A model generated the notes under the pieces. That model was not told the DNA's origin. It was given only the letters and a program-made list of their open reading frames with translations, and searched no databases. Both the position numbers and the translations under genes were made by a program. Shown here piece by piece: positions 1 through 64,000 of a stretch of 64,000 bases of DNA. Each line of letters opens with the position of its first letter. The stretch's first letter is position 1. This stretch comes from Cinnamomum chago (taxonomy: Eukaryota > Streptophyta > Magnoliopsida > Laurales > Lauraceae), in contig CP142451.1 in the NCBI GenBank assembly GCA_038049695.1, positions 69,642,001-69,706,000 on the forward strand, read 5' to 3'.

Positions 1-1128
1 TAACCGTGGGATTGGGTTTCTCCAAAATGCTGAAATTGCATCGTTTACCCCTTTAACCTAATTTAACTTGATTAATGGCTTGTAAATGGAAGACTTAAGG
101 GTGTGGATGCCTGAACTCCACTCACGGGTTGCTCAAAGTAGGGTATGGGAGGAGGGAGTTAGGCCAAGAGGGTGGTAAATGAGAGGTCTTTGGATGCCAA
201 CTAGCCTTAGAGCACCAAGTATTACATATGGAAGGTCTAAAACTTCATTTGGCCATTATGTTGGATGACTCAACACTCATATCTAAAGGGGTGACCTTTA
301 ACCTAGGTTGGTTAGCCATTTTCCAATCTTTGATTGATATGACGGATGGATACGACGGATGGATCTCTATTATTATTGATGGATGTGTGTGTATACCTAT
401 GGATGGTTAATGATGATGATGGGGACCTTGACCTAGGGTTACCTAAAGGAAACCTTGTATATGCAATGGAGATGGATTACCCGTGTCTAAGGCTAGACAG
501 GCTATTCAATGGCCATATGGATTATCCACCTTTGATATGGAACCTTGGCATGATATGGACAATTGGGAATATATTGTTACACTTTGATGGTTTGTTTATG
601 ATTGAATGGACTGTGATACTTCGATGGATTGTTAGTGATGGGATGGATACTTTGACAGGTCTGGTATCATGGCATGGAAAATGGTGATGGTTTGGAAAAC
701 CCTTCTGCTTGGATTTGTAGACGGGTTTGAACAGTAAGGGTTTTCGGCAGTGGAATGGTGGTGGAAGGGTCCTGACTAGGGTTTCAAGGTTGTTTGGGTT
801 TGGAAACTATCGAATTAATGATCGGTTTGAGGTTCGGTGTGTTCTCGGGCGGATTGGATTTTGGGTGGGTTAATGAGGCGTGGGTTTTGAGGAACTACGG
901 GTTTTGGAAGAGGGTTTTGGTTGGACAGTGATGAAGGGGAAGTTTGGTTTGGGGTCAAGATTTCTTTTTCTGGGTTAGGGTTTGGTATGAGATAGGTTAC
1001 GGTTGGCGTGGATAGGGCAGGGATGGATGGTTGCCTGGTGAAGGGATTCCGGACAGAGATGGACGATGGAATGGATAGAGGGTAATCACGCTGATCGATC
1101 GTGAGGATCGTTCAGCTCTGATACCAAT
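1..1128 (-). other. Internal leader of a left-edge LTR element (no recognisable protein)
   Basis: The primer-binding site complementary to initiator Met-tRNA lies at 1115-1128 (minus strand ATTGGTATCAGAGC), directly next to the LTR at 1129. The element's internal part therefore runs leftwards out of the window. The part seen is GATGG-rich and G-rich and shows no gag or pol similarity on either strand. It may be a large non-coding derivative or a long leader. Confidence 0.5.
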
Positions 1129-2280
1129 TGATACAAATCCTTGGGTTAGGATTTGGATTGTAGGTGACGCAACACAATGAAGGGTTTTTGCAAAAAAAAT
1201 ATCACAATGAATAACACTCTCCAATGATAAATCCCACGAGGGAAAAATTCTATGAACTCAACTATGAGATTATTGATCTCTACAATGCCATATAAATAAA
1301 TAAATAAAATAAACTTAGGGGCTAAGAAAAACCTAATCAAACTAGGAAACTAACAAAATTAGAAAGTTATTCCTAATTAGCATAGTTATCCGAATCCTAC
1401 GATTCGTATCCCGAATCTTAAGGAAAAGGATTCGTATCTATGTAATGAATCTCATTTACAAATGAATCTTATGATTCATGCATGAATACTACGATTCGAT
1501 ACTCGTTTCATTGAATCTTACGATTCAAGCAATTCGACTAAACGAGAATGACTATAGCCAATAAGCTAATATTAATAATCTTTTACCTTTTTACTTTCTT
1601 TATTCTCTTTTTCTTTTATCGCTTGTATTTTTAAAAGGTTATTTAGTAGTTAATGAAACTTCGTAAGAATTTTTTACGGCTTTTATAAGGTTTCAAAAAT
1701 GAATAAAGAACATGCATTTGACTATCCGTATTGTGCTTGTTTATATCTTCTTTTTTTAATCTATTTTGGTTTTTTTTCTTCATGAACACTTTCTTAACTT
1801 TAAGAGATATCCTACCGTGTAAGATTGATAGTTTGGATTTTATTTTATTTTTATATTCTGATTTAAAGATAATAAAAAAATCTATATCGATACTTTAAAC
1901 TTATTCAACTATATGTAGTAATATATGTCATGATGTTCTTGATATTATTGTATGATAGACTTACTTGTTATTATATTTATACTACTATAAATGGAAAAAT
2001 GGATGGTTATGAATAATTACTTTTTTCTTTTTCTTTTAATTTTTAATTATTTTTCATTTTTATTAGAAAAATAAAAAATCCTACGATTCACGATACGATT
2101 CGATTCATGGGTATGAACAATTTACGATACGATTCTGATTTTGAAAACTATGCTAATTAGAATTCTTCAATAAAATTAGAAACTAATAATAATTAAAAAT
2201 AACAAAATTCCTAGATGGTCTTGGGTCCCACATGTGGCCTATGAGTCTCTCTCCAACGAAATATTGTTGGTTTTGCATCA
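1129..2280 (-). mobile_element. 5' LTR of a left-edge LTR retroelement, interrupted by a hAT
   Basis: Reads TGATGCA to GTATCA on the minus strand and is followed by the Met-tRNA primer site. Without the nested 772-base hAT insertion and its duplication it is about 372 bases, close to the 363-base related LTR at 33866-34228. Shared blocks include CCACATGTGGGACCCAAG, GTTTCCTAGTTTGATTAGG and the GGGATTTATC region near the 3' end. The matching LTR and target duplication lie outside the window. Broken at least by the insertion. Confidence 0.75.
1381..2152. mobile_element. hAT-like non-autonomous DNA transposon inside an LTR
   Basis: 772 bases flanked by an 8-base direct repeat CTAATTAG (1373-1380 and 2153-2160). 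Ends are inverted: CATAGTTATCCGAATC at the left, and the complement of the right end reads CATAGTTTTC with GAATC shortly after. Subterminal parts are rich in the motif GAATCGTA/TACGATTC in both orientations. The interior is AT-rich without an open frame. The 8-base duplication points to hAT; CTAATTAG is itself palindromic, which weakens the size call a little. Confidence 0.65.
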
Positions 2281-2415
2281 ATAAGCTGACAAAAAAAGAA
2301 AAAAAAAGGAAGATAGGGGGCAGGCTAGAATTCATGCAACATGCATGTACATAAGCCGACAAACACAAAGTGGAAGATAGGAGCCTGGCTAGAATTCATG
2401 CAAGATGCATGCACA
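2281..2415. repeat. Imperfect two-copy tandem repeat
   Basis: Two copies, starting near 2281 and 2351, share ATAAGC-GACAAA, AGATAGG and GGCTAGAATTCATGCAA followed by ATGCATG. The spacing is about 64-70 bases. There is no coding content. Confidence 0.6.
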
Positions 2416-2599
2416 TATAGCCACAGATGGTTACCGGCCAACACAACAACAGTGGTCAGTGAAAGAAACTTCCAAATAGAACCAATGGCGAAGAACTCTA
2501 TCACGGAAAGCAGTTATACAGGGATTTGGATGCATTAACAAAAAAAAAAAAAGGCGAAAGCAAAAAAGAAACCGACAGAAACTAAAAAAGCCAACAGGA

Positions 2600-2700
2600 A
2601 TCGCCAACAATTTTTTTCTAATTGTAATGGGAGTTTAATTAGGATTCGAACTCAAAATCTATTAATGAATAACTTGATCTCAATTCAAAGGATCAAAAAT
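2600..2700 (-). repeat. Possible tRNA-type SINE remnant
   Basis: The minus strand carries GAGTTCGAATCCTAATT, which contains an exact pol III box B (GTTCGAATCC) followed by an A-rich stretch. No clear box A or target duplication was found. Confidence 0.3.
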
Positions 2701-3118
2701 TTTAAAATAATCAACTGATCAGTTGCAAAGGTTTCCTACACATTTATCAATCAAGTCATATTTTATGAGAACCAAGGATTCCTTGATCGTTCAAGTTATA
2801 GACCAAATTATTTATAAAATATTAATAAATTATATTTTCCGCATTGTCAGAAAGTTTTGATGTCTGTAGTTTACTAATCAATTTTATAAGGTCATTACCA
2901 CGGCTTGCTATTCCACCAAACATATAACAATTCCGTGTAACTGTTTTATAATCACTCATAATCCAGTCAACTACCATAACCTAAAATCAGCACCATTCTA
3001 ACTTACAGCCCATTCAACCCATTTCAAATTGGTCACCTTCCAGCACCATGTTGCAGCACTAATCCACAGGTTAGGAAATAATTCGAAAAAATAATGTCAT
3101 AAATACCACATCCCGCGA

Positions 3119-3157
<39 letters not shown>

Positions 3158-3739
3158 ATTAAGTAAACATCTTATAATTCACTAGTTTGTTTAAATGTTA
3201 TGTTTAACCCCAAATGACAATTAATTTGAATATTTGGCAGAAAGTTGGCTGTGCATTTCAGATAACATAAAAGTTGGCATCATACAAACGAAGGGGGCAT
3301 TATTGGGTGACTTTTGCAGAAGAACGTTGGAAAAAAATCCTATTAAATGCCAGTTTCTGTGTCAACCATAACAGAGCTGAATGCTAACCAACTCTTCTAC
3401 CAAATAATTTGAACCTCTTGTGAGCTTTAATGCGCCTTATTTTTCATGTATCTATGCAATTTTTCAAGTTCATAACCATAGCTTATTTTCAGCCCAGACA
3501 ACTTCAAACATCAGCTGGGGAAGAATGAAGACAGCTAATCCAATTTACAAATGTTCCTTTGGTTCTGTTAAAAGGAATGGAAATGTCAAATGATCCGTGA
3601 GTTGGTCAAATAATATATGATAGAAAGTACCTAATACATTTCACATGGATCCATGGTAGCTTTTGGTCAAATAATATATGATAGCTTTTGTAATACAGAG
3701 ACTTATGAGCACTCGGAAAATTTAGTCACGCATTATTAT
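2700..3739. other. AT-rich intron 7 sequence, nothing recognised apart from a GA repeat
   Basis: No coding frame, terminal repeats or RNA gene is visible. A (GA)n microsatellite sits at 3123-3154. Confidence 0.6.
3123..3154. repeat. (GA)n microsatellite
   Basis: Uninterrupted alternating GA run of about 32 bases. Confidence 0.95.
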
Positions 3740-3923
3740 TATTATTATTATTTTTTCTTTTCTTTTTTTTTTTGCTAACGAGGTGTCCAGGCCTCTTTGA
3801 GCACCTGACTAATCCCCGGCCGTGGTTTCCTGTCCCACTCACAGGGTGCATGCTGGGAGTTGTTTCCAGCTCCTGGGGTCCCACCAGAGCAGAGAGTCAA
3901 ACCCAGGACCTCAGGGAGCAATC
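3740..3923 (-). mobile_element. tRNA-derived SINE with 17-base target duplication
   Basis: A T-rich run at 3740-3773 is the A tail of a minus-strand retroposon. The body contains box B-like GGGTTTGACTC. It is flanked by TAGTCACGCATTATTAT at 3723-3739 and 3924-3940, an exact 17-base duplication, which is the signature of L1-type retrotransposition. Box A is not clear, so the copy may be 5' truncated. Confidence 0.7.
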
Positions 3924-3940
3924 TAGTCACGCATTATTAT

Positions 3941-4675
3941 AATTATATTTGAGTATGATAGTTCAAAATCTATCCCATTGGGAATGGAAAGTTACTAAAA
4001 AAAATTGTCCTGTCTATATACATTTATTTGCACTATTATGGTGTTTCATATTATTTAACAGGTAAAAAAGGAATATAAAAAAAAGATGGCTCATAAACTA
4101 GTATTTACAAAAGGATAAAGAGATCTTCAGAAAGTTAGACCAATCAAGGAGCCAAGTCAGTTCCCAGTGGAAAAAAAAGGTGTGAAAGCACTAGGTTGTG
4201 AATATGCATGTGAACCACAAGTTTCTAATAGATGCTTGCATTACAGTTCTAGAGGAGAGCAAAATTAGCTTTAGACACTAAAGGTATGAAGAGGAAAAAG
4301 ATGAGGTATAATAAATAGTAATCCCTTCTGCATTAGGAACTCAGGATCAGAGAGATATCACTTGAAAGGAAGCTTGATCAAAATAAACAAGTTTTTTTGT
4401 TTCCCCATGTGAGGTCATATGGATAATGCAAACTGTAAGTGTGGCACGCCCCATCATCGAATGGATCATTCCCCAATATCTCCATCCAATATGATCTTTT
4501 CCATTTCCATCCAAGAGATATCTTCCATCCATCGTTGGCCTACCCTATGAATGATCAGTCAGATCACCTAAAGGTGCCCCCAACCTGTTCAGTTTTTTGG
4601 GCCAAACAGATGGTTATTTGGACATAGTAAAGTTTCCCTTAATTTGGAACAAAATGCCGACATATTGAAACTTAC
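3941..4675. other. Intron 7 sequence next to exon 7, nothing recognised
   Basis: AT-rich with no coding similarity. The next TLDc exon was searched for on the minus strand here and not found. Confidence 0.6.
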
Positions 4676-4859
4676 CCACTGCAATTTACTGTTTGATCCA
4701 GTAGGTCGAAATATAGAAGCTCGTGGATATAGCTGGAAAAGAAAAGACTTCAAGTTCCCATAGAAGTCACCATGCCTCTCCCAAGGCCGAGAAGCATAAC
4801 CACCATATATATAACCTTCTTTATCCTTGATAATCAGTATAGTTGGCCCATCTCCACTT
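4676..4859 (-). CDS. TLDc gene exon 7 (TLDc core)
   Basis: Encodes the TLDc hallmark SGDGPTILIIKDKEG, YIYGGYASRPWERHGDFYG, NLKSFLFQLYPRASIF and RPTGSNSKLQW. The acceptor TGTAG precedes 4859 and the donor GTAAGT starts at 4675. The next expected exon (the CAVNF and GIGFGG stretch of the family) was not found down to base 1, so it should lie beyond the left edge. Confidence 0.93.
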
Positions 4860-6342
4860 CTACAGAAACAGTTTGAAATTAGGCTATATAAATATGTATA
4901 AAAAAATAGACACACATGCAACCAAACAAAATGAAAAAGCAGCAGACCATTCAGCATGGAAACTTAAATATAGTTCTTCCTTTAAATGGAAAGCATTTGT
5001 GTTCAATGGCCATTTCTTAAGCTGCTTATGATATACGTGAAGATTTCCACATCACCACTCCAAACTCGTGTTTATTACTTTCTCATGTTTATTCACATTG
5101 ATACTTAAAACACAGGCAGTTTTGAAAGCTGGTCCCAACCAGGATTTTGGGGGGGGGGGGGGGGGGGGGGCGTCGACAGCCAGCGTAAAATTGTATATGT
5201 GCAAATTTCTCTCCATGGATTATTGTATTATTGTATATGTCCAAAACCACTGCGATCCTAACTAGCAGATTGAATTGGACGGCCCTTTTATTTTATTAGA
5301 TGTCCATTAGATGGTTTTCCAATTTGATGTTTATTCACATTGATACTTAGAACACCGACAGTTTTTATTGCTGGTCCCAACCAGGATTAAGGAGGGGGGG
5401 TTGAGTCAGGTAGGTCAACAGCCAGCATAAAATTGTATAATGTGCAAATTTCTCTCCATGGATTATTGTATTTGTCCAAAACCACTGTGATCCTAACTAA
5501 CAGATTGAGTTAGACAGCCTTTTTGTTTTCTTAGCTGTCCATTAGTTAGGCTTTCAATTTGATGGTCATGAAATTTCTGATCATCTTAATTTCTGGGCTA
5601 TATTCCAACAACAAGGCATCAGACCAGCTGGTTCAGAATCAAACTGGTAGACATGCATATCATGTGAAGGAAGATGAATTGCCACAAAATTTTATTGTGT
5701 ACTAAAAACACTAATAGTGCAGACATTAATTTAAGAATAAGACCTTCCAACAAGGGGTATAAGGTTTTCTTGAAGTCTCTACATAATATTTATCCTAGTG
5801 TGAGGAGCAAAAAACTTCAACATGTATGCTTAACCTGAGAAAACAAGGATACTCACGATATATTACCAATGAACGTGTTGAAGCTTAAGCCATTAAGAGC
5901 ACTATGGTACAAAAGCGACCATTCCTCCAACTCATGTTGAGAAAGGGCTCCGCCTATATGCCAAGCATATTCTTTCCTCAAAACAAGCAAATTGGGACTT
6001 AAATCTTCTGGATACAGTAGATGAGGCAATTGAGAACCAGGTCTCCCTGCACAAAGAAGTGTTCAAGATATTTTATAAAACAGTTAATCTAAAACCATAT
6101 GCTTGTAGAGTAGTTTTTCTCATTTTCATGACCACAATCATTCTCATGGGCAGGACAATTTAGTTTTTAACATTTTGAATTTAAATGATTAGCATACGTG
6201 TTTTTTTTTTTTTTTATAACAAATGATTAGCATACGTCTTAAGACGAAAAGAAAAGGAAAAATGTGTGACAATTTATATTGCATGTCCTCTCTCCCTGGG
6301 GGCCTAATGGAAATATGGAAATTACACACATAGGGGGGGAGA

Positions 6343-6391
<49 letters not shown>

Positions 6392-9300
6392 GGAGATTCA
6401 CAACATAGCAAGTTTCATGTCCAACTCAATACCAACACTGTGAGCCCCCCTGTTTGCTAACCCAGACATTCAATCAAAACCCTACCCCAGTTTATTGGCA
6501 ATGGCCCAAATAAAAATTGAATGATATACAATGATATATCGATATGATTTTAAGCCATTGGCAACAAGGATTAGGGAGGGAGATTCACAACATAGCAAGT
6601 TTCATGTCCAACTCAATACCAAAACTGTGAGCCCCCCTGTTTGCTAACCCAGACATTCAATAAAAACCCTACCCCAGTTTATTGGCAATGGCCCAAATAA
6701 AAATTGAATGATATACAATGATATATCGATCACCTAATCCTAGTATTTATAAGTTCTGCATCATTCAAAAATGGAAGAATCCGGAGGTCCAGATTTGTGT
6801 GATGCATGCCATTCATAAATAGATTCAAACAACATCGTGATTTGTGGACGACACAAATTAGGCCCCATTTGGCATCCTTTCAGTGTTGTTCCCAATTTTG
6901 TGCCGAGATCAAGTTGGGCCGAGATTCGGGTTGTGTCGAGATCATACTGCTGGCACAAAAAAAATGAAATTTTAGAAAGTTGGGCCACAAACAGGGTCCA
7001 CAAAGAAAATTTCAGAACATTTTTTTTTGAAATGGTAACTTGTATTGATAGAAAAAGGAAATTACAAAAGAGCTTTACAGTATAAAAGAATTATACTGAG
7101 AAGCGGCCGGGAAAAACCCCAAAAAACAGCCACCTCCCAAAAGGAGGGGAAACAAAAACAAGGAGAGGGAGAGAGAATCAAGTCAAGATGAAATGATTTC
7201 CCTCCAATTGAACACGATAGCATTAGTAGAATAGCCCCAAAAATCTGGAAGATAAGAGACCCACGAGGCAATGCAGAGTTTCAATCTAAGGATTAAGTCT
7301 TCTTTGGAGGAAGTAATCCCTTCGAAACATCTTCTGTTTCTCTCTTTCCAAATCGTCCAGATGCAAGCCAAAAAGGATACCCGCCACATGATCTTCGATT
7401 TGGAGGTTTTAATTGTAGTCGTCCACTGATGAAACAGATCTTGTAAGGACTGCGGCATGACCCAGCTGCAATTGAACTCATACAGGATTGCAGACCAAAG
7501 GGCTTTAGATTGCTTGCAATGGAGCAAAAGATGGTCAACTGATTCCTCATCAGCTAAGCAGAGGAGACAGGCATTGACAAGGGTGATGTGCCTTCTGCGA
7601 AGATTATCCATTGTTAGAATTTTATTTCGAAGGGCAAGCCAAGTAAAAGCAATAACTCTGGGAGGGGCCTTGATCTTCCATAAAGTTGACCAACATCGAG
7701 AAGCCACTGGAATGGTTGATAGAGCGGAGGAGAAGGAAGATACTGAAAAAGAGCCATCACAGGAAGGGATCCATATTCTGCTGTCTTGCCCTTCTCTAGA
7801 GATATCAATTCCATTGAGCACCTCAAGGAGATTGAAGAGATTAGATTCTTCTGCCTCGGAAAGATTCATTCTGAAAATAGGCCACCACAAATTGTTGTTA
7901 GTGCTTGTGGAAAATCTCAGAACATTGGGTCATGCATAGAGCCTATAAAGTCCAATCAAGGCTTATGAAGCATAATCAGGGTCTATTAAGTCAAATTCGA
8001 ACCTATGAAGCATAATCAAGGTCCATGAGGTCAAATCTGGGGTCAAAATTCACTCCAGCCATCAAATGATCAAGTCAAGTGTTAAAAAACAAAAGGAAGA
8101 ATTGTCAAAATGATGTTGAAGCATTTCCAAGTGGGGGTAACGTGGGGATTCATGCCCAACCCACTTGCAAATCTTTCAAGCCTATAAATAAGCCATTTTA
8201 AGCTAGAAAAAGGATCCAAATCAGGTCAAAAGGCAAGTGCAAAAAGCTGCTAAGGTTCTAGGGCAAAACAAAGGGAAAAAAAGAAGCTACCTGTGCAAGG
8301 AAGCGGAAAAAGCTCTGCAACAACTCCAACTCAGTCTCCCACAACCCTTAAGGTGCTTAGAACGTCCGGGGTGTCATAGAATGCAAAGATGCAGACAAGT
8401 TGAAAGGAATGGGATAATCTTCCCAGGATCGATGGATCTCTATATATTATGCAGTATCTCCTTGATTTGGGCTACAAATTGGGCATATTACAGTCAGCCC
8501 TATCCTTAAATAACAAACAGAATCTGTTAGAATTTGACTAAAGGAAATGAGCTTTAGTTTACAAGTGGGCCTTTGGCCCGATGGACCCATAATCTTTAAC
8601 ACCCCACTCAAATTGATGCCGGTGAGTCCACAAGCATCAATTTGTCTGTCAAGAACTGATGGCGTGGACGTGGAAGAGCTTTGGTAAAAATATCCGCAAT
8701 TTGGAGGCCGGAGGAGATGAATGGAAGAGAGATAACATTCCGAAGATATACATCTCTGATAAAGTGGCAAGCAACCTCGATTTGTTTCGTTCGTTCATGG
8801 AATACAGGATTTTCAGTGATCCGAATTGTGCTAGTGTTATCCGCATGCAAAGGTGTGGGTGACCTTTGTGTGAAGCCAAGTTCTGTGAGAAGGCCACGAA
8901 GCCATAGAATTTCTGAGTAGGCTTCGGACATGGCTCGGTATTCGGCCTCAATTGATGATCTGGAAACTGTCTTGCTCTTTTACTTTCTAGGAAATAAGAA
9001 CGTCCCCTAGATACATGCACCAACCTATTGCAGAACGACGTGTGTCAGGGCAACCTGCCCAATCCACATCATAATAGGCAGTCAATGTCATTGCAGAGCC
9101 AACAGGAAAGAATAATCCTCTGTGAGGAGTGCCAATAAGATAACGGATGATTCGTCGACTGCTGCTAAGTGGAGATTATGGGGCTTGGTCATTTACTGAC
9201 TCATCAAGTTTACTGTATAACTTATGTCAGGACTGGTATTAGTCAGGTATATGAGACTACTGACAAGCTGATGGTAGTATGTAGGATTAGGAAGGGGGTC

Positions 9301-12300
9301 ACCACTTTCACCATGGAGCTTAAGATTTACTTCAAGAGGAGTATCCACAGGTGTGGATTTTGATAGGCCAGCCGATTCAATTAAATCCATAGTATATTTA
9401 TGTTGATGTAGAATCAACCCTTTTGCAGAGTGTTGAACCTCCAATCCCAAAAAATGTCAGAGGCCCCAGGTCCTTCATTTGAAAAGATTAATGAAGAGAA
9501 GTCTGGAGATCTTTAATCATGACTGTATCTGTCCCTGCGATTATGATATCGTCGACATAAACCAGAAGAGTGGTTATTCCTGATGATTGTTGATGAGGGA
9601 ACAAAGATGGATCATATGGACTCTATTGAAATTGCAGCTTGACTAATACATCTTTAAATTTGTCAAACCATGCTCGTGGTGCTTGTTTGAGTCCATAAAG
9701 AGAACGTTTTAAACGAGCAACTTGCCCGTCTGATGAAATTGGAAAACCGTGATGCAGACGCATGTAAACTTCTTCTTTTAGATCTCCATGAAGAAATGCG
9801 TTTCTGACATCAAACTGGAACAGGGGCCAGGATTGGGATGCAGCCATTGCAAGAATGGTACGAACTAAAGTCATCTTGGCTACAGGCGCAAATGTTTCCT
9901 CGTAGTCAATTCCATATTCCTGTCTGTTGCCAAGGGCCACAAGTCTTGCCTTGTATCTATCCAAAGAACCATCAGCCTTTAATTTGATAGAGAATACCCA
10001 TTTACATCCTATTGGCTTAACTGAAGATGGACATGGAACAACATCCCATGTATGGTTCTGCTGTAAGGCATTGAGTTCTTCCGTAGTCTGTCGCCAACAT
10101 TCCTGCTTTGCTGCTTGTGAGTAAGAATTAGGAATTGAAACAGAGGATAAAGTAGTCAAATATGAAGAATGGGAAAAACCATATCTATCTGGAGGTCGAG
10201 TGATACGAGAAGATCGGCGAAGGATAGACTGAGGTGGATCAGGCGTTGGAGCAGGATCCGGGGCTTATTCTGGCAAAAGAGGCAAATTTGTGGCATTTGT
10301 TCCTTGTCGACGAGCATACACCTTGTCTGGATTAAATCTCATGGGTGAAGGAAGACATTTCATCATCAAAGGATGGGAATTTAGAAAATGTTATTGCTGA
10401 AAGTGAGTCAGGAACGGAATGAAAAAAATGTGTTAAAAAAACACGACATTCCTAGAAATCTGAATACGTTTTTACCTTGGGATCATAACAAATAAAACCT
10501 TTTTGCTGAGAAGCATAACCAGGAAAGACACACTTTGTAGATTGTGCCGATAATTTTGAACATTCATGTGTTGGAAGATGAACAAAGCAAACACAACCAA
10601 AATTATGCAAATGTGTGTATTTTGGTTCATTTTGGAAAAGACGAAAATACGGAGATGTGTTTGGTAGTTTTGGAGAAGGAAGACGATTGATGATATGAGT
10701 TGCAGTGGTTAATGCTTCTGGCCAAAATCTAGGTGGAACTGAGGATTCTAATAGCAAACATCTGACCATATCCAAAAGATGACGATTTTTCCGTTCTGCA
10801 ATTCCATTTTGTTAGGGGGTGTAGGGACATGTCCATTGGGAGATGATCCCTTTTTCATGTAAAAAAGTTTGAAATTTCTCAGACACATATTCCCCTCCCG
10901 AGTCTGTACGGAAAATCTTAATACATGTTGAAAATTGATTTTGAACATAATTCAAGAATCTTTTAAAAGCATCAAAGACCAGATTTTGCATGTAGGAAAT
11001 AAACCCATCTAATAGATTTTGCATGTAGGAAATAAACCCATCTAAAACGACTATAATCATCAATGAAAGTCACAAAATACTTATACTGTGAATGAGAGAT
11101 AATTGGTGCAACACCCCAAACATCACTATGTATTAAGTCAAAGCATTTTGTAGCAGAGGAAACATGTAATGGAAACAACAAGATTTTACTTTTTCCAGGC
11201 TTACAAACAGTGCAATCAAGAGCAACATCTGATGCTAAAAACTTCATTTTATTAATGTGACTAGAATTTAATAAAGACAACAGTACTTTGGAATTGGGAT
11301 GTCCTAATCTATTGTGCCATAATTGCACAATTCTTCTTTGAGGCAATTGTGGAAGCAAACAAAGACATATCTGGACTCGGTGTTGAAATGTAAAGAGGAA
11401 ACAATTGCCCACATTTAGGCCCCTTCGCTATCACCTTCCCCGTCTCCTGATCGTGCACCACACAACCAGAGGAAGAAAAAGATACATTGAAGTTACCATC
11501 AACCAATTGGTCTACAGATATCCAATTGGTAGAAAGATTTGGTGAACAAAAAACATCATGTAATGGTAAAGAATAAGAAATATCACCAACATATGTAATT
11601 GGTATTGTTGTACCATTAGCTGCATGAACTTGAATGCTTCCATCATATGGTTTAAGTTTGGAGAAGTTTTTGGATGAAGATGTCATATGATTGGAAGCAC
11701 CATAATCAAAATACCAATAAGAGTAGTCTTTTTTACCAGATATACCAAGGGTGGAAAATGCTCAGAGGATCATTTGTTGGATCATTTCAGGGGTGACAGG
11801 AGCAGCAGAAGCGATAGCGGGAGAGGATATGGAATAAGAATCTGTATTGCCAGAGGGAGCAGTGATTGCCTAGTAAACCTTTGGATTTCTATTCTGAGAA
11901 CGTTTGTGGCATTCATTGATTAGATGTCCTATTGCTTTGCAGTAATTGCAGATTTTATGCTTGCATTGATTTGCATAATGGCCGAAGTTTTGACACTTGA
12001 AGCATTGGACTTTGCTAATGTCTCTGATTGGTTGCTTTCCCTTAGTAGCATAAACAACATTCACCGGGGTGGTTGATGCTTGTGACTGAGTATAACCTAC
12101 CTCAAACGATGATAGAAAAATCTCAAAAATTGATCAACAATTTCTTCAAAGCCCGTTGATCCAAAACTTGGAGTCGCTGGTGGAATCAGGGTTGATCGGT
12201 GGTGGGCCACTCTTGATCAGGCACAAATCAGAAGTTGTTCTGATGGATCTGTGATGAAAAAATCTTGGCAGGGACTACTTCATGAGAGAAAGATGGCTTG

Positions 12301-15300
12301 GAACTCTTGATTGGTGGAAGACGTCTTCAACCAGAATATGATTTGCAACTTGTGTCTCTTGACTTGGCTCTGATACCATGTCACAGAATGCAAAGATGCG
12401 GATAAGTTGAATGGAATGGGATAATCTTCCCATGATCGATTGATCTCTATATATTATGCTGTACATCCTTGATTTGGGCTACAAATTAGGCATATTACAG
12501 TCAGCCCTATCCTAAAATAGCATACAGAATCTGTTAAGAGTTTGACTAAAGGAATTGGGCTTTAGTTTACAAGTGGGCCTTTGGCCCGATGGACCCATAA
12601 TCTTTAACACGGGGTACTCCCCAAAAAGGGATTTTTTAATTCCAAAATGATGTTAAATTCCTTCCATTACCTTTAAATTTTGGTTTCTTTATCTACCTGG
12701 GAACAAGATGGCTCCAGATCAAAATCCCATCATGTAAATTGTCTTCACCACGGCCAACAAAAAAAATCTGCCCAAGTGACATGATGAAAGGAGCCATGTT
12801 CAGACCAAAACTCCGATTGCTCACAGGGATGCCAGCTTTGGAGGCTAAACCCGAGATTGACACAGAGACTGAAAATTACAAGAAATTGGATTCCTATGCA
12901 TCTTATGGTCTTCGAGACCTGAAAATAGCTTTTCAACCTTTTTTTTTTTTTTTTACATTTTTGTAGCCTTTTCTATCATCAAAATATAATTTAGAGCAAG
13001 TGTGTAATTTTGTGTATCAAAGGACAAACAAGGGGGTCATATGTTCTATGAATGACCTGTCACCTGCGAGTCCAAACGTCGAGTCCACAATCTCTTGATG
13101 TAACACTCAAATTTGTAATTGAAATATGAAATGCAAAGACAAATACATAAATCTTTGTATTGCGTTTTCCCTCTATCTTGGTTCAAGTACATTCTTATAA
13201 ATGTTTGTTGCATTTTGCAATGGTATCACCCGTGCCATGGAATCGCTGGAAAAAGCGGCTGAACATTTATTTTTGCACACCCGGTAGGACATGTTGTTCA
13301 CTTTACAAAAAAATTCATACTTGCATTGAATTTCATCTTTGATATAATTCTTAGGGTGTTTGCATCATTTTCATATGCATTTTTGGCCCCCAAACTCTCC
13401 TTGAGCGTGTTTTGAACCTGGGAATTTACCCTCTTTTCATTGAAAAAAAGATCCATTTCAGACACTTCAAAAAAAAAAAAAATTCAGGTTTATTCTAAGC
13501 GTTCCATTTCATAAAAAAGAAATACTTAAATACATGACAAATTCATGGTTCTTTGCCTCACATTAAATAAAATCCACCTTACTAAAAACTTTCTCCCTCC
13601 CTCTCTCTCCAGAAAAATAGAAGAAAAGATCAAGAACAAACTACCGGTGAAGAAAAAGAAGATTATCAAAAAAATTAAACAAAAACTGTGAAGTAACAAA
13701 CGCCCAGATGCAAGGATACAGGAGTTTCTCAAAGATCTAAGATGCTTCTTTTTATTTTCCTTATATTCTCAGAAGAAAAAAATGATATATGAAATAAGGA
13801 AATTTCTTTGAATGGGGGAAGCTTGGGATCTTATGCTATGAGAGATATGGGGAACACTTTTGTGCCACATATTTGATATTCAAATCTGAAACCAGGCCAC
13901 ATTCAGATTCAAACATTGGGCCTGTATTCCGATCCAAACATTGGCTGAAATATGGAATAAAAGAATGCTGGGGCATTTTGGACAATTGGTCATCCATGTA
14001 ACTGAACGAAGCCCCTCTGGCTTAATATTCTGAAAAAGAGGCATTCATATTCTGAAAGTATAGCATTGACCATAAATAAACGATTTTGGAGTAATTTACA
14101 TCTCAATCCAAAATATTACGGTGTCAGTCATACCACAAAAGGGATGCAGAAAATAAGGATGCATTTTGGTGAAACTCCGCATATTGAAAGGTTATATCTT
14201 CTGGCAAATAATATAACGTAAAAAGCTTTAGATCTGAGTGAAAGCTTTAATCATGTTTTTTTTTTCTTTGATAACAGTAAAATTAAAGCTTTAACAATGT
14301 TTTGTTGTTGGATAGAAAACACGAACTCGCAATCTGGCAAGTGAAAGCTTTAACAAAGCTCCTTTTTTTGGATCGTTAACATAAACCCACAACCTTGTGG
14401 TTGCAGCATAACTCAATGAAAATTCCACCGATATTTTTTCCTTAGCATTAAAGTGCCTGCCAATGTTAATATATCACATTGAAATAATGCAGCATTAGGG
14501 TTGCCCAACGGCACCTGAATCTTCAGATCATTTCAGAAAAAACAAAGAAACCCCAAGAATCGTCAGTTTCTTCATTCTAAAGGTCGAATGAGGTCAATCC
14601 ATGAAAGATACCATTCTAGATACTATTATTATTATCTTGAAGATGTAACAAAGTGTGGTCAGCAATAGTCTCAACATGCACATTTATACAGAACAAAAAG
14701 ATGAGAAAAAACCTGGACCAGGTGGCATCATCATGTTTCCAAGGAATTTCCTCACAGATGGGAGAAGGCTGCACCAACTTTTAAAATCACCAAAAGACAT
14801 ACAATATTCATTACATCCTTCAGCATCCTTTGAAAATGTAGCAGCATTAAGAAATATCTCGATTATGTCCTGATTTGAACTCAATCCAGGTTCGGCCCTC
14901 TTTGAATAAAAAATAGAATCCAGGATGGAAGTTATAACAGCTTCCAGATCAGACCTGCCGGTAAATTTTATGGCCTTATCATACTGCGCGACATTTGAAA
15001 AAGGAACCAATACTTTTCACAAGCATTGCACATGAAAGTTACTCTGATTCAGAATACAAAGAAGTGAAACATAATATGTGCATCTTGTCATATGGAATAC
15101 TGGTAAATAATGATGTCCGTGTTAATCTTCCTTTATATCCTTCTGATTAGCTAGTGGGGGCAATGAACATTTAGGATCAAGTCAAAAGTCGAAAACTTTG
15201 CACAATTGGCTATGCACTTTAGAAATAAATAGAAACAGTCTTTAACAAGATTTTCATCTATTCTTTAAAAATTAAAAATAAGGTGTATAAATAGGGTCGA

Positions 15301-18300
15301 TTATGATATCACTTTATGATGACGTATAGTCGAATGAAAGCTTTGTTATATATTTCCCCAATCTTAAAAGAAAAATCAGACATTCAGACGGCATTTAGTT
15401 CCTTTTTTTAATGATAATATTAAATCCTTTTTGAATTGGAGTCCACATTATTAAATGCTTTTTTAATTGGAGTTCACATTATTACACAATATTACCCACC
15501 AGGTAAACAATAATATCCTTTGGGCAGGCTTGATTTAAATAAGTCATTTGAACTTTTAAACTTATCATGTCCGTTGTAATAATAGCATAGATTAAGACAT
15601 CTGAAACTCTCTACCCTTCTCAACCACTTAAAAGCCAAAATTCAGCATTCCAGGAAAAAAAAACCTCAGCAAATGCAACTGTAACAGAAGAACAAAGATT
15701 GTTTAAGAAGTCATAATTCAGCATATTCTTAACTCCATTCGACGATAATATATATATATATATGTAATATTGAATGGTACAATAATATACTGAACTGAAG
15801 ATAACTATAGGCCAGTTCAATGTAGACAAGAAATTGTCAGTATGAACATGATGCAGGTGCTCAAAGAAGCATCGCGTGGGGCCTCATGCAGCCTGCAATC
15901 CTTATACATACCCTAGAAGCCAGGAAGAAAAGATCAATTACGCATGACTGATCAGGAATCAAGAGGAACTTAGGAAATCCCAAAGGCCTCTTCCATATTT
16001 TAGTTGGAACTCTATACTTTATTTGCTGAGCTGAGTAGGTTTAGTGTTTGCGTTGCATGTGACAAGATATAGCAATAGTCGGATCCACAAGCGACACATT
16101 CTGTATATGTTTTTTTTCCAATTCTCTTAATCCCCTTTTGTGCATTATCAGTGATTCACAAACTGATCATTAACAGAACTGCACCTTAGAGACAAGTTTC
16201 ACCATTTCTCCGTATCTTCTTGAAATCCCAATGCTGGAGGGGACTATAAGATCCCAGTCCTAATTAGTAGCAATTAGTGTTAATTAATTTTTCTTAGGTG
16301 CTAATTAAGTTGAATTTAGTGTTAGGATAGTTTTAATCAGTTTGGCTGAGATTGGGCTAAGTTCGAGCTTAAAAAGGGGTAAAATTGTCATTCTGCCATT
16401 CAAGGGGGTATTTTGGCTATGAGAGTGGCTACCTACACACTCCATTTCCCTCTCTACACTGCATTTAATAAAAAAAAAACACAAAATAAAAAAAATCCTA
16501 AACTACCCTCATCCTCTCCTTCCCTCTCTCTCTCCCTTCTCCATGTTGTCCACCGCCCGCCCGCCCCACGCCCGCCCACCCTCTCCCCTTCCTCTCCTCT
16601 TCCTCTCCCTCTCCATTTCCCTCTCTTTCCCTCTCCCTGCTCGTCGCCGCCCGCTGCCCGTCCACTCTCCTTCTCCCTCTCTATTTCCCTCTCCCCGCTC
16701 CTCACTGACCGCCGCCCGGTCACCCTCCCCTTCCTCTCTCCCTCTCACAGTGGACAAGCAAATGGAGAAGAATCAAATGCTTTGGATGTATAAAAATAAA
16801 AATAAAAAAATTTGCCATTGAAATCGGCGAATCCGATTCGTTCGGCGTCACAGGGCCGAACAAATCGAGTTTGTTCGGCGACACAGGAGTTTGTTCGGCC
16901 CTGTAACGCCGAACGCATCGGATTCATGGCAAAACTCGGTTTGTTCGGCCCTGTAACGCCGAACGAATCGGGTTCGCCGATTTCAATGGCAAATTTTATT
17001 TTTTTTACATCCAAAGTATTTGATTCTTCTCCATTTGCTTGTCCACCGTGAGAGGGAGAGAGGATGGGGAGAGGGTGACCGGGCGGCGGTCGGTGATGAG
17101 CGGGGAGAGGGAAATAGAGAGGGAGAAGGAGAGGAAGAGGGAGAAGGAGATGGAGAGTGGGCGGGTAGCTGGCCGCGACGAGAGGGAAATAGAGAGGGAA
17201 ATGGAGAGGAAGAGGGAGAAGAGAGGAAGGGGAGAGGGTGGGTGGGCGGGCGGGCGGTGGAGAACGTGGAGAAGGGAGAGAGAGGGAAGGAGAGGATGAG
17301 GGTAGTTTAGGAATTTTTTTATTTTGTGTTTTTTTTTTATTAAATGCAGTGTGTAGAGAGGGAAATGGAGTGTGCAGGTAGCAGCTCTCTTTGGCTATTT
17401 TCATAAATAGGTCAAATTCTGACTCCTTAGATATCTTAGATTATTCAGAGTAACCTTTGTGTTCAACTCATAGCCATACAATGCCCAGAAACCCATTGTT
17501 TCGCAGTTTCATGTTGACTAGGGGCATAATCGTCATTTTTGTAAAAAAAAAAAAGAGTTTTCCCTTGGAACCTCGAAATGTCATTCTTGGGCGCATTGGA
17601 AAGTAGATTTAATTTGGAGGAACTTTCGTTCTTGGACCAAACCCATTTGGCGCCCGAACCCCTTCGTTATTAGCCTTTGTTTTACTTCGGTTGTGGGGGA
17701 CGTAAGCGTCATTTCTGAAATTTGTGAAATGTATATACATAGAGCAGCCATCTTCTTCTTATGATTCTTCTCTCCCATTTTGTTCTTGCCTTAACCCAGA
17801 CGACCAAAGCAGCGACCATTCCCCACTTCTCCCCCTCCATTTCTCCACCAAATCGGAGCTTTAACCCACGAGAAATCTTCCCCATCTCACCACAATCTTA
17901 GCAACCCTCTTTTCTCCCCAATCGGAGCCTAGCAACATCCATTAGTGATCAAATTTTCTTTGTTAGGGCACCAATAGGTGAGATCTCATTTCCATCTCTT
18001 TGATTTGTGGTTTAGACTCCATTTATGCCCTAGATCTCGACATGCATGATGAGCAGCCACCTTTTCCCTCGTTTTCCAATTTTTGTAGGATTTTGAATTC
18101 AATTTTTAGGGACTTTTGGGAAAAGAGGGTTCTTAGCAATAGCACGTGTTTCAGAGGTTATTTTCAAGGATTTTGGAAGTTTAAGGAAAGTGACAATCCA
18201 TGATTTGATTCCATGCATGTTTGGTAATTCAATTTCAGGTATTATGCATGTTAGAGTGTTTTCCATGCTCCATTGCATTCTAAACAACGGAAAGTTAAAG

Positions 18301-21300
18301 GAGAAACTTGGAAATGTGTTTTCTCGGCCTTAGAAACATGGTGGACCCTTAGAAATGAAGCCAAGAGGAGAATCCTGAGATTCACACAGTTCAAGGGACG
18401 TTCGACGGTTCACTCCAAAACCAGTTGGCGGTGCGACCAAATTGGTTGAACCGCCGACTGAAGGAACACTCAGCAGCTGCATGTCAAACCGCCAACTGAC
18501 CTGCAAAACCTCTTTTTACTATATTTTTGTACTTGGCCTTGGACTCCTATGTTGTGGGCCCTTGTAGGCCCTACTTGTCAACCCTTAGTGGACTGAAATC
18601 CGAAACTTTTATGAATCTACCATAGGCTCTAAAAGGAAATTTCAAAACCATATTTTGCGTTGGTAGCGTTGCCCCCACACCCCTAGCAGGGGCACAGAGC
18701 TCGATCCGAGTACCGCTGCGGTTTATCGCCAGTAGGTACTTAAGTTAGGATGTGGACATAAACCGTTCGGATTGACCAGTGAAGCTAAGTTTGACCAAGA
18801 GTAAGTAATATTGAGCAAATTACATTGCGAGTTGTTCAGATGCATGTGTGGTACAATACTATGTCATGGGTATGCAAGTGTGGGACCTTAGTTGTTAATC
18901 ACCTTCAGAGTGCCAAGGTAGCAACGTGCTATGGATAACTAGGATCCCATGGCTACATAGAGATGAATGGCCTTGCACTTACATGTAGATGACAACTCTG
19001 CTCCATTGAATTGGTAAGGTATTCCGCCATTCATAAATTAGTACGTATTTAGCCCTATTGACATAAATGGATTTAAATCACCTTTGTTTGAGGGAAGTTG
19101 ACATCCCCATGTGGTTATGGATTCACCGGGTGATAGATGGGTATCACCAAGAGTCCGAAATGAAATTCTTGGAAATATAGACCCATGGGTGAAACCCTTA
19201 TCCCTGGCTAATCCCGAGTCACATCGAAGAGTCCAAAATGTTCTACTTGAGTCAGTCTTATGGCTTAGGATGCATTCACATGCCCTGTTTCTGCCTATGG
19301 ACTTGACAGGACCCAAGGGATGGTCAATTGGCTGGTGTGGCTCGCATCTTATGCAATGCACCCTTCCAAGTAGATCAAGTCAAACCCTCTTTCCACCCAT
19401 TTTAGGGCCAACTCCAGCATAACGAAATGCTGCACGATTTTATGGTGGGTTAAGTATGATGGAATCGGGTTACCCAAGACCCGCCAAAGCATATGCATTC
19501 TAAGACCCACATGTTTGTACCTTATTTCATGTTAGAAATGTCATATACACAGGTTCAAACTATATTCCATGTTTTATAAGCTCATGCGGCATGTTATGTT
19601 ATGTTTCATGTTATATATACTCATGCAAGTATCATGTTCTAAGTGTATGGCAATTATGTACATGGCTCCCCTAAAGAAAGGCAAGTGGGTGTAGTGGTAC
19701 GACTTCCCTACGCAGGAAAAGGCTCGCACATGGGCCTGAGTTTGCGGAGTTACCTTAATTCCATATGTTATTAAGCACGTTAAGGTCATGCCTTGGGTGT
19801 AAGGCTCGTGGCTCCCTTGTAGAAGGGCAAGTGGGTATAGTGGAACGGCTTGCCTGCATAGGAAAGTGCCCACACATGGGCTTGGATGTTTGGAATTACA
19901 TCCCTGGCGCATGGTTCATACATGTCATGCTCATGATGCATATTTCCATTTCTGCTATTGTATCATAAGCACAGTTACATTGTATTGCACTCACATGTTA
20001 TGCTACTCATGTACATTGATACTTATGCTACTGCACGGTTTATTTTCACGTATATTTTATGCATCTGTACCTTACATTGCTACAGATGTATTGTCACAGC
20101 CCCGCCCAACTCAGCATGATATTGTCCACTTTTGCCCACGTGCGCGCGCGAGGACTTCCCAAGCGGTCACCCATCTCGGTACTACTCCCCCCCAAGCACG
20201 CTTAACTGAGAGTGTTTATGGAATCTGAGATCGCAAGACTTTAAAACGCGTCATCTTTGGGATGTTATTGTCCCACTTAACTACCCATCATCAGAGTGGC
20301 GCATAGGGGGTTTTGCTTGTCACTAGGCAGTGGGCAGATCGTGTCTCTTGGCTAAAGTGCTCCCTGATGCAACGCGTCATGTTTAGTTAAGATGGGGTTT
20401 GACTTATAAGCCCAAGGTCAGGACTTGAATATTTTCAATGTGGGACTTGGACAAAGCCTCACGGTGCTACCGAAGCACTCCACCCTTACCCCTGCGGATT
20501 CCCCTTTCTTGGCTCCTAGGATCACTTGACCTGATCTTGCCTCAAGGGATTACACAGGTGGATCGGGGTCTCACATGTATTCAAGCATGTTTTATAACTG
20601 TTATATTCATATGGATTCATAATTATGAATTGTCTACGCTCTTAGTGTTGTACGTATTGACTCCGCTGCTGGTGAGCAGGAGATTGATTTGTGGTGGTTC
20701 AAGAGACTTTGCAAGGCTTCACATAATAGAGTGCAGACAATGTGATATGAGCATCAGACTAGCACAAGCATTGGATTGAAATCTTTAAAAAAATGATGAC
20801 TTCTAAAAATATTAAAGTACAGATCAAGGCTTTTGACCCCCAACCTTCCCCTTGATTAGTGTGGCCCCAGAAGGGAGTCCACAAGAAGGTTCCATGAGAG
20901 ACATCCCCCAAGTGTCAACATCATCATCACCATCACCATCATCGAAAACTTATCCCAACTATGTTAGGTTTAGCTAAATGAATTCTATTTTCCATTTCAA
21001 TTTATCAGAGGCCAAACCTCGAATATGTTGCACTTCATCAGATCTTTCCTTAATAATTTCCATCCATGTCATCTGCTCCTTTACTTTTTGGGGCATCAAC
21101 CTAGATAGAGAAACTTTTCCTCACCGGCCATGTTGGTGGCTGGTATCGGACATATCCAAACCATCTCAAATGATTCTATGCTAATTTATCCTCTATTGAT
21201 TTACCCCTAAATGCTCCTGAAAGCACTCATTTCTAGTTCTACCTTTCCTATTTCTACCATTAATCCATCTCAACATCTCATCTATATTGATGCAGGACAA

Positions 21301-24300
21301 CTAAAAATTCTAGCCTAATATGGAATGATGATATCAATCTGAAAATTAATAATTAATGCTGAATGATAAATCACACCATCCATCCACACTATCTAGGATT
21401 GAAATTTAAGTGAGTAATTTGTAATGATCTGAGGCAATGTCAGAAGTCCTGCAATAAATGCCCCTCTAGTAGTGAGAGGGAAGGATCCTAATGGATGTTA
21501 GAACTTTCACTTGCATAGGGAATAGCCAATTCATGTGGATTACTTGTTCCCGTTTGTGATGATTTAAACGAAGGGGTCGGCTCATCTTGGGTGCAATTAA
21601 CAATGTGTAATATGGGGCTATTTATCAAATTCAGATCTGAACTTGGTGTTCCCACAACACTTTCAAGGCCCAAATTAATTTCAGATTTATGGGATTAAAG
21701 TGAATCAAGGGTTGCGATGGTGAAACAATGGAAAATCTGCCAAATAAATATGATGGATCAGGTTCAACCAATGGATTTGGAGGGACTAATTGGTTCAATG
21801 GGCTGTTTTAGGCTTGATGGAAGTTCAAATACGGCTGGATAGGGGTTCGTCCACTAGATCTTGAAGATCTATGGCTGGCGGCTGGATAGGGGGTCGAATG
21901 GTGGGAATAGGGGTTTTGATGGTCGGATGATGGGATATTGTGGCTGGTGATCGAGAACTAATGGTTTGGAGGTTAGTTAGAGTGGTGATGATGTAGATCT
22001 AAGGGCTGGTGGTTCAGATATAGAAATCTAGCGGTTGGATCTTCGCATGGGCAGCAAGAAACTCCTAGATCTGAAAGTTTAGGGTTGGTTGATGGGGACG
22101 ATGATGTAGGTCTAAAGCTCATGTGAAAGGACAACATAGGAAGGAAAATAGTTGAAGATAAGTGGAGTACTTGTCATGGGCTCTCACCAAACTCCAATCC
22201 GAAGGCGTTACCGAAGATCCCATGAGCACAACAATAAAGACTCAAGGAGGACTCAAAAGAGATTTTTTTTTATTCCATAGCAAAGCTGATGTACGAAGAA
22301 ATATGCCATGTCACTTTCATTGCCATGTGGGCTCTTATTTGGCAACATTGGAAGACCAAGTGGCAACATTGGATACCTAAGGCTTTAGCCAAATTAATGT
22401 GGTTTTCAATAGTGGTTGGCATTATTGTGAATTTCTTGGAACTCCTAGTATTTATTTTGCCTAGTAACTAGTTCTTAGTAAGTCGTGTCTTATTTTGGGA
22501 GTGTTAGTTTACGCCTAGTAAGTTGTGGCATTGCATATAGTTAGCTTTGGGATTATGCATGTATTCATGGAGGAAGAATGCTATATAACTTGTAAGAGTC
22601 CTATGGTTGGCAGATTATGTTTGTTTCATTTTGATTAATGTTAATTCAGTGGAGAGCTTGACTCCTCTCTTTTATCCTTTATTATCTCTTGTTGCGATTG
22701 TTGTCTCTTCTTGCTGTCTCGATTGTATCTTTCCCTCATCATTTGGTATCAGAGATTGTGTTACGCTCTTAGATTGATTTCCCCACCTACCATCTTCCTT
22801 CAAGGCTGCAAGAAGAGGTCGTGGTGGATGTGGCAATCGTATGATGGGAGATGCGAGAGATGGAGAACTACATGCACTTCAGAGACAAGTCGAAATATTA
22901 ACCATACGGCTTGATCATCAAGGAGCTCATAGCGAGCATGGACAAAACCTTGGTTATTCTAGTGATGGGTCCAACGTCACTGATGAATTCTACAAACTAA
23001 TGGTGCATAGTGACATTCAAGAATGGAGGACTCAATAGGTGAGATTTCAAAACCATCCACAACTTGTTCCCAAGTACAACTAATGGAATATCATACATTC
23101 TTCTTGGTTGAAGGAATAGATGAAGACAATTCACATCGGCCATTAGAACTTGTTCAAAATTATGTTGATTGGTCAAAGCCCCTTTATTCAGATGATGAAT
23201 ATGATCCATCCATTTATGATCAGTGTCAAAATGGAGAATTATCCCATGATGTCAATGAGAAATTGTTCGATGATGATTATCAAGAAGATATTGATGATAT
23301 ACCCATCTTTGATGTGTATCAAGATGAAGATGTTAATGATACTTTCACCTTCAATGTGTACCTTGATGACGGAAGCTTTGATGTGCACTATGATTCCATG
23401 TCTTACTGCTATGATCATGAGGCAAGCACTAAGAGAATCATAAAGCACCTAGATTTTCATTCAAGGAAGATGAACGCATCAAGCAACATTGTTATGAAGA
23501 TCCATTTGATGAATCCTATTCAAGCAGATATCACCAGACATTCCTTAATAATTTAGTCATGCGTCAATGGATCAAGACACATTGGGCAGATTGGATGGAT
23601 GTGCTAAACGGTTTTTGCAAGTACACCACCCAACAACAAATTCAAGTTCAGGACGTTTTAACAAGATTTGTAAAGATGCAGATCGAAAGCCAACCAATTC
23701 ATATTGACGAGTTGCAAGGGGAACGAAAACATAAAAGAAAGCAACACATAATTAAAGTCGACTCGAGGTCGAGTCTTTTTCAAGAGGGGGAGTATGATGT
23801 AGGAAGAAAAATGCCGTGTCACTTTCATTGCCATGTGGGCTCTTATATGGCAACAATGGAAGAACAAGTGGCAACATTGGATACCTAAGGCTTTAGCCCA
23901 ATTAATGTGGTTTTGAAAAGTGGTTGGCATTATTGTGAATTTCTTGGAACTCCTAGTATTTATTATGCCTAATAACTAGTTCTTAGTAAGTTGTGTCTTA
24001 TTTTGGGAGTGTTAGTTGATTTCCTAGTAAGTTGTGGTATTGAATATAGTTAGCTTTGGGATTATGCCTGTATTCATGGACGAAGAATGCTATATAACTT
24101 GTAAGAGTCTTATGGTTGGGGGGTTATGTGTGTTTCATTTTGATTAATGTTAATTCAGTGGAGAGCTTGACTCCTCTCTTTTATCCTTTATTATCTTTTG
24201 TTGTGATTGTTGTCTCTTCTTATTGTCTCCATTGTATCTTTCCCTAATCAAAAGCATAGCATGACATGACATGAAGAAGAAAGATACAATAAAGGCCTCT

Positions 24301-27300
24301 TAAAAAATAACCCTAATGATGACATCATCACTAATTAAAAAAATAAAAAAAAAAGGTCAACAGAACCAAGCCTTGCAAAGTTGCAGACACCTTTTCTTAT
24401 TTCTTTTAAATAATGGAGTCCTTCTCTTATAGTTTTCTTTTAAATTCCCTTGGGTCCCTCTTGACTTGACATAACTCTTTTATTTTCTCCCATGTGGCAC
24501 TTCCTAGTGTGGGGCCTTCAATGTGATTGCACACATGAGGCCTTCTGCCTTATCAAATGCTCAATTCAAAGAGATTGATGTTATTAGCATGGCAATCCAA
24601 TGGTGGATTCGCAAAATCTCGATGATCAAAGTCGGGAGACGCGCCATCCATCCATAGAGTAGCTCGATCTGCAACCTTACGCCTCCATCGTTGGTAGATC
24701 TTGAAAGAATTGGGGGAATTAGGGTTGATGTCCCCATCATCTATTACATTCATTCTTTGCATGTATTGCTCCCAAATTAGCCAACATTCTGCTCCGTAGA
24801 TCATAGTTAGTCTAATCGTTGTCCTGTAATATTTTCCCTTCAATCTTGTTGGTATGCGCCAACCACAAAGCACTCTAGAAGAAAGTCTCCACTTCAACCA
24901 TTTAGCTCTTAACCCATGTTTAACATCCTCCACGACCTTCTTAATTATATAGCCAAGGTATCAAAATGACTCTCAGTGGTATCTCTTGAGCTTTAAATCT
25001 CACAGAAGTTGCATATCTCAACTCATTCCGACTGAAGTTGCAATTCGCATATATATTAAATCTTTATATGATTTAGTTTAAAGAACTTGGATACTAAAGC
25101 CTCCCACCATTTCTCAAGTTTCACATTCAAACCATATCTCACTTCGACCATCAACATTATATCGTCTGCAAATAGCATACACCATGGTGCCTCCTTTTGA
25201 ATATGAGAAGTTAACTGGTTATAAGCAATGGAAATAGATAAGGGCATAAAGCTGACCATTGATGCAAATCTATGGTCACTAGAAACTCAAATGTCTCTCC
25301 ACAAGTAGTTCCCGCACTAGTTACTACTCCCTCATACATATCTTTAATGACATCAATATAACTTGTTGGGACACTACTTTTATCTAAACCCCACCAAAAA
25401 CAAATCTCTGGATATCTGGTTGTGGACTTTCTCTAGATCGATGAAGAGCATATGAAGATTTTTCCTCATCGTTTAGTATTTTTCCATTACTTGTCAAACT
25501 GAGAATAAAGCTTCCATAGTTGACCTCCGTGGCATGAAACCAAATTAATTTTCAGATAGCTTGGTCTTTTGTATAAGTCTTTGCTACATTACTCTCTCGT
25601 AGTTTTATAGTATGACTTATAAGTTTAATCTCACAATAATTGGTGCAACTTTGCATATCTCCTTTGTTCTTGTATAGAGGCATTTCATCACATCTTCTCT
25701 ATTTATCTGCCATTTTCTTTGTCCTTAATATCTTATTGAAGAGCCTAGTGATTGGGTGGAACCCAAAGGACTGGGTTAGAAGGCTGGGTCCATCATGTGG
25801 GCCTAGAGGCATTCTTTAACTTCCATACTGCATCACCTAGTTTACCAAATCCATCAAATTCTCCTAAGCATTGACAATTCAAGCCTCTATCAAAATGCCA
25901 TCCAACCCATAGCCTTTCTTGTCTTCATTCTTGCCAATGCTTTTTCACTTGTGCTATTCTAATTCTACATTAGACGGCATGTCCTGCTAATGAAGTATCC
26001 TCTCTCATTCTTAAGTCTCTTATGGATCTTAATTAAAACTTAGTTAAAATATTCTCTCCACCTTTCTTAAATATCATTGTCCTTCACTAAAACCATTTAG
26101 TTATCATTCTTTATACATGTAACATGATCTACATCTCTGCTTTTCCTTTCCCTCATTATTGCGAGCTTGAAAATGCGTCGCACCTTCTGTTGTTCCTGAC
26201 TTATTATATACGTAATCATATACTTTAGACTCTGCATCACTTAGCCTCTTTCATCACCTTCTTATATATTTCATAATTTTATATATTTCTAGTCCCTTGC
26301 CAAACATTATGGCAATGCCTTTCCTCTCGAACAACTTCACAAACCACTATATTCCACTATATATATATTCAATGATCATAAACCTTATTTGGTAGCCATC
26401 AACCAAAAGAATGTTCCTTATTTCTCCCATAGAACTAAAATAAACCCTCATATCATGCTTACCAGATCAAAACCTAACCCTAAATCACATTGGTGTCGAC
26501 ATCGGCATTATAGCTATTGACAATAGCCTTAGATAGGAAGGAGTCTCATTAGATCACTGCTTTAATGCCAAGTAATGAAACTAGAATATATGGGATTAAG
26601 ACAATTTTTGAATGAGAAGGAAAGGAGGAGGAGAAGAAGAGAGGAGAGAAAGAGAGGTGAATATGTTGAGTCAAATGTCTATTTGACTAAAGCAACTTAT
26701 TTTAGAAATAATCCGTAATATATGGCATATATTAGTATAATATACACATATACGTACAACGACTTGCTACAAACTGGACAAGGTAAAGTTAGGGTGTTAA
26801 TTTTCACACTTTTTCTTTATTTCTTCACATTTTTTATGGCATTTTCTAGATAATTTGGCATGAACTCTACAAGCCGTGTGAAAGTAAAGCACTGGCAACG
26901 AAATGACTGCACACCATCAAACCTAGAAGTTGCAATAATAATATCAACTCCTAGTTAACTATCTCAATTTGTTGAGTGATTCCGAACGCACCATGGGTTT
27001 TTCTGAACACACTTTTCTAAAAAAAACTTACCCATGATGAAAATACCCATAAGGTCCGTGCATATCTCATGTGCACGGGTGTGAAATGCCATGCACATGA
27101 TATATGCACGGGGTCTCACAGCCATGCACCTCTTTATGTGCACAAGGTTTCATAGCAGTGCACCTTTCTATATGCACGAGGTTTCACAGCCGTGCCCTGA
27201 AACTCCGTGCACCCCACCAACGAGCGATACACACGAAGAAAGAGGAGAAGATGGTCGCCGGTGATGGTGGGGCATAGAGGGGAGCTCGCTGGTGATGGGG

Positions 27301-30300
27301 TGACCGTAGGGGTTCGCTCATAGCAGGTGGGAGGGGAAGAGAATAGGAGAAGAAACCGCTTAGCTCATCGGAGGGAGAAGAGAGGGGAGCTTTCCGGTGA
27401 TGGTAAGGGAAGAGAGGGGAGCTCGCCGGAGGGAGAGATGGTCACCGGTGATGGGGCGGCTGTCAAGGTTCGGTTGCAGCAAGTGGGAGCGAAAGAGAAG
27501 AGGAGAAGAGAATAGGAGAGAAGAGGAGAGGAGGGTGTTTTGGGTATTATTGGGAAAGTGGGTGTGCTCAACAAAACATGCAGGTGCAAATTGAATTTCC
27601 CCAATTTGTTTCCAAAAATAACATAAGTTATATTATGGTTCCACATTTAACACTTACAAACACTAGAAATAACAAAATATGATGCAAGAGAAGAGGGCAG
27701 GGAAACCAAAACGATAGTGTTAACTGTAAGATCCCGGTCCCATTACTATTTAATTATTATATTTTAATTAGAATTTTACTATTATTGTAATTAAATGTAT
27801 TTTAGTTATTTAAGTGGTTAGGATTAAGTGGGGCACACGTTAGATTAGGATAAGAGTTTAGAGATAACTGGGTAGATGACCTAACCCATAGTTTGACCCA
27901 ATAACTTAAGCCCAGAGGATATTCTCTTAACCTAATCCCTTTTATTACGAACGCACGTCCTTATCTCTCCCCAGTTATCTCTAAACTCCTCCCGTTCCTT
28001 TTCGTCTTCTTCCTCTTTCAACTTCCCAAGCTATTGCAACTTTAGGATCCAGCCATCAGAATCAAGATCTGAAGATACCATCATTCTTGGTTCAACTTTC
28101 TTATCACAGGTAACCATCTCCTCAAACCATTGGGAGTAGATCTGTACTCTTAGGTTATATTCTTAATCTTTCCAATGCTAGGTTTTGGGTAGGAATACCA
28201 TAGATCTGTTCATCTGAACATCCTTATTCCATCTTCTATGTCAGATTAGTGTTAGGATTGTGATCAAGCGCCCCGGTAATCTCGGTTTGGGTATTGGTTA
28301 GGTTCTTTGCACTTTTCTTCAACCCCTAGAAAGGCAAGTACATTATCATGATTTGATATTAAATATGTGTTTTGATCTTTGATTCCCATCTAATGCATAT
28401 AGATTTGCTTAATTGCCCTTTTCTAAATGATAATGGTATTAGGGATTTGAAATGGATATTTGGGTTATTGGTATTTGGGTAATGAAAATGTGGATTCCAT
28501 CATTTTTCTAATGGAATGTGATTTGTACGGATTATGGTTGGATTGGAACTCTCTTTTGGTAAAGGGAGGAAAATGGAGGAAAAAGGGGAAAAACCCCAAA
28601 TTTCTGTGATTGGACGAACTGGCCAACGAACTAAATGTCAAACGTTTGAACGTTGCCATTGAACGTTCAAACGTTCGAGTTCAGACTCATCTGGGCCAAA
28701 GGGGCAGAAACATTAAACGTTCGAACGTGCCTCATGAACGTTTGACTTTTCCTCGCCTCCGAGCCAAAATCCCGAGGTATCGAATGTTCGAAGGTGCCAC
28801 ATGAACGTTCGAACGTTTGAAACCCATCGCGTCTGAGCCAAAAACCCGAGACCCTGAACGTTGGAACGTTGGTTTTGTAGGTTCAAACGTTCAGTGTACT
28901 TGGGCCATTTATGGTTTCTTTTCCACAATTTTGGCTCTGTATCGTTTGGGTATTTATGGCATCAGGTATGGGACTTCATATGGATTTAATAACCTTAAAT
29001 TATCTACCTGTACTTGACATAAGGACCGTCTTTGGGCATACGGTATCTTATGGACGTAGGATTCAAATACCTGTTATAATTTTAATGAACTCTAACGAAA
29101 AAGGTTCAATACATCTCTATTGGAAATCCTTCATTGGATCTATGCACCATGAATTGCGAAAGATGTAACGTCCCTAGCTTAAGCATTATTATTGTGTGTT
29201 GATGGGTATATATATATACGTATAACCTTAGGATTGATTCATATCTATGTCTTGACCTTCGCATGCATATCTTGGTTTAGGTTATGTATTCTCTTAGATG
29301 CATACCCTATTATGTGTTATGGACTATGAAGTGGCTTGAAAAATTATGTATGACGATTTGATTATGATATAGAATATGGAATGGCCAGCACTTCATTTTG
29401 ACTTAGGACTCTTGTGTCGGAGCATTATTAATCGGGTCTATTATGCTTGTCTGTTTATGTTTATGTGGGTCATTTATGGACGACTATAGATCGATATATG
29501 GACGGTTGATCACCGATGTGACCGGATCACTTATAATCCGCTTTGAATGTGAACAGGTTATCCTGGTTTTTAATTTGATCGGTTTATGACCACCGATGTT
29601 ATGAACGGGCTCTCCCGATTTATTTAGGGCTGACCACCCACAACAGGGACACTTGTCTTCGTGTGAATTATACTGCTCCTTTTGCTTTATTTGGATTATG
29701 TATACGTTCTTTCTTGTCATTATCATTGTCATTACTTCTATATGATCGCACTTGTCTATATTCATCTCGTTATCGTATTTAATTTCAAATTATGATTATG
29801 TTCTTGCTATTTACTTTGTAATATTTGGTGCATAGGTACCGAGCCCTACTTTACCGAGGAAACGGAGGAGGATCAAATGTTTCAAACGTTTGAGCCAACT
29901 GACGAACTCGAGTGAGATGCTGGAGATGGCTTTGGAGCCGTCTGAGCCAGCACAAGAGAGAACGTCATCTTAGAATTATTTAAATGAACTTTCTTTTAGT
30001 GTTGAGACCTCTTCTAGAAATTATTTAATTTATTCTGCAACTTTAACTATTATTGTTTTATCTGATTTTGGGTTGGGTCTCAATTATGAACCTTGAATAC
30101 AAATTGAATAAAGCTTCCGCTGCATTTAATGAAATTTATTTTGACTCACCACGGGTTGGAATTTTATGTGGGTCCACTTTTGGAAGCTTGTGTTGTATTA
30201 AACACAGGAAATTTGAATTTAATTTAATTTTTCACTTTTTTCCTCAATTTTTATTTTGGGGACGTGACATTAACGGTGAGTGGATGGGATCATTTTAGAG

Positions 30301-33300
30301 TATGGAAATGTTAATTAAATAAATACTCTTTAATCAAAGGATTTATTGTTATAATTATGAAAATAGACACCTTTTATAAAAACAAAATTGAAACAAAATA
30401 GAAACAAAATACAATGCATTATTCCAATTACTCTAGTGAAATAAAAGAGAGTAAAGGATTAGCTTATATTAAAGATAACTATAGTTGGATATTTGAATGT
30501 TACCTCCCCACAGTATCATCTCCAGTTGCATCCACTACACGAAAAATGAACTCTTCAATTTCATCTCGAGCTCCTTTCTCATATATTCCCTACAGATTGC
30601 ACATGAAGAATAGAACTCTTCAACTTGTATATATGAATCCATCTATATATGTAGAAGTCTTCAACTTTATAAATCAACTATATATATATATATATAGGGA
30701 GTGCTACACAACGCCTAAAAACGCCCCTCCTAGTTGGGCCCACTAGAATGCATGATGATCATGGAAGTCCATTAGATGGAAAGTCCATATGAGGCCTACC
30801 TATATGCAAAGTCTTGAGTCCAGAAGAACATCATAACCTTTTTTGGGGGGTGGGGGGCATAGTGTATGAAAAGACTAGATTCAATTAACATGGGCCCATG
30901 ACCAAAAAAAAGGGGGCGGAAAAGGGGCATTTTTAAAGTTGGGGGGGCGGGTCATACTGTATGAAAAGACTAGATTGACTCAACATGGGCCCCATGACCA
31001 AAAAAAAAAAAAGAGGGGTAGAAAAAGGGGCATTTTTAAAGTTTCGCGGGGGGGGGGGGGGGGGGGGGGGGGTGTTGTTATGAAAAGACTAGATTGACTC
31101 AACACGGGCCACATGACAGGAAAAAAAAAGGAGGGGCGGAAAAGGGGGCCTTTCTAAAGTGGGACGTTTTTTAGAATTTCCATATATATATGATGACAAG
31201 AAGGTTTCCCAGTTGTATATGGTTACCGATAGGCGATAGGGCTATTCCTCGGGGCGCACGCATGAAACCCACACATACATGCACTGGGTAAGTCTGGAGC
31301 GGGATTCGAACACAGGATGTGGGGAGCAAACCCAAGCCTTATGCCAGCCACCCAACTCCCGGGGGAGTTCAACTTCTATATATCCATCCATGTATCTATA
31401 TATGTTTGTGAGAAGATGGAATGATGGCGGCGTGGCAAACTAATACATCTTTTAGAGAGAAATTTTGCCTTTGGAAGTAATAAAACAATAAAAAGAAGCT
31501 AAAAAGAAGGATACTTCGGTAATTCTATTGTTGAGTGCACAAGTATTTTGGTACCATTCCAAAAAAAAATTGTATTTTGGTTATTTGCTTCCAAATTTAA
31601 ATTCTTACACCTAACTAGAATTAGAGAGTTAACGGGGTTTCACGAGGGATGAGATTGCCCCTCATTTTCAATCCAATTCTCCTTTTCTTGTTGTTTTTGC
31701 TTTTTCTTTTTTCTTTTTTCCTTCTATGCAGCAACTTCTGTATTATTTAAAATAGTGTTATTTTCTATGTTAACCTTTTGACCTTTTGAATCCAACCACC
31801 AAGATTCCTTGCATGTATACTCTTCCTCTTCGCCTTGGACTTCTCACGCACCCATTGGCAACCTGTAGAATACAACCTGCCATTTCACCCCACAGTTTAT
31901 TAAAATTCATATATCAATTCCAATTGCTTTGTCACAACACTTTTTCTTTGGATATTGTTAATGTTTCCCTTCTCAATTTTTGTTTTCGTGAATGGTTTCC
32001 CTTCACAAATTTCCCCACCTTGTTCTCAAACAATTCCTCATTCCCTTGTTGGCTACTATTAATATTAACAAGAATGTCTTAAATTAATAGACTACGCTGT
32101 GGTGTTAGACTCTCTCCCGGGATGACTTTATAATGCTTATAGGTTAATCGTTCTTTACATCAATGTAGAAAGCAATATATTTGTGTCGTGCTCAGCCCAC
32201 TCTTGAATGTCACAAGGTTTTGTCCCTTTTTTCTCTAAAGTATTATCAGCTTCTGTAAGATAAAAGGCCACAACAAAATTCAGGATGATTCCCCCATATC
32301 ATTCTTTTGCTCATCATCTTATCCTCCATGAACTGTGACATACCCATCTCCTTTATAACCTTCATGACCGTGAAAGTATCCACCAATTATAATACTTGTG
32401 CCACTAGGTCTATCTTGTACTAGCCTGTCCAACCGGTCCCAAAATTTCTTTTGATCACTTGCACTAAATCTCAATTAGGGTGCATAGACACTAAAAGTGT
32501 TTAGGATGTTTTTATCAAATACACTCATAACCATCATAACCCAATTACTATTTCTCTTTACCACAACAATCTTCTTCTTTATGTCACCATCAAAATATCA
32601 AATACAATGACAATATCATTTCCTGCATAGGGAAGCCAAAATTCTTCTCCAAGATCCAAGCGTTCTCCCTATTCTACGTGGTCTATTACAAGAAGACTGT
32701 TTATTCTTTTTTTCATGATATCAACGAATTCCAAACTTTTCCTATCAAACTGCCCACATTCCAGGAGGTAATTTTAGTGTGAGTTGATGCCTGCCCTTCG
32801 AATTGAAAAATTGTTGCTTATTTTATGTAAGCATTGCAGCTTTGCGAAACTGGGTGTAGTCCTCACCCCAGCCAAAGTAGAAAAGTATAATATATATATA
32901 TGGGGCCAACTCTCCTAAGCTCAAGCTTAGGATAAAGTAAGCTCAAGTGTGTGGTGGGGCCCACATGGGGATTGTTGGGGGGGGGGAGGGGGATGGGGAT
33001 TTCAAGGACTCCTTAGGATCCTCCCATCTGCAAAAGATCAATCCCAACTGTGATTTCTATCGTCTCCATATGGACCCAAAAGCTTAATGGTCAACAGTTC
33101 ATTCGGATCGATACATAGTCGATCCAACGGTCCAGTAAACTCGGATTTGACCAAAAGTTGGTAGACATGTGAGACTTAGGGGGTCATGTGTTTGGTCCAT
33201 TTGGATGGACCAAAGGTGGGCCCCACAAGCATGAGCTTACGAAATTTTCTCCTAAGGTTGGGGTTGATTTTTTGCAGAGGGGAGGATCCTAGGAAGTCCT

Positions 33301-35491
33301 TGAAATCCCTCCCATCCTCATCCTCATGCGGGTCCCCAGGTGGGCCCCACCACACACTTGAGCTTACCTTATCCTAAGCTTGAGCTTAGGAGAGCTGACC
33401 CCTATATATATAATATATATATATATATAAGTATCAAACTTTGATTCCAACAAAAAATAAATAATAGAAAGACTAAAGTAGGCTCCCAAATGCAGGCATT
33501 CTTGACAGCTTCTCAAGCTAGCCATCCAAATAAACTGGGCACCCTGCCTTACAATTCTCACCTATAACCCCAAGAGTCGTTTGTACACAAGCCGCAAAAG
33601 AGGAAAGGTACAAGCCACGGAAGAGGAAACATTTCCTCTTCCACGGCACCACTTTCCAAACAGGGATGGTAGGATTTCCAGATCCCCTCTAGCGTAGCCT
33701 AAAAAAGTGTTTTCCTCCCTCGAATCAGCATGCGAACAACAACGAAGAAGGACCCGGTAGTCCCACCATTTCCACGGAAGAGGGTGTAGCACAAATGCCT
33801 CCTTTATGAAATTCACCTCTTTATTGCCTATTGTCGACTGAAACTAACATTTTTCATGTCTTTTTTGATGCAGCAGCGCGATCATATCGTTGGAACAAGA
33901 CTCATGGTCCACATGTGGGACCCAAGGAAGCTTAGAGAATTTTTATTTTTTTTAATTAATTATTATTAGCCTCTAGTTTATTTAATGAGTTGTATTAGAG
34001 TAGTTTCCAATATTATTAGTTTCCTAGTTTGATTAGGTAACTTAGGGGCTAAGTTTTGTTTTCCCTATATATTGCATTGTAGTGATGGAACTTTTAGAGT
34101 TTCAAGTTTAATAGAAATTCCTTTGGGATTTATCGTTGGAGAGACATCTTCATCGTGATTGTTTCTGTGAAAATTACCATTGTATGGCGGCACTTGTGAC
34201 ACAAGCCCTAATCCTAGGGCCTGCATCAATTTTCTAGTAGGGTTCTCCTTATATAGGAGATAACTTTTTTTTTTATGGTAACATGACTCAAACCCACAAC
34301 CTCATGATTGCAACAATAAGCACCTCCCAACTGTACTAAAAGCTCTTGTAAAAAATTAAAAAGAGGTCATATGATACTGTTGGCCAGTTACATCTTCAAT
34401 TCTCGAGTAAATACAAGCTCAAAACATTCACTTCTAATCTAACCAGAAAACAAATATCATAACAGCCTAACAAAATATAAAATTCATAATAACTGAAAAT
34501 AATAAAGAAAAAGGTTATGACAAAATAGATTCACCACCATGATTGACTTAAAAATAAATTAGTCACTAAAAGAGTTATACAAGACCATGGGAGTCCTGAA
34601 TTGAATTGAATGTTATGGAGTAGAGAACAAAAAAAAGGTAGAGGTAACAAACCAACTCTAGGACAATATTTTACTCAACATTTACAAAGCACTTGTTCCC
34701 AATAAAGCATGTTTGGCTTACAGTCTGAGGCAGTTATCAAGAATCATAAACCACCATTTTCCAATTCAAGTGAAAAACTGTTTCAAAAATAACTCATCCA
34801 GGACAGAACAAGATCTTACTTTGGCAATTACAAGATCCTCAAATGTAAGCTTTTGATCATTCCGATTCTGTGTAACCAAATCAAACAACCTTGCACCAAG
34901 AGGCCCACGAATTCCAAAATATGCCTGCATATAATCCAATCCACGCATAACACATTAATCAGATCATATAAACCCATAAAAGCCAAAGAAGGCAATGTAG
35001 CATGTGGGCGCACCAATGCTGCTTGAGTCAGACCCACCACCAGCAATCAGATATCGGAAGTGTTAGATCAATTGGGCCCACATTAAAAAAACCTCCTGAT
35101 GCAACAAGTGACCTACCAGGCAATCCAATCCAGACTTAATAATAAGGTGGGCCCCACAAAGGTTAAAATCAATTTTCTCATCAAGGATTTGATTTGGGGA
35201 ATAGAAGAAAGGAGAAAGATGGGAAGATTCAGACCTGGAAAACGGAAGGGGAGATGTATTGGGCTTTTTGTGGGGACTGAGCAGCGAGAGAGAGGAAAAG
35301 GCGCTTGAGATCGTCAATCTCCGTTTGGCTAAATGATCTGAAAAAAATAATTTAAGATAGGATCATGAAAGATAATAGAAAATTTTAAGGATATGGAATT
35401 GAATTGGGGAAAAGAGAGGGGAGTTGAATTACCTGGTTGCAGAAACGAAACGAGGATCGGAGGAAAGCGACTGGGACTGGGCGTTGCCCAT
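4676..35491 (-). CDS. TLDc-domain protein, N-myristoylation signal, degenerate EF-hand (3' end off window)
   Basis: Host gene, seven coding exons on the minus strand: 35433-35491, 35235-35337, 34820-34924, 30504-30589, 14713-14954, 5857-6046, 4676-4859. All junctions have GT donors and AG acceptors, and the phases join without error into 323 codons. The protein starts MGNAQS, a match to the N-myristoylation consensus (Gly2, Ser6), so membrane anchoring is likely. Residues 109-120 form a loop resembling an EF-hand with the usual Gly replaced by Asp, so calcium binding is doubtful. From about residue 235 a TLDc domain begins (ELEEW, LSFNTF, then GPTILIIKDKEGYIYGGYAS and DFYGNLKSFLF). TLDc proteins are linked to oxidative-stress resistance and, in animals, V-ATPase binding; the plant role is not established here. 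From memory the layout matches Arabidopsis At5g39590-like proteins. The rest of TLDc and the stop lie left of base 1. The introns are 95, 310, 4230, 15549, 8666, 997 and more than 4675 bases, filled with transposons. Confidence 0.9.
5088..5568. repeat. Two-copy tandem duplication (~240 bases each) with G tract
   Basis: Copies begin near 5088 and 5330. Both contain TATTCACATTGATACTTA, GCTGGTCCCAACCAGGATT, a G run, CAGCCAGC-TAAAATTGTAT, TTTCTCTCCATGGATTATTG and CCAAAACCACTG. The first copy has a run of about 22 G (5149-5170) where the second has 7. It lies inside intron 6 and the copies have diverged noticeably. Confidence 0.8.
5857..6046 (-). CDS. TLDc gene exon 6 (TLDc domain start)
   Basis: Encodes RPGSQLPHLLYPEDLSPNLL, then KEYAWHIGGALSQHELEEW and LLYHSALNGLSFNTFIGNI, the first strand and helix of TLDc. 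The acceptor is TGCAG and the donor GTGAGT. The split Ser codon TC|A joins exon 7. Confidence 0.92.
6334..6390. repeat. (GA)n microsatellite
   Basis: Long GA run directly abutting the first copy of the 153-base duplication. Confidence 0.95.
6391..6730. repeat. Recent 153-base direct duplication
   Basis: 6391-6543 and 6578-6730 are nearly identical (two differences by eye), separated by 34 bases ending in TTAGGGA. Each starts GGGAGATTCACAACATAGC and ends ATATATCGAT. No open frame or terminal repeats, so it looks like a segmental duplication in intron 5. Confidence 0.85.
7021..7909 (-). mobile_element. 5'-truncated L1-type LINE
   Basis: The minus-strand copy ends in an A tail (T run from 7021). 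Direct repeats GAAAATTTCAGAACAT (7005-7020) and GAAAATCTCAGAACATT (around 7910-7926) differ at one base. Only the 3' end of the element is present, covering the C-terminal zinc-binding region and a short 3' UTR. Confidence 0.85.
7183..7890 (-). pseudogene. LINE ORF2 C-terminal zinc-binding (zf-RVT) fragment
   Basis: An open frame of 235 residues shows the plant L1 zf-RVT pattern: LWKIKAPPRVIAFTWLAL, then RRRHITLVNACLLCLADEES, VDHLLLHCKQSKALW and a C-terminal WTIWKERNRR segment. The reverse transcriptase and endonuclease are absent because of 5' truncation on insertion. It is open from the truncation point to the normal stop, so the insertion is fairly young. Not a functional gene. Confidence 0.88.
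7927..8371. other. Intron 5 sequence, possible LTR-like segment
   Basis: It contains degenerate repeats of the type CTATGAAGCATAATCA and a TATA-like CTATAAATAAGCC at 8182-8194. It is cut at 8371 by the copia element and resumes at 12615. It could be part of an older LTR, but no TG...CA pair was identified. Confidence 0.3.
8372..8601 (-). repeat. 3' LTR of the 8.4-12.6 kb copia element
   Basis: 230 bases, TGTCATAGAATGC to TCTTTAACA in plus-strand reading. Preceded by CGGGG and followed by the polypurine tract complement CCCCACTC. Confidence 0.93.
12379..12609 (-). repeat. 5' LTR of the 8.4-12.6 kb copia element
   Basis: 231 bases, TGTCACAGAATGC to TCTTTAACA. Adjacent to the Met-tRNA primer site on the left and to CGGGG on the right. 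Confidence 0.93.
12615..14254. other. Intron 5 sequence, no gene recognised
   Basis: AT-rich, low-complexity A and T runs. No protein similarity, terminal repeats or RNA gene seen. Confidence 0.6.
14255..14425 (-). repeat. Degenerate tRNA-like retroposon fragments
   Basis: Two T-rich runs, each followed by a segment like AACCCACAACCTTGTGGTTGC or AACACGAACTCGCAATCTG. Both resemble the complement of the box B region of the SINE-like copy at 34262-34350. Decayed; boundaries not clear. Confidence 0.35.
14713..14954 (-). CDS. TLDc gene exon 5
   Basis: Encodes SDLEAVITSILDSIF through NAATFSKDAEG and MSFGDFKSWCSLLPSVRKFLG to MMMPPGP. The acceptor CAG precedes 14954 and the donor GTTTTT starts at 14712. 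It carries the second EF-hand-like half-site and leads into the linker before TLDc. Phase 1 at its end joins GG of exon 6 to make Gly. Confidence 0.9.
14955..16244. other. Start of intron 4, no gene recognised
   Basis: AT-rich with a short (TA)n run near 15751-15762. No coding similarity on either strand. Confidence 0.6.
16421..17389. mobile_element. Fold-back MULE with ~445-base inverted arms and 9-base target duplication
   Basis: TTTGGCTAT at 16412-16420 and again at 17390-17398 gives the 9-base duplication of Mutator-like elements. The ends are GAGAGTGGCTACCTACACAC and, as complement of the right end, GAGAGCTGCTACCTGCACAC. The arms (about 16421-16865 and 16945-17389) are near-perfect inverted copies, made of pyrimidine-rich CCCTCTCC sequence and then a GC-rich core. 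The core carries three copies of GTTCGGCCCTGTAACGCC or its complement. The apparent open frames are shadows of the CCTCTC repeat. Non-autonomous, inserted in LTR B. Confidence 0.88.
20092..20575 (-). mobile_element. Cassandra-type TRIM solo LTR with 5S rRNA-like segment
   Basis: TGTCACAGCCCC to GGGGTCTCACA, flanked by TGTAT at 20087-20091 and 20576-20580. On the minus strand it starts TGTGAGACCCC and contains the Cassandra-like CCAAGTCCCACATTG stretch. It also holds a segment matching the 3' half of plant 5S rRNA (AGTTAAGCGTGCTTGG, then GAGTAGTACCGAGATGGGTG and GGGAAGTCC). Cassandra elements are non-coding LTR elements known for 5S promoters in their LTRs. A single LTR means internal recombination has removed the rest. 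Nested in LTR B. Confidence 0.9.
20150..20214 (-). other. 5S rRNA-derived segment within the Cassandra LTR
   Basis: About 65 bases resembling the second half of 5S rRNA, including the box C region. It is too short and altered to be a 5S gene. Confidence 0.8.
20920..21300 (-). mobile_element. RTE-type LINE 3' end with (ATC)n tail
   Basis: The left edge is an ATC-rich stretch (CATCATCATCACC), the usual RTE tail in reverse. It is followed by CTTATCCCAACTATG, CATATCCAAACCATCTCAAA and CATCTCAACATCTCATCT, all typical of the reverse complement of plant RTE 3' ends. It may be the tail of the LINE piece at 24553-26290, separated by later insertions. Confidence 0.65.
21301..22281. other. Intron 4 sequence, G-rich stretch, no gene recognised
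   Basis: 21700-22110 is G-rich with repeated GATCTA and GGTTGG words. No coding match on either strand. It lies between LINE tail sequence and the small LTR element. Confidence 0.5.
22287..24250 (+). mobile_element. Small non-autonomous LTR element with gag-like remnant, target duplication AAAGC
   Basis: LTRs 22287-22741 and 23795-24250 (455 and 456 bases, about 6-7 percent different by eye). The primer site TTTGGTATCAGAGA lies at 22742 and the polypurine tract AAGAGGGGGAGTA ends at 23794. AAAGC flanks both ends (22282-22286 and 24251-24255). The internal region is only 1053 bases. It holds a short frame with MMGDARDGEL and LQRQVEILTIRL, gag-like for Ty3-gypsy, and an Asp-rich frame at 23023-23556. 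No protease, reverse transcriptase or integrase. Structurally complete at its ends but dependent on another element; broken, with at least two breaks if compared with a single gag frame. Confidence 0.88.
23023..23556 (+). pseudogene. Acidic gag-like frame of the small LTR element
   Basis: 177 residues, very rich in Asp and Tyr (DDDYQEDIDD, IPIFDVYQDEDVND). Acidic C-terminal stretches of this type occur in some gypsy gag proteins. No zinc knuckle seen. Function cannot be assigned. Confidence 0.45.
24553..26290 (-). pseudogene. RTE-type LINE reverse transcriptase remnant
   Basis: Minus-strand pieces in order: a segment like SDAESKVYDYVYNKSGTTEG near 26200, the NLHMLFIDLEKVHN stretch near 25440 (palm entry), the catalytic FADD block PWCMLFADDIMLM near 25170, and KWLKWRLSSRVLCGWRIP with LKGKYYRTTIRLTMIYGAEC at 24780-24910. 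All are typical of plant RTE LINEs. The pieces fall in different frames with stops between them, so it is dead. It lies in intron 4. Confidence 0.75.
26291..27724. other. Intron 4 sequence with CGTGCAC-type repeats, possible DNA transposon
   Basis: 27050-27215 contains five to six spaced copies of TGCACGNGGTTTCACAGC-like units and their variants. 27240-27560 is purine-rich (GGAGAAGAG). Flanks carry GTTGAG near 26974 and its complement CTCAAC near 27568. This resembles subterminal repeats of a MULE or CACTA relative, but no target duplication was confirmed. Confidence 0.35.
27725..30269 (+). mobile_element. Solo LTR C (TGTAAGATCCC family), target duplication TTAAC
   Basis: TGTAAGATCCC at the start and GACGTGACA at the end, with TTAAC on both sides (27720-27724 and 30270-30274). 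2545 bases with no coding region. Between 28640 and 28890 it carries repeated palindromic words (AACGTTCGAACGT and variants), often in pairs separated by six to seven bases. A 5' part-like TATA and start region is not obvious. It sits in intron 4, 234 bases from exon 4. Solo LTRs arise by recombination between the two LTRs of a full element. Confidence 0.88.
28640..28890. repeat. Palindromic AACGTTCGAACGTT cluster in LTR C
   Basis: At least eight half or full copies of AACGTTCGAACG-like words in both orientations. They are arranged as motif, short spacer (GCCATT, GCCTCAT, GCCACAT), motif, with the pairs about 50-60 bases apart. Confidence 0.85.
30504..30589 (-). CDS. TLDc gene exon 4 (EF-hand-like loop)
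   Basis: 86 bases encoding GIYEKGARDEIEEFIF and the loop DATGDDTVG. The acceptor is TAG and the donor GTAACA. It is isolated between a 15.5 kb and a 4.2 kb intron and lies 234 bases from the edge of solo LTR C, so it would be easy to miss. The split Arg codon AG|G joins exon 5 exactly. Confidence 0.85.
30697..31181. mobile_element. Candidate MITE with internal three-copy repeat and poly-G
   Basis: Left end CCTAAAAACGCCCC and, as complement of the right end, CTAAAAAACGTCCC form a weak inverted pair in a TATATA context. The interior has three ~100-120 base copies of GAAAAGACTAGATT with a downstream CGGAAAAGGGGCATTTTT-like part. The copies are separated by A runs and G runs, the longest at 31046-31072. 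Boundaries are approximate. Confidence 0.45.
31190..31372 (-). mobile_element. tRNA-type SINE candidate
   Basis: The minus strand has a box A-like GGGTGGCTGGCATAAGG (around 31337-31353) and a box B-like GTGTTCGAATCCCGC (31298-31312), at tRNA-like spacing. No convincing target duplication or long tail. Confidence 0.45.
31382..32079. other. Intron 3 sequence, nothing recognised
   Basis: AT-rich and T-rich, no coding match in either direction. Confidence 0.6.
32080..32870 (-). pseudogene. RTE-type LINE endonuclease remnant
   Basis: Minus-strand translation gives pieces such as KKIVVVKRNSNWVMMVMSVF, the FSVYAP motif, KFWDRLDRLVQDRPSGTSII and IGGYFHGHEGYKGDGY, which follow the APE-type endonuclease of plant RTE LINEs. 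The upstream end has GVRTTPSFAKLQ. Stops and frame changes are present. It cannot be the 5' half of the 24.5-26.3 kb LINE because exon 4 of the TLDc gene lies between them. Confidence 0.75.
32902..33402. mobile_element. Inverted-repeat element (MITE-like) with long terminal arms
   Basis: Left GGGGCCAACTCTCCTAAGC and the complement of the right end GGGGTCAGCTCTCCTAAGC continue as near-identical arms through AAGCTCAAGCTTAGGATAA and GTGTGTGGTGGGGCCCAC. They continue more loosely through GGATCCTCCC and CTGCAAAA-ATCAA, up to about 170 bases. Flanks are TATATA, so the target duplication size is not readable. Non-coding. Confidence 0.8.
33403..33865. other. Intron 3 sequence, nothing recognised
   Basis: A short TA-rich run at 33404-33430, then unique-looking sequence without coding similarity. 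Confidence 0.55.
33866..34228 (+). mobile_element. Solo LTR of the left-edge LTR family
   Basis: TGATGCAGCAGCG to GGCCTGCATCA, 363 bases. It matches the left-edge LTR (1129-2280, opposite strand) through CACATGTGGGACCCAAG, GTTTCCTAGTTTGATTAGG, TATTGCATTGTAG and GGGATTTATC-TTGGAGAG. No primer site follows, so it is a solo LTR. The flanks (TTTTT and ATTTT) give no clean target duplication. It lies in intron 3. Confidence 0.75.
34262..34350 (-). mobile_element. Short tRNA-like SINE
   Basis: The minus strand reads a box A-like TAGTACAGTTGGGAGGTG, then a box B-like GTGGGTTTGAGTC and an A run (T run at 34267-34277). Short and without a clear duplication. Confidence 0.45.
34820..34924 (-). CDS. TLDc gene exon 3
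   Basis: Exactly 35 codons (AYFGIRGPLGARLF to LTFEDLVIAK) between a CAG acceptor and a GTAAGA donor. Phase 0 at both ends. The text continues the EF-hand-like N-terminal half of the protein. Confidence 0.88.
35235..35337 (-). CDS. TLDc gene exon 2
   Basis: The acceptor is a pyrimidine-rich stretch ending CAG just before 35337, and the donor GTCTGA starts at 35234. It encodes SFSQTEIDDLKRLF onward to YISPSVFQ, a helical N-terminal segment typical of plant TLDc proteins. The exon ends on a codon boundary. Confidence 0.88.
35433..35491 (-). CDS. TLDc gene exon 1 (start codon, MGNAQS)
   Basis: ATG at 35491-35489 on the minus strand. An upstream in-frame ATG exists in the same open frame, but this one gives a myristoylation signal directly followed by the family-like stretch DPRFVSAT. 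The donor GT follows at 35432. The last codon (Arg) is split AG|A with exon 2. Confidence 0.88.
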
Positions 35492-35778
35492 GGCCTCCGT
35501 CGAAAGAGCCGGCGATCGACAAAGAGACGAGAGAGAGAGAGAAAGAGAACCCTTGTTTTTCGTTTCAGAGATGATTGAATTTGAGTGATTTGTTTCAGTA
35601 CGAATTAAAATGGGACAGGTCTCGTAGCGGTTGACCGGCCCGGAAGCGTAGCTTTGTAAATAAGCACCTTTTACAGCGACTATAACTTCTTCTTTTTGTT
35701 TTCTCAGAGTAAAATGACATATTGATCCATTTATGCATAATCTCAAAAGATTTATTTTCTTTAAATCTTGTAATATTA
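35492..35778 (-). promoter_or_regulatory. 5' UTR and promoter-proximal region of the TLDc gene
   Basis: Immediately upstream of the ATG on the minus strand is a CT-rich leader (TTCTCTTTCTCTCTCTC) typical of plant 5' UTRs, preceded by GC-richer sequence. No clear TATA box. A Helitron-like array begins about 290 bases upstream of the start codon. Confidence 0.5.
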
Positions 35779-38700
35779 TCTATATCTCTATTGGTATATG
35801 GTTGCCTTCTGTTGACCACCGCCTCAAAACTAAAAATACTAAAATTAGATAATACATCAAAACCGCTGTAAAAATCTCAATCTCCTCTCTCTCCACTCTC
35901 CTCTCTCATCTCTCTAAACTAACTGACCCCATAAGTTCCTTAAAAAAAAAAACTCAAATTTTGTATGTGTTAGCAAGCTGGGTCTAACTACAAACCTGTG
36001 ATGAATTAGAGACCCAAGTCTGATATTAGGCTCAGTAATTTATATTTTGAAATTCTTTATTTGATATATTTTTCATTTGAAAGAAAAAACACATTTTATC
36101 AAGCTATCTTCAAACATAATATTCACTGGGGAAAAATAAAAAATAAATAACAGAACTATCTTTGAATATGGACCGGGGCATGGAGTAAAAAAACTTCAAC
36201 TGCAGATAGGGGTTTAGGTAGATAATTCCGCATGATCTTTTTTTTTTTAATGATATAAGTGATGTTATAAAGCCTTTTAATTTTGGTATGTAACTCATTG
36301 ACACTATTATCCAAGTATAATTTATATGTTTGTCGTACCTTTATAAGTATGAATCTCTAGCATTGGGTCCCTATATAGCACGGGATTTCATAAGTATAAT
36401 GACTTGATAAGAGAGAAATAAATAAATAACACATCGCAGAAAATGTACATAAAAAAATATAATGACCATATCCCAAAAACAAAAGAAAAAAAATAAAAGG
36501 AGAAAACAAATTAGGTCAAACAAAAAATAATAATATATATTGGAAAATATTGACAAAATGAACCTTAATGTTGAATTATATGTTAGCATCACCAAAGACA
36601 AACAACCAGCCTAAATATAGTTAAAAAAGGCTACAACCAAAATGAAATAATTATTGTTCATAAACTAAAAATGACATATAATTTAATGCCTTTCCAAATT
36701 ACACAACTTAAGGAATTGGGTATTGGGTCTAACTCCAAGCCTGTGATGAATAAGAGACCGAAGCCTGATATTAAGCCCAGGAATTTATATTTTGAAATTC
36801 TTTATTTAATATATTTTAACTTTGAAAGTAAAAAAACATTTTATTGAGCTATCTTCAAATGGGAGCTTCGCTCAGGAAAAATTAAAAAAAAAAAAAAACT
36901 ATCTTCGCATATGGATCGGGACCTGGAGTAAAAAAATTTCATTTGCAGCTAGGAGTTTCGGTAGATAATTCCGCGTTATCTTTTTTTTTAATGATATAAG
37001 TGATGTTATAAAGCCTTTTAATTTTGGTATGTAACTCATTAACAATATTATCCGAGTATAATTTATACGTTAGTCGTACCTTGTAAGTACGAATCTTTAG
37101 CATTAGGTCACTGTTATAGCAAGGGTTTTCATAAGTATAATGACTCGATAAAAGAAAGAGAAATAAAAAAAAATATCGAAAATGAACTTAAAAAAAATGA
37201 CCATATCTAAAAAGTAAAAGAAATAAAATAAAAGGAGAAAAACAAACTTAGGTCAAACGAAAAATAATAATAAAAAAAAAGATATATTACACAATATTGA
37301 CAAAATGAACCTTAATGTTGAATTATATGTTAGCATCACCAAAGACAAACAACCAGCCTAAATATAGTAAAAAAAAAAAGCAACAACCAAAATGAAATAT
37401 TTATTGTTCATAAACTAAAAATAACATAGGAATTAATGCCTTTCCAAATTAAACAACTTAAGAAATTTGGTACTGGGTCTAACTGCAAGCCTGTGATGAA
37501 TTAGAGACCCAAGCCTAATATTAGGCCCATTAATTTATATTTTGAAATTCTTTATTAATATATTTAAACTTTGAAATTAAAACAAATTTTATTGAGCCAT
37601 CTTCAAACGGGAGCTTCATGCGGGAAAGTTAAAAAAAAAATAACAGAACTATCTTCGTATATGGACCGGGGCCTAGAGTAAAAAAATTTCAACTACAGCT
37701 AGGGGTTTAGGTAGATAATTTTGTGTGATCTTTTTTTTAATGATATAAGTGATGTTGTAAAGCCTTTTAATTTTGGTATGTAACTCATTGACAATATTAT
37801 CCGAATATAATTTATATGTTTGCCGTACCTTTCTAAGTACGAATCTCTAGCATTGGGTCCCTGTATAGCACGGGGATTCATAAGTATACTGACTCGATAA
37901 AAAAGATGAGAAAAAAAACAAAAAAAAACTAACATAACCAAAATGAACATAATAAAAATTATTATGCCCATATCCAAAAAAGAAAAGAAATAAAATAAAA
38001 GGAGAAAAACCCAACTTAGGTAAAAAAAAATTAATAATAAAAAAATGTATATTACACAATCTATATCTCTATTGGAATGTGCTTTGCCTTCGGTTAATCA
38101 CAGTCCTCCAAACTACAAATCCTAATTTTGGAAAATACATCAAAACAAGTGTCAAAATCTCCATCCATGCCAAGTCTCCTCTCTCTCCACTCTTCACTCC
38201 CTCTCTCTCCACTGTCCTCTCTCTAAACTAACTGACCCGCATAACTTTGTCAAAAAAAAAAAAAAAAACCTACTTCCCACTTCGTAATTGCTCTCCTATC
38301 TACTACTCCAAATGTAGAGAATATTAAAAAAAATTCGAGTGACAGCTGAAGAGGAGAAGGAGAGAGATATAGAAGAGAGAAGAAAACATAAGGAGATCCC
38401 ATCATTTCCAATCAGCGATTCTGTTTTGATGTCATGTTAGTATCTCTCTCTCTCTCAACTTCATTTTTCTTTCATTTATCCCGATTGTGTTTCATGATCT
38501 GCTGCAACGTTGTTACTTAGATGAATTTCTTCTATCATTTAATGATTTGGGTCGCCTTCACAAATGCATAGTAATCCACATCAAGAGGTCTCTAGCATAG
38601 ATTGTGTTTCCGAACCTCTAGCATTGGGTCCCTGTATAGCACGGGGATAAGTATAATGACTTGATAAAAAAAAGATAAATAAATAAATAAATAAAAGAAT

Positions 38701-39042
38701 CATCACTGAAAATGAACAAAAAAAATATATTTAATGACCATATCCAAAAAAACAAAAGAAATAAATAAAAGGAGAAAAACCCAACTTAGGTCAAACAAAA
38801 ATAAAATAAAAAATATATATATTACACAATATTGACAAAATAAACCTTAATGGCAATACATGTAGCTGAAACACACTTTGAAAAAAAAAGGACAATGATA
38901 TAAAATAACTAAAAATGGTTTGAAAATTTTTAAAAAGGAGGACTCACAAGTTTACTAATTAATAAATTTATTCAAAATAATTTGTATTAGTCTGTGCATT
39001 TGGTGGTTCTGTTGGTCTGTGCATAGCATGGGGTTTTGCTAG
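35779..39042 (+). mobile_element. Tandem Helitron-like array
   Basis: Two Helitron-like 5' ends, TCTATATCTCTATTGG, at 35779 and 38060, each preceded by A. About 210 bases after each start are related (CTCCTCTCTCTCCACT, CTCTCTAAACTAACTGACCC). A 3' end at 39022-39042 reads CTGTGCATAGCATGGGG, TTTTG, then CTAG followed by T. Four more hairpin-like copies (CCCTGTATAGCACGGGG and variants) occur near 36370, 37110, 37860 and 38630. Between them a ~750-base unit repeats three times from about 35966, 36717 and 37467. Helitrons insert between A and T and end in a hairpin plus CTRR. No RepHel gene is seen, so it is non-autonomous. Confidence 0.55.
35966..38059. repeat. ~750-base tandem repeat, nearly three copies
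   Basis: Copies start with GGGTCTAACT-CAA and CCTGTGATGAAT near 35966, 36717 and 37467. Shared blocks include ATTTATATTTTGAAATTCTTTA, TGATATAAGTGATGTT, AAGCCTTTTAATTTTGGTATG and TAGCATTGGGTC. The third copy is cut by the second Helitron-like 5' end at 38060. Confidence 0.85.
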
Positions 39043-40148
39043 TAATTACTATAGTATAGTTAGTGGAAGAGAGTAATCCAATATAAATCTACTTTTATCA
39101 ATACGGGGCCCATTTCATTAAATCTTGATCAATCACAATGACAATCAATACTTGTACTTATAATTGGTTATAATTGACTCAATCTAGTCACAACCTGCTA
39201 TTAGATTGATGCGAGTTTCAAATACATAATTAGGCTTCATGTGCATGAGAGAATTTGAGAGAGCCTATGGGCACTTGGGATAAAATAATGGTATTTTTAT
39301 AAACGAAATGACATACTTATCCTTGTTTAATGAATTTAAGGGCAAAGTTGCCATTTTTTTTTAATAAAAACTCAATATAAATTTTTTTAGTGGTTGCCTT
39401 TTCTAGTTATGACTAGTGGTTTTGAGGACATGAGAGATATTAAAATGAAAAATCATGGAGGTATATGCAAATAATGAAACCACAGGGGCCTATTTACAAA
39501 TTCTATAAACCCTAGGGGGTATATATAATTTTTTTTTTTAATTTAATGTGGAGATTGGGTTCTTTTCCTCTTGAATGGGGGCCCTAGCGTTAAAGTGCAT
39601 GCAGTGCTCGAATTAAGTTTCATGTAAATTAAATGATTATTAAAAATTAATATTTAAATTAAAAAAAATTATGAAAAGATCATTCAATTGATTGGAGTCT
39701 CTCTTATTAGGGATCATTTAAAAAAAAACCTTATTAGATTTTTTTCCTTCTTGACAATATCATTCGGGCTCATTTTAAAGCATTTTCCCTCTTCTTCTTA
39801 CCCACAAAGAGAAACTCATCGTCTTCTCTAATCCCTCCTTTTTTGTTCCTTGCAACTCAAAATCTCTCTCATCTTCATTTTTTTGTTTCCCATTTTCATT
39901 TCAAATGCTACAGAGCAAACACATTATCGCTCTTAAGGTCATAATAAAAAAGCAGTTGGAAAAGTACCTTTTACACCAGTACTAATAAAGATCCAAAGTG
40001 TTCTCACAAGGTTGGAGAACTTACTGTTGAATTTGAAATAACCTACAAGGCTTATTGAAATAGATTGTTAGTATGCATTTTGTTATTTATGATAAAAGAG
40101 GTTCGTCCGTTCCTCTATTTCTCGTCCACTGCATGGGTTGGGCCTAAC
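39043..40148. other. Intergenic sequence, nothing recognised
   Basis: AT-rich with poly-T and poly-A runs. No coding match, RNA gene or terminal repeats. Confidence 0.6.
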
Positions 40149-41561
40149 TGTAAGATCCCGACACCTAATTCTTGTAATTAGTGGTAATTAAATTTGTGTT
40201 AGTTTAATGAGGGGATTTGAGGATATTCATCCTAGTTTGAGGGCTAGAATAGATTTCGAATATCTTTGGAAAGTTTTGAGAACCTTTGAACCTAGTTGGA
40301 CAACTTTAAAGGCATATTTGTGCTTTTGTGAAAGATTGGGGGTTATTCATAATTTTTAGAAATTGTGTCCTTGAGCCTGTTAGATAAAGTACGTCGTTCC
40401 CAACAATTTCCGTGTTCATCTCATAGCCAGTCGAAGTGGCGAAACCTTTCATTCCACAATTCCTTCGCATGTAGGGGCATAGTCGTCATTTCTAAAAAAA
40501 TTGAGTCAAAACTCTAAAGTTCTCAAAATATATAATTCTTGTGCCCATTGGAAAGTATATTTAAGTTCGTGAACATCTCCCTGCTGTATTGAACTCATCC
40601 AAGGACTAAATCTCAAGTTATTGGCCAACCAATCCATTTAGGTAGTGGACCCCACTTCCACCCCTTTATAAAAGTTGAACCCTCCTCCCATCCTCTTCTT
40701 TTCTCTCTTACACACAACCCAGCCATGGTAGTAACTTCTATTCTATCTCTCCTTCTTCCTTCTTGCCTCCAAGCTCCAAATCTAAGAAGCTACTCGCCAA
40801 ATGAAGGTCACCATTGCGCTCGTCTTCGTCTCCTCCTCCTCTAGACGCCTTTTCAACACAATGAATGCTTGGCAACCCCTTTACCCACCAATTTCCCTCC
40901 AATCAGACCCTTATAGGTGAGTTGCCTTCATTATTTTGAATGTACAGCACTAGAGGCCCCAAATCCTTGCATGCAAGCCATGCCATCGTCTTTTTACTAA
41001 TTTTCCATTTTTGGGGTATTTAATGGGTTATGTTTGGGGGGTTTTGTTTTAGGGAGTTCTAGCAACTTTGGAGGTTATATGTGGTGTTCTTGGAAGCTTT
41101 GTAACATGATAAAAGTGTTTAATTTGGATAACATCACATACACGCTTTGCTTCCATGATTCCTACGTGTTACTCTTTGTTGGATTCCTAGCTTAGTTGAA
41201 TTGGTCATTGTTTAAATGATAGATGTTAGGTGCTTAATTGGTTAGTTAGTGTTTAAAAATGCTTAAAAACCCCATCCAACATTTCCTCAAAGGAGATGGA
41301 AGAGAAAGACCCGAACTAGATTGAAATGGGCAAACCACCAACTGTGCACTTAAGACGGGCAAAACCATAATTTGTTTGCATGGCTAGCCATAGCGCAATC
41401 GACGGTTTGAGCTAGTACACTCGGCGGTTCACCAAGTTTTGTCCCTTTTGGCTCCGTTTGACCCCAAATGACTTGGATGCCCCCAATTCCTCCCTTTTAG
41501 ATGGTAGCTCATGCCTAAACACATTCTAACCTTATTGGACACTCTAATTAAGGGACCCATA

Positions 41562-43237
41562 TGTTAGATTGTATAGTCTCAATCAATCAGTTGATGTAAT
41601 AAATTGATTAATTTCTTTATTTATCAATATATCATGCTTTCCTTTCATGAGATGAATGGTGATTTATTACTTAATGCACATGACCAATACATATGACATA
41701 ATGACTCATGAGATGAACCGGGTCCCATTAGTATATTAGATGTGATATATGTATATGGATGAGATCCACATACGGGAGACATGTGTCACAAATCTTATAC
41801 TTAAAATATCTTCACAACCAGTGATGAGACTGGGCATCTCATCTGATAAGGTTGCAGCACTTTGATCACTATGAGATAGTATGATTTGTCTCGATCATCA
41901 GAATGTAAGATTTTGGATCATAGTGCTGGTACATTGGATGTATTGAAGGACCATGAGAAGCACCTTATGGAATATTATCTCGATTTAAAGATTGCTCTCA
42001 TAATTCCCTAGTAATAGACTCTTAATCCTGAGACATTGATGAACTTAAGTTTCTATCTATTCATTTGCTTTGAGTCACCAATGAGTGAGGCCAACTGTAG
42101 GTCAACACCTCGGTGTCTTGGGTACGTGGTAGTAGGACTGTGAGAAAATCCAATAGTCAATATGAAATCTATCTACATTATCCCCTTGTGCCAATTAATG
42201 GATTTATCATTAGTAAGTGCGCACCCATCTCAATTAAAAGTTGATTGGATGGTACTGATGATCACTGTAATTAATTGGGGCTCAATGATAATAAGATGTG
42301 GATCTAAGATTGGATGAGACAGATTTATTCCAATTGATCCATGGATAATGATAAAGGGGTCTACTTGTGGTAATTGGGAAGTTTAGGGTCTTCATTATAA
42401 TTTATTCCTAAGACTGGAGTGCAATTGCATTTATATAGTTGTGTTATTTGCAATTAACTGTGGGCCTGGATTACACGTGAGATGTGGGGTCGCGTGTCCC
42501 AGTTGGAGCCAGCTTTCTAAGGAATCCCTAGTGGTCCCCACGCTAGCCCAAGTATTAGAAAGATTCTATTCTTACTTAAACTCTAAAATGAAGGAATTAG
42601 AAAGTTACTATTTCTATTTGAAGTATGACTTCTAATAGTAGTAATAGTAAGCTACTAGTTTGTGTGGAAGTGTGACTTCTAATACAAATTAGTAAAAGAG
42701 ATAAGAGAGGAGACTTGAGGGCTATTTAAAAGGGGAATACACCCCTTGGACGTTAAGCCATAAGAGTGCACGCCCAACCCTCTTTATTTGTGCAAGTGTT
42801 GCACAATTTTCTTCTCTTCTCTCTCTTTTAGTTGCCTTCTAGTTCCTTAGAGTTTCTAGTAGGGTTTTCTCTTGGAGATCCCAACCATCTTCTTGAGAAA
42901 AGAGATCTGATAGAGGGTCATAGCGTGGAAGACAACAAGGTCTTGGAGATCTCTAATTGCTTCAAGAAGAGTTCTTATTCTAGTTGGTTGTCTTCTCCTC
43001 GATTAGAGCACTACCGGGCTCCAAAGGTATAATCTGCTTCTCTACTTGTTGTAGATTATTTTGTTGCATGTAGTTGCTAATTTCTATCTTCTAGATAGGT
43101 TATATTGCTGTACGTGATTGATGAGAATGAGGGATTGCATCTTGGATTGGGTTATAGCCTTCTGGATAGTTGATCCTTGAGTCAAGTGGGTCAAAAAGTG
43201 TTGAAAACCTATCCACGAGGCCCACTTACTTCCGACA
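41562..43237 (+). mobile_element. Candidate solo LTR nested in LTR A1
   Basis: TGTTAGATTGTATAG to CTTACTTCCGACA with near-identical flanks CCATA (41557-41561) and CCATG (43238-43242). It has a TATA-like CTATTTAAAAGG at 42722-42733. No coding region; copia-like by style. One mismatch in the flank leaves the boundaries tentative. Confidence 0.5.
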
Positions 43238-44045
43238 CCATGTACTCTCTAAGCCCGGTTCTTTTGCGATAGAACCATGAACCTTAGACCCTAGAACTTG
43301 GATTTTACTTAGGATCTTGACATTCCCCTTTGAGTTTTTCACTTAAGACCTTCCCTTTTGAATTTTCACTTAGGAGCTCGACCTGCAATATAGAGTTTAC
43401 CATACCTCTTTTGCCGGTACGCAACTTAGAACTTGGACTCACCATAACTTGTTGAGTTGTCTAGAGGCATGTTGATGTAGTTTGAAGTTAAGGATGCGTG
43501 TAGGTAGAGTTTTGGATGCCGAACATCGCACTACACACCAGGGAATTCCAGTCACTAACATCTAGACCCTAAATGTGCGTAAGGTCAAATCGTACTGCCC
43601 TAGCATGTTAATGGAAACCCGATATTTAGATCAACAAGTTTGTAATGAGTCCTTGACTGTGTTGGTGAAATTAACTTGTCTAACACATCAGTACCTGTCT
43701 ACTCGCATATGCGATGTGTGCATCTTTTATGAGTTAGTTGTATTTTTTTTTGTAGACCCTTCCTCACCTAGCCTTAACATAACCTTTGGAATTGTGAATC
43801 AAGCTTGGGGTTTATTGAGTAGTCATTGCCCTACTTCCTGTTAGGAGACATGATCCACAATTGTGGTGTATCGGATCGGTGTGTGCGCATTCTTTACCCT
43901 GTTATCTCCCCGGTCACTCGGATCTAACTTCTACCTTTTCTACCCATCAGGTTGGACCATTTCTTGCCGTAATGTTGTCTGATTGCCTTAGCTCGCATAG
44001 GGTTTTCCATTCTCATGTTAACTCATGTTTGACCAATTTGGTTAA

Positions 44046-45199
44046 GGGAGTGTTTGGATAACTGTAAAATATAATATCACCAAATTTGAATATTGTAAGA
44101 TTTTATTATCACATAATAAAATAGTGGCATATTATAATAATGTGTCACTTATGTTGTTTGGCAATTTATAGGAATTTGAATATACTTATAAAGTATTTGG
44201 CAATTGATAATGTTTTCACTAGATGATTTGAATATATAATAATGTGTCACTTATGTTGTTTGGCAATTTATAGGAATTTGAATATACTTATAAAGTATTT
44301 GGCAATTGATAACGTTTTCACTAGATGATGCACCGAAAACAAGAAATGAAGAGAGAAATAGGGATGATAGACCCAATGGGAATCTACTAATTACCAGTCA
44401 CACATGAGTGATTTAATATCAGTAACCATGGTAGGGCCCGTCTAATTAAAAAATTATTAGACTAAATGTTAAAAACCAAAAGCAATGTTGTTTAATCAAT
44501 GTGGGTCCACATGTTGGAAACCACAACATAATACATCTAATGGTAATTATAGCAGAGGACCCCTATCAAGTGTTAGACATCATTGAGGAATCCATATATG
44601 AAAAATCAATGTGAGGCCCATTTGATGTTAATAGTCCTATTAACCAAGCTAATTATAGTAATCACTAGGGGGCATTAAACAATGAGACTCATTTAATGAT
44701 GACAAACTAATAATTACAATCACACAATCCAATATTGGTAATGAATATGGGGCCCACCTAATGTTGGTAATCATAGTGGAAGTCACATACTGCAACATTT
44801 ATAAGACCCACCTAATATTAATAATCAACAAGAGAATTATATAATTATGACAAGGCAATAGGACCCACATAAAATTTATAAACATGGAAGAGCCCCTCTA
44901 ATAGAGAGTCATAGTATGACTCCTATAAAATCCATCAATATTAAGAATTGTAGTGGGCCACCATGGTAGTATTTGCTCAAGAACTTCCACTCGTGTTTGC
45001 AACAACTCTGGATAACGAAAGATTGTTTATACATCATATGCTTGAAAATTTTTATATGAAGGTTTTTGTAAGAAAGTGAGATATTGTAGGATACCTTCTA
45101 AGTTATCCAAACACCTAGTTTTTAGGTGTGTAGATTATATTTTAAAACATGAGATAATATAGCAAAATCTTTAGAAATATATGATTTCCAAACACCCTC
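44046..45199. mobile_element. PIF/Harbinger (Tourist-like) non-autonomous element
   Basis: Left GGGAGTGTTTGGATAAC and, as complement of the right end, GAGGGTGTTTGGAAATC, flanked by TAA on both sides (44043-44045 and 45200-45202). This matches the Tourist terminal repeat style and 3-base TAA duplication. It contains a ~98-base direct repeat (TAATGTGTCACTTATG to GTATTTGGCAATTGATAA) near 44140 and 44239. Degenerate GGCCCACCTAAT-like units follow in the middle. No transposase frame. Confidence 0.65.
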
Positions 45200-45539
45200 T
45201 AAGTTCTTCAGTAATGATGTTTTACGCTATTGGTTTTATCTGATTTAGTCCCGTTAGACCGATTTCGACCAAGCTCAGTAAATATGAGATTCATTAAGGC
45301 TACTCATTTATGATATGCGACTTTAGTTAGATTTACCTGTGTTCAGAGTAGATCCCTTATTCAGTGAGACATGTTAGACAGAGTTCAGTTATATCAACTT
45401 ACCTCAATCCCTGGAGTCGACACCACTTACCTTTGATCCCCTATCAGTTGGCCCCAACTACCATGACATTTAGACGTTTTAGCACTGCTACAATTAGTTT
45501 TTTGTTTTTAGCCCATTTACAGGTTAAATCGTGCAGCAG

Positions 45540-45888
45540 TGTAAGACCCCAACCCCTAGTTCCTGAGATTAATACTAACTAAGTGTGTGGTTAGTTCACT
45601 AAGTGGTTTTAAACGCTAATTGTCTTGCTTTAACGGTTAGAATAGATTTTGAATAGCTTTGAGAAGTTGTGAGACTCTTTGAACCTAGTTTGAGACATTT
45701 TGGGTCCTTTGTGTATTTTTGGGAAAGTGTGGGGGGCTATTTTCAAATTCCGAAAAATTATGTTCTTGAGCCCATTTGATAGAGAATAACACTTCCTATA
45801 ACCTTTTTGTTCAACCGGTGTCCATTCGAAGCCCCCGAAAGCAATTATCTCATCATTAGGGGCAAAACTGTCTTTTTTTTACTTAGAA
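45540..45888 (+). mobile_element. Long LTR A2 (TGTAAGATCCC family), 5' part
   Basis: TGTAAGACCCCAACCCC, then AATAGATTTTGAATA, TTTGAACCTAGTT and GGGGCAAAACTGTC, parallel to copy A1. Cut at about 45889 by a MULE terminal repeat. Its remaining part is not visible in the window. Confidence 0.65.
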
Positions 45889-46331
45889 AGAGTGCTGCTA
45901 CCTGCACATTGGGATTTGCTCTCCACACACTGCAATAAATTGAGACTAAAATGCCCACTTGTAAATTTACCAAAATGACTGAACTTCACCCCTCCTAGAG
46001 TCTACTTGATTTGATATGAGAGGGGTTCTACTGCTATCTACACACTGCGTTTTCCTTCCAAATCAAAATATGAGAAGGGTTCCTCAGTTTACAATCTTCG
46101 TGCATTCATCACTCCTCTCTACTTGCTTCCCTCCTTTTCAGTTTAAATGAACGTGAAGATTGCATCAGGAAGACAAGGTTTCTACTTCCTGCATTGACTC
46201 CTCTCTACTTCCCCCCTCTTTCATCTTCTTCTCTCCCGGTTAAAGCCTCACCTCATTCTCTATTTGGCTGCAACGATTTTAATCTTGATTTCATTCAAAG
46301 TTGATACCCGCTTTGCTAGCATTCTTAAGCA

Positions 46332-46652
46332 ATGGACAAGCAGATGATGGCTCTCGATCATTCGAGCAGTGTCGAGGTAAGCATATTCATCGCGACTTGT
46401 GATATGGTCAGAGACGAACCGTTCGGCGCTGCATGTCTGACCGAATGTCCTTTACGCGACATGTTAGTACCGAAGATTTCACAATTGAACGACGAGAAGA
46501 ACAAAAATTACGGACATGACAGATCGAAAATAAGGAAACTGTGCGGACATGCAGGACCGAAAATAAGGACAATGTGCAATGATTTAGGTCCGAACAACTT
46601 AATTATGTCCAGGTATTTAGAGCCGTGCAATTGTGTCATTTACATACTCTAA
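46332..46652 (+). other. Short frame near the 5' end of the MULE gene
   Basis: 106 residues starting MDKQMMALDHSSSVEVSIF. The nearby bases ATGGACAAGCAGATG resemble GTGGACAAGCAAATGG in the fold-back MULE (16751 onward), so this may be the original start region of the transposase gene. It contains GGACATG-type repeats and has no domain of its own. Confidence 0.35.
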
Positions 46653-46829
46653 CAAAATTGGTTCCATAGCAGTTTCATGCGCCTACTGAATGCAGCAAGG
46701 TTGGCTCGGAATGTGTGGTTGATTATAGTAATGAGTTTATCACTTAAGAGGTAATTAATCTAGATGAATCATTCGATATTTAAATTGATGAAGTAACTTG
46801 GTTTAATATAATTTTGTTTGGTTATGTGC

Positions 46830-48830
46830 AGATATTCACTAGCCGAGAAGCCCTAATTAATTAGGCTCGTGAGGTTGGGAGGAGAAATGGTTTCATTGTT
46901 GTGATTAAGACATCAACAGCACCCAACAGGAGAAATAAAAAACCAAGGCTGACCCTTGGGTGTGAGAGGAGTGGGTCTTATAGAGACACGAGGATATAAC
47001 TAAAGATGGGACCGTTGGGAAGAAATTGAAGCAGACTGGTTCGAAAAAATGTGGATGTCCATTCACGTTACAAGGCAAAGTGGTTGGCTCAAATGAGGAA
47101 TGGATGTTGCATGTAGACACGAGGATATAACTAAAGATGGGACCGTTGGGAAGAAATTGAAGCAGACTGGTTCGAAAAAATGTGGATGCCCATTCACGTT
47201 ACAAGGCAAAGTGGTTAGCTCAAATGAGGAATGGATGTTGCATGTAGTGTGTGGTGTGCATAATCATCCAGCTGCAGACTTTCTAGAAGGGCACTCATTT
47301 GTAGGGAGATTAATAAAGGAGGAAACTTCATTGCTGGTAGACATGTCCAAGAATATGGTCCGGCCAAAGGATATCTTGGTGACACTGAAACATAAAAATG
47401 AGTTAAATGTAAGCACAATGAAGACTATTCACAACCTATTGTTGCTGTAACATACAGATATAAAAGCATCATTTGAAAAAAGTAAGACGGTTGTGCAACA
47501 CAATTTCAAGCCTTCTGAATTTAAAGAACTTTGTGGGAATATTTCTATAAGTGCATTAGAGAAAATATTGGCTGAGACGAAACGAGCCTCGTCAATTGGT
47601 ATTGATAAAGATGCTTGTGGCTGTGTACTTCGACACACACAAGGTCTATCTTGTGCTCATGAGATTGCAGAATACATAAGTGTTGGGCGCCCTATTTCTC
47701 TAGATTGCACACATATGCATTGACGCAAGCTTGACTTGCTATCTACCGCTTCTGCCCAGGACTCTAGTGTCAATTTGGATTGCATGCCAAAGATAGATTT
47801 AATCGTCGAACAGTTTAGGAGCTATGATTCGAGAAAGAAGTTACAGATCTTGGAAAAGCTTAGGGAGCTAGCAAAGCCTGATACGACCTCATTGATCGAG
47901 CTAGATTCGAAAACTAAATATAGGGGGCGTCCCAAATTGAAATTACATAATTCTACTAAACGTGAACCCTCTTCCTTTGATTATGTCGAATCAGCTCAGG
48001 GTAGTTACTCTCCTGTCTTGAAGACGAAAGAGACTATTGTCAATAGTGGGGCCTCCTTGGTTCCCGTGAAGAGGCTGATGCCTAAGCAAAAGGTCAGTCG
48101 CACCCGAAATTTGAAGCCAGTTTCTTATATTAACACACTCCTAGCTGGTTTAACGCTTTATATTCATCGTGTAAAAGATGTCAATGCGGATGGCAATTGT
48201 GGCTTTAGAGCCATTGCAGGGTTGATGAGACTTGGTGAGAACTCGTGCAACAGGTACGGAAAGATCTTTCTAGAGAGTTGGTGACTCATGCAGAACACTA
48301 CAGACAATTATATGGATCACACCAAAGGGTTAATGAACTTCTCCACATCATATCGTACCAAGGGGATTGCCCTCCATATGATTGGTGGATGATGATGCCG
48401 GACATGGGACATCTAATTGCATCGCACTATAACGTTGTCCTATACCACCTGTCAATTGAGCAATGCCTGACTTTTCTTCCTCCTCGATCGGTGCCTATTC
48501 CTATTGCTGCTAGACGGGAGATCGCACTCGGTTTTGTCAATCAGAACCACTTTTTCAGGTGATAATAGTAGATTCACCTATCATATTTTGCTTGAAATGC
48601 CGTGACTCACTTGAAATCCTTGTTATGTGTAGGTTTTCCTCGTACAAGGTCATCCAATTCCACCCATTGCTACTAATTGGATTCGTCACCATCACCCTTC
48701 TACAGATGGTTGGGTTACAACTTATCAATCTCGGATCCAACATTTCAGAGAAATTATTAGTCCATCAGTTGCCACATGTGAAACCATCGATCTGGAATGA
48801 TTGTTATATTTTATAAGGATGTACAAGGAT
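46830..48830 (+). pseudogene. MULE transposase derivative: FAR1 N-terminus + SWIM + OTU cysteine protease
   Basis: Parts in order: a FAR1-type DNA-binding region (46833-47450; IFTSREALIN, EVGRRNGFIVVIK, then KKCGCPFTLQGK and VCGVHNHPAADFLEGHSF), a SWIM finger (47607-47680; CGC followed by CAH) and a linker with RGRPKLKLHNSTKRE. An OTU protease follows, with the catalytic Cys in VNADGNCGFRAIAG (48180-48222) and the His in NQNHFF (about 48537-48557). The DDE catalytic core expected between FAR1 and SWIM is absent: the text jumps from STMKTI to IKASFEKSK within some 50 bases. A 131-base tandem duplication (46984-47114 and 47115-47245) repeats part of the FAR1 region, and the OTU part changes frame near 48240. 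So this copy cannot encode a working transposase. FAR1/SWIM with DDE is the normal MULE transposase; OTU fusions are known from plant MULEs. Confidence 0.8.
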
Positions 48831-49009
48831 CCAATTTGTTAAGAACTCAATGAAATTGAGCCTTGTTGTAACTTTTTCCACTATTTCTTTTTTAATAAAA
48901 GAACATTCCATATATCTTCATGGTGCATGGCACATCACTTAAGTTGTAGTTGCTAACTGCGGATGACAATTTAAATTGAACGATCCTGATATTCCGGAAA
49001 ATAACAGTT

Positions 49010-49180
49010 TGCATGGCCCTGTATACCCGAGAAATAACATTTTGCATGGCCATGTATAATCGAGAAATAACAGTTTTCATGGCCCTGTATAAACCGAGAA
49101 TTAACAGTTTACACGGCCCTGAGACGCCAAGCAGTTTTTATGGTGTCGGCCCTGATACGCCGAACACAAGGTCATCAATG
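49010..49180. repeat. GGCCCTGTATAC-type short repeats between the two MULE genes
   Basis: Four to five spaced copies of (GCATGGCCCTGTATACCGAGAA)-like units about 40 bases apart, ending in GTCGGCCCTGATACGCCG. They resemble the GTTCGGCCCTGTAACGCC words of the fold-back MULE. Confidence 0.7.
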
Positions 49181-49439
49181 TTTGGCACCAACATTGGCAA
49201 CTTTGTTCGTACCAGTTTACAAAACTACATCATCCATTTCATCTAAATGCTATGCAAATAAAAAGATACTATCATTTTACATCAATACAAACTGCAACAT
49301 TAAAAAAGATATCCATAAAGAGGCCAATGTATGTCAAAAGTTTTACATGTACCATCTTTGGTACCCAAAAAATTGCATAAACTCAGTTTACAATCTTTCA
49401 AAAGAAGTACTTCAACTCGAGCCACAAAAAAATACATAC

Positions 49440-50606
49440 CAAATGCTAAGTCCACATCCTAGACCCCACGTCTCCCCTTGCGGCTGTAAGTACGTGTCTC
49501 GCTCCGTGGCGGTCTATGAACAAGATCTTCCGGATTGGCTCCATCTAAGACCCTGTAGACGTCCTCTAGGGCCGCGTACAAGGCATCGGGATCTCGGACA
49601 CTCAGACTATGCCCTCTCCTTAGAATCGGTTGAATAATACTTTGGGCATCCACGATGCGCTGTTAATTGATCACATAATGCACAAATTAGTCAGTTTGTT
49701 CAGTTGGTTATACATAATATAATAGTTTAGTTGTCAGGCATCATACCAAACGTGGGTCTATAGAAGAGCTGCCCTGAGAATCTTGAACACGCGGATTGAA
49801 CGTGGAGCGATGTTCAGGGTTCTGAATGATTGAGTGCGACACTCGGAGGAACCATTCCATATAATTGGGTGCACAGTCCCATGGGTGCGCCGTAGGCACA
49901 CCACGCTCCATCAGAGATAGGAGGTGGTTATGCCACCTTTCCCATATTTGATCCAAGTAATTGTAAGTAATTCGATACCGATTTGCGGTGGCACCCCTAG
50001 TGGCGCGCTGTGGAGCTAGTGGAGTGGGGCGATGCGTTGGACCCTACCAAACTACCTAAGCACCTGATCAGGATGATATGGTTCAACGATGTCCATGCAC
50101 TTAAGACAGCCAGTATAATGAGCAACCTCGTGAAAGGGGTGATTGCCCTGTGCTCTCGGTAGGGGTCCTACACCACCTGCAACATTAATCAACAAATGCA
50201 TTAGTTAAATTGTACCGTACTCATTTACTCCATTTTTTTTATAACTTATAAGACCTTACCTCATGGGCACCAAGATCGTTAAGTGCCTCTCGTAGTGACT
50301 GCAGGTTGGACATTTAGTCTCCAGACTCTCTTAGTGGCACCCAGCAATGCACCCGCGGTAAATTTTCTGTGTATGTGCGGTTTGGGTGAGGCCTACACCT
50401 GGGGAAATGCTCGTAAATCCATGCCTCTAATAGAGTTAGATATCCAGCAATCTGCCTCACTCCACTCCGAGTAGCAAACCCTAACTGTCGGTATAGGTAC
50501 GCAAGCGCAGCAGCTCCCCAAGCATATGTGCGTGCCTCATCGAAGTTCATTAGCAGCCTTAGATAGAGCATTGGGACCCTCGTGCCACTCTTGTCTGTGA
50601 AGAGTG
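49440..50606 (-). pseudogene. Plant mobile domain (PMD, MAIN/MAIL-like) gene fragment in the MULE
   Basis: Minus-strand order: LFTDKSGTRVPMLYLRLL, then the PMD hallmark AYAWGAAALAYLYRQL-type block (here TYAWGAAALAYLYRQLGFAT) and IAGYLTLLEAWIYEHFP with HCWVPL (50314-50600). An intron-like gap with GTAAGG donor and GCAG acceptor follows (about 50176-50262). Then come GCLKCMDIVEPYHPDQVLR and a C-terminal block YMEWFLRVSHSI (49741-49956), then a tail to about 49459. Several in-frame stops are present, and the N-terminal part is separated by the copia insertion at 50607. The domain occurs in MAIN/MAIL silencing factors and, repeatedly, in plant transposons. Here it is most likely cargo of the MULE. 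Confidence 0.75.
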
Positions 50607-51874
50607 TGTTAGAAACGAGTAGAAACCAAGATCTCTAGATATTGCGTATAGATCACTGCGGAAATAAACTTGAACTAATATGATGAAATCATACCTACGA
50701 GATCTATCTGATTTGATTTCGATCTTACAGCAACCTGAAAACCTCAAGATCTTCTACTGTATTCCTATATGCTAGAACTCACACTAGGGAGTAAGCCTCT
50801 TCTGCGAATTCTCCTCTACTATCTAAAACCGAGATTTCTCTCTTGTTATTCTTCTTGTATGTTAACCTAGAGCGCAATAGCGCATATTTATAGACTACAA
50901 TAGGGACCTTAAGAAGGAAATAAGGATAGACTCCTTATGGAAATAGGAAACCCTAATTCGACCGAAATTAGAATCCTAGTTCCATAAATTACAATTCAGT
51001 CCACTAAAGAATTGTAATTACACCCCAGTCCTTATTCTCAAAATAATATTTCGAGCTTCTTGTTATTAAATGCTTATTAATCTCCCCACGTTAAGATTTC
51101 AGATATCCATCGATTAAATAATTACTGACATCTATATTTAATCGATATCTTTATAATTTCTTGATACCTTACACTTAACTTATTTGATATGTCGGACACA
51201 AAGTCCACCTACAGGGTTTGACATAATCAAAACTTAAAAGCTTCATCAAGGGGATATCATCAATCCTTATTACGGGACTTGGATTATGTCAATAAACTAA
51301 TATCCACCATACACATAGTGCAATCATCCAATTCACTGAGATTATTGACCTATAAAAGATCTCACTTCTTCGTAAAAATCAAAATGCCAAACACTAAATG
51401 TATGTGTCTATTATTTATGTCGGAATTAAGAGTACAAGCACTCATAATAACCATTTAGATGTTCATCATCTTATATAGTCAGTATAAAGACAATAAACCC
51501 AAAAACACGATCCTGTTCAATACACACATAGTGTACTAGCATAATGAGTTGAAACTATACCGTTTTCCATAGTCAAGACAAGCCCGCTGAAACATCATGC
51601 TCCAATCGTACCGGTGGTGTGTCCAAATCCATGTAGATTGTGAACAACAACTTATATTCCATAAGAGTCGACAAATAAGTCTTCTGTGTGTAAGTAAAAC
51701 TCTACACACCAATTTGTCTACTTCATATAATAAAGGACACTCACATGCATAATAATTAATAATGCAACCATTTGCTCATATAAAATCTCAGTTAGATGAG
51801 AAGACAAAATATACTAAAAATGAACTAGTCAAAGACAAATACATAAAGTATGTTTTTAGTATAAATTTCCAACA
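50607..51874 (-). repeat. 3' LTR of the 50.6 kb copia element
   Basis: Begins TGTTAGAAACGAGTAG and ends TTTCCAACA, next to the polypurine tract complement ATCTCCCACTT. 1268 bases. Confidence 0.9.
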
Positions 51875-54017
51875 ATCTCCCACTTAGACTCAAAACCATG
51901 ATGACATGTATTTTAGCTCCATGCCTTCCACATGACCATCAAAACTCTTTCTTGGTAAGCTCTTTGTAAAAGGATCTGCCAGGTTGTCCGCCGATGCAAT
52001 TCTAGTGACAATTATATTACCCCTCTGTACGATTTCTCGTATGAGATGATATTTACGCTGGATATGCTTACCCTTCTTATGCATCCTGGGTTCCTTTGCA
52101 TTAGCAACTGCACCGGTATTATCACAATAAAGTATTATAGGTGATTTTACCGAATGCACCACTTCTAGATCCATCAAGAAGTTTCTGAGCTAAACTGCAT
52201 CCTTGGCCGCATCAGAAGCTGCCACATATTCGACCTCCATGGTAGAGTCAGCAGTATATGACTGCTTGACACTCCTCCAACTTATAGCTCCACCTCCCAA
52301 GGTAAATACAAATCCTGAGTCAACTTTCTAGCATCATTATCTGACTGGAAGTCCGAGTCTGTGTACCCAATCGGTATCAAATTCTTGGCCTGGTAAATCA
52401 GCATATAATTTCTAGTCCTCTTAAGGTACTTAAGTATATGCTTTACCGCAGTCCAATGTTCCCTCCCTGGATTAGACTGGTATCTGCTAACCATACCAAG
52501 ATAAAAAAAATATCAGGTCTAGTACATAGCATTGCATACACGAGGCTTCCCACCGCTGAAGCATAAGGTACTTCATTTGTTCTATCTCATCAGGTGTCTT
52601 AGGACACTAATCCTTGGATAAAGTAATTCCATGCCTGAAAGGAAGAAATCCTTTCTTGGAATCTAGCATGCTAAAATGGGCAAGAATCGTATCAATATAA
52701 ACCGCTTGAGATAAGCCCAACATTTTTTGTTTTCGATCTCGCATGAGATTGATCCTTAGAATGTGACAAGCTTCTCCTAAGTCCTTCATATCGAACTGAC
52801 TGCTCAACCATACTTTGACCGAAGACAACACCCCGACATCGTTTCCAATGAGGAGTATGTCATCTAAATAAAGTACTAAGAAAATCACCACATTTCCGCT
52901 GCACGTCTTATACACACAGGGTTCATCAGGGTTTTGCTCGAAACCATAAGATTTAATGGCTTGATCAAAACGAATGTTCCAAGATCTAGATGCTTGCTTA
53001 AGTCCATAAATGGACTTCTTAAGCTTGCACAACATGTGCTCACGGCCTTCAGCTACGAATCTTTCAAGTTGTACCATATAGATACATTTATCAAGATTTC
53101 CATTAAGGAAAGCTGTCTTGACATCCATTTGCCAAATTAGGTAATCAAAATAAGCCGCAATGGATAAAAGGATCCGGATGGATTTCAGCATGGCTACTGG
53201 CGAGAAAGTCTCCTCATAATCGATACCTTCTTTCTGAGTAAACCCTTTCACAACAAGCCTAGCTTTGAAGATTTCAACCTTTCCATCCACCCCTCTTTTC
53301 TTCTTGTAGACCCACTTACAACCGATAGGTTTTATCCCCTCTAGTGGTTCTACAAGATCCCAGACTTGATTATGGTACATCGACTCCATTTCTAATTTCA
53401 TAGCTTATTGCCACAGTTCTGCATCTTTGTCCTTGAGTGCTTCATTATAGTTACAGGGTTCGGTATCTAGCTCATCAGGGACTCTATCATATGACTCTCC
53501 CAAGAACATATACGATTCGGGTTGACAAACAACCCTCCCACTACGACTTGGCACACCCTGTGTCTGTGTATGAGTAGTGTCACGCTGTGCTGAAACTAAT
53601 CCTGGTGTGCCACCGTCGACATGCTAATCAGGCTGAGCACCCATCATGTTGGTGGTTTCACCTGTAGTATCATCAGCTTGAGGTGTTTCCTCCTGTGCTA
53701 TTAGCGATGGAAAATTTTGGGTAGGTCTTTCTTCCCTCAATTCCTCTAGAACAATTCTGCTTTTGGGTTTGTGGTTCATTACATAGTCCTCTTCTAAGAA
53801 TCGAGCATTGGTGTTAACAATGACCTTTCGATCTTTAGGATTATAGAACAAACCACCTTTCGTTCCTCTGGGATATCCAATGAAAATGCAAACTTCCGTT
53901 CTTGGTTCCAATTTATCTGCATTCCCTTTCAACACATGTACTGGAGTACACCAAATCCGAACATGCTTTTAACTGGGTTTGTGCCTAATCCATAATTCCG
54001 TGGGTGTAGTAGGTACT

Positions 54018-54154
54018 TTTTTTTTTGCTAAAAGGTCATTTGAATTAAGAGAAAAGAGAAAAGAAACAGAGGCTAAGAGCCCAAAAAGAAGCTCTGGGAG
54101 CAACAGCAAGGGAAGAGAAACCAGCAATCCAAAAGCACATTACCAGCTTAAGAA
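54018..54154 (-). mobile_element. Short LINE 3'-end retroposon in the copia integrase region
   Basis: 137 bases starting with a T run (A tail on the minus strand), flanked by exact TAGTAGGTACT at 54007-54017 and 54155-54165. The body resembles an L1 3' end, as at 7021. A clean 5'-truncated insertion. Confidence 0.8.
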
Positions 54155-54691
54155 TAGTAGGTACTGACTTAGATGGAACTAAGTTTAGAATATATGCAGC
54201 CATTTCTAAAGCATGCCCCCAGAACGAAATAGGTAAATCAGAATAACTCATCATTGACCTCACCATATCCATAAGAGTCCTATTCCTCCTTTCTGCTACA
54301 CCATTTTGTTGAGGTGTACCTGGTGCAGACAGCTTGGATGTAATCCCCTCTTGCGCCAAGTAATCCCTAAATTCTCCAAAGAGGTACTCGCCACCACGAT
54401 CAGATTGTAGTGTTTTGATACTCTTACTTAAACGCTTTTCCGTTTCCGACATTTCCAAGCACAAAAAGGAATGACAACCAACACAAGATGCCTAGCTAAC
54501 ATGGTCAAGTAGGATCCTTTTGTCTTCATGATTGCCACTTCTTCAAACATGCGCTTCACAAAAGGGGTCCGAGGGTGTCCCCCGGCGGGGGTCCAGGGGG
54601 CAGCGCCCCCGAAACAAAAATATTTTTAACATCAAGTTCTTCCTTCGAAATCGAATTTCTGCCTTCAGAACCTATGCCCCTTCTTAAGAGA

Positions 54692-54921
54692 TTACATTGA
54701 GTTCTAAGCCTCTTGCTGAACGGAGTTCACATGCTATCTCAATATAATTACCTCTCCAAGAAAAAAAATTACATTGAACCCTAAGCCTCCTGACGAACAT
54801 AATTCACATGCTATGTCAATATAATTACATCACCATAAAAAAATTTACATTGAACCCTAAGCCTCCTGACGAACGGAGTTCACATGCTATGTCAATATAA
54901 TTATATCACCATAAAAAAAAT
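54692..54921. repeat. Three-copy ~77-base tandem repeat in the copia leader
   Basis: Units starting TTACATTGA at 54692, 54769 and 54845 share CTAAGCCTC, CGAAC-GAGTTCACATGCTAT and TCAATATAATTA. They lie just downstream of a GC-rich stretch (CCCCCGGCGGGGGTCC). Confidence 0.85.
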
Positions 54922-55489
54922 TTACATTGAACACGTAAAACAGTAACCATGAAGTTAATTCATGGGATCCATTCACATAACATACACACATGGTGACCAT
55001 GATAGCCAGATTAGTAACTCAGTTGCTGCAAAACAAGGGTTAGATATTTCGCTGCAAAACAGGGGTTACTTACAACAATAGGAGACCATGTTTCCTTATA
55101 TCAACCTATGATCTTACTATGTTTTCTTTAATCCATACGCAGTATCAAGATCGGCTCCGATACCAATTGTTAGAAACGAGTAGAAACCAGGATCTGTAGA
55201 TATTGCGTATGAAACTCCGGGATCCTAACCCTAGAGGAGGGGTGGCGGGGGCGGGGGGGGGGGGTGAATAGGGTGAGTTACAATATGTGACCAATTATGA
55301 CAAATTTTAACTTCTTTAAAAATAACTAGTCACAAGTGATGATAAACAAACAAAATGCGGAAGCTAACAAAAGTAATCACCACAAAGCATTCACCATCAC
55401 ACAAAGATTTATAGTGGTTCGGCCTCAATGCCTACATCCACTACAGGCTTGTGATCTAACATCCCACCGGATTTCCACTATCTATGCTT

Positions 55490-55665
55490 TTCAATAGGCT
55501 AAGCAATAACCTTTACAATGTTGTTTTTCTAGGCTAAACAACAACCTCTCAATGTGCTTTTCTAGGATAAGCAATAACCTTTACAAGATGCTTTTCCAAG
55601 GCTAAGCAATAACCTCTACAATGTGCTTTTCTTAGGCTAAGCAATAACCTTTACAAGAAAAATAT
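55490..55665. repeat. ~40-50-base tandem repeats in LTR E
   Basis: Four to five copies of the word AGGCTAAGCAATAACCT with variants, followed by TACAATGTGCTTTTC. Confidence 0.8.
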
Positions 55666-56786
55666 TTCTCTTAAAATAGTGTCTACACAAACACTAAAAG
55701 AGATACACTTAAAGCTCAATTACAATGCCTCTTAATCAGGCGGATATGAAGGTGAAAAACTAACTCACACAAACACTAAATGAGTGCAAAGGTGTATGCT
55801 CATGATGTGTGTGTGTGATAACTTCAATCAAGTTAAAAAGATAAGCTCAATTAATATATGCTCAAAGCATTTAAAAGTTTAAGGCACATAAAAAGATTTG
55901 ATTGAAGTGAAATGCAAATCACACGTATGAATACGAACTTGTTAATGAAATGAAAATCAAAGGTTCATAAGTTGTATGAAATTAATTAACTTAAGACATG
56001 TGATGCATGTGCAATGTTGTTTTCAAAACTAAACAAATTTAACTAAGGTTTAAATGAATGAAAACAACAAATAAAGATTCAACTAAGTAAATGAATCATG
56101 CTATAAAAGAAATCAAAGATTTTGGCTAAGCATGATTAATGAAGATTTTAAAACAACTTGGTTTGAAATCAAGGGTGAAGAATCCAATCCAACATAGATC
56201 AAAGATTAAAAGAAGAATGGATTCAACACATCATAGTTATCATGCTAAAAATCATTTACCAATAATTTAAACAAAGCATATAACATATGATAAATAAAAG
56301 TAAAGCTTACTTAGAGATTTAACTTCATTAATCCAAGCTTTAGCTTCCCTAATGACCCCTTGGCCTCTCTTGGTTCATCCCCCTTTCCTTGTCTCTAAAC
56401 TTCTCAAGAGTGGTTCTTTGTTCCACTTTGATCCATACTTCTTTTCCAAAGGAATGAACTTGTATTTATACTAAAAAATTGAGTTCCTGCGTCTCCCCAG
56501 TCGACCTGCACTCTTCCCGATCGACCTGGCCTTCAACGGTCATAAATTTGACCGTTTGAAAAATAGGCACAACGGCTTTTTTCCCGGTCGACCTGCTGTG
56601 TGGCCGGTAGCAGGTCGACCCGGGCCTGAGACCAATTTCCCCTAAAAATTCATAATTCAAAGTTATTTCATGAGGGGACTTTTGGCCCACTAATCAAGCT
56701 TGGAATCATATTTTAAATCAAACTAAGAGGTTTAAAAACATGAAACATAAAATGCCTAAAATGATTTGAAAGATTTAAAACATAGG

Positions 56787-59782
56787 TGTCGCGACCCCGG
56801 ACCGGGCCCGCAGGACTAATCTGGGATCGGGACATTAGAGAATAATTAATGATAGAGTCTACATCCACAATATAAAATTTATTTAATTTCCCACAGGTGT
56901 CCGCGGTGAGGATATCAAGACCTTGCATGAATATTTCTTTTTAGTGCGGAAGCGTGTAGTAAATCAAATAGTTAGACTATCTCTAGTCATGCAAGCATTA
57001 ACATCAATATCAAACTGTATCAGAAAGAGCAATGATCTATAGCATGTTTCCCAAAAGTTGTTAAAGTTAGATAAAATATCATTTAGTTACATTCCCCAAA
57101 ATTAGAGGCCAACAAAGGCCAATATTACAAAATAATAACCCAAAGAATAGTTAATAAGTCCTCCCCAAAATGTTACGCCTCTTGGCAACCCGATGTCTAC
57201 ATGACATCGTCAGCACGCCACTCAACTAGAGGCTGCAGCTCGCCTACCGCCTCCTCCGGCTCCTCCTCAAGGAAACCAGCAACGGGACCTGAGTACCAAA
57301 GCAAAGTATCAGACACGACGGTCTGGCAAGAGAGTGAGAAGATACAACAACATGTAATAGATGAAATATCTCGAAAAGCAAGGAAATCTGTTAAAGCAAG
57401 AACTCTCATAAAATAGATAAATCATTTGCCAGAAACATGTAAACAAGATAAAACATATGAGGTAACCAAGGAAATCGGGAATAACAAGATGGCAATCACA
57501 TAAAGCTAAGTCCTCTGTCACTAAAGTGACAACAGTATCACGGGACGTTGATCTCAGTCACACAAGGTGAGGAGAAGCAACGTAAACATATATACAATAT
57601 AAATATACGGGAACGGGACCACGGTAGCGAACCGGGTATCGGGACGGGACCACGGTAATGACCGGGTATCGGGATCCAAACTGCAGCTGGCGGGACGGGA
57701 GAGGGATCTCCAAGTCGGTGGATCAAACCGACAAGGTATCCAAGCTTAGTGATGCCGACACATAGGTTAAATAACACATCGATACATATGCAAGTAAAAC
57801 AAGTACAAGTAAAACAATGAACGGGCAAGAATATTCAATGTATAACTTTCATTTCATATCGGGCAATACTCTTCGGGACAAGTCAATGCTACTATCATGC
57901 TTTCGGGAAAACAACTCATGACATGTAAATCTTGGAAACAGAGAAATATGATGAATTATACCAATTCGGGAAAGATAATGATTTTAAGATCTATTTGAGT
58001 GAATAGGGGTCCCGTATGTCGAACATAGATATGACTTGGTACTCCTTGAGTTTGAAGACATTCCAGGCTCCTTATGCACTTTTACTATTTTTAAAACTTA
58101 ATATGAGCTTATGGTTATAACTAGATATTATGATAGGAAAACAAGACTATAAACGGTCCACCCTAAGTAGGATGTCAACCCGGAACCACCGAGCAACCCA
58201 CTCAGTCACCGAAAGGAATAGAATTCGCGATACCCAAGGAAATAGACTTTGCATTTAGGTATGAAGAGGATATCGTGTCGTTCCATCCCGTTCAAGATTG
58301 AATCGATTGAACTTCGATGCATCCCGGACCAACCGTGAAGAGCATCGGCTCAAGACACTCTCACATATGGTCAAGTGAGTCCAAGGAGGGTAGCCAAAGT
58401 CCACAAAAAAAAAAAAAATTTCAAAACCCACTCGGTCCGATCGATCGGTCGAAATTTCTGTACCAGAAATACGCAGGGTCCGATCGATCGGCCGATCGAT
58501 CGGTCCAAAAAGCCTTACTGTTAAAAGTCAGACCGATCGATCGGCCTGTAGGTCCGATCGATCGGCACTGGGCGTGAAGCATGCCCGGGAACTTGATTTT
58601 TCTCCTTTTTGTTTCCTTTCTTTCCAACACCTCAACAACCAAAATCAACTATGAACAAGGAGACTTAAACACATGATTCCAAGACATTAAATGAGGCTAT
58701 CAAGATGTGTAAAGATCATTTATTTCAACCATGGAAAAATCAATGAAAACAATCAATGAAAGCATGAAAACCATAAATGCATCTCCAAACCATTTCAAAC
58801 TTAAAAACATCCAAACATTCACTTGCCTCAAGTCTTCAATTAATGATATTAAGCTCTATCAAGTCCTCCAAGAAAATAGCCCAAGCTACAAGGCAAAATC
58901 CCCAAATAAAACCCTAAAATGGGTTACACAAAGAACGAAAATGAAATAACTTCCAATAATGCAAATGTAGCTTCCCTAAGGCTAGAAGATCACTAATCTA
59001 GGAGATGAATAAGATCACTTACTTGGATGACCTTCAAATGAGAAGAACTAGTTCAAGGAAGATCTCAAGATTGATGGGTTCCTCCAAAAATGGTATCAAG
59101 ATGAAGCTTGTGAGATGGGGAAGAGATTGGCAATCTCCATTTTGAGTTTGGTGAGCTCTTGGTGAGGATTAGAGATGAAGAAGCAAGAAGAAGAAGAGAA
59201 ACTTGCTAGCAAAACCCTAGACTCAAGTGTGCTGGAACATGAAAATGGAGGAAGAAGGGAAGGGTTCCTCTTGTTAACCATTGAGAGGTTTGGGTCCCAC
59301 AACTTAAGAAGCTAAATGGACTGAAATCATCTCTCTCGGGTCCTCGGATGAATTCGACGAAGAAGGAAGAAATGTTCGTCGAAATATCTAGTTTCCAAAA
59401 AGTGTATGTTTCGCAAGTTTTGAGAATATTAAGTTTTGGGTACAGATTTTGTGTGCAATGACTGTTTTACCCTCAAGGCTATGAAATCGGGTTTCGGGGC
59501 CTCGAATGGACACGGGATCAACATGAAAGTTGTAAGAATCCACAATATGAATGCAACGGGTCAAAAACACAATTCACAACCAATCGGGAAAATCTCGCAA
59601 GAAAATGTAAAGCCGAAAGGGAAACCCCCAAAGGGCCCCACAAGCTACCAATCACTCTAAAAAGCCCAAAACTAGAAACAAGGTTATTCCAAACCAAACT
59701 AGATCAAAAACACTACTCAAGCTTAGCACTAAAACGCAACTTAATTAGCACTAATCGGGTTCACTCGGGTCGGGGTCTTACA
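56787..59782 (-). mobile_element. Solo LTR D (TGTAAGACCCC family), target duplication ATAGG
   Basis: On the minus strand it runs from TGTAAGACCCCGACCCG (59782) to GGGGTCGCGACA (56787), 2996 bases, with ATAGG at 56782-56786 and 59783-59787. It has the same start as LTRs A, B and C. Clusters of GGTCCGATCGATCGG lie at 58430-58570, the equivalent place (about 1.2-1.35 kb from the LTR start) to the modules in A1, B and C. A two-copy GGGACCACGGTA-CCGGGTATCGGG repeat lies at 57610-57675. No coding region. Confidence 0.88.
58430..58570. repeat. Palindromic CCGATCGATCGG cluster in LTR D
   Basis: Five copies of the 12-base palindrome CCGATCGATCGG (two overlapping in one block), most extended to GGTCCGATCGATCGG. 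They are separated by unique spacers of 10-40 bases. Confidence 0.92.
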
Positions 59783-60230
59783 ATAGGCTAGCTTGATTTC
59801 TAAAATTTCTTTTCAAATATAAATGCATCCAAGTTTAAAATCAAAACATGCATAAATCAATATTTCTACAAGTCTTAAAAACAATGCATGTGTAAATCAA
59901 GATTTCAAGATTTTCTAAATAAATGCATGTGTGAAAATTCAAACGATGCTAAAATGATAATGCATCCATCAAATTGCAATAACACAAAATCCCTAACAGC
60001 GTACAGATCACTGCGGAAATAAACTTGAACTAATATGATGAAATCATACCCGCGAGATCTCTCTAATTTGATCTCGATCTTACAGCAACCTGAAAGCCTC
60101 AAGATCTTCTACTGTATTCCTATATGCTAGAACTCGCACCAGGGAGTGAGCCTCTTCTGCCAATTCTCCTCTGCTCTCTAAAACTTAGATTTCTCTCTTG
60201 TTATTCTTCTTATATTTTAACCTAGAGAGC

Positions 60231-60835
60231 TGTCGTAAACCTGGATCGGGCCTGCATGACTAATCTGGGATCGGGACTAATAATGTGTGTATACATTTAT
60301 TTAATTTCCTATAGGTTTCCGCGGTGAGGATGTCATAACAACATAGTACATTTTTGTTAAGTGAGTCAGCGTGTAGCAAATCAAACATTCCATTCTAGTC
60401 ACAAGATAGAAACACATGTATAAATCAAGTATCAGAATGAGCAATGATCATTAGTGCTTTCCTAAAAGAAAAGTTAAAGTTTATACAAAAGATCATTTAG
60501 TTATATTTCCCAAAAATAGAGGCCAACAAAGGCCAATATAAACAAAATACCAATCCCCAAAGAATGGTTAAATGTTTCCCAAAATATTACGTCTCTCATA
60601 TAAACCATGTCTAAACGACATCATCAGCATGCCACTCAACTAGGTGTTGCGGTTCGCCGACCGCGTCCTCAAGCTCCGCCTCAGGATAGACAATGTCCGG
60701 ACTTGAGTATCAAAGAATGGGTCAAACACGACGGTTTGACAAAAGGGTGAAAAGACATAACAATATAACAATAAAAGAATTTACCTTCAAAAGCATTTAA
60801 ACTTGTTTAAATAACAATTTCCATACACTACACCA
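60231..60835 (-). mobile_element. LTR F, relative of LTR D, cut by a CACTA element
   Basis: Starts TGTCGTAAACCTGG then GACTAATCTGGGATCGGGAC, parallel to the left edge of D (TGTCGCGACCCCGG, then the same 20 bases). Later blocks CCGCGGTGAGGAT and GCGTGTAG-AAATCAAA also agree. On the minus strand this is the 3' end of the LTR. It is inserted in the copia 5' LTR and interrupted at 60836. Confidence 0.75.
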
Positions 60836-60849
60836 AAACAGGGCTTTTA

Positions 60850-61215
60850 CGGCGCGCATTTTGCGCCGTAAACCAAGTTTCACGGCGCAAACTAGCGAGC
60901 CGTAAAAGCTCCAGCCGTAAAAGGGCATGTGTATTAACGACGCGCATTTGCGGGCCGTAACATACTCAAATGCATGCCGTAAGTGAGGTTTGCTATGACT
61001 TTCCGAACGTATTCACGGCGCTAAACGAATGCCGTTAATGAAGGTCTTTTACAACGTGCACGCGCACGCCGTAAATTAATTTTGTAAATCGTTGTTACGG
61101 CGTGTAGGCGTAGGCCGTAAATGGGTTTTTAGAATGAATTTACGGCGTCCAAAGAGGGCCGCAAAAGGATTGGAAAGATCTAATATATGGCGTGCATTGC
61201 GCGCCGTGATTGTGT
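60850..61215. repeat. CACTA subterminal repeats
   Basis: Seven or so short inverted pairs such as TTTACGGCGCGCA with GCGCCGTAAA and GGCCGTAAA, spaced 30-60 bases, each able to form a small hairpin. Confidence 0.85.
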
Positions 61216-64000
61216 TTTTTTTTTTTTTAGAAATTGAATGTAAACCATTAATATCCTGTTAAATTGAAACTAAATTCAACCAATACAAAACAGCTATGCC
61301 CATACATGAATGAAATAAATTAATCTCAAGCTCAAGCTCCAATTCAAATTCTACAAAACAGAACCTTAATAAAAGATTAAAAACAAAATGAACTGGATTA
61401 CACCATCAAAACCAAACCCACAGATCAAAATCTTCAATCAGAATTAAACCACCAAAATGCATAAGAGGCTGAAAGTAAAAATATTTCAACATATTTCAAC
61501 ATATCAATGTTACCAATACAATTTTAGAAACAAAAGCCTTAGTATTTGTTCTTAATACAACAAAAGTGAACCACAAAAAAAAAAACTCCCGAGAAAGATA
61601 CCCATGAAGCTCGAACTAAAATTGTGTTCTTCCAATACTTATCAGCAAAATTTGCACAAACAAATAAAATTTGACAGAATCGTTACTCCAATATTAGGTA
61701 GCACGTAACTTCACCACCCCAAATAATTAAAGAAAAAGTGAAAGCAAGGTTTAAAAATCCAAGTAACATGTAAATCAACTCATCAAGTCATCAGTATTGC
61801 ATAAACAAGTACATCATTGTCAAACTACTTATGATCAGCTGGAGGTAACTGCCACAAAATCAAATAAAAATGTATCTTAGGTGCATTGACAATGAGCACA
61901 AAATAAAAAAAAATAATGCACGGCTTCATCATCACAATCATAATCATCATCCTTACCACCATAGATTTGTCCCATCTTAGATGGGTCAGCAAACAATAGA
62001 ATATATAGCTTATTATATTAAAAAGATAGTTCTGGTAGAATGCTAGTCTTTATGAGTTCATTGAGCCATGTGCTTATCCCCATGTGCTTAAGGATGCCTT
62101 GTGTGACAACGATCACATATAACATCTAAAGCTATACAGCCTCAGGCATTCAATGTCTCACAGCAAAGGAACAGTCTGTGCAAACTGCAAAATGAATGAC
62201 TCTGTAGAATAGAAGGGCAAGTGAATCAAGTGATTTCTATTTGGCCAGCAGTTTGCCCCATGAGAAATTTGTGTACTTTGAAGTAAAAAAAAATAGTGGA
62301 CAGACTGCAAATGTTCTTTTTCCTACCATTAGAAATTGACGCTTCCAACTATCATATACCAAACTCAGAAAAAAAAAAGGAAGCTATATGGCACCAACAG
62401 AACCATACAGTTTTGTGCAGATTGCTAACCTGAGCACACAGCCACTCCACCAAACCTTTCAAAACATCATCAATTGTCGTGAGCTTGTTCTTTGACTGTG
62501 AGGCGTCTCCATTTTCAACAATACCATTTTGAATTTTTGGAAAGCAGCATAATAGAAGAAGAGAATATTTTTATTTATGTTGTAGCAACAATGGTTACAT
62601 AACCTATATGCATGATATCTTTGCAGGACCAGCTAAGCACACTTCAAGATTCCATTTGAAGACATTACCTGCCAATGAAAAAAAAAGAAAGCATGTCTCT
62701 GTTATGAAGGAATATGCTGTAAAATTTTGTAGCTTTTTTTTTTTTTTTGTGATAGTGAAAATATTACACAACAAAAAATAAAAAAATAAATAAAATTCAA
62801 TACCGAACAAACTATAAGAAATTTCATAGCTGAAGGCCAATGCTGCTACTCATTGATGGCCTAGAGGAAGGCAGATGATCTCGGATCAGAGGAGAACAGA
62901 ACACTACCAGGTCCTATCCTGTGTAGAGGAGTTTCCACATCAAATTGCAAGAAGAGAAAATTGTTCCGGGTCATTGAAAGATGAAGCTGTAAATGTTGAA
63001 AATCTCTATGTCTAAGAAGGGGTGGAGAAGTTCAAAGTGCTTTAACTTCAAGGCGATTTTCAAGGCCTTGAAGTGGGGAAAACCCAAATAATAAAAAAAA
63101 AAGCAACCCAATGGAGCAATATTGGTTGTTTATTTAACAAGGAAAGAAACTCTCGAGACATCTAAAAGACTTCGAAAGAACACAAAAGATTGAATCTTAT
63201 GGTGTATGCCTATAGCCCCATGGATAAAAGAATCATGAGAATTTGAAGACTTGCTTTTTGAAGTGATCAAGCAAATTAAAGGGTTCACAAAGATCATTTA
63301 AGAGTCACTGTGGACGACATCAATCCCTTCCCAGGAACTGGTGTACAGTTTAGAGTTACTTTAGAGTAATTTACATGCATAGTAATGCTCCAATAAAGAG
63401 TTCCAGTAAATTCTAACAACTTGCATATTGTTCATGGAGGAATCATTATAAATCAGGCTACAGTCAGTCAGTCCCATCCCTCTAGATCGGCTTCAAAGGA
63501 GCTCTAAAAAAGAAAATCAATCAATCACCAAAGACAGAGACATAAACATAGAAAAGATTTATTTCCCATGCTGTATTGCCACCCCTGCATGTACGGCAAA
63601 GCTCCCACGCAGGCCAAAGCAGTCCTGATAGCTTTCCAATTCCTAATAATTTCTTTTGGGTGATATTCTCCTGTTTTGAATTGTGGAATTTCTCTCTTTC
63701 ACGTGTGTGTGTTTTTTGGAGGGGGAGAGCTGTGGGTTTTCGCATAATTACAAAATTGACTCACATGGCACACATAATTATGACTATCAAACAGATAATG
63801 CAAAGTTGGTGATCAAAAAGCCATAGTAATTTCCATAGTGCTATTGGTCCAAGGACAACCCCAAAAAATAAAGTCAGAGCAAGGACAGCAGCCGCACGTT
63901 AAGCCAGACTATGCTGCAGTAAACAAAGTGCAAAACCCAGACTAATGAGAACAAAACCTGTAGTAGAGACTTAAGACAACACTTGAAAACCAACAAAACA
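61216..64000. other. CACTA interior or flanking sequence, no gene recognised
   Basis: AT-rich, with T runs at 61216-61228 and 62736-62749. No coding similarity on either strand. Possibly internal non-coding CACTA sequence or captured host sequence. Confidence 0.5.

Follow-up and report, generated by a model that had tools for sequence, protein, structure and literature searches.

The long LTRs of the window, the 64-kb stretch of DNA analysed here, carry clusters of a short palindromic or reverse-paired motif. The question is whether such a cassette arises anew in each copy or is inherited with its element, and what it might do. The earlier note had described it as lying at one fixed place in related LTR sequence, with a motif that differs copy by copy. 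We delimited the LTRs and their cassettes (Table 1) and made genome-wide counts over the 1.06 Gb genome, presumably that of a plant.

Table 1. LTRs, cassettes and landmarks, with positions in the window.
Feature	Position	Strand	Observations
LTR B, nested inserts inside	16245..20760	+	first dinucleotide mutated to TA; 3' limit provisional
Cassette B: CAGTTGGCGGTT / AACCGCCAACTG units, partly decayed	18397..18498	+	relatives have GGCGGTTTGGC / GCCAAACCGCC type units
LTR C, solo, TG...CA	27725..30269	+	TSD TTAAC at 27720-27724 and 30270-30274; homologous LTRs found
Landmark AGGCAAGT in LTR C	28332..28339	+	fits a putative GC-type splice donor AG|GCAAGT
Hypervariable block of LTR C	28424..29034	+	homology to L085-type LTR stops at ~+700 to +722 and resumes at ~+1310 to +1380
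Cassette C: AACGTTCGAACGTT-type palindrome cluster	28638..28891	+	above shuffles; common to relatives
Acceptor-like AG (TTTGGTGCATAG|GTACC) downstream of cassette C	29834..29835	+	putative; LTR D has a conserved island at a similar place
LTR A1 head	40149..41555	+	TATA-like TTTATAAAA at +518
Cassette A1: two degenerate B-motif units	41333..41429	+	alone not above chance
LTR A2 head	45540..45870	+	69% identical to A1 over 1-288; no cassette found
LTR D, solo	56787..59782	-	TSD ATAGG at 56782-56786 and 59783-59787
Acceptor-like CAG (TTTGGTACTCAG|GTCCCG) in LTR D	57289..57291	-	in 74-bp island without shared variants; putative splice site
Cassette D: CCGATCGATCGG palindrome, five exact units	58437..58565	-	motif search and shuffles
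Landmark AGGCAAGT in LTR D	58821..58828	-	inside 50-bp island without shared variants

The relatedness of the flanking LTR sequence held for part of the set. Identities were 69% for A1-A2, 63% for A1-B, 58% for A1-D and 68% (120 bp) for A2-D, whereas at E 1e-4 LTR C matched none of the other four (D, A1, A2 and B). We read position 41555 as the start of a later insertion, hence as the end of the A1 head, and the sequence after the A2 head looks like later inserts.

The clusters themselves were compared with dinucleotide shuffles (100 per stretch for exact words, 20 per stretch with mismatches allowed). Those of C and D stood far above chance, beating all shuffles (0/100 and 0/20). Cassette C contains one exact AACGTTCGAACGTT unit (28804), four units with one mismatch (28641, 28662, 28716 and 28857) and two with three (28783 and 28878). 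B was weakly above shuffles (12/100; 5/20): AACCGCCAACTG is present once exactly (18487) and twice with one mismatch (18422 and 18449), and exact CAGTTGGCGGTT does not occur within the 64-kb window. At least two near-matches to GGCGGTTTGGC, a word related to the B motif and picked by eye, were found in 12 of 15 B search partners, two of the 12 overlapping each other. B is a decayed cassette common to relatives. The A1 units (41333 with one mismatch, 41418 with two) were not above shuffles (10/100; 9/20) and the A1 query matched itself only, so that A1 was rejected as an independent cassette; A2 was not above shuffles either (100/100; 20/20). The place of the cassette was roughly fixed, as had been proposed. 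Measured from the LTR start, it spans ~+914 to +1167 in C and ~+1217 to +1346 in D, and lies at ~+1185 in A1 and, with the nested stretch left out, at ~+1195 in B.

Clusters of this kind were also found elsewhere in the genome. Among 26 LTR stretches taken by start pattern only from the first listed of 401 places (20 heads and six later stretches, five starting with GACCCC and one with AACCCC), a short palindromic or reverse-paired cluster was present in six: L083, L086, L089 (decayed), L101, L103 and L105. Nine stretches carried sparse GTGGGNCCCAC, two had a motif inside an insert, and one was an inverted duplication. The remaining eight had no cassette (L092, L093, L094, L095, L099, L100, L102 and L104), and we read them as containing other inserts or as ending too early. 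L083 was above shuffles with mismatches allowed and not with exact words (100/100), and exact words in L105 were reached by 4/100 shuffles. A CGG-CCG core is full in D and L105, present as half-sites in B, L083 and L103, and absent from C and L086; the eight motif types compared had no common core.

Counts over the genome showed that the motif differs by family rather than copy by copy. CCGATCGATCGG occurs at 15,936 sites and its reversed control at 24; the motif was present in 30 of 30 fetched D-type loci (D included), with three to five exact units per copy. Reversed controls were also exceeded by TTCGGTTAACCGAA, the L105 motif (125 vs 1), by GTTGGCTCGAGCCAAC (110 vs 0) and by AACGTTCGAACGTT (49 vs 10). 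The cassette motif is family-specific and is inherited by descent within families.

Between sister clades, the proposal that the cassette changes faster than its frame was confirmed. LTR C and its L085-type relative are 80% identical before the hypervariable block and 83% identical after it, and the blocks between these frames are unrelated, measuring ~590 and 930 bp and carrying different palindromes. Similarly, L090 and L091 have frames that are 94% identical and blocks without detectable similarity. In the case of C and L085, the block was replaced as a whole between clades, with homologous frame on either side. One shared motif decaying with age, which the earlier note had named as its refutation, does describe families C and D internally, but leaves this replacement unexplained. 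Where frames are 94% identical and the block nevertheless differs, the way in which retrotransposons alter their regulation can be tested directly.

Constraint on the motif was examined by separating private variants from shared, inherited ones. Across 29 D copies (D included), motif sites had 17 private and one shared variant, against 120 and 75 at other sites (Fisher p=0.004, counting variants as independent). The test gave p=0.019 against spacers alone and p=0.11 for CpG sites alone. These copies are the best matches to a cassette-containing query, which lowers variation there, in motif and spacer alike. The longest stretch of the D LTR without shared variants (79 bp) spans the first two units and exceeds shuffled expectation (mean 34, 95% point 44). 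In family C, non-CpG divergence was 3.9% in the motif, 14.1% in cassette spacers and 8.4% in the rest of the LTR. Propagating D copies appear to need the motif, judging from sequence variation in which new mutations are normal and inheritance is almost nil. Because the motif is constrained in these copies, a protein binding site, which the earlier note had suggested, is a plausible prediction. The private-versus-inherited comparison provides a simple way, from genome sequence alone, to find the LTR parts that propagating elements need.

We also considered protection of motif CpGs in D, where 8/417 motif CpGs were changed compared with 169/2243 outside. This was rejected, since the contrast came from counting inherited variants: private CpG mutations alone were equal (motif 12/867 cells, other 14/1018). 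In family C, CpG changes amounted to 105/398 in the motif and 352/1227 elsewhere. Once an element has inserted, the CpGs of its motif mutate as other CpGs do, which gives no sign of protection in integrated copies.

Landmarks around the cassette suggest where it lies in the element. AGGCAAGT was found in 15 of 25 LTRs scanned, and the cassette block starts ~210-405 bp after it. A1, L083 and L086 have TATA-like boxes ahead of the cassette, at +475 to +518; in C and D none was found before it. With a putative transcription start upstream of it, the cassette would probably fall within the transcribed portion of the LTR. A similar arrangement is described for the long-LTR rice element Retrosat2, in whose LTR of >3 kb the U3 is short (1-244) and the R region measures 2 kb (PMC3485330), so that mid-LTR sequence is transcribed. 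In the main text of that report no word starting with 'palindrom' occurs.

The internal regions examined lie beside D-type LTRs. In the D relative L078, RVP_2, RVT_1, RT_RNaseH and Integrase_H2C2 occur in one frame and SH3_Tf2-1 in the next, giving the order protease, RT, RNase H, integrase by which Ty3/gypsy chromoviruses are recognised. The integrase core match (rve) was weak and below cut-off, and a Chromo match at the expected place (E=0.00033, 21 bits) fell below the Pfam cut-off of 25.1. On its predicted domains, L078 is Ty3/gypsy and chromovirus-like.

Modular change of retrotransposon regulation is known mainly from Ty1/copia elements such as Tnt1. In the Tnt1 superfamily, the sections of PMC1838419 concerned describe a regulatory U3 module that varies by subfamily while the rest of the LTR is conserved, and read it as modular evolution. 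Likewise, the block here differs behind a conserved frame and may be regulatory; unlike the U3 module of that Ty1/copia element, for which those sections describe no palindromes, it is a mid-LTR block and probably transcribed. Closer in form are the Sirevirus RM boxes, which according to the relevant parts of Bousios et al. 2010 (PMC2829016) are clustered LTR palindromes with one motif per element, mostly with a CGG-CCG core, the units being conserved while their flanks diverge, numbering at least eight copies per element and lying upstream of the TATA box. The clusters of C and D share the palindromic motif clustered in the LTR, and CCGATCGATCGG of D and TTCGGTTAACCGAA of L105 would fit into the RM table as far as it is given there. 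In searches of the LTRs alone, D had five exact units, and C matched a 12-base word at nine sites when up to two mismatches were allowed. By contrast with the Ty1/copia Sireviruses, however, the D relative has Ty3/gypsy domains, the C and L086 motifs lack CGG-CCG, and the cassette is downstream of the TATA-like box in the three LTRs in which both were seen (A1, L083 and L086). The same parts of that paper regard RM as confined to Sireviruses and lacking in the classic retrotransposons compared, a Ty1/copia set, a statement that does not extend to Ty3/gypsy. The nearest known counterparts, Sirevirus RM and Tnt1 U3, both belong to Ty1/copia.

Clustering, family-wide sharing, constraint and block replacement, together with the precedents of Sirevirus repeats and Tnt1 U3 modules, lead us to favour, at roughly even probability, a reading of the cassettes as family-specific dyad-symmetric cis-regulatory clusters in Ty3/gypsy, chromovirus-like LTRs. 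Every family would repeat a single palindromic or reverse-paired word a few times; such words usually contain CpG, and a CGG...CCG core is frequent. LTR transcription would be driven or boosted by a host factor that binds the units as a dimer inside the transcribed leader, perhaps in an intron of it. Copies that still propagate would be selected to retain the motif, as seen in family D, and the spacers would drift. Whole-block replacement between clades, as in C against L085, places a new palindrome in an old frame, likely by template switching during reverse transcription. The lack of a core common to the eight motif types speaks against this reading. If bound by a host factor, the 15,936 copies of one 12-bp palindrome, presumably largely family D, would be a large supply of regulatory sites. 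A more specific form, which we put forward tentatively, is that these Ty3/gypsy elements have a docking place beside the splice-donor-like landmark where palindrome blocks are swapped between lineages, each addressing a different host dimeric factor. If true, the activating signal could be changed in one recombination step, with promoter, splice sites and coding region kept.

Neutral turnover of short repeats, in which slippage and founder effects make clusters that amplified families then copy, with no function, appears unlikely. It is consistent with inheritance of the motif by descent and with the varying number of exact units among D copies, and under it the hypervariable block may be a spacer that evolves freely. 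It does not predict, however, that private mutations are as frequent in the motif as elsewhere while inherited ones are nearly absent, nor that several families have similarly built clusters in one and the same position, and palindromes with unrelated spacers are not simple slippage products.

It is also improbable that what is kept is RNA structure, with transcript hairpins or kissing loops serving dimerisation, packaging or host small RNAs. Any self-complementary word would work, and such free choice of sequence would account for motif switching; the position downstream of the TATA-like boxes agrees with it, and maize Sirevirus palindromes attract small RNAs, as stated in part of PMC10760457. 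Seven cassette stretches folded better than the shuffle mean (z -2.95 to -6.67), the folds being reached, per 200 shuffles, by 0 and 0 for two stretches of C, 3 for D, 1 for B and 0 each for L086, L103 and L105. However, any palindrome cluster gives high folding z-scores, and D keeps the exact word, beyond mere symmetry. Compensating half-site change was sought in family C and rejected for want of excess: units with two mismatches were mirrored and complementary in 1 of 54 cases, compared with 4.2 expected by chance, and among units with up to four mismatches (n=212), five mirror pairs were complementary and three were not.

Very unlikely, in our judgement, is an anti-silencing system in which the palindrome is the address of a family-specific silencing-removing protein, motif and protein changing together. 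Sections of PMC5735166 and PMC10398659 describe VANC targets of Arabidopsis VANDAL elements as short motifs in non-coding TE regions that change quickly between related TEs, and rapid replacement between relatives with constancy within families resembles them. But VANDAL elements encode the binder and, in the sections of PMC5735166 on VANC21, have motifs in tandem repeats of a single orientation and not as palindromes, whereas the sense strand of the one L078 copy has only gag and pol, with no extra ORF of at least 80 aa outside that region. The equal decay of motif and other CpGs leaves no trace of lasting hypomethylation.

In-place homogenisation by gene conversion between units, proposed earlier as what makes each copy uniform, is scarcely credible: the five D units are identical in the window copy, but the same units are in other D copies, C units differ as much within a copy as between copies (2.592 and 2.577 mismatches; the within-copy value was equalled or undercut in 188 of 300 permutations), and none of 19 variant cells in D turns up again in any other unit of that copy.

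Several words from the wider sample were set aside. TTTCCGCGGAAA in L081 and ATATCGGCCGAT in L096 sit in sequence inserted into the LTR, and the ACCGGTATCGGCC words of L039 lie beyond its B-like cassette. CATGTATATGAA in L089 (0/20 shuffles) and GAGAGATA in L100 (0/100) exceeded the shuffles, yet were not counted as cassette words; when each of 31 stretches is set against 20 shuffles, chance alone should yield one or two such passes. Strict pattern searches of the genome returned L083 itself only for the L083 motif and nothing for that of L103, the patterns being too strict to reveal family sharing. GTGGGNCCCAC was kept as support for the favoured reading; it passed the de novo scan in no single LTR. 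At up to one mismatch, this word, picked by eye after viewing those LTRs, lies at the same place in nine LTRs of the GGTCCC group, where it was hit 17 times, while shuffles averaged 0.30 hits and never gave more than 4.

Clusters of a short palindromic or reverse-paired motif (cassettes), which the earlier note had described in the long LTRs of the window, were compared with chance, taking the largest two-strand word cluster of each LTR against dinucleotide shuffles (100 shuffles, or 20 with mismatches allowed). LTR D holds CCGATCGATCGG exactly five times, and LTR C has one exact AACGTTCGAACGTT unit and four at one mismatch; no shuffle reached either cluster (0/100; 0/20 with mismatches). Word clustering was ordinary in A1, which has two poor units, and in A2, and the three CAGTTGGCGGTT-type units of B were not significant taken alone (12/100; 5/20). 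At the cassette place in B's 15 search partners (two of which, L033 and L046, overlap), near-matches to GGCGGTTTGGC, a word picked by eye, numbered at least two in 12, one in 1 and none in 2. Because those 12 partners hold at least two, the B cassette looks real and old. The claim of clusters therefore stands for C and D and looks right for B through its partners, but not for A1 taken alone.

The motif had been thought specific to each copy; in C and D it is instead family-wide, recurring across their relatives' loci. The C-cassette query gave 30 loci (28 distinct places, including C itself); a single AACGTT-type 8-mer is present three or more times in 29 of them and twice in L029. Three to five exact units were present in 30/30 loci of the D-cassette query, D included (40 of 2712 first-look candidates scored). 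Across the 1.06 Gb genome (14 contigs; the window is G000:C1:69642001-69706000), the D motif occurs 15,936 times against 24 for its reversed word, the L105 motif TTCGGTTAACCGAA 125 against 1, the L086 motif GTTGGCTCGAGCCAAC 110 against 0 and the C motif 49 against 10; strict genome-wide patterns returned one site for the L083 motif and none for the L103 motif. A cassette-blind test took positions 1-676 of LTR C as query and retained the best 40 of 688 candidates, including C. Judged from two motif-match lists, which miss decayed cassettes such as that of L089, a C-type cassette lay within 1.5 kb in 12/40, at +901 to +1079 from the LTR start: in 11/21 copies with a frame identity of at least 85% and in 1/19 below 85%. 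In another five of these 21 copies, a C-type match lies 2 to 9.8 kb further on. The C-type motif follows clade. In-place homogenisation, also proposed earlier, was not seen in families C and D: units of one copy gave no sign of it.

LTR starts in the window read TGTAAGA(T/C)CCC, and a longer start pattern, TGTAAGAYCCCRRYMCC, has 401 genome-wide matches against 2 for the reversed control. LTRs C and D are solo LTRs, each with 5-bp target-site duplications. Two D-type LTRs (L057 and L058) spaced by 7.97 kb enclose a gag-pol region, L078, with CCHC, aspartic protease, RT, RNase H and integrase domains and a chromodomain match below the Pfam cut-off. On its domain content this one copy is a Ty3/gypsy, chromovirus-like element, presumably Tekay/Del. 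Both regular arrays of LTR starts listed in the Table look like tandem LTR-internal-LTR retrotransposon arrays. The insert behind LTR A2 is one that we assume to be Mutator-like or FAR1-like.

Among 26 LTR stretches selected by start pattern only, five had, outside obvious inserts, a cluster of palindromic or reverse-paired words that none of 20 shuffles reached (Table); L089 has the C cassette in decayed form. The word GTGGGNCCCAC, chosen after inspection, is found at up to one mismatch in nine related LTRs of the GGTCCC group, one to three times each, giving 17 in total against 0.30 expected and a maximum of 4 in 200 shuffles. Counting C, D and B, there are eight motif types. The cassette starts ∼260-405 bp 3′ of the conserved LTR word AGGCAAGT in C, D, L083 and L086, and by eye ∼210 bp past a mutated form of this landmark in B.

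That the cassette zone changes faster than its frame was borne out by two comparisons in which blocks differ behind matching frames. LTR C and an L085-type LTR are 79.7% identical over C 1-722 and 82.6% over C 1310-2026 (stricter scoring leaves C 1-698 and 1380-2026); the middle parts (∼590 and 930 bp), with AACGTTCGAACGTT and GTGGGNCCCAC-type words respectively, do not match. The L090 frame is 93-95% identical up to ∼+690 to L081, L084 and L091 of the GGTCCC group. Past this point L090 does not match L091, matches L081 over 73 bp at 72% and matches L084 only at +1463. Its +933 to +1459 stretch is 78% identical to L085 and L097; their frames share only 79% with that of L090. Aligned globally, L090 and L091 are 95% identical within the frame, and within the block identity is 66%, against 63% for shuffled sequence. 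These comparisons therefore indicate two or more block changes independent of the frame, one of them recent.

Variants in D were counted over 29 copies (L048-L077 minus L058, the partner LTR of L057). In these best cassette matches, whose related members are not independent, motif sites held 17 private variants and 1 shared, and other sites 120 and 75 (p=0.004); the contrast gave p=0.019 against spacers alone and p=0.11 for CpG sites alone. Private mutations over 30 copies affected 17/1733 cells of the CpG-rich motif, 20/2300 of spacers and 98/17,325 of flanks. Since the motif has no deficit of private mutations and nearly lacks shared ones, new motif mutations evidently arise normally and are hardly ever inherited. 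Private mutations in D gave no hint that motif CpGs are protected once a copy has inserted. Five islands free of shared variants in the D LTR exceed the shuffled 95% point of 44 bp (Table). In family C, which is older, CpGs within the motif decayed much as others did (105/398 changed vs 352/1227), and non-CpG differences reached 3.9% in the motif, 14.1% in spacers and 8.4% elsewhere, figures from best cassette matches in which misregistered repeats may flatter the motif.

With the clusters, their family identity, the constraint in D and block replacement established, a dimeric host factor would bind the cassette units. The cassette would sit in a transcribed leader, because three LTRs have TATA-like boxes at +475 to +518 and Retrosat2 offers the precedent of a 2-kb R region (PMC3485330). 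The leader may contain an intron running from AG|GCAAGT to a conserved CAG, and template switching would be the likely route of block exchange. Seven stretches of cassette sequence fold better than shuffles do on average; dyads in C had no excess covariation (1 mirror pair vs 4.2 expected, 54 units). An element-encoded binder was not seen in L078, one copy.

Related systems have been described: palindromic repeats in Sirevirus LTRs, one per element, called Sirevirus-specific among the Ty1/copia elements compared (Bousios et al. 2010, PMC2829016), and modular U3 change in Tnt1 elements (PMC1838419). Among the open-licence papers listed, titles and abstract starts yielded no report of palindromic LTR motifs in Ty3 elements or chromoviruses, which is weak evidence of absence. 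The GGTCGACC palindromes at D's target sequence resemble CGGTCGACCG, given for Vitis Sireviruses in PMC2829016.

Palindromes were also observed in other settings. Words similar to ATATCGGCCGAT follow the B-like cassette of L039, and the L081 insert is an unrelated mobile element carrying its own palindrome array. If transcribed, the inverted copy in L082 would form a long hairpin, a possible small-RNA source.

Table. Positions and properties of cassettes, islands and inserts (+N, distance from LTR start)
Feature	Position	Motif or length	Observation
D LTR island without shared variants	cassette	79 bp	
D LTR island without shared variants	acceptor-like CAG	74 bp	
D LTR island without shared variants	381-436	55 bp	
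D LTR island without shared variants	1071-1121	50 bp	
D LTR island without shared variants	AGGCAAGT landmark	50 bp	
L083 cassette		CAAACAGCCGAG	beyond 20 shuffles with mismatches; exact words not significant
L086 cassette		GTTGGCTCGAGCCAAC	beyond 20 shuffles; exact words 0/100
L101 cassette		D motif	beyond 20 shuffles; exact words 0/100
L103 cassette		GCACAACCGG	beyond 20 shuffles; exact words 0/100
L105 cassette		TTCGGTTAACCGAA	beyond 20 shuffles; exact words 4/100
Nested stretch in LTR B	window 16430-17390		not part of LTR B; halves look near inverse copies by eye; arms purine- and pyrimidine-rich
Direct duplication, insert behind LTR A2	window 46984-47245	131 bp	
Reading frame, same insert	window 47724-48284		presumably OTU-protease-like
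Reading frame near D insertion	window 52607-53404		presumably copia-like
Palindromes beside D insertion	window 56480-56640	GGTCGACC	two, plus related words, in D's target sequence
L096 insert	+640 to +800	ATATCGGCCGAT	palindrome-rich; breaks LTR directly past AGGCAAGT landmark
L081 insert	+805 to +1305	TTTCCGCGGAAA	ends GGGCACGTTTGTGTA / TACACAAACATGCCCC; several palindromes of this type
L082 inverted copy	+600 to +1500		LTR head, then its own inverted copy (by eye)
Tandem-looking LTR starts	G000:C2:87784712-87852954	6.2-kb period	12 starts
Tandem-looking LTR starts	G000:C1:29219876-29267242	∼7.9-kb period	7 starts
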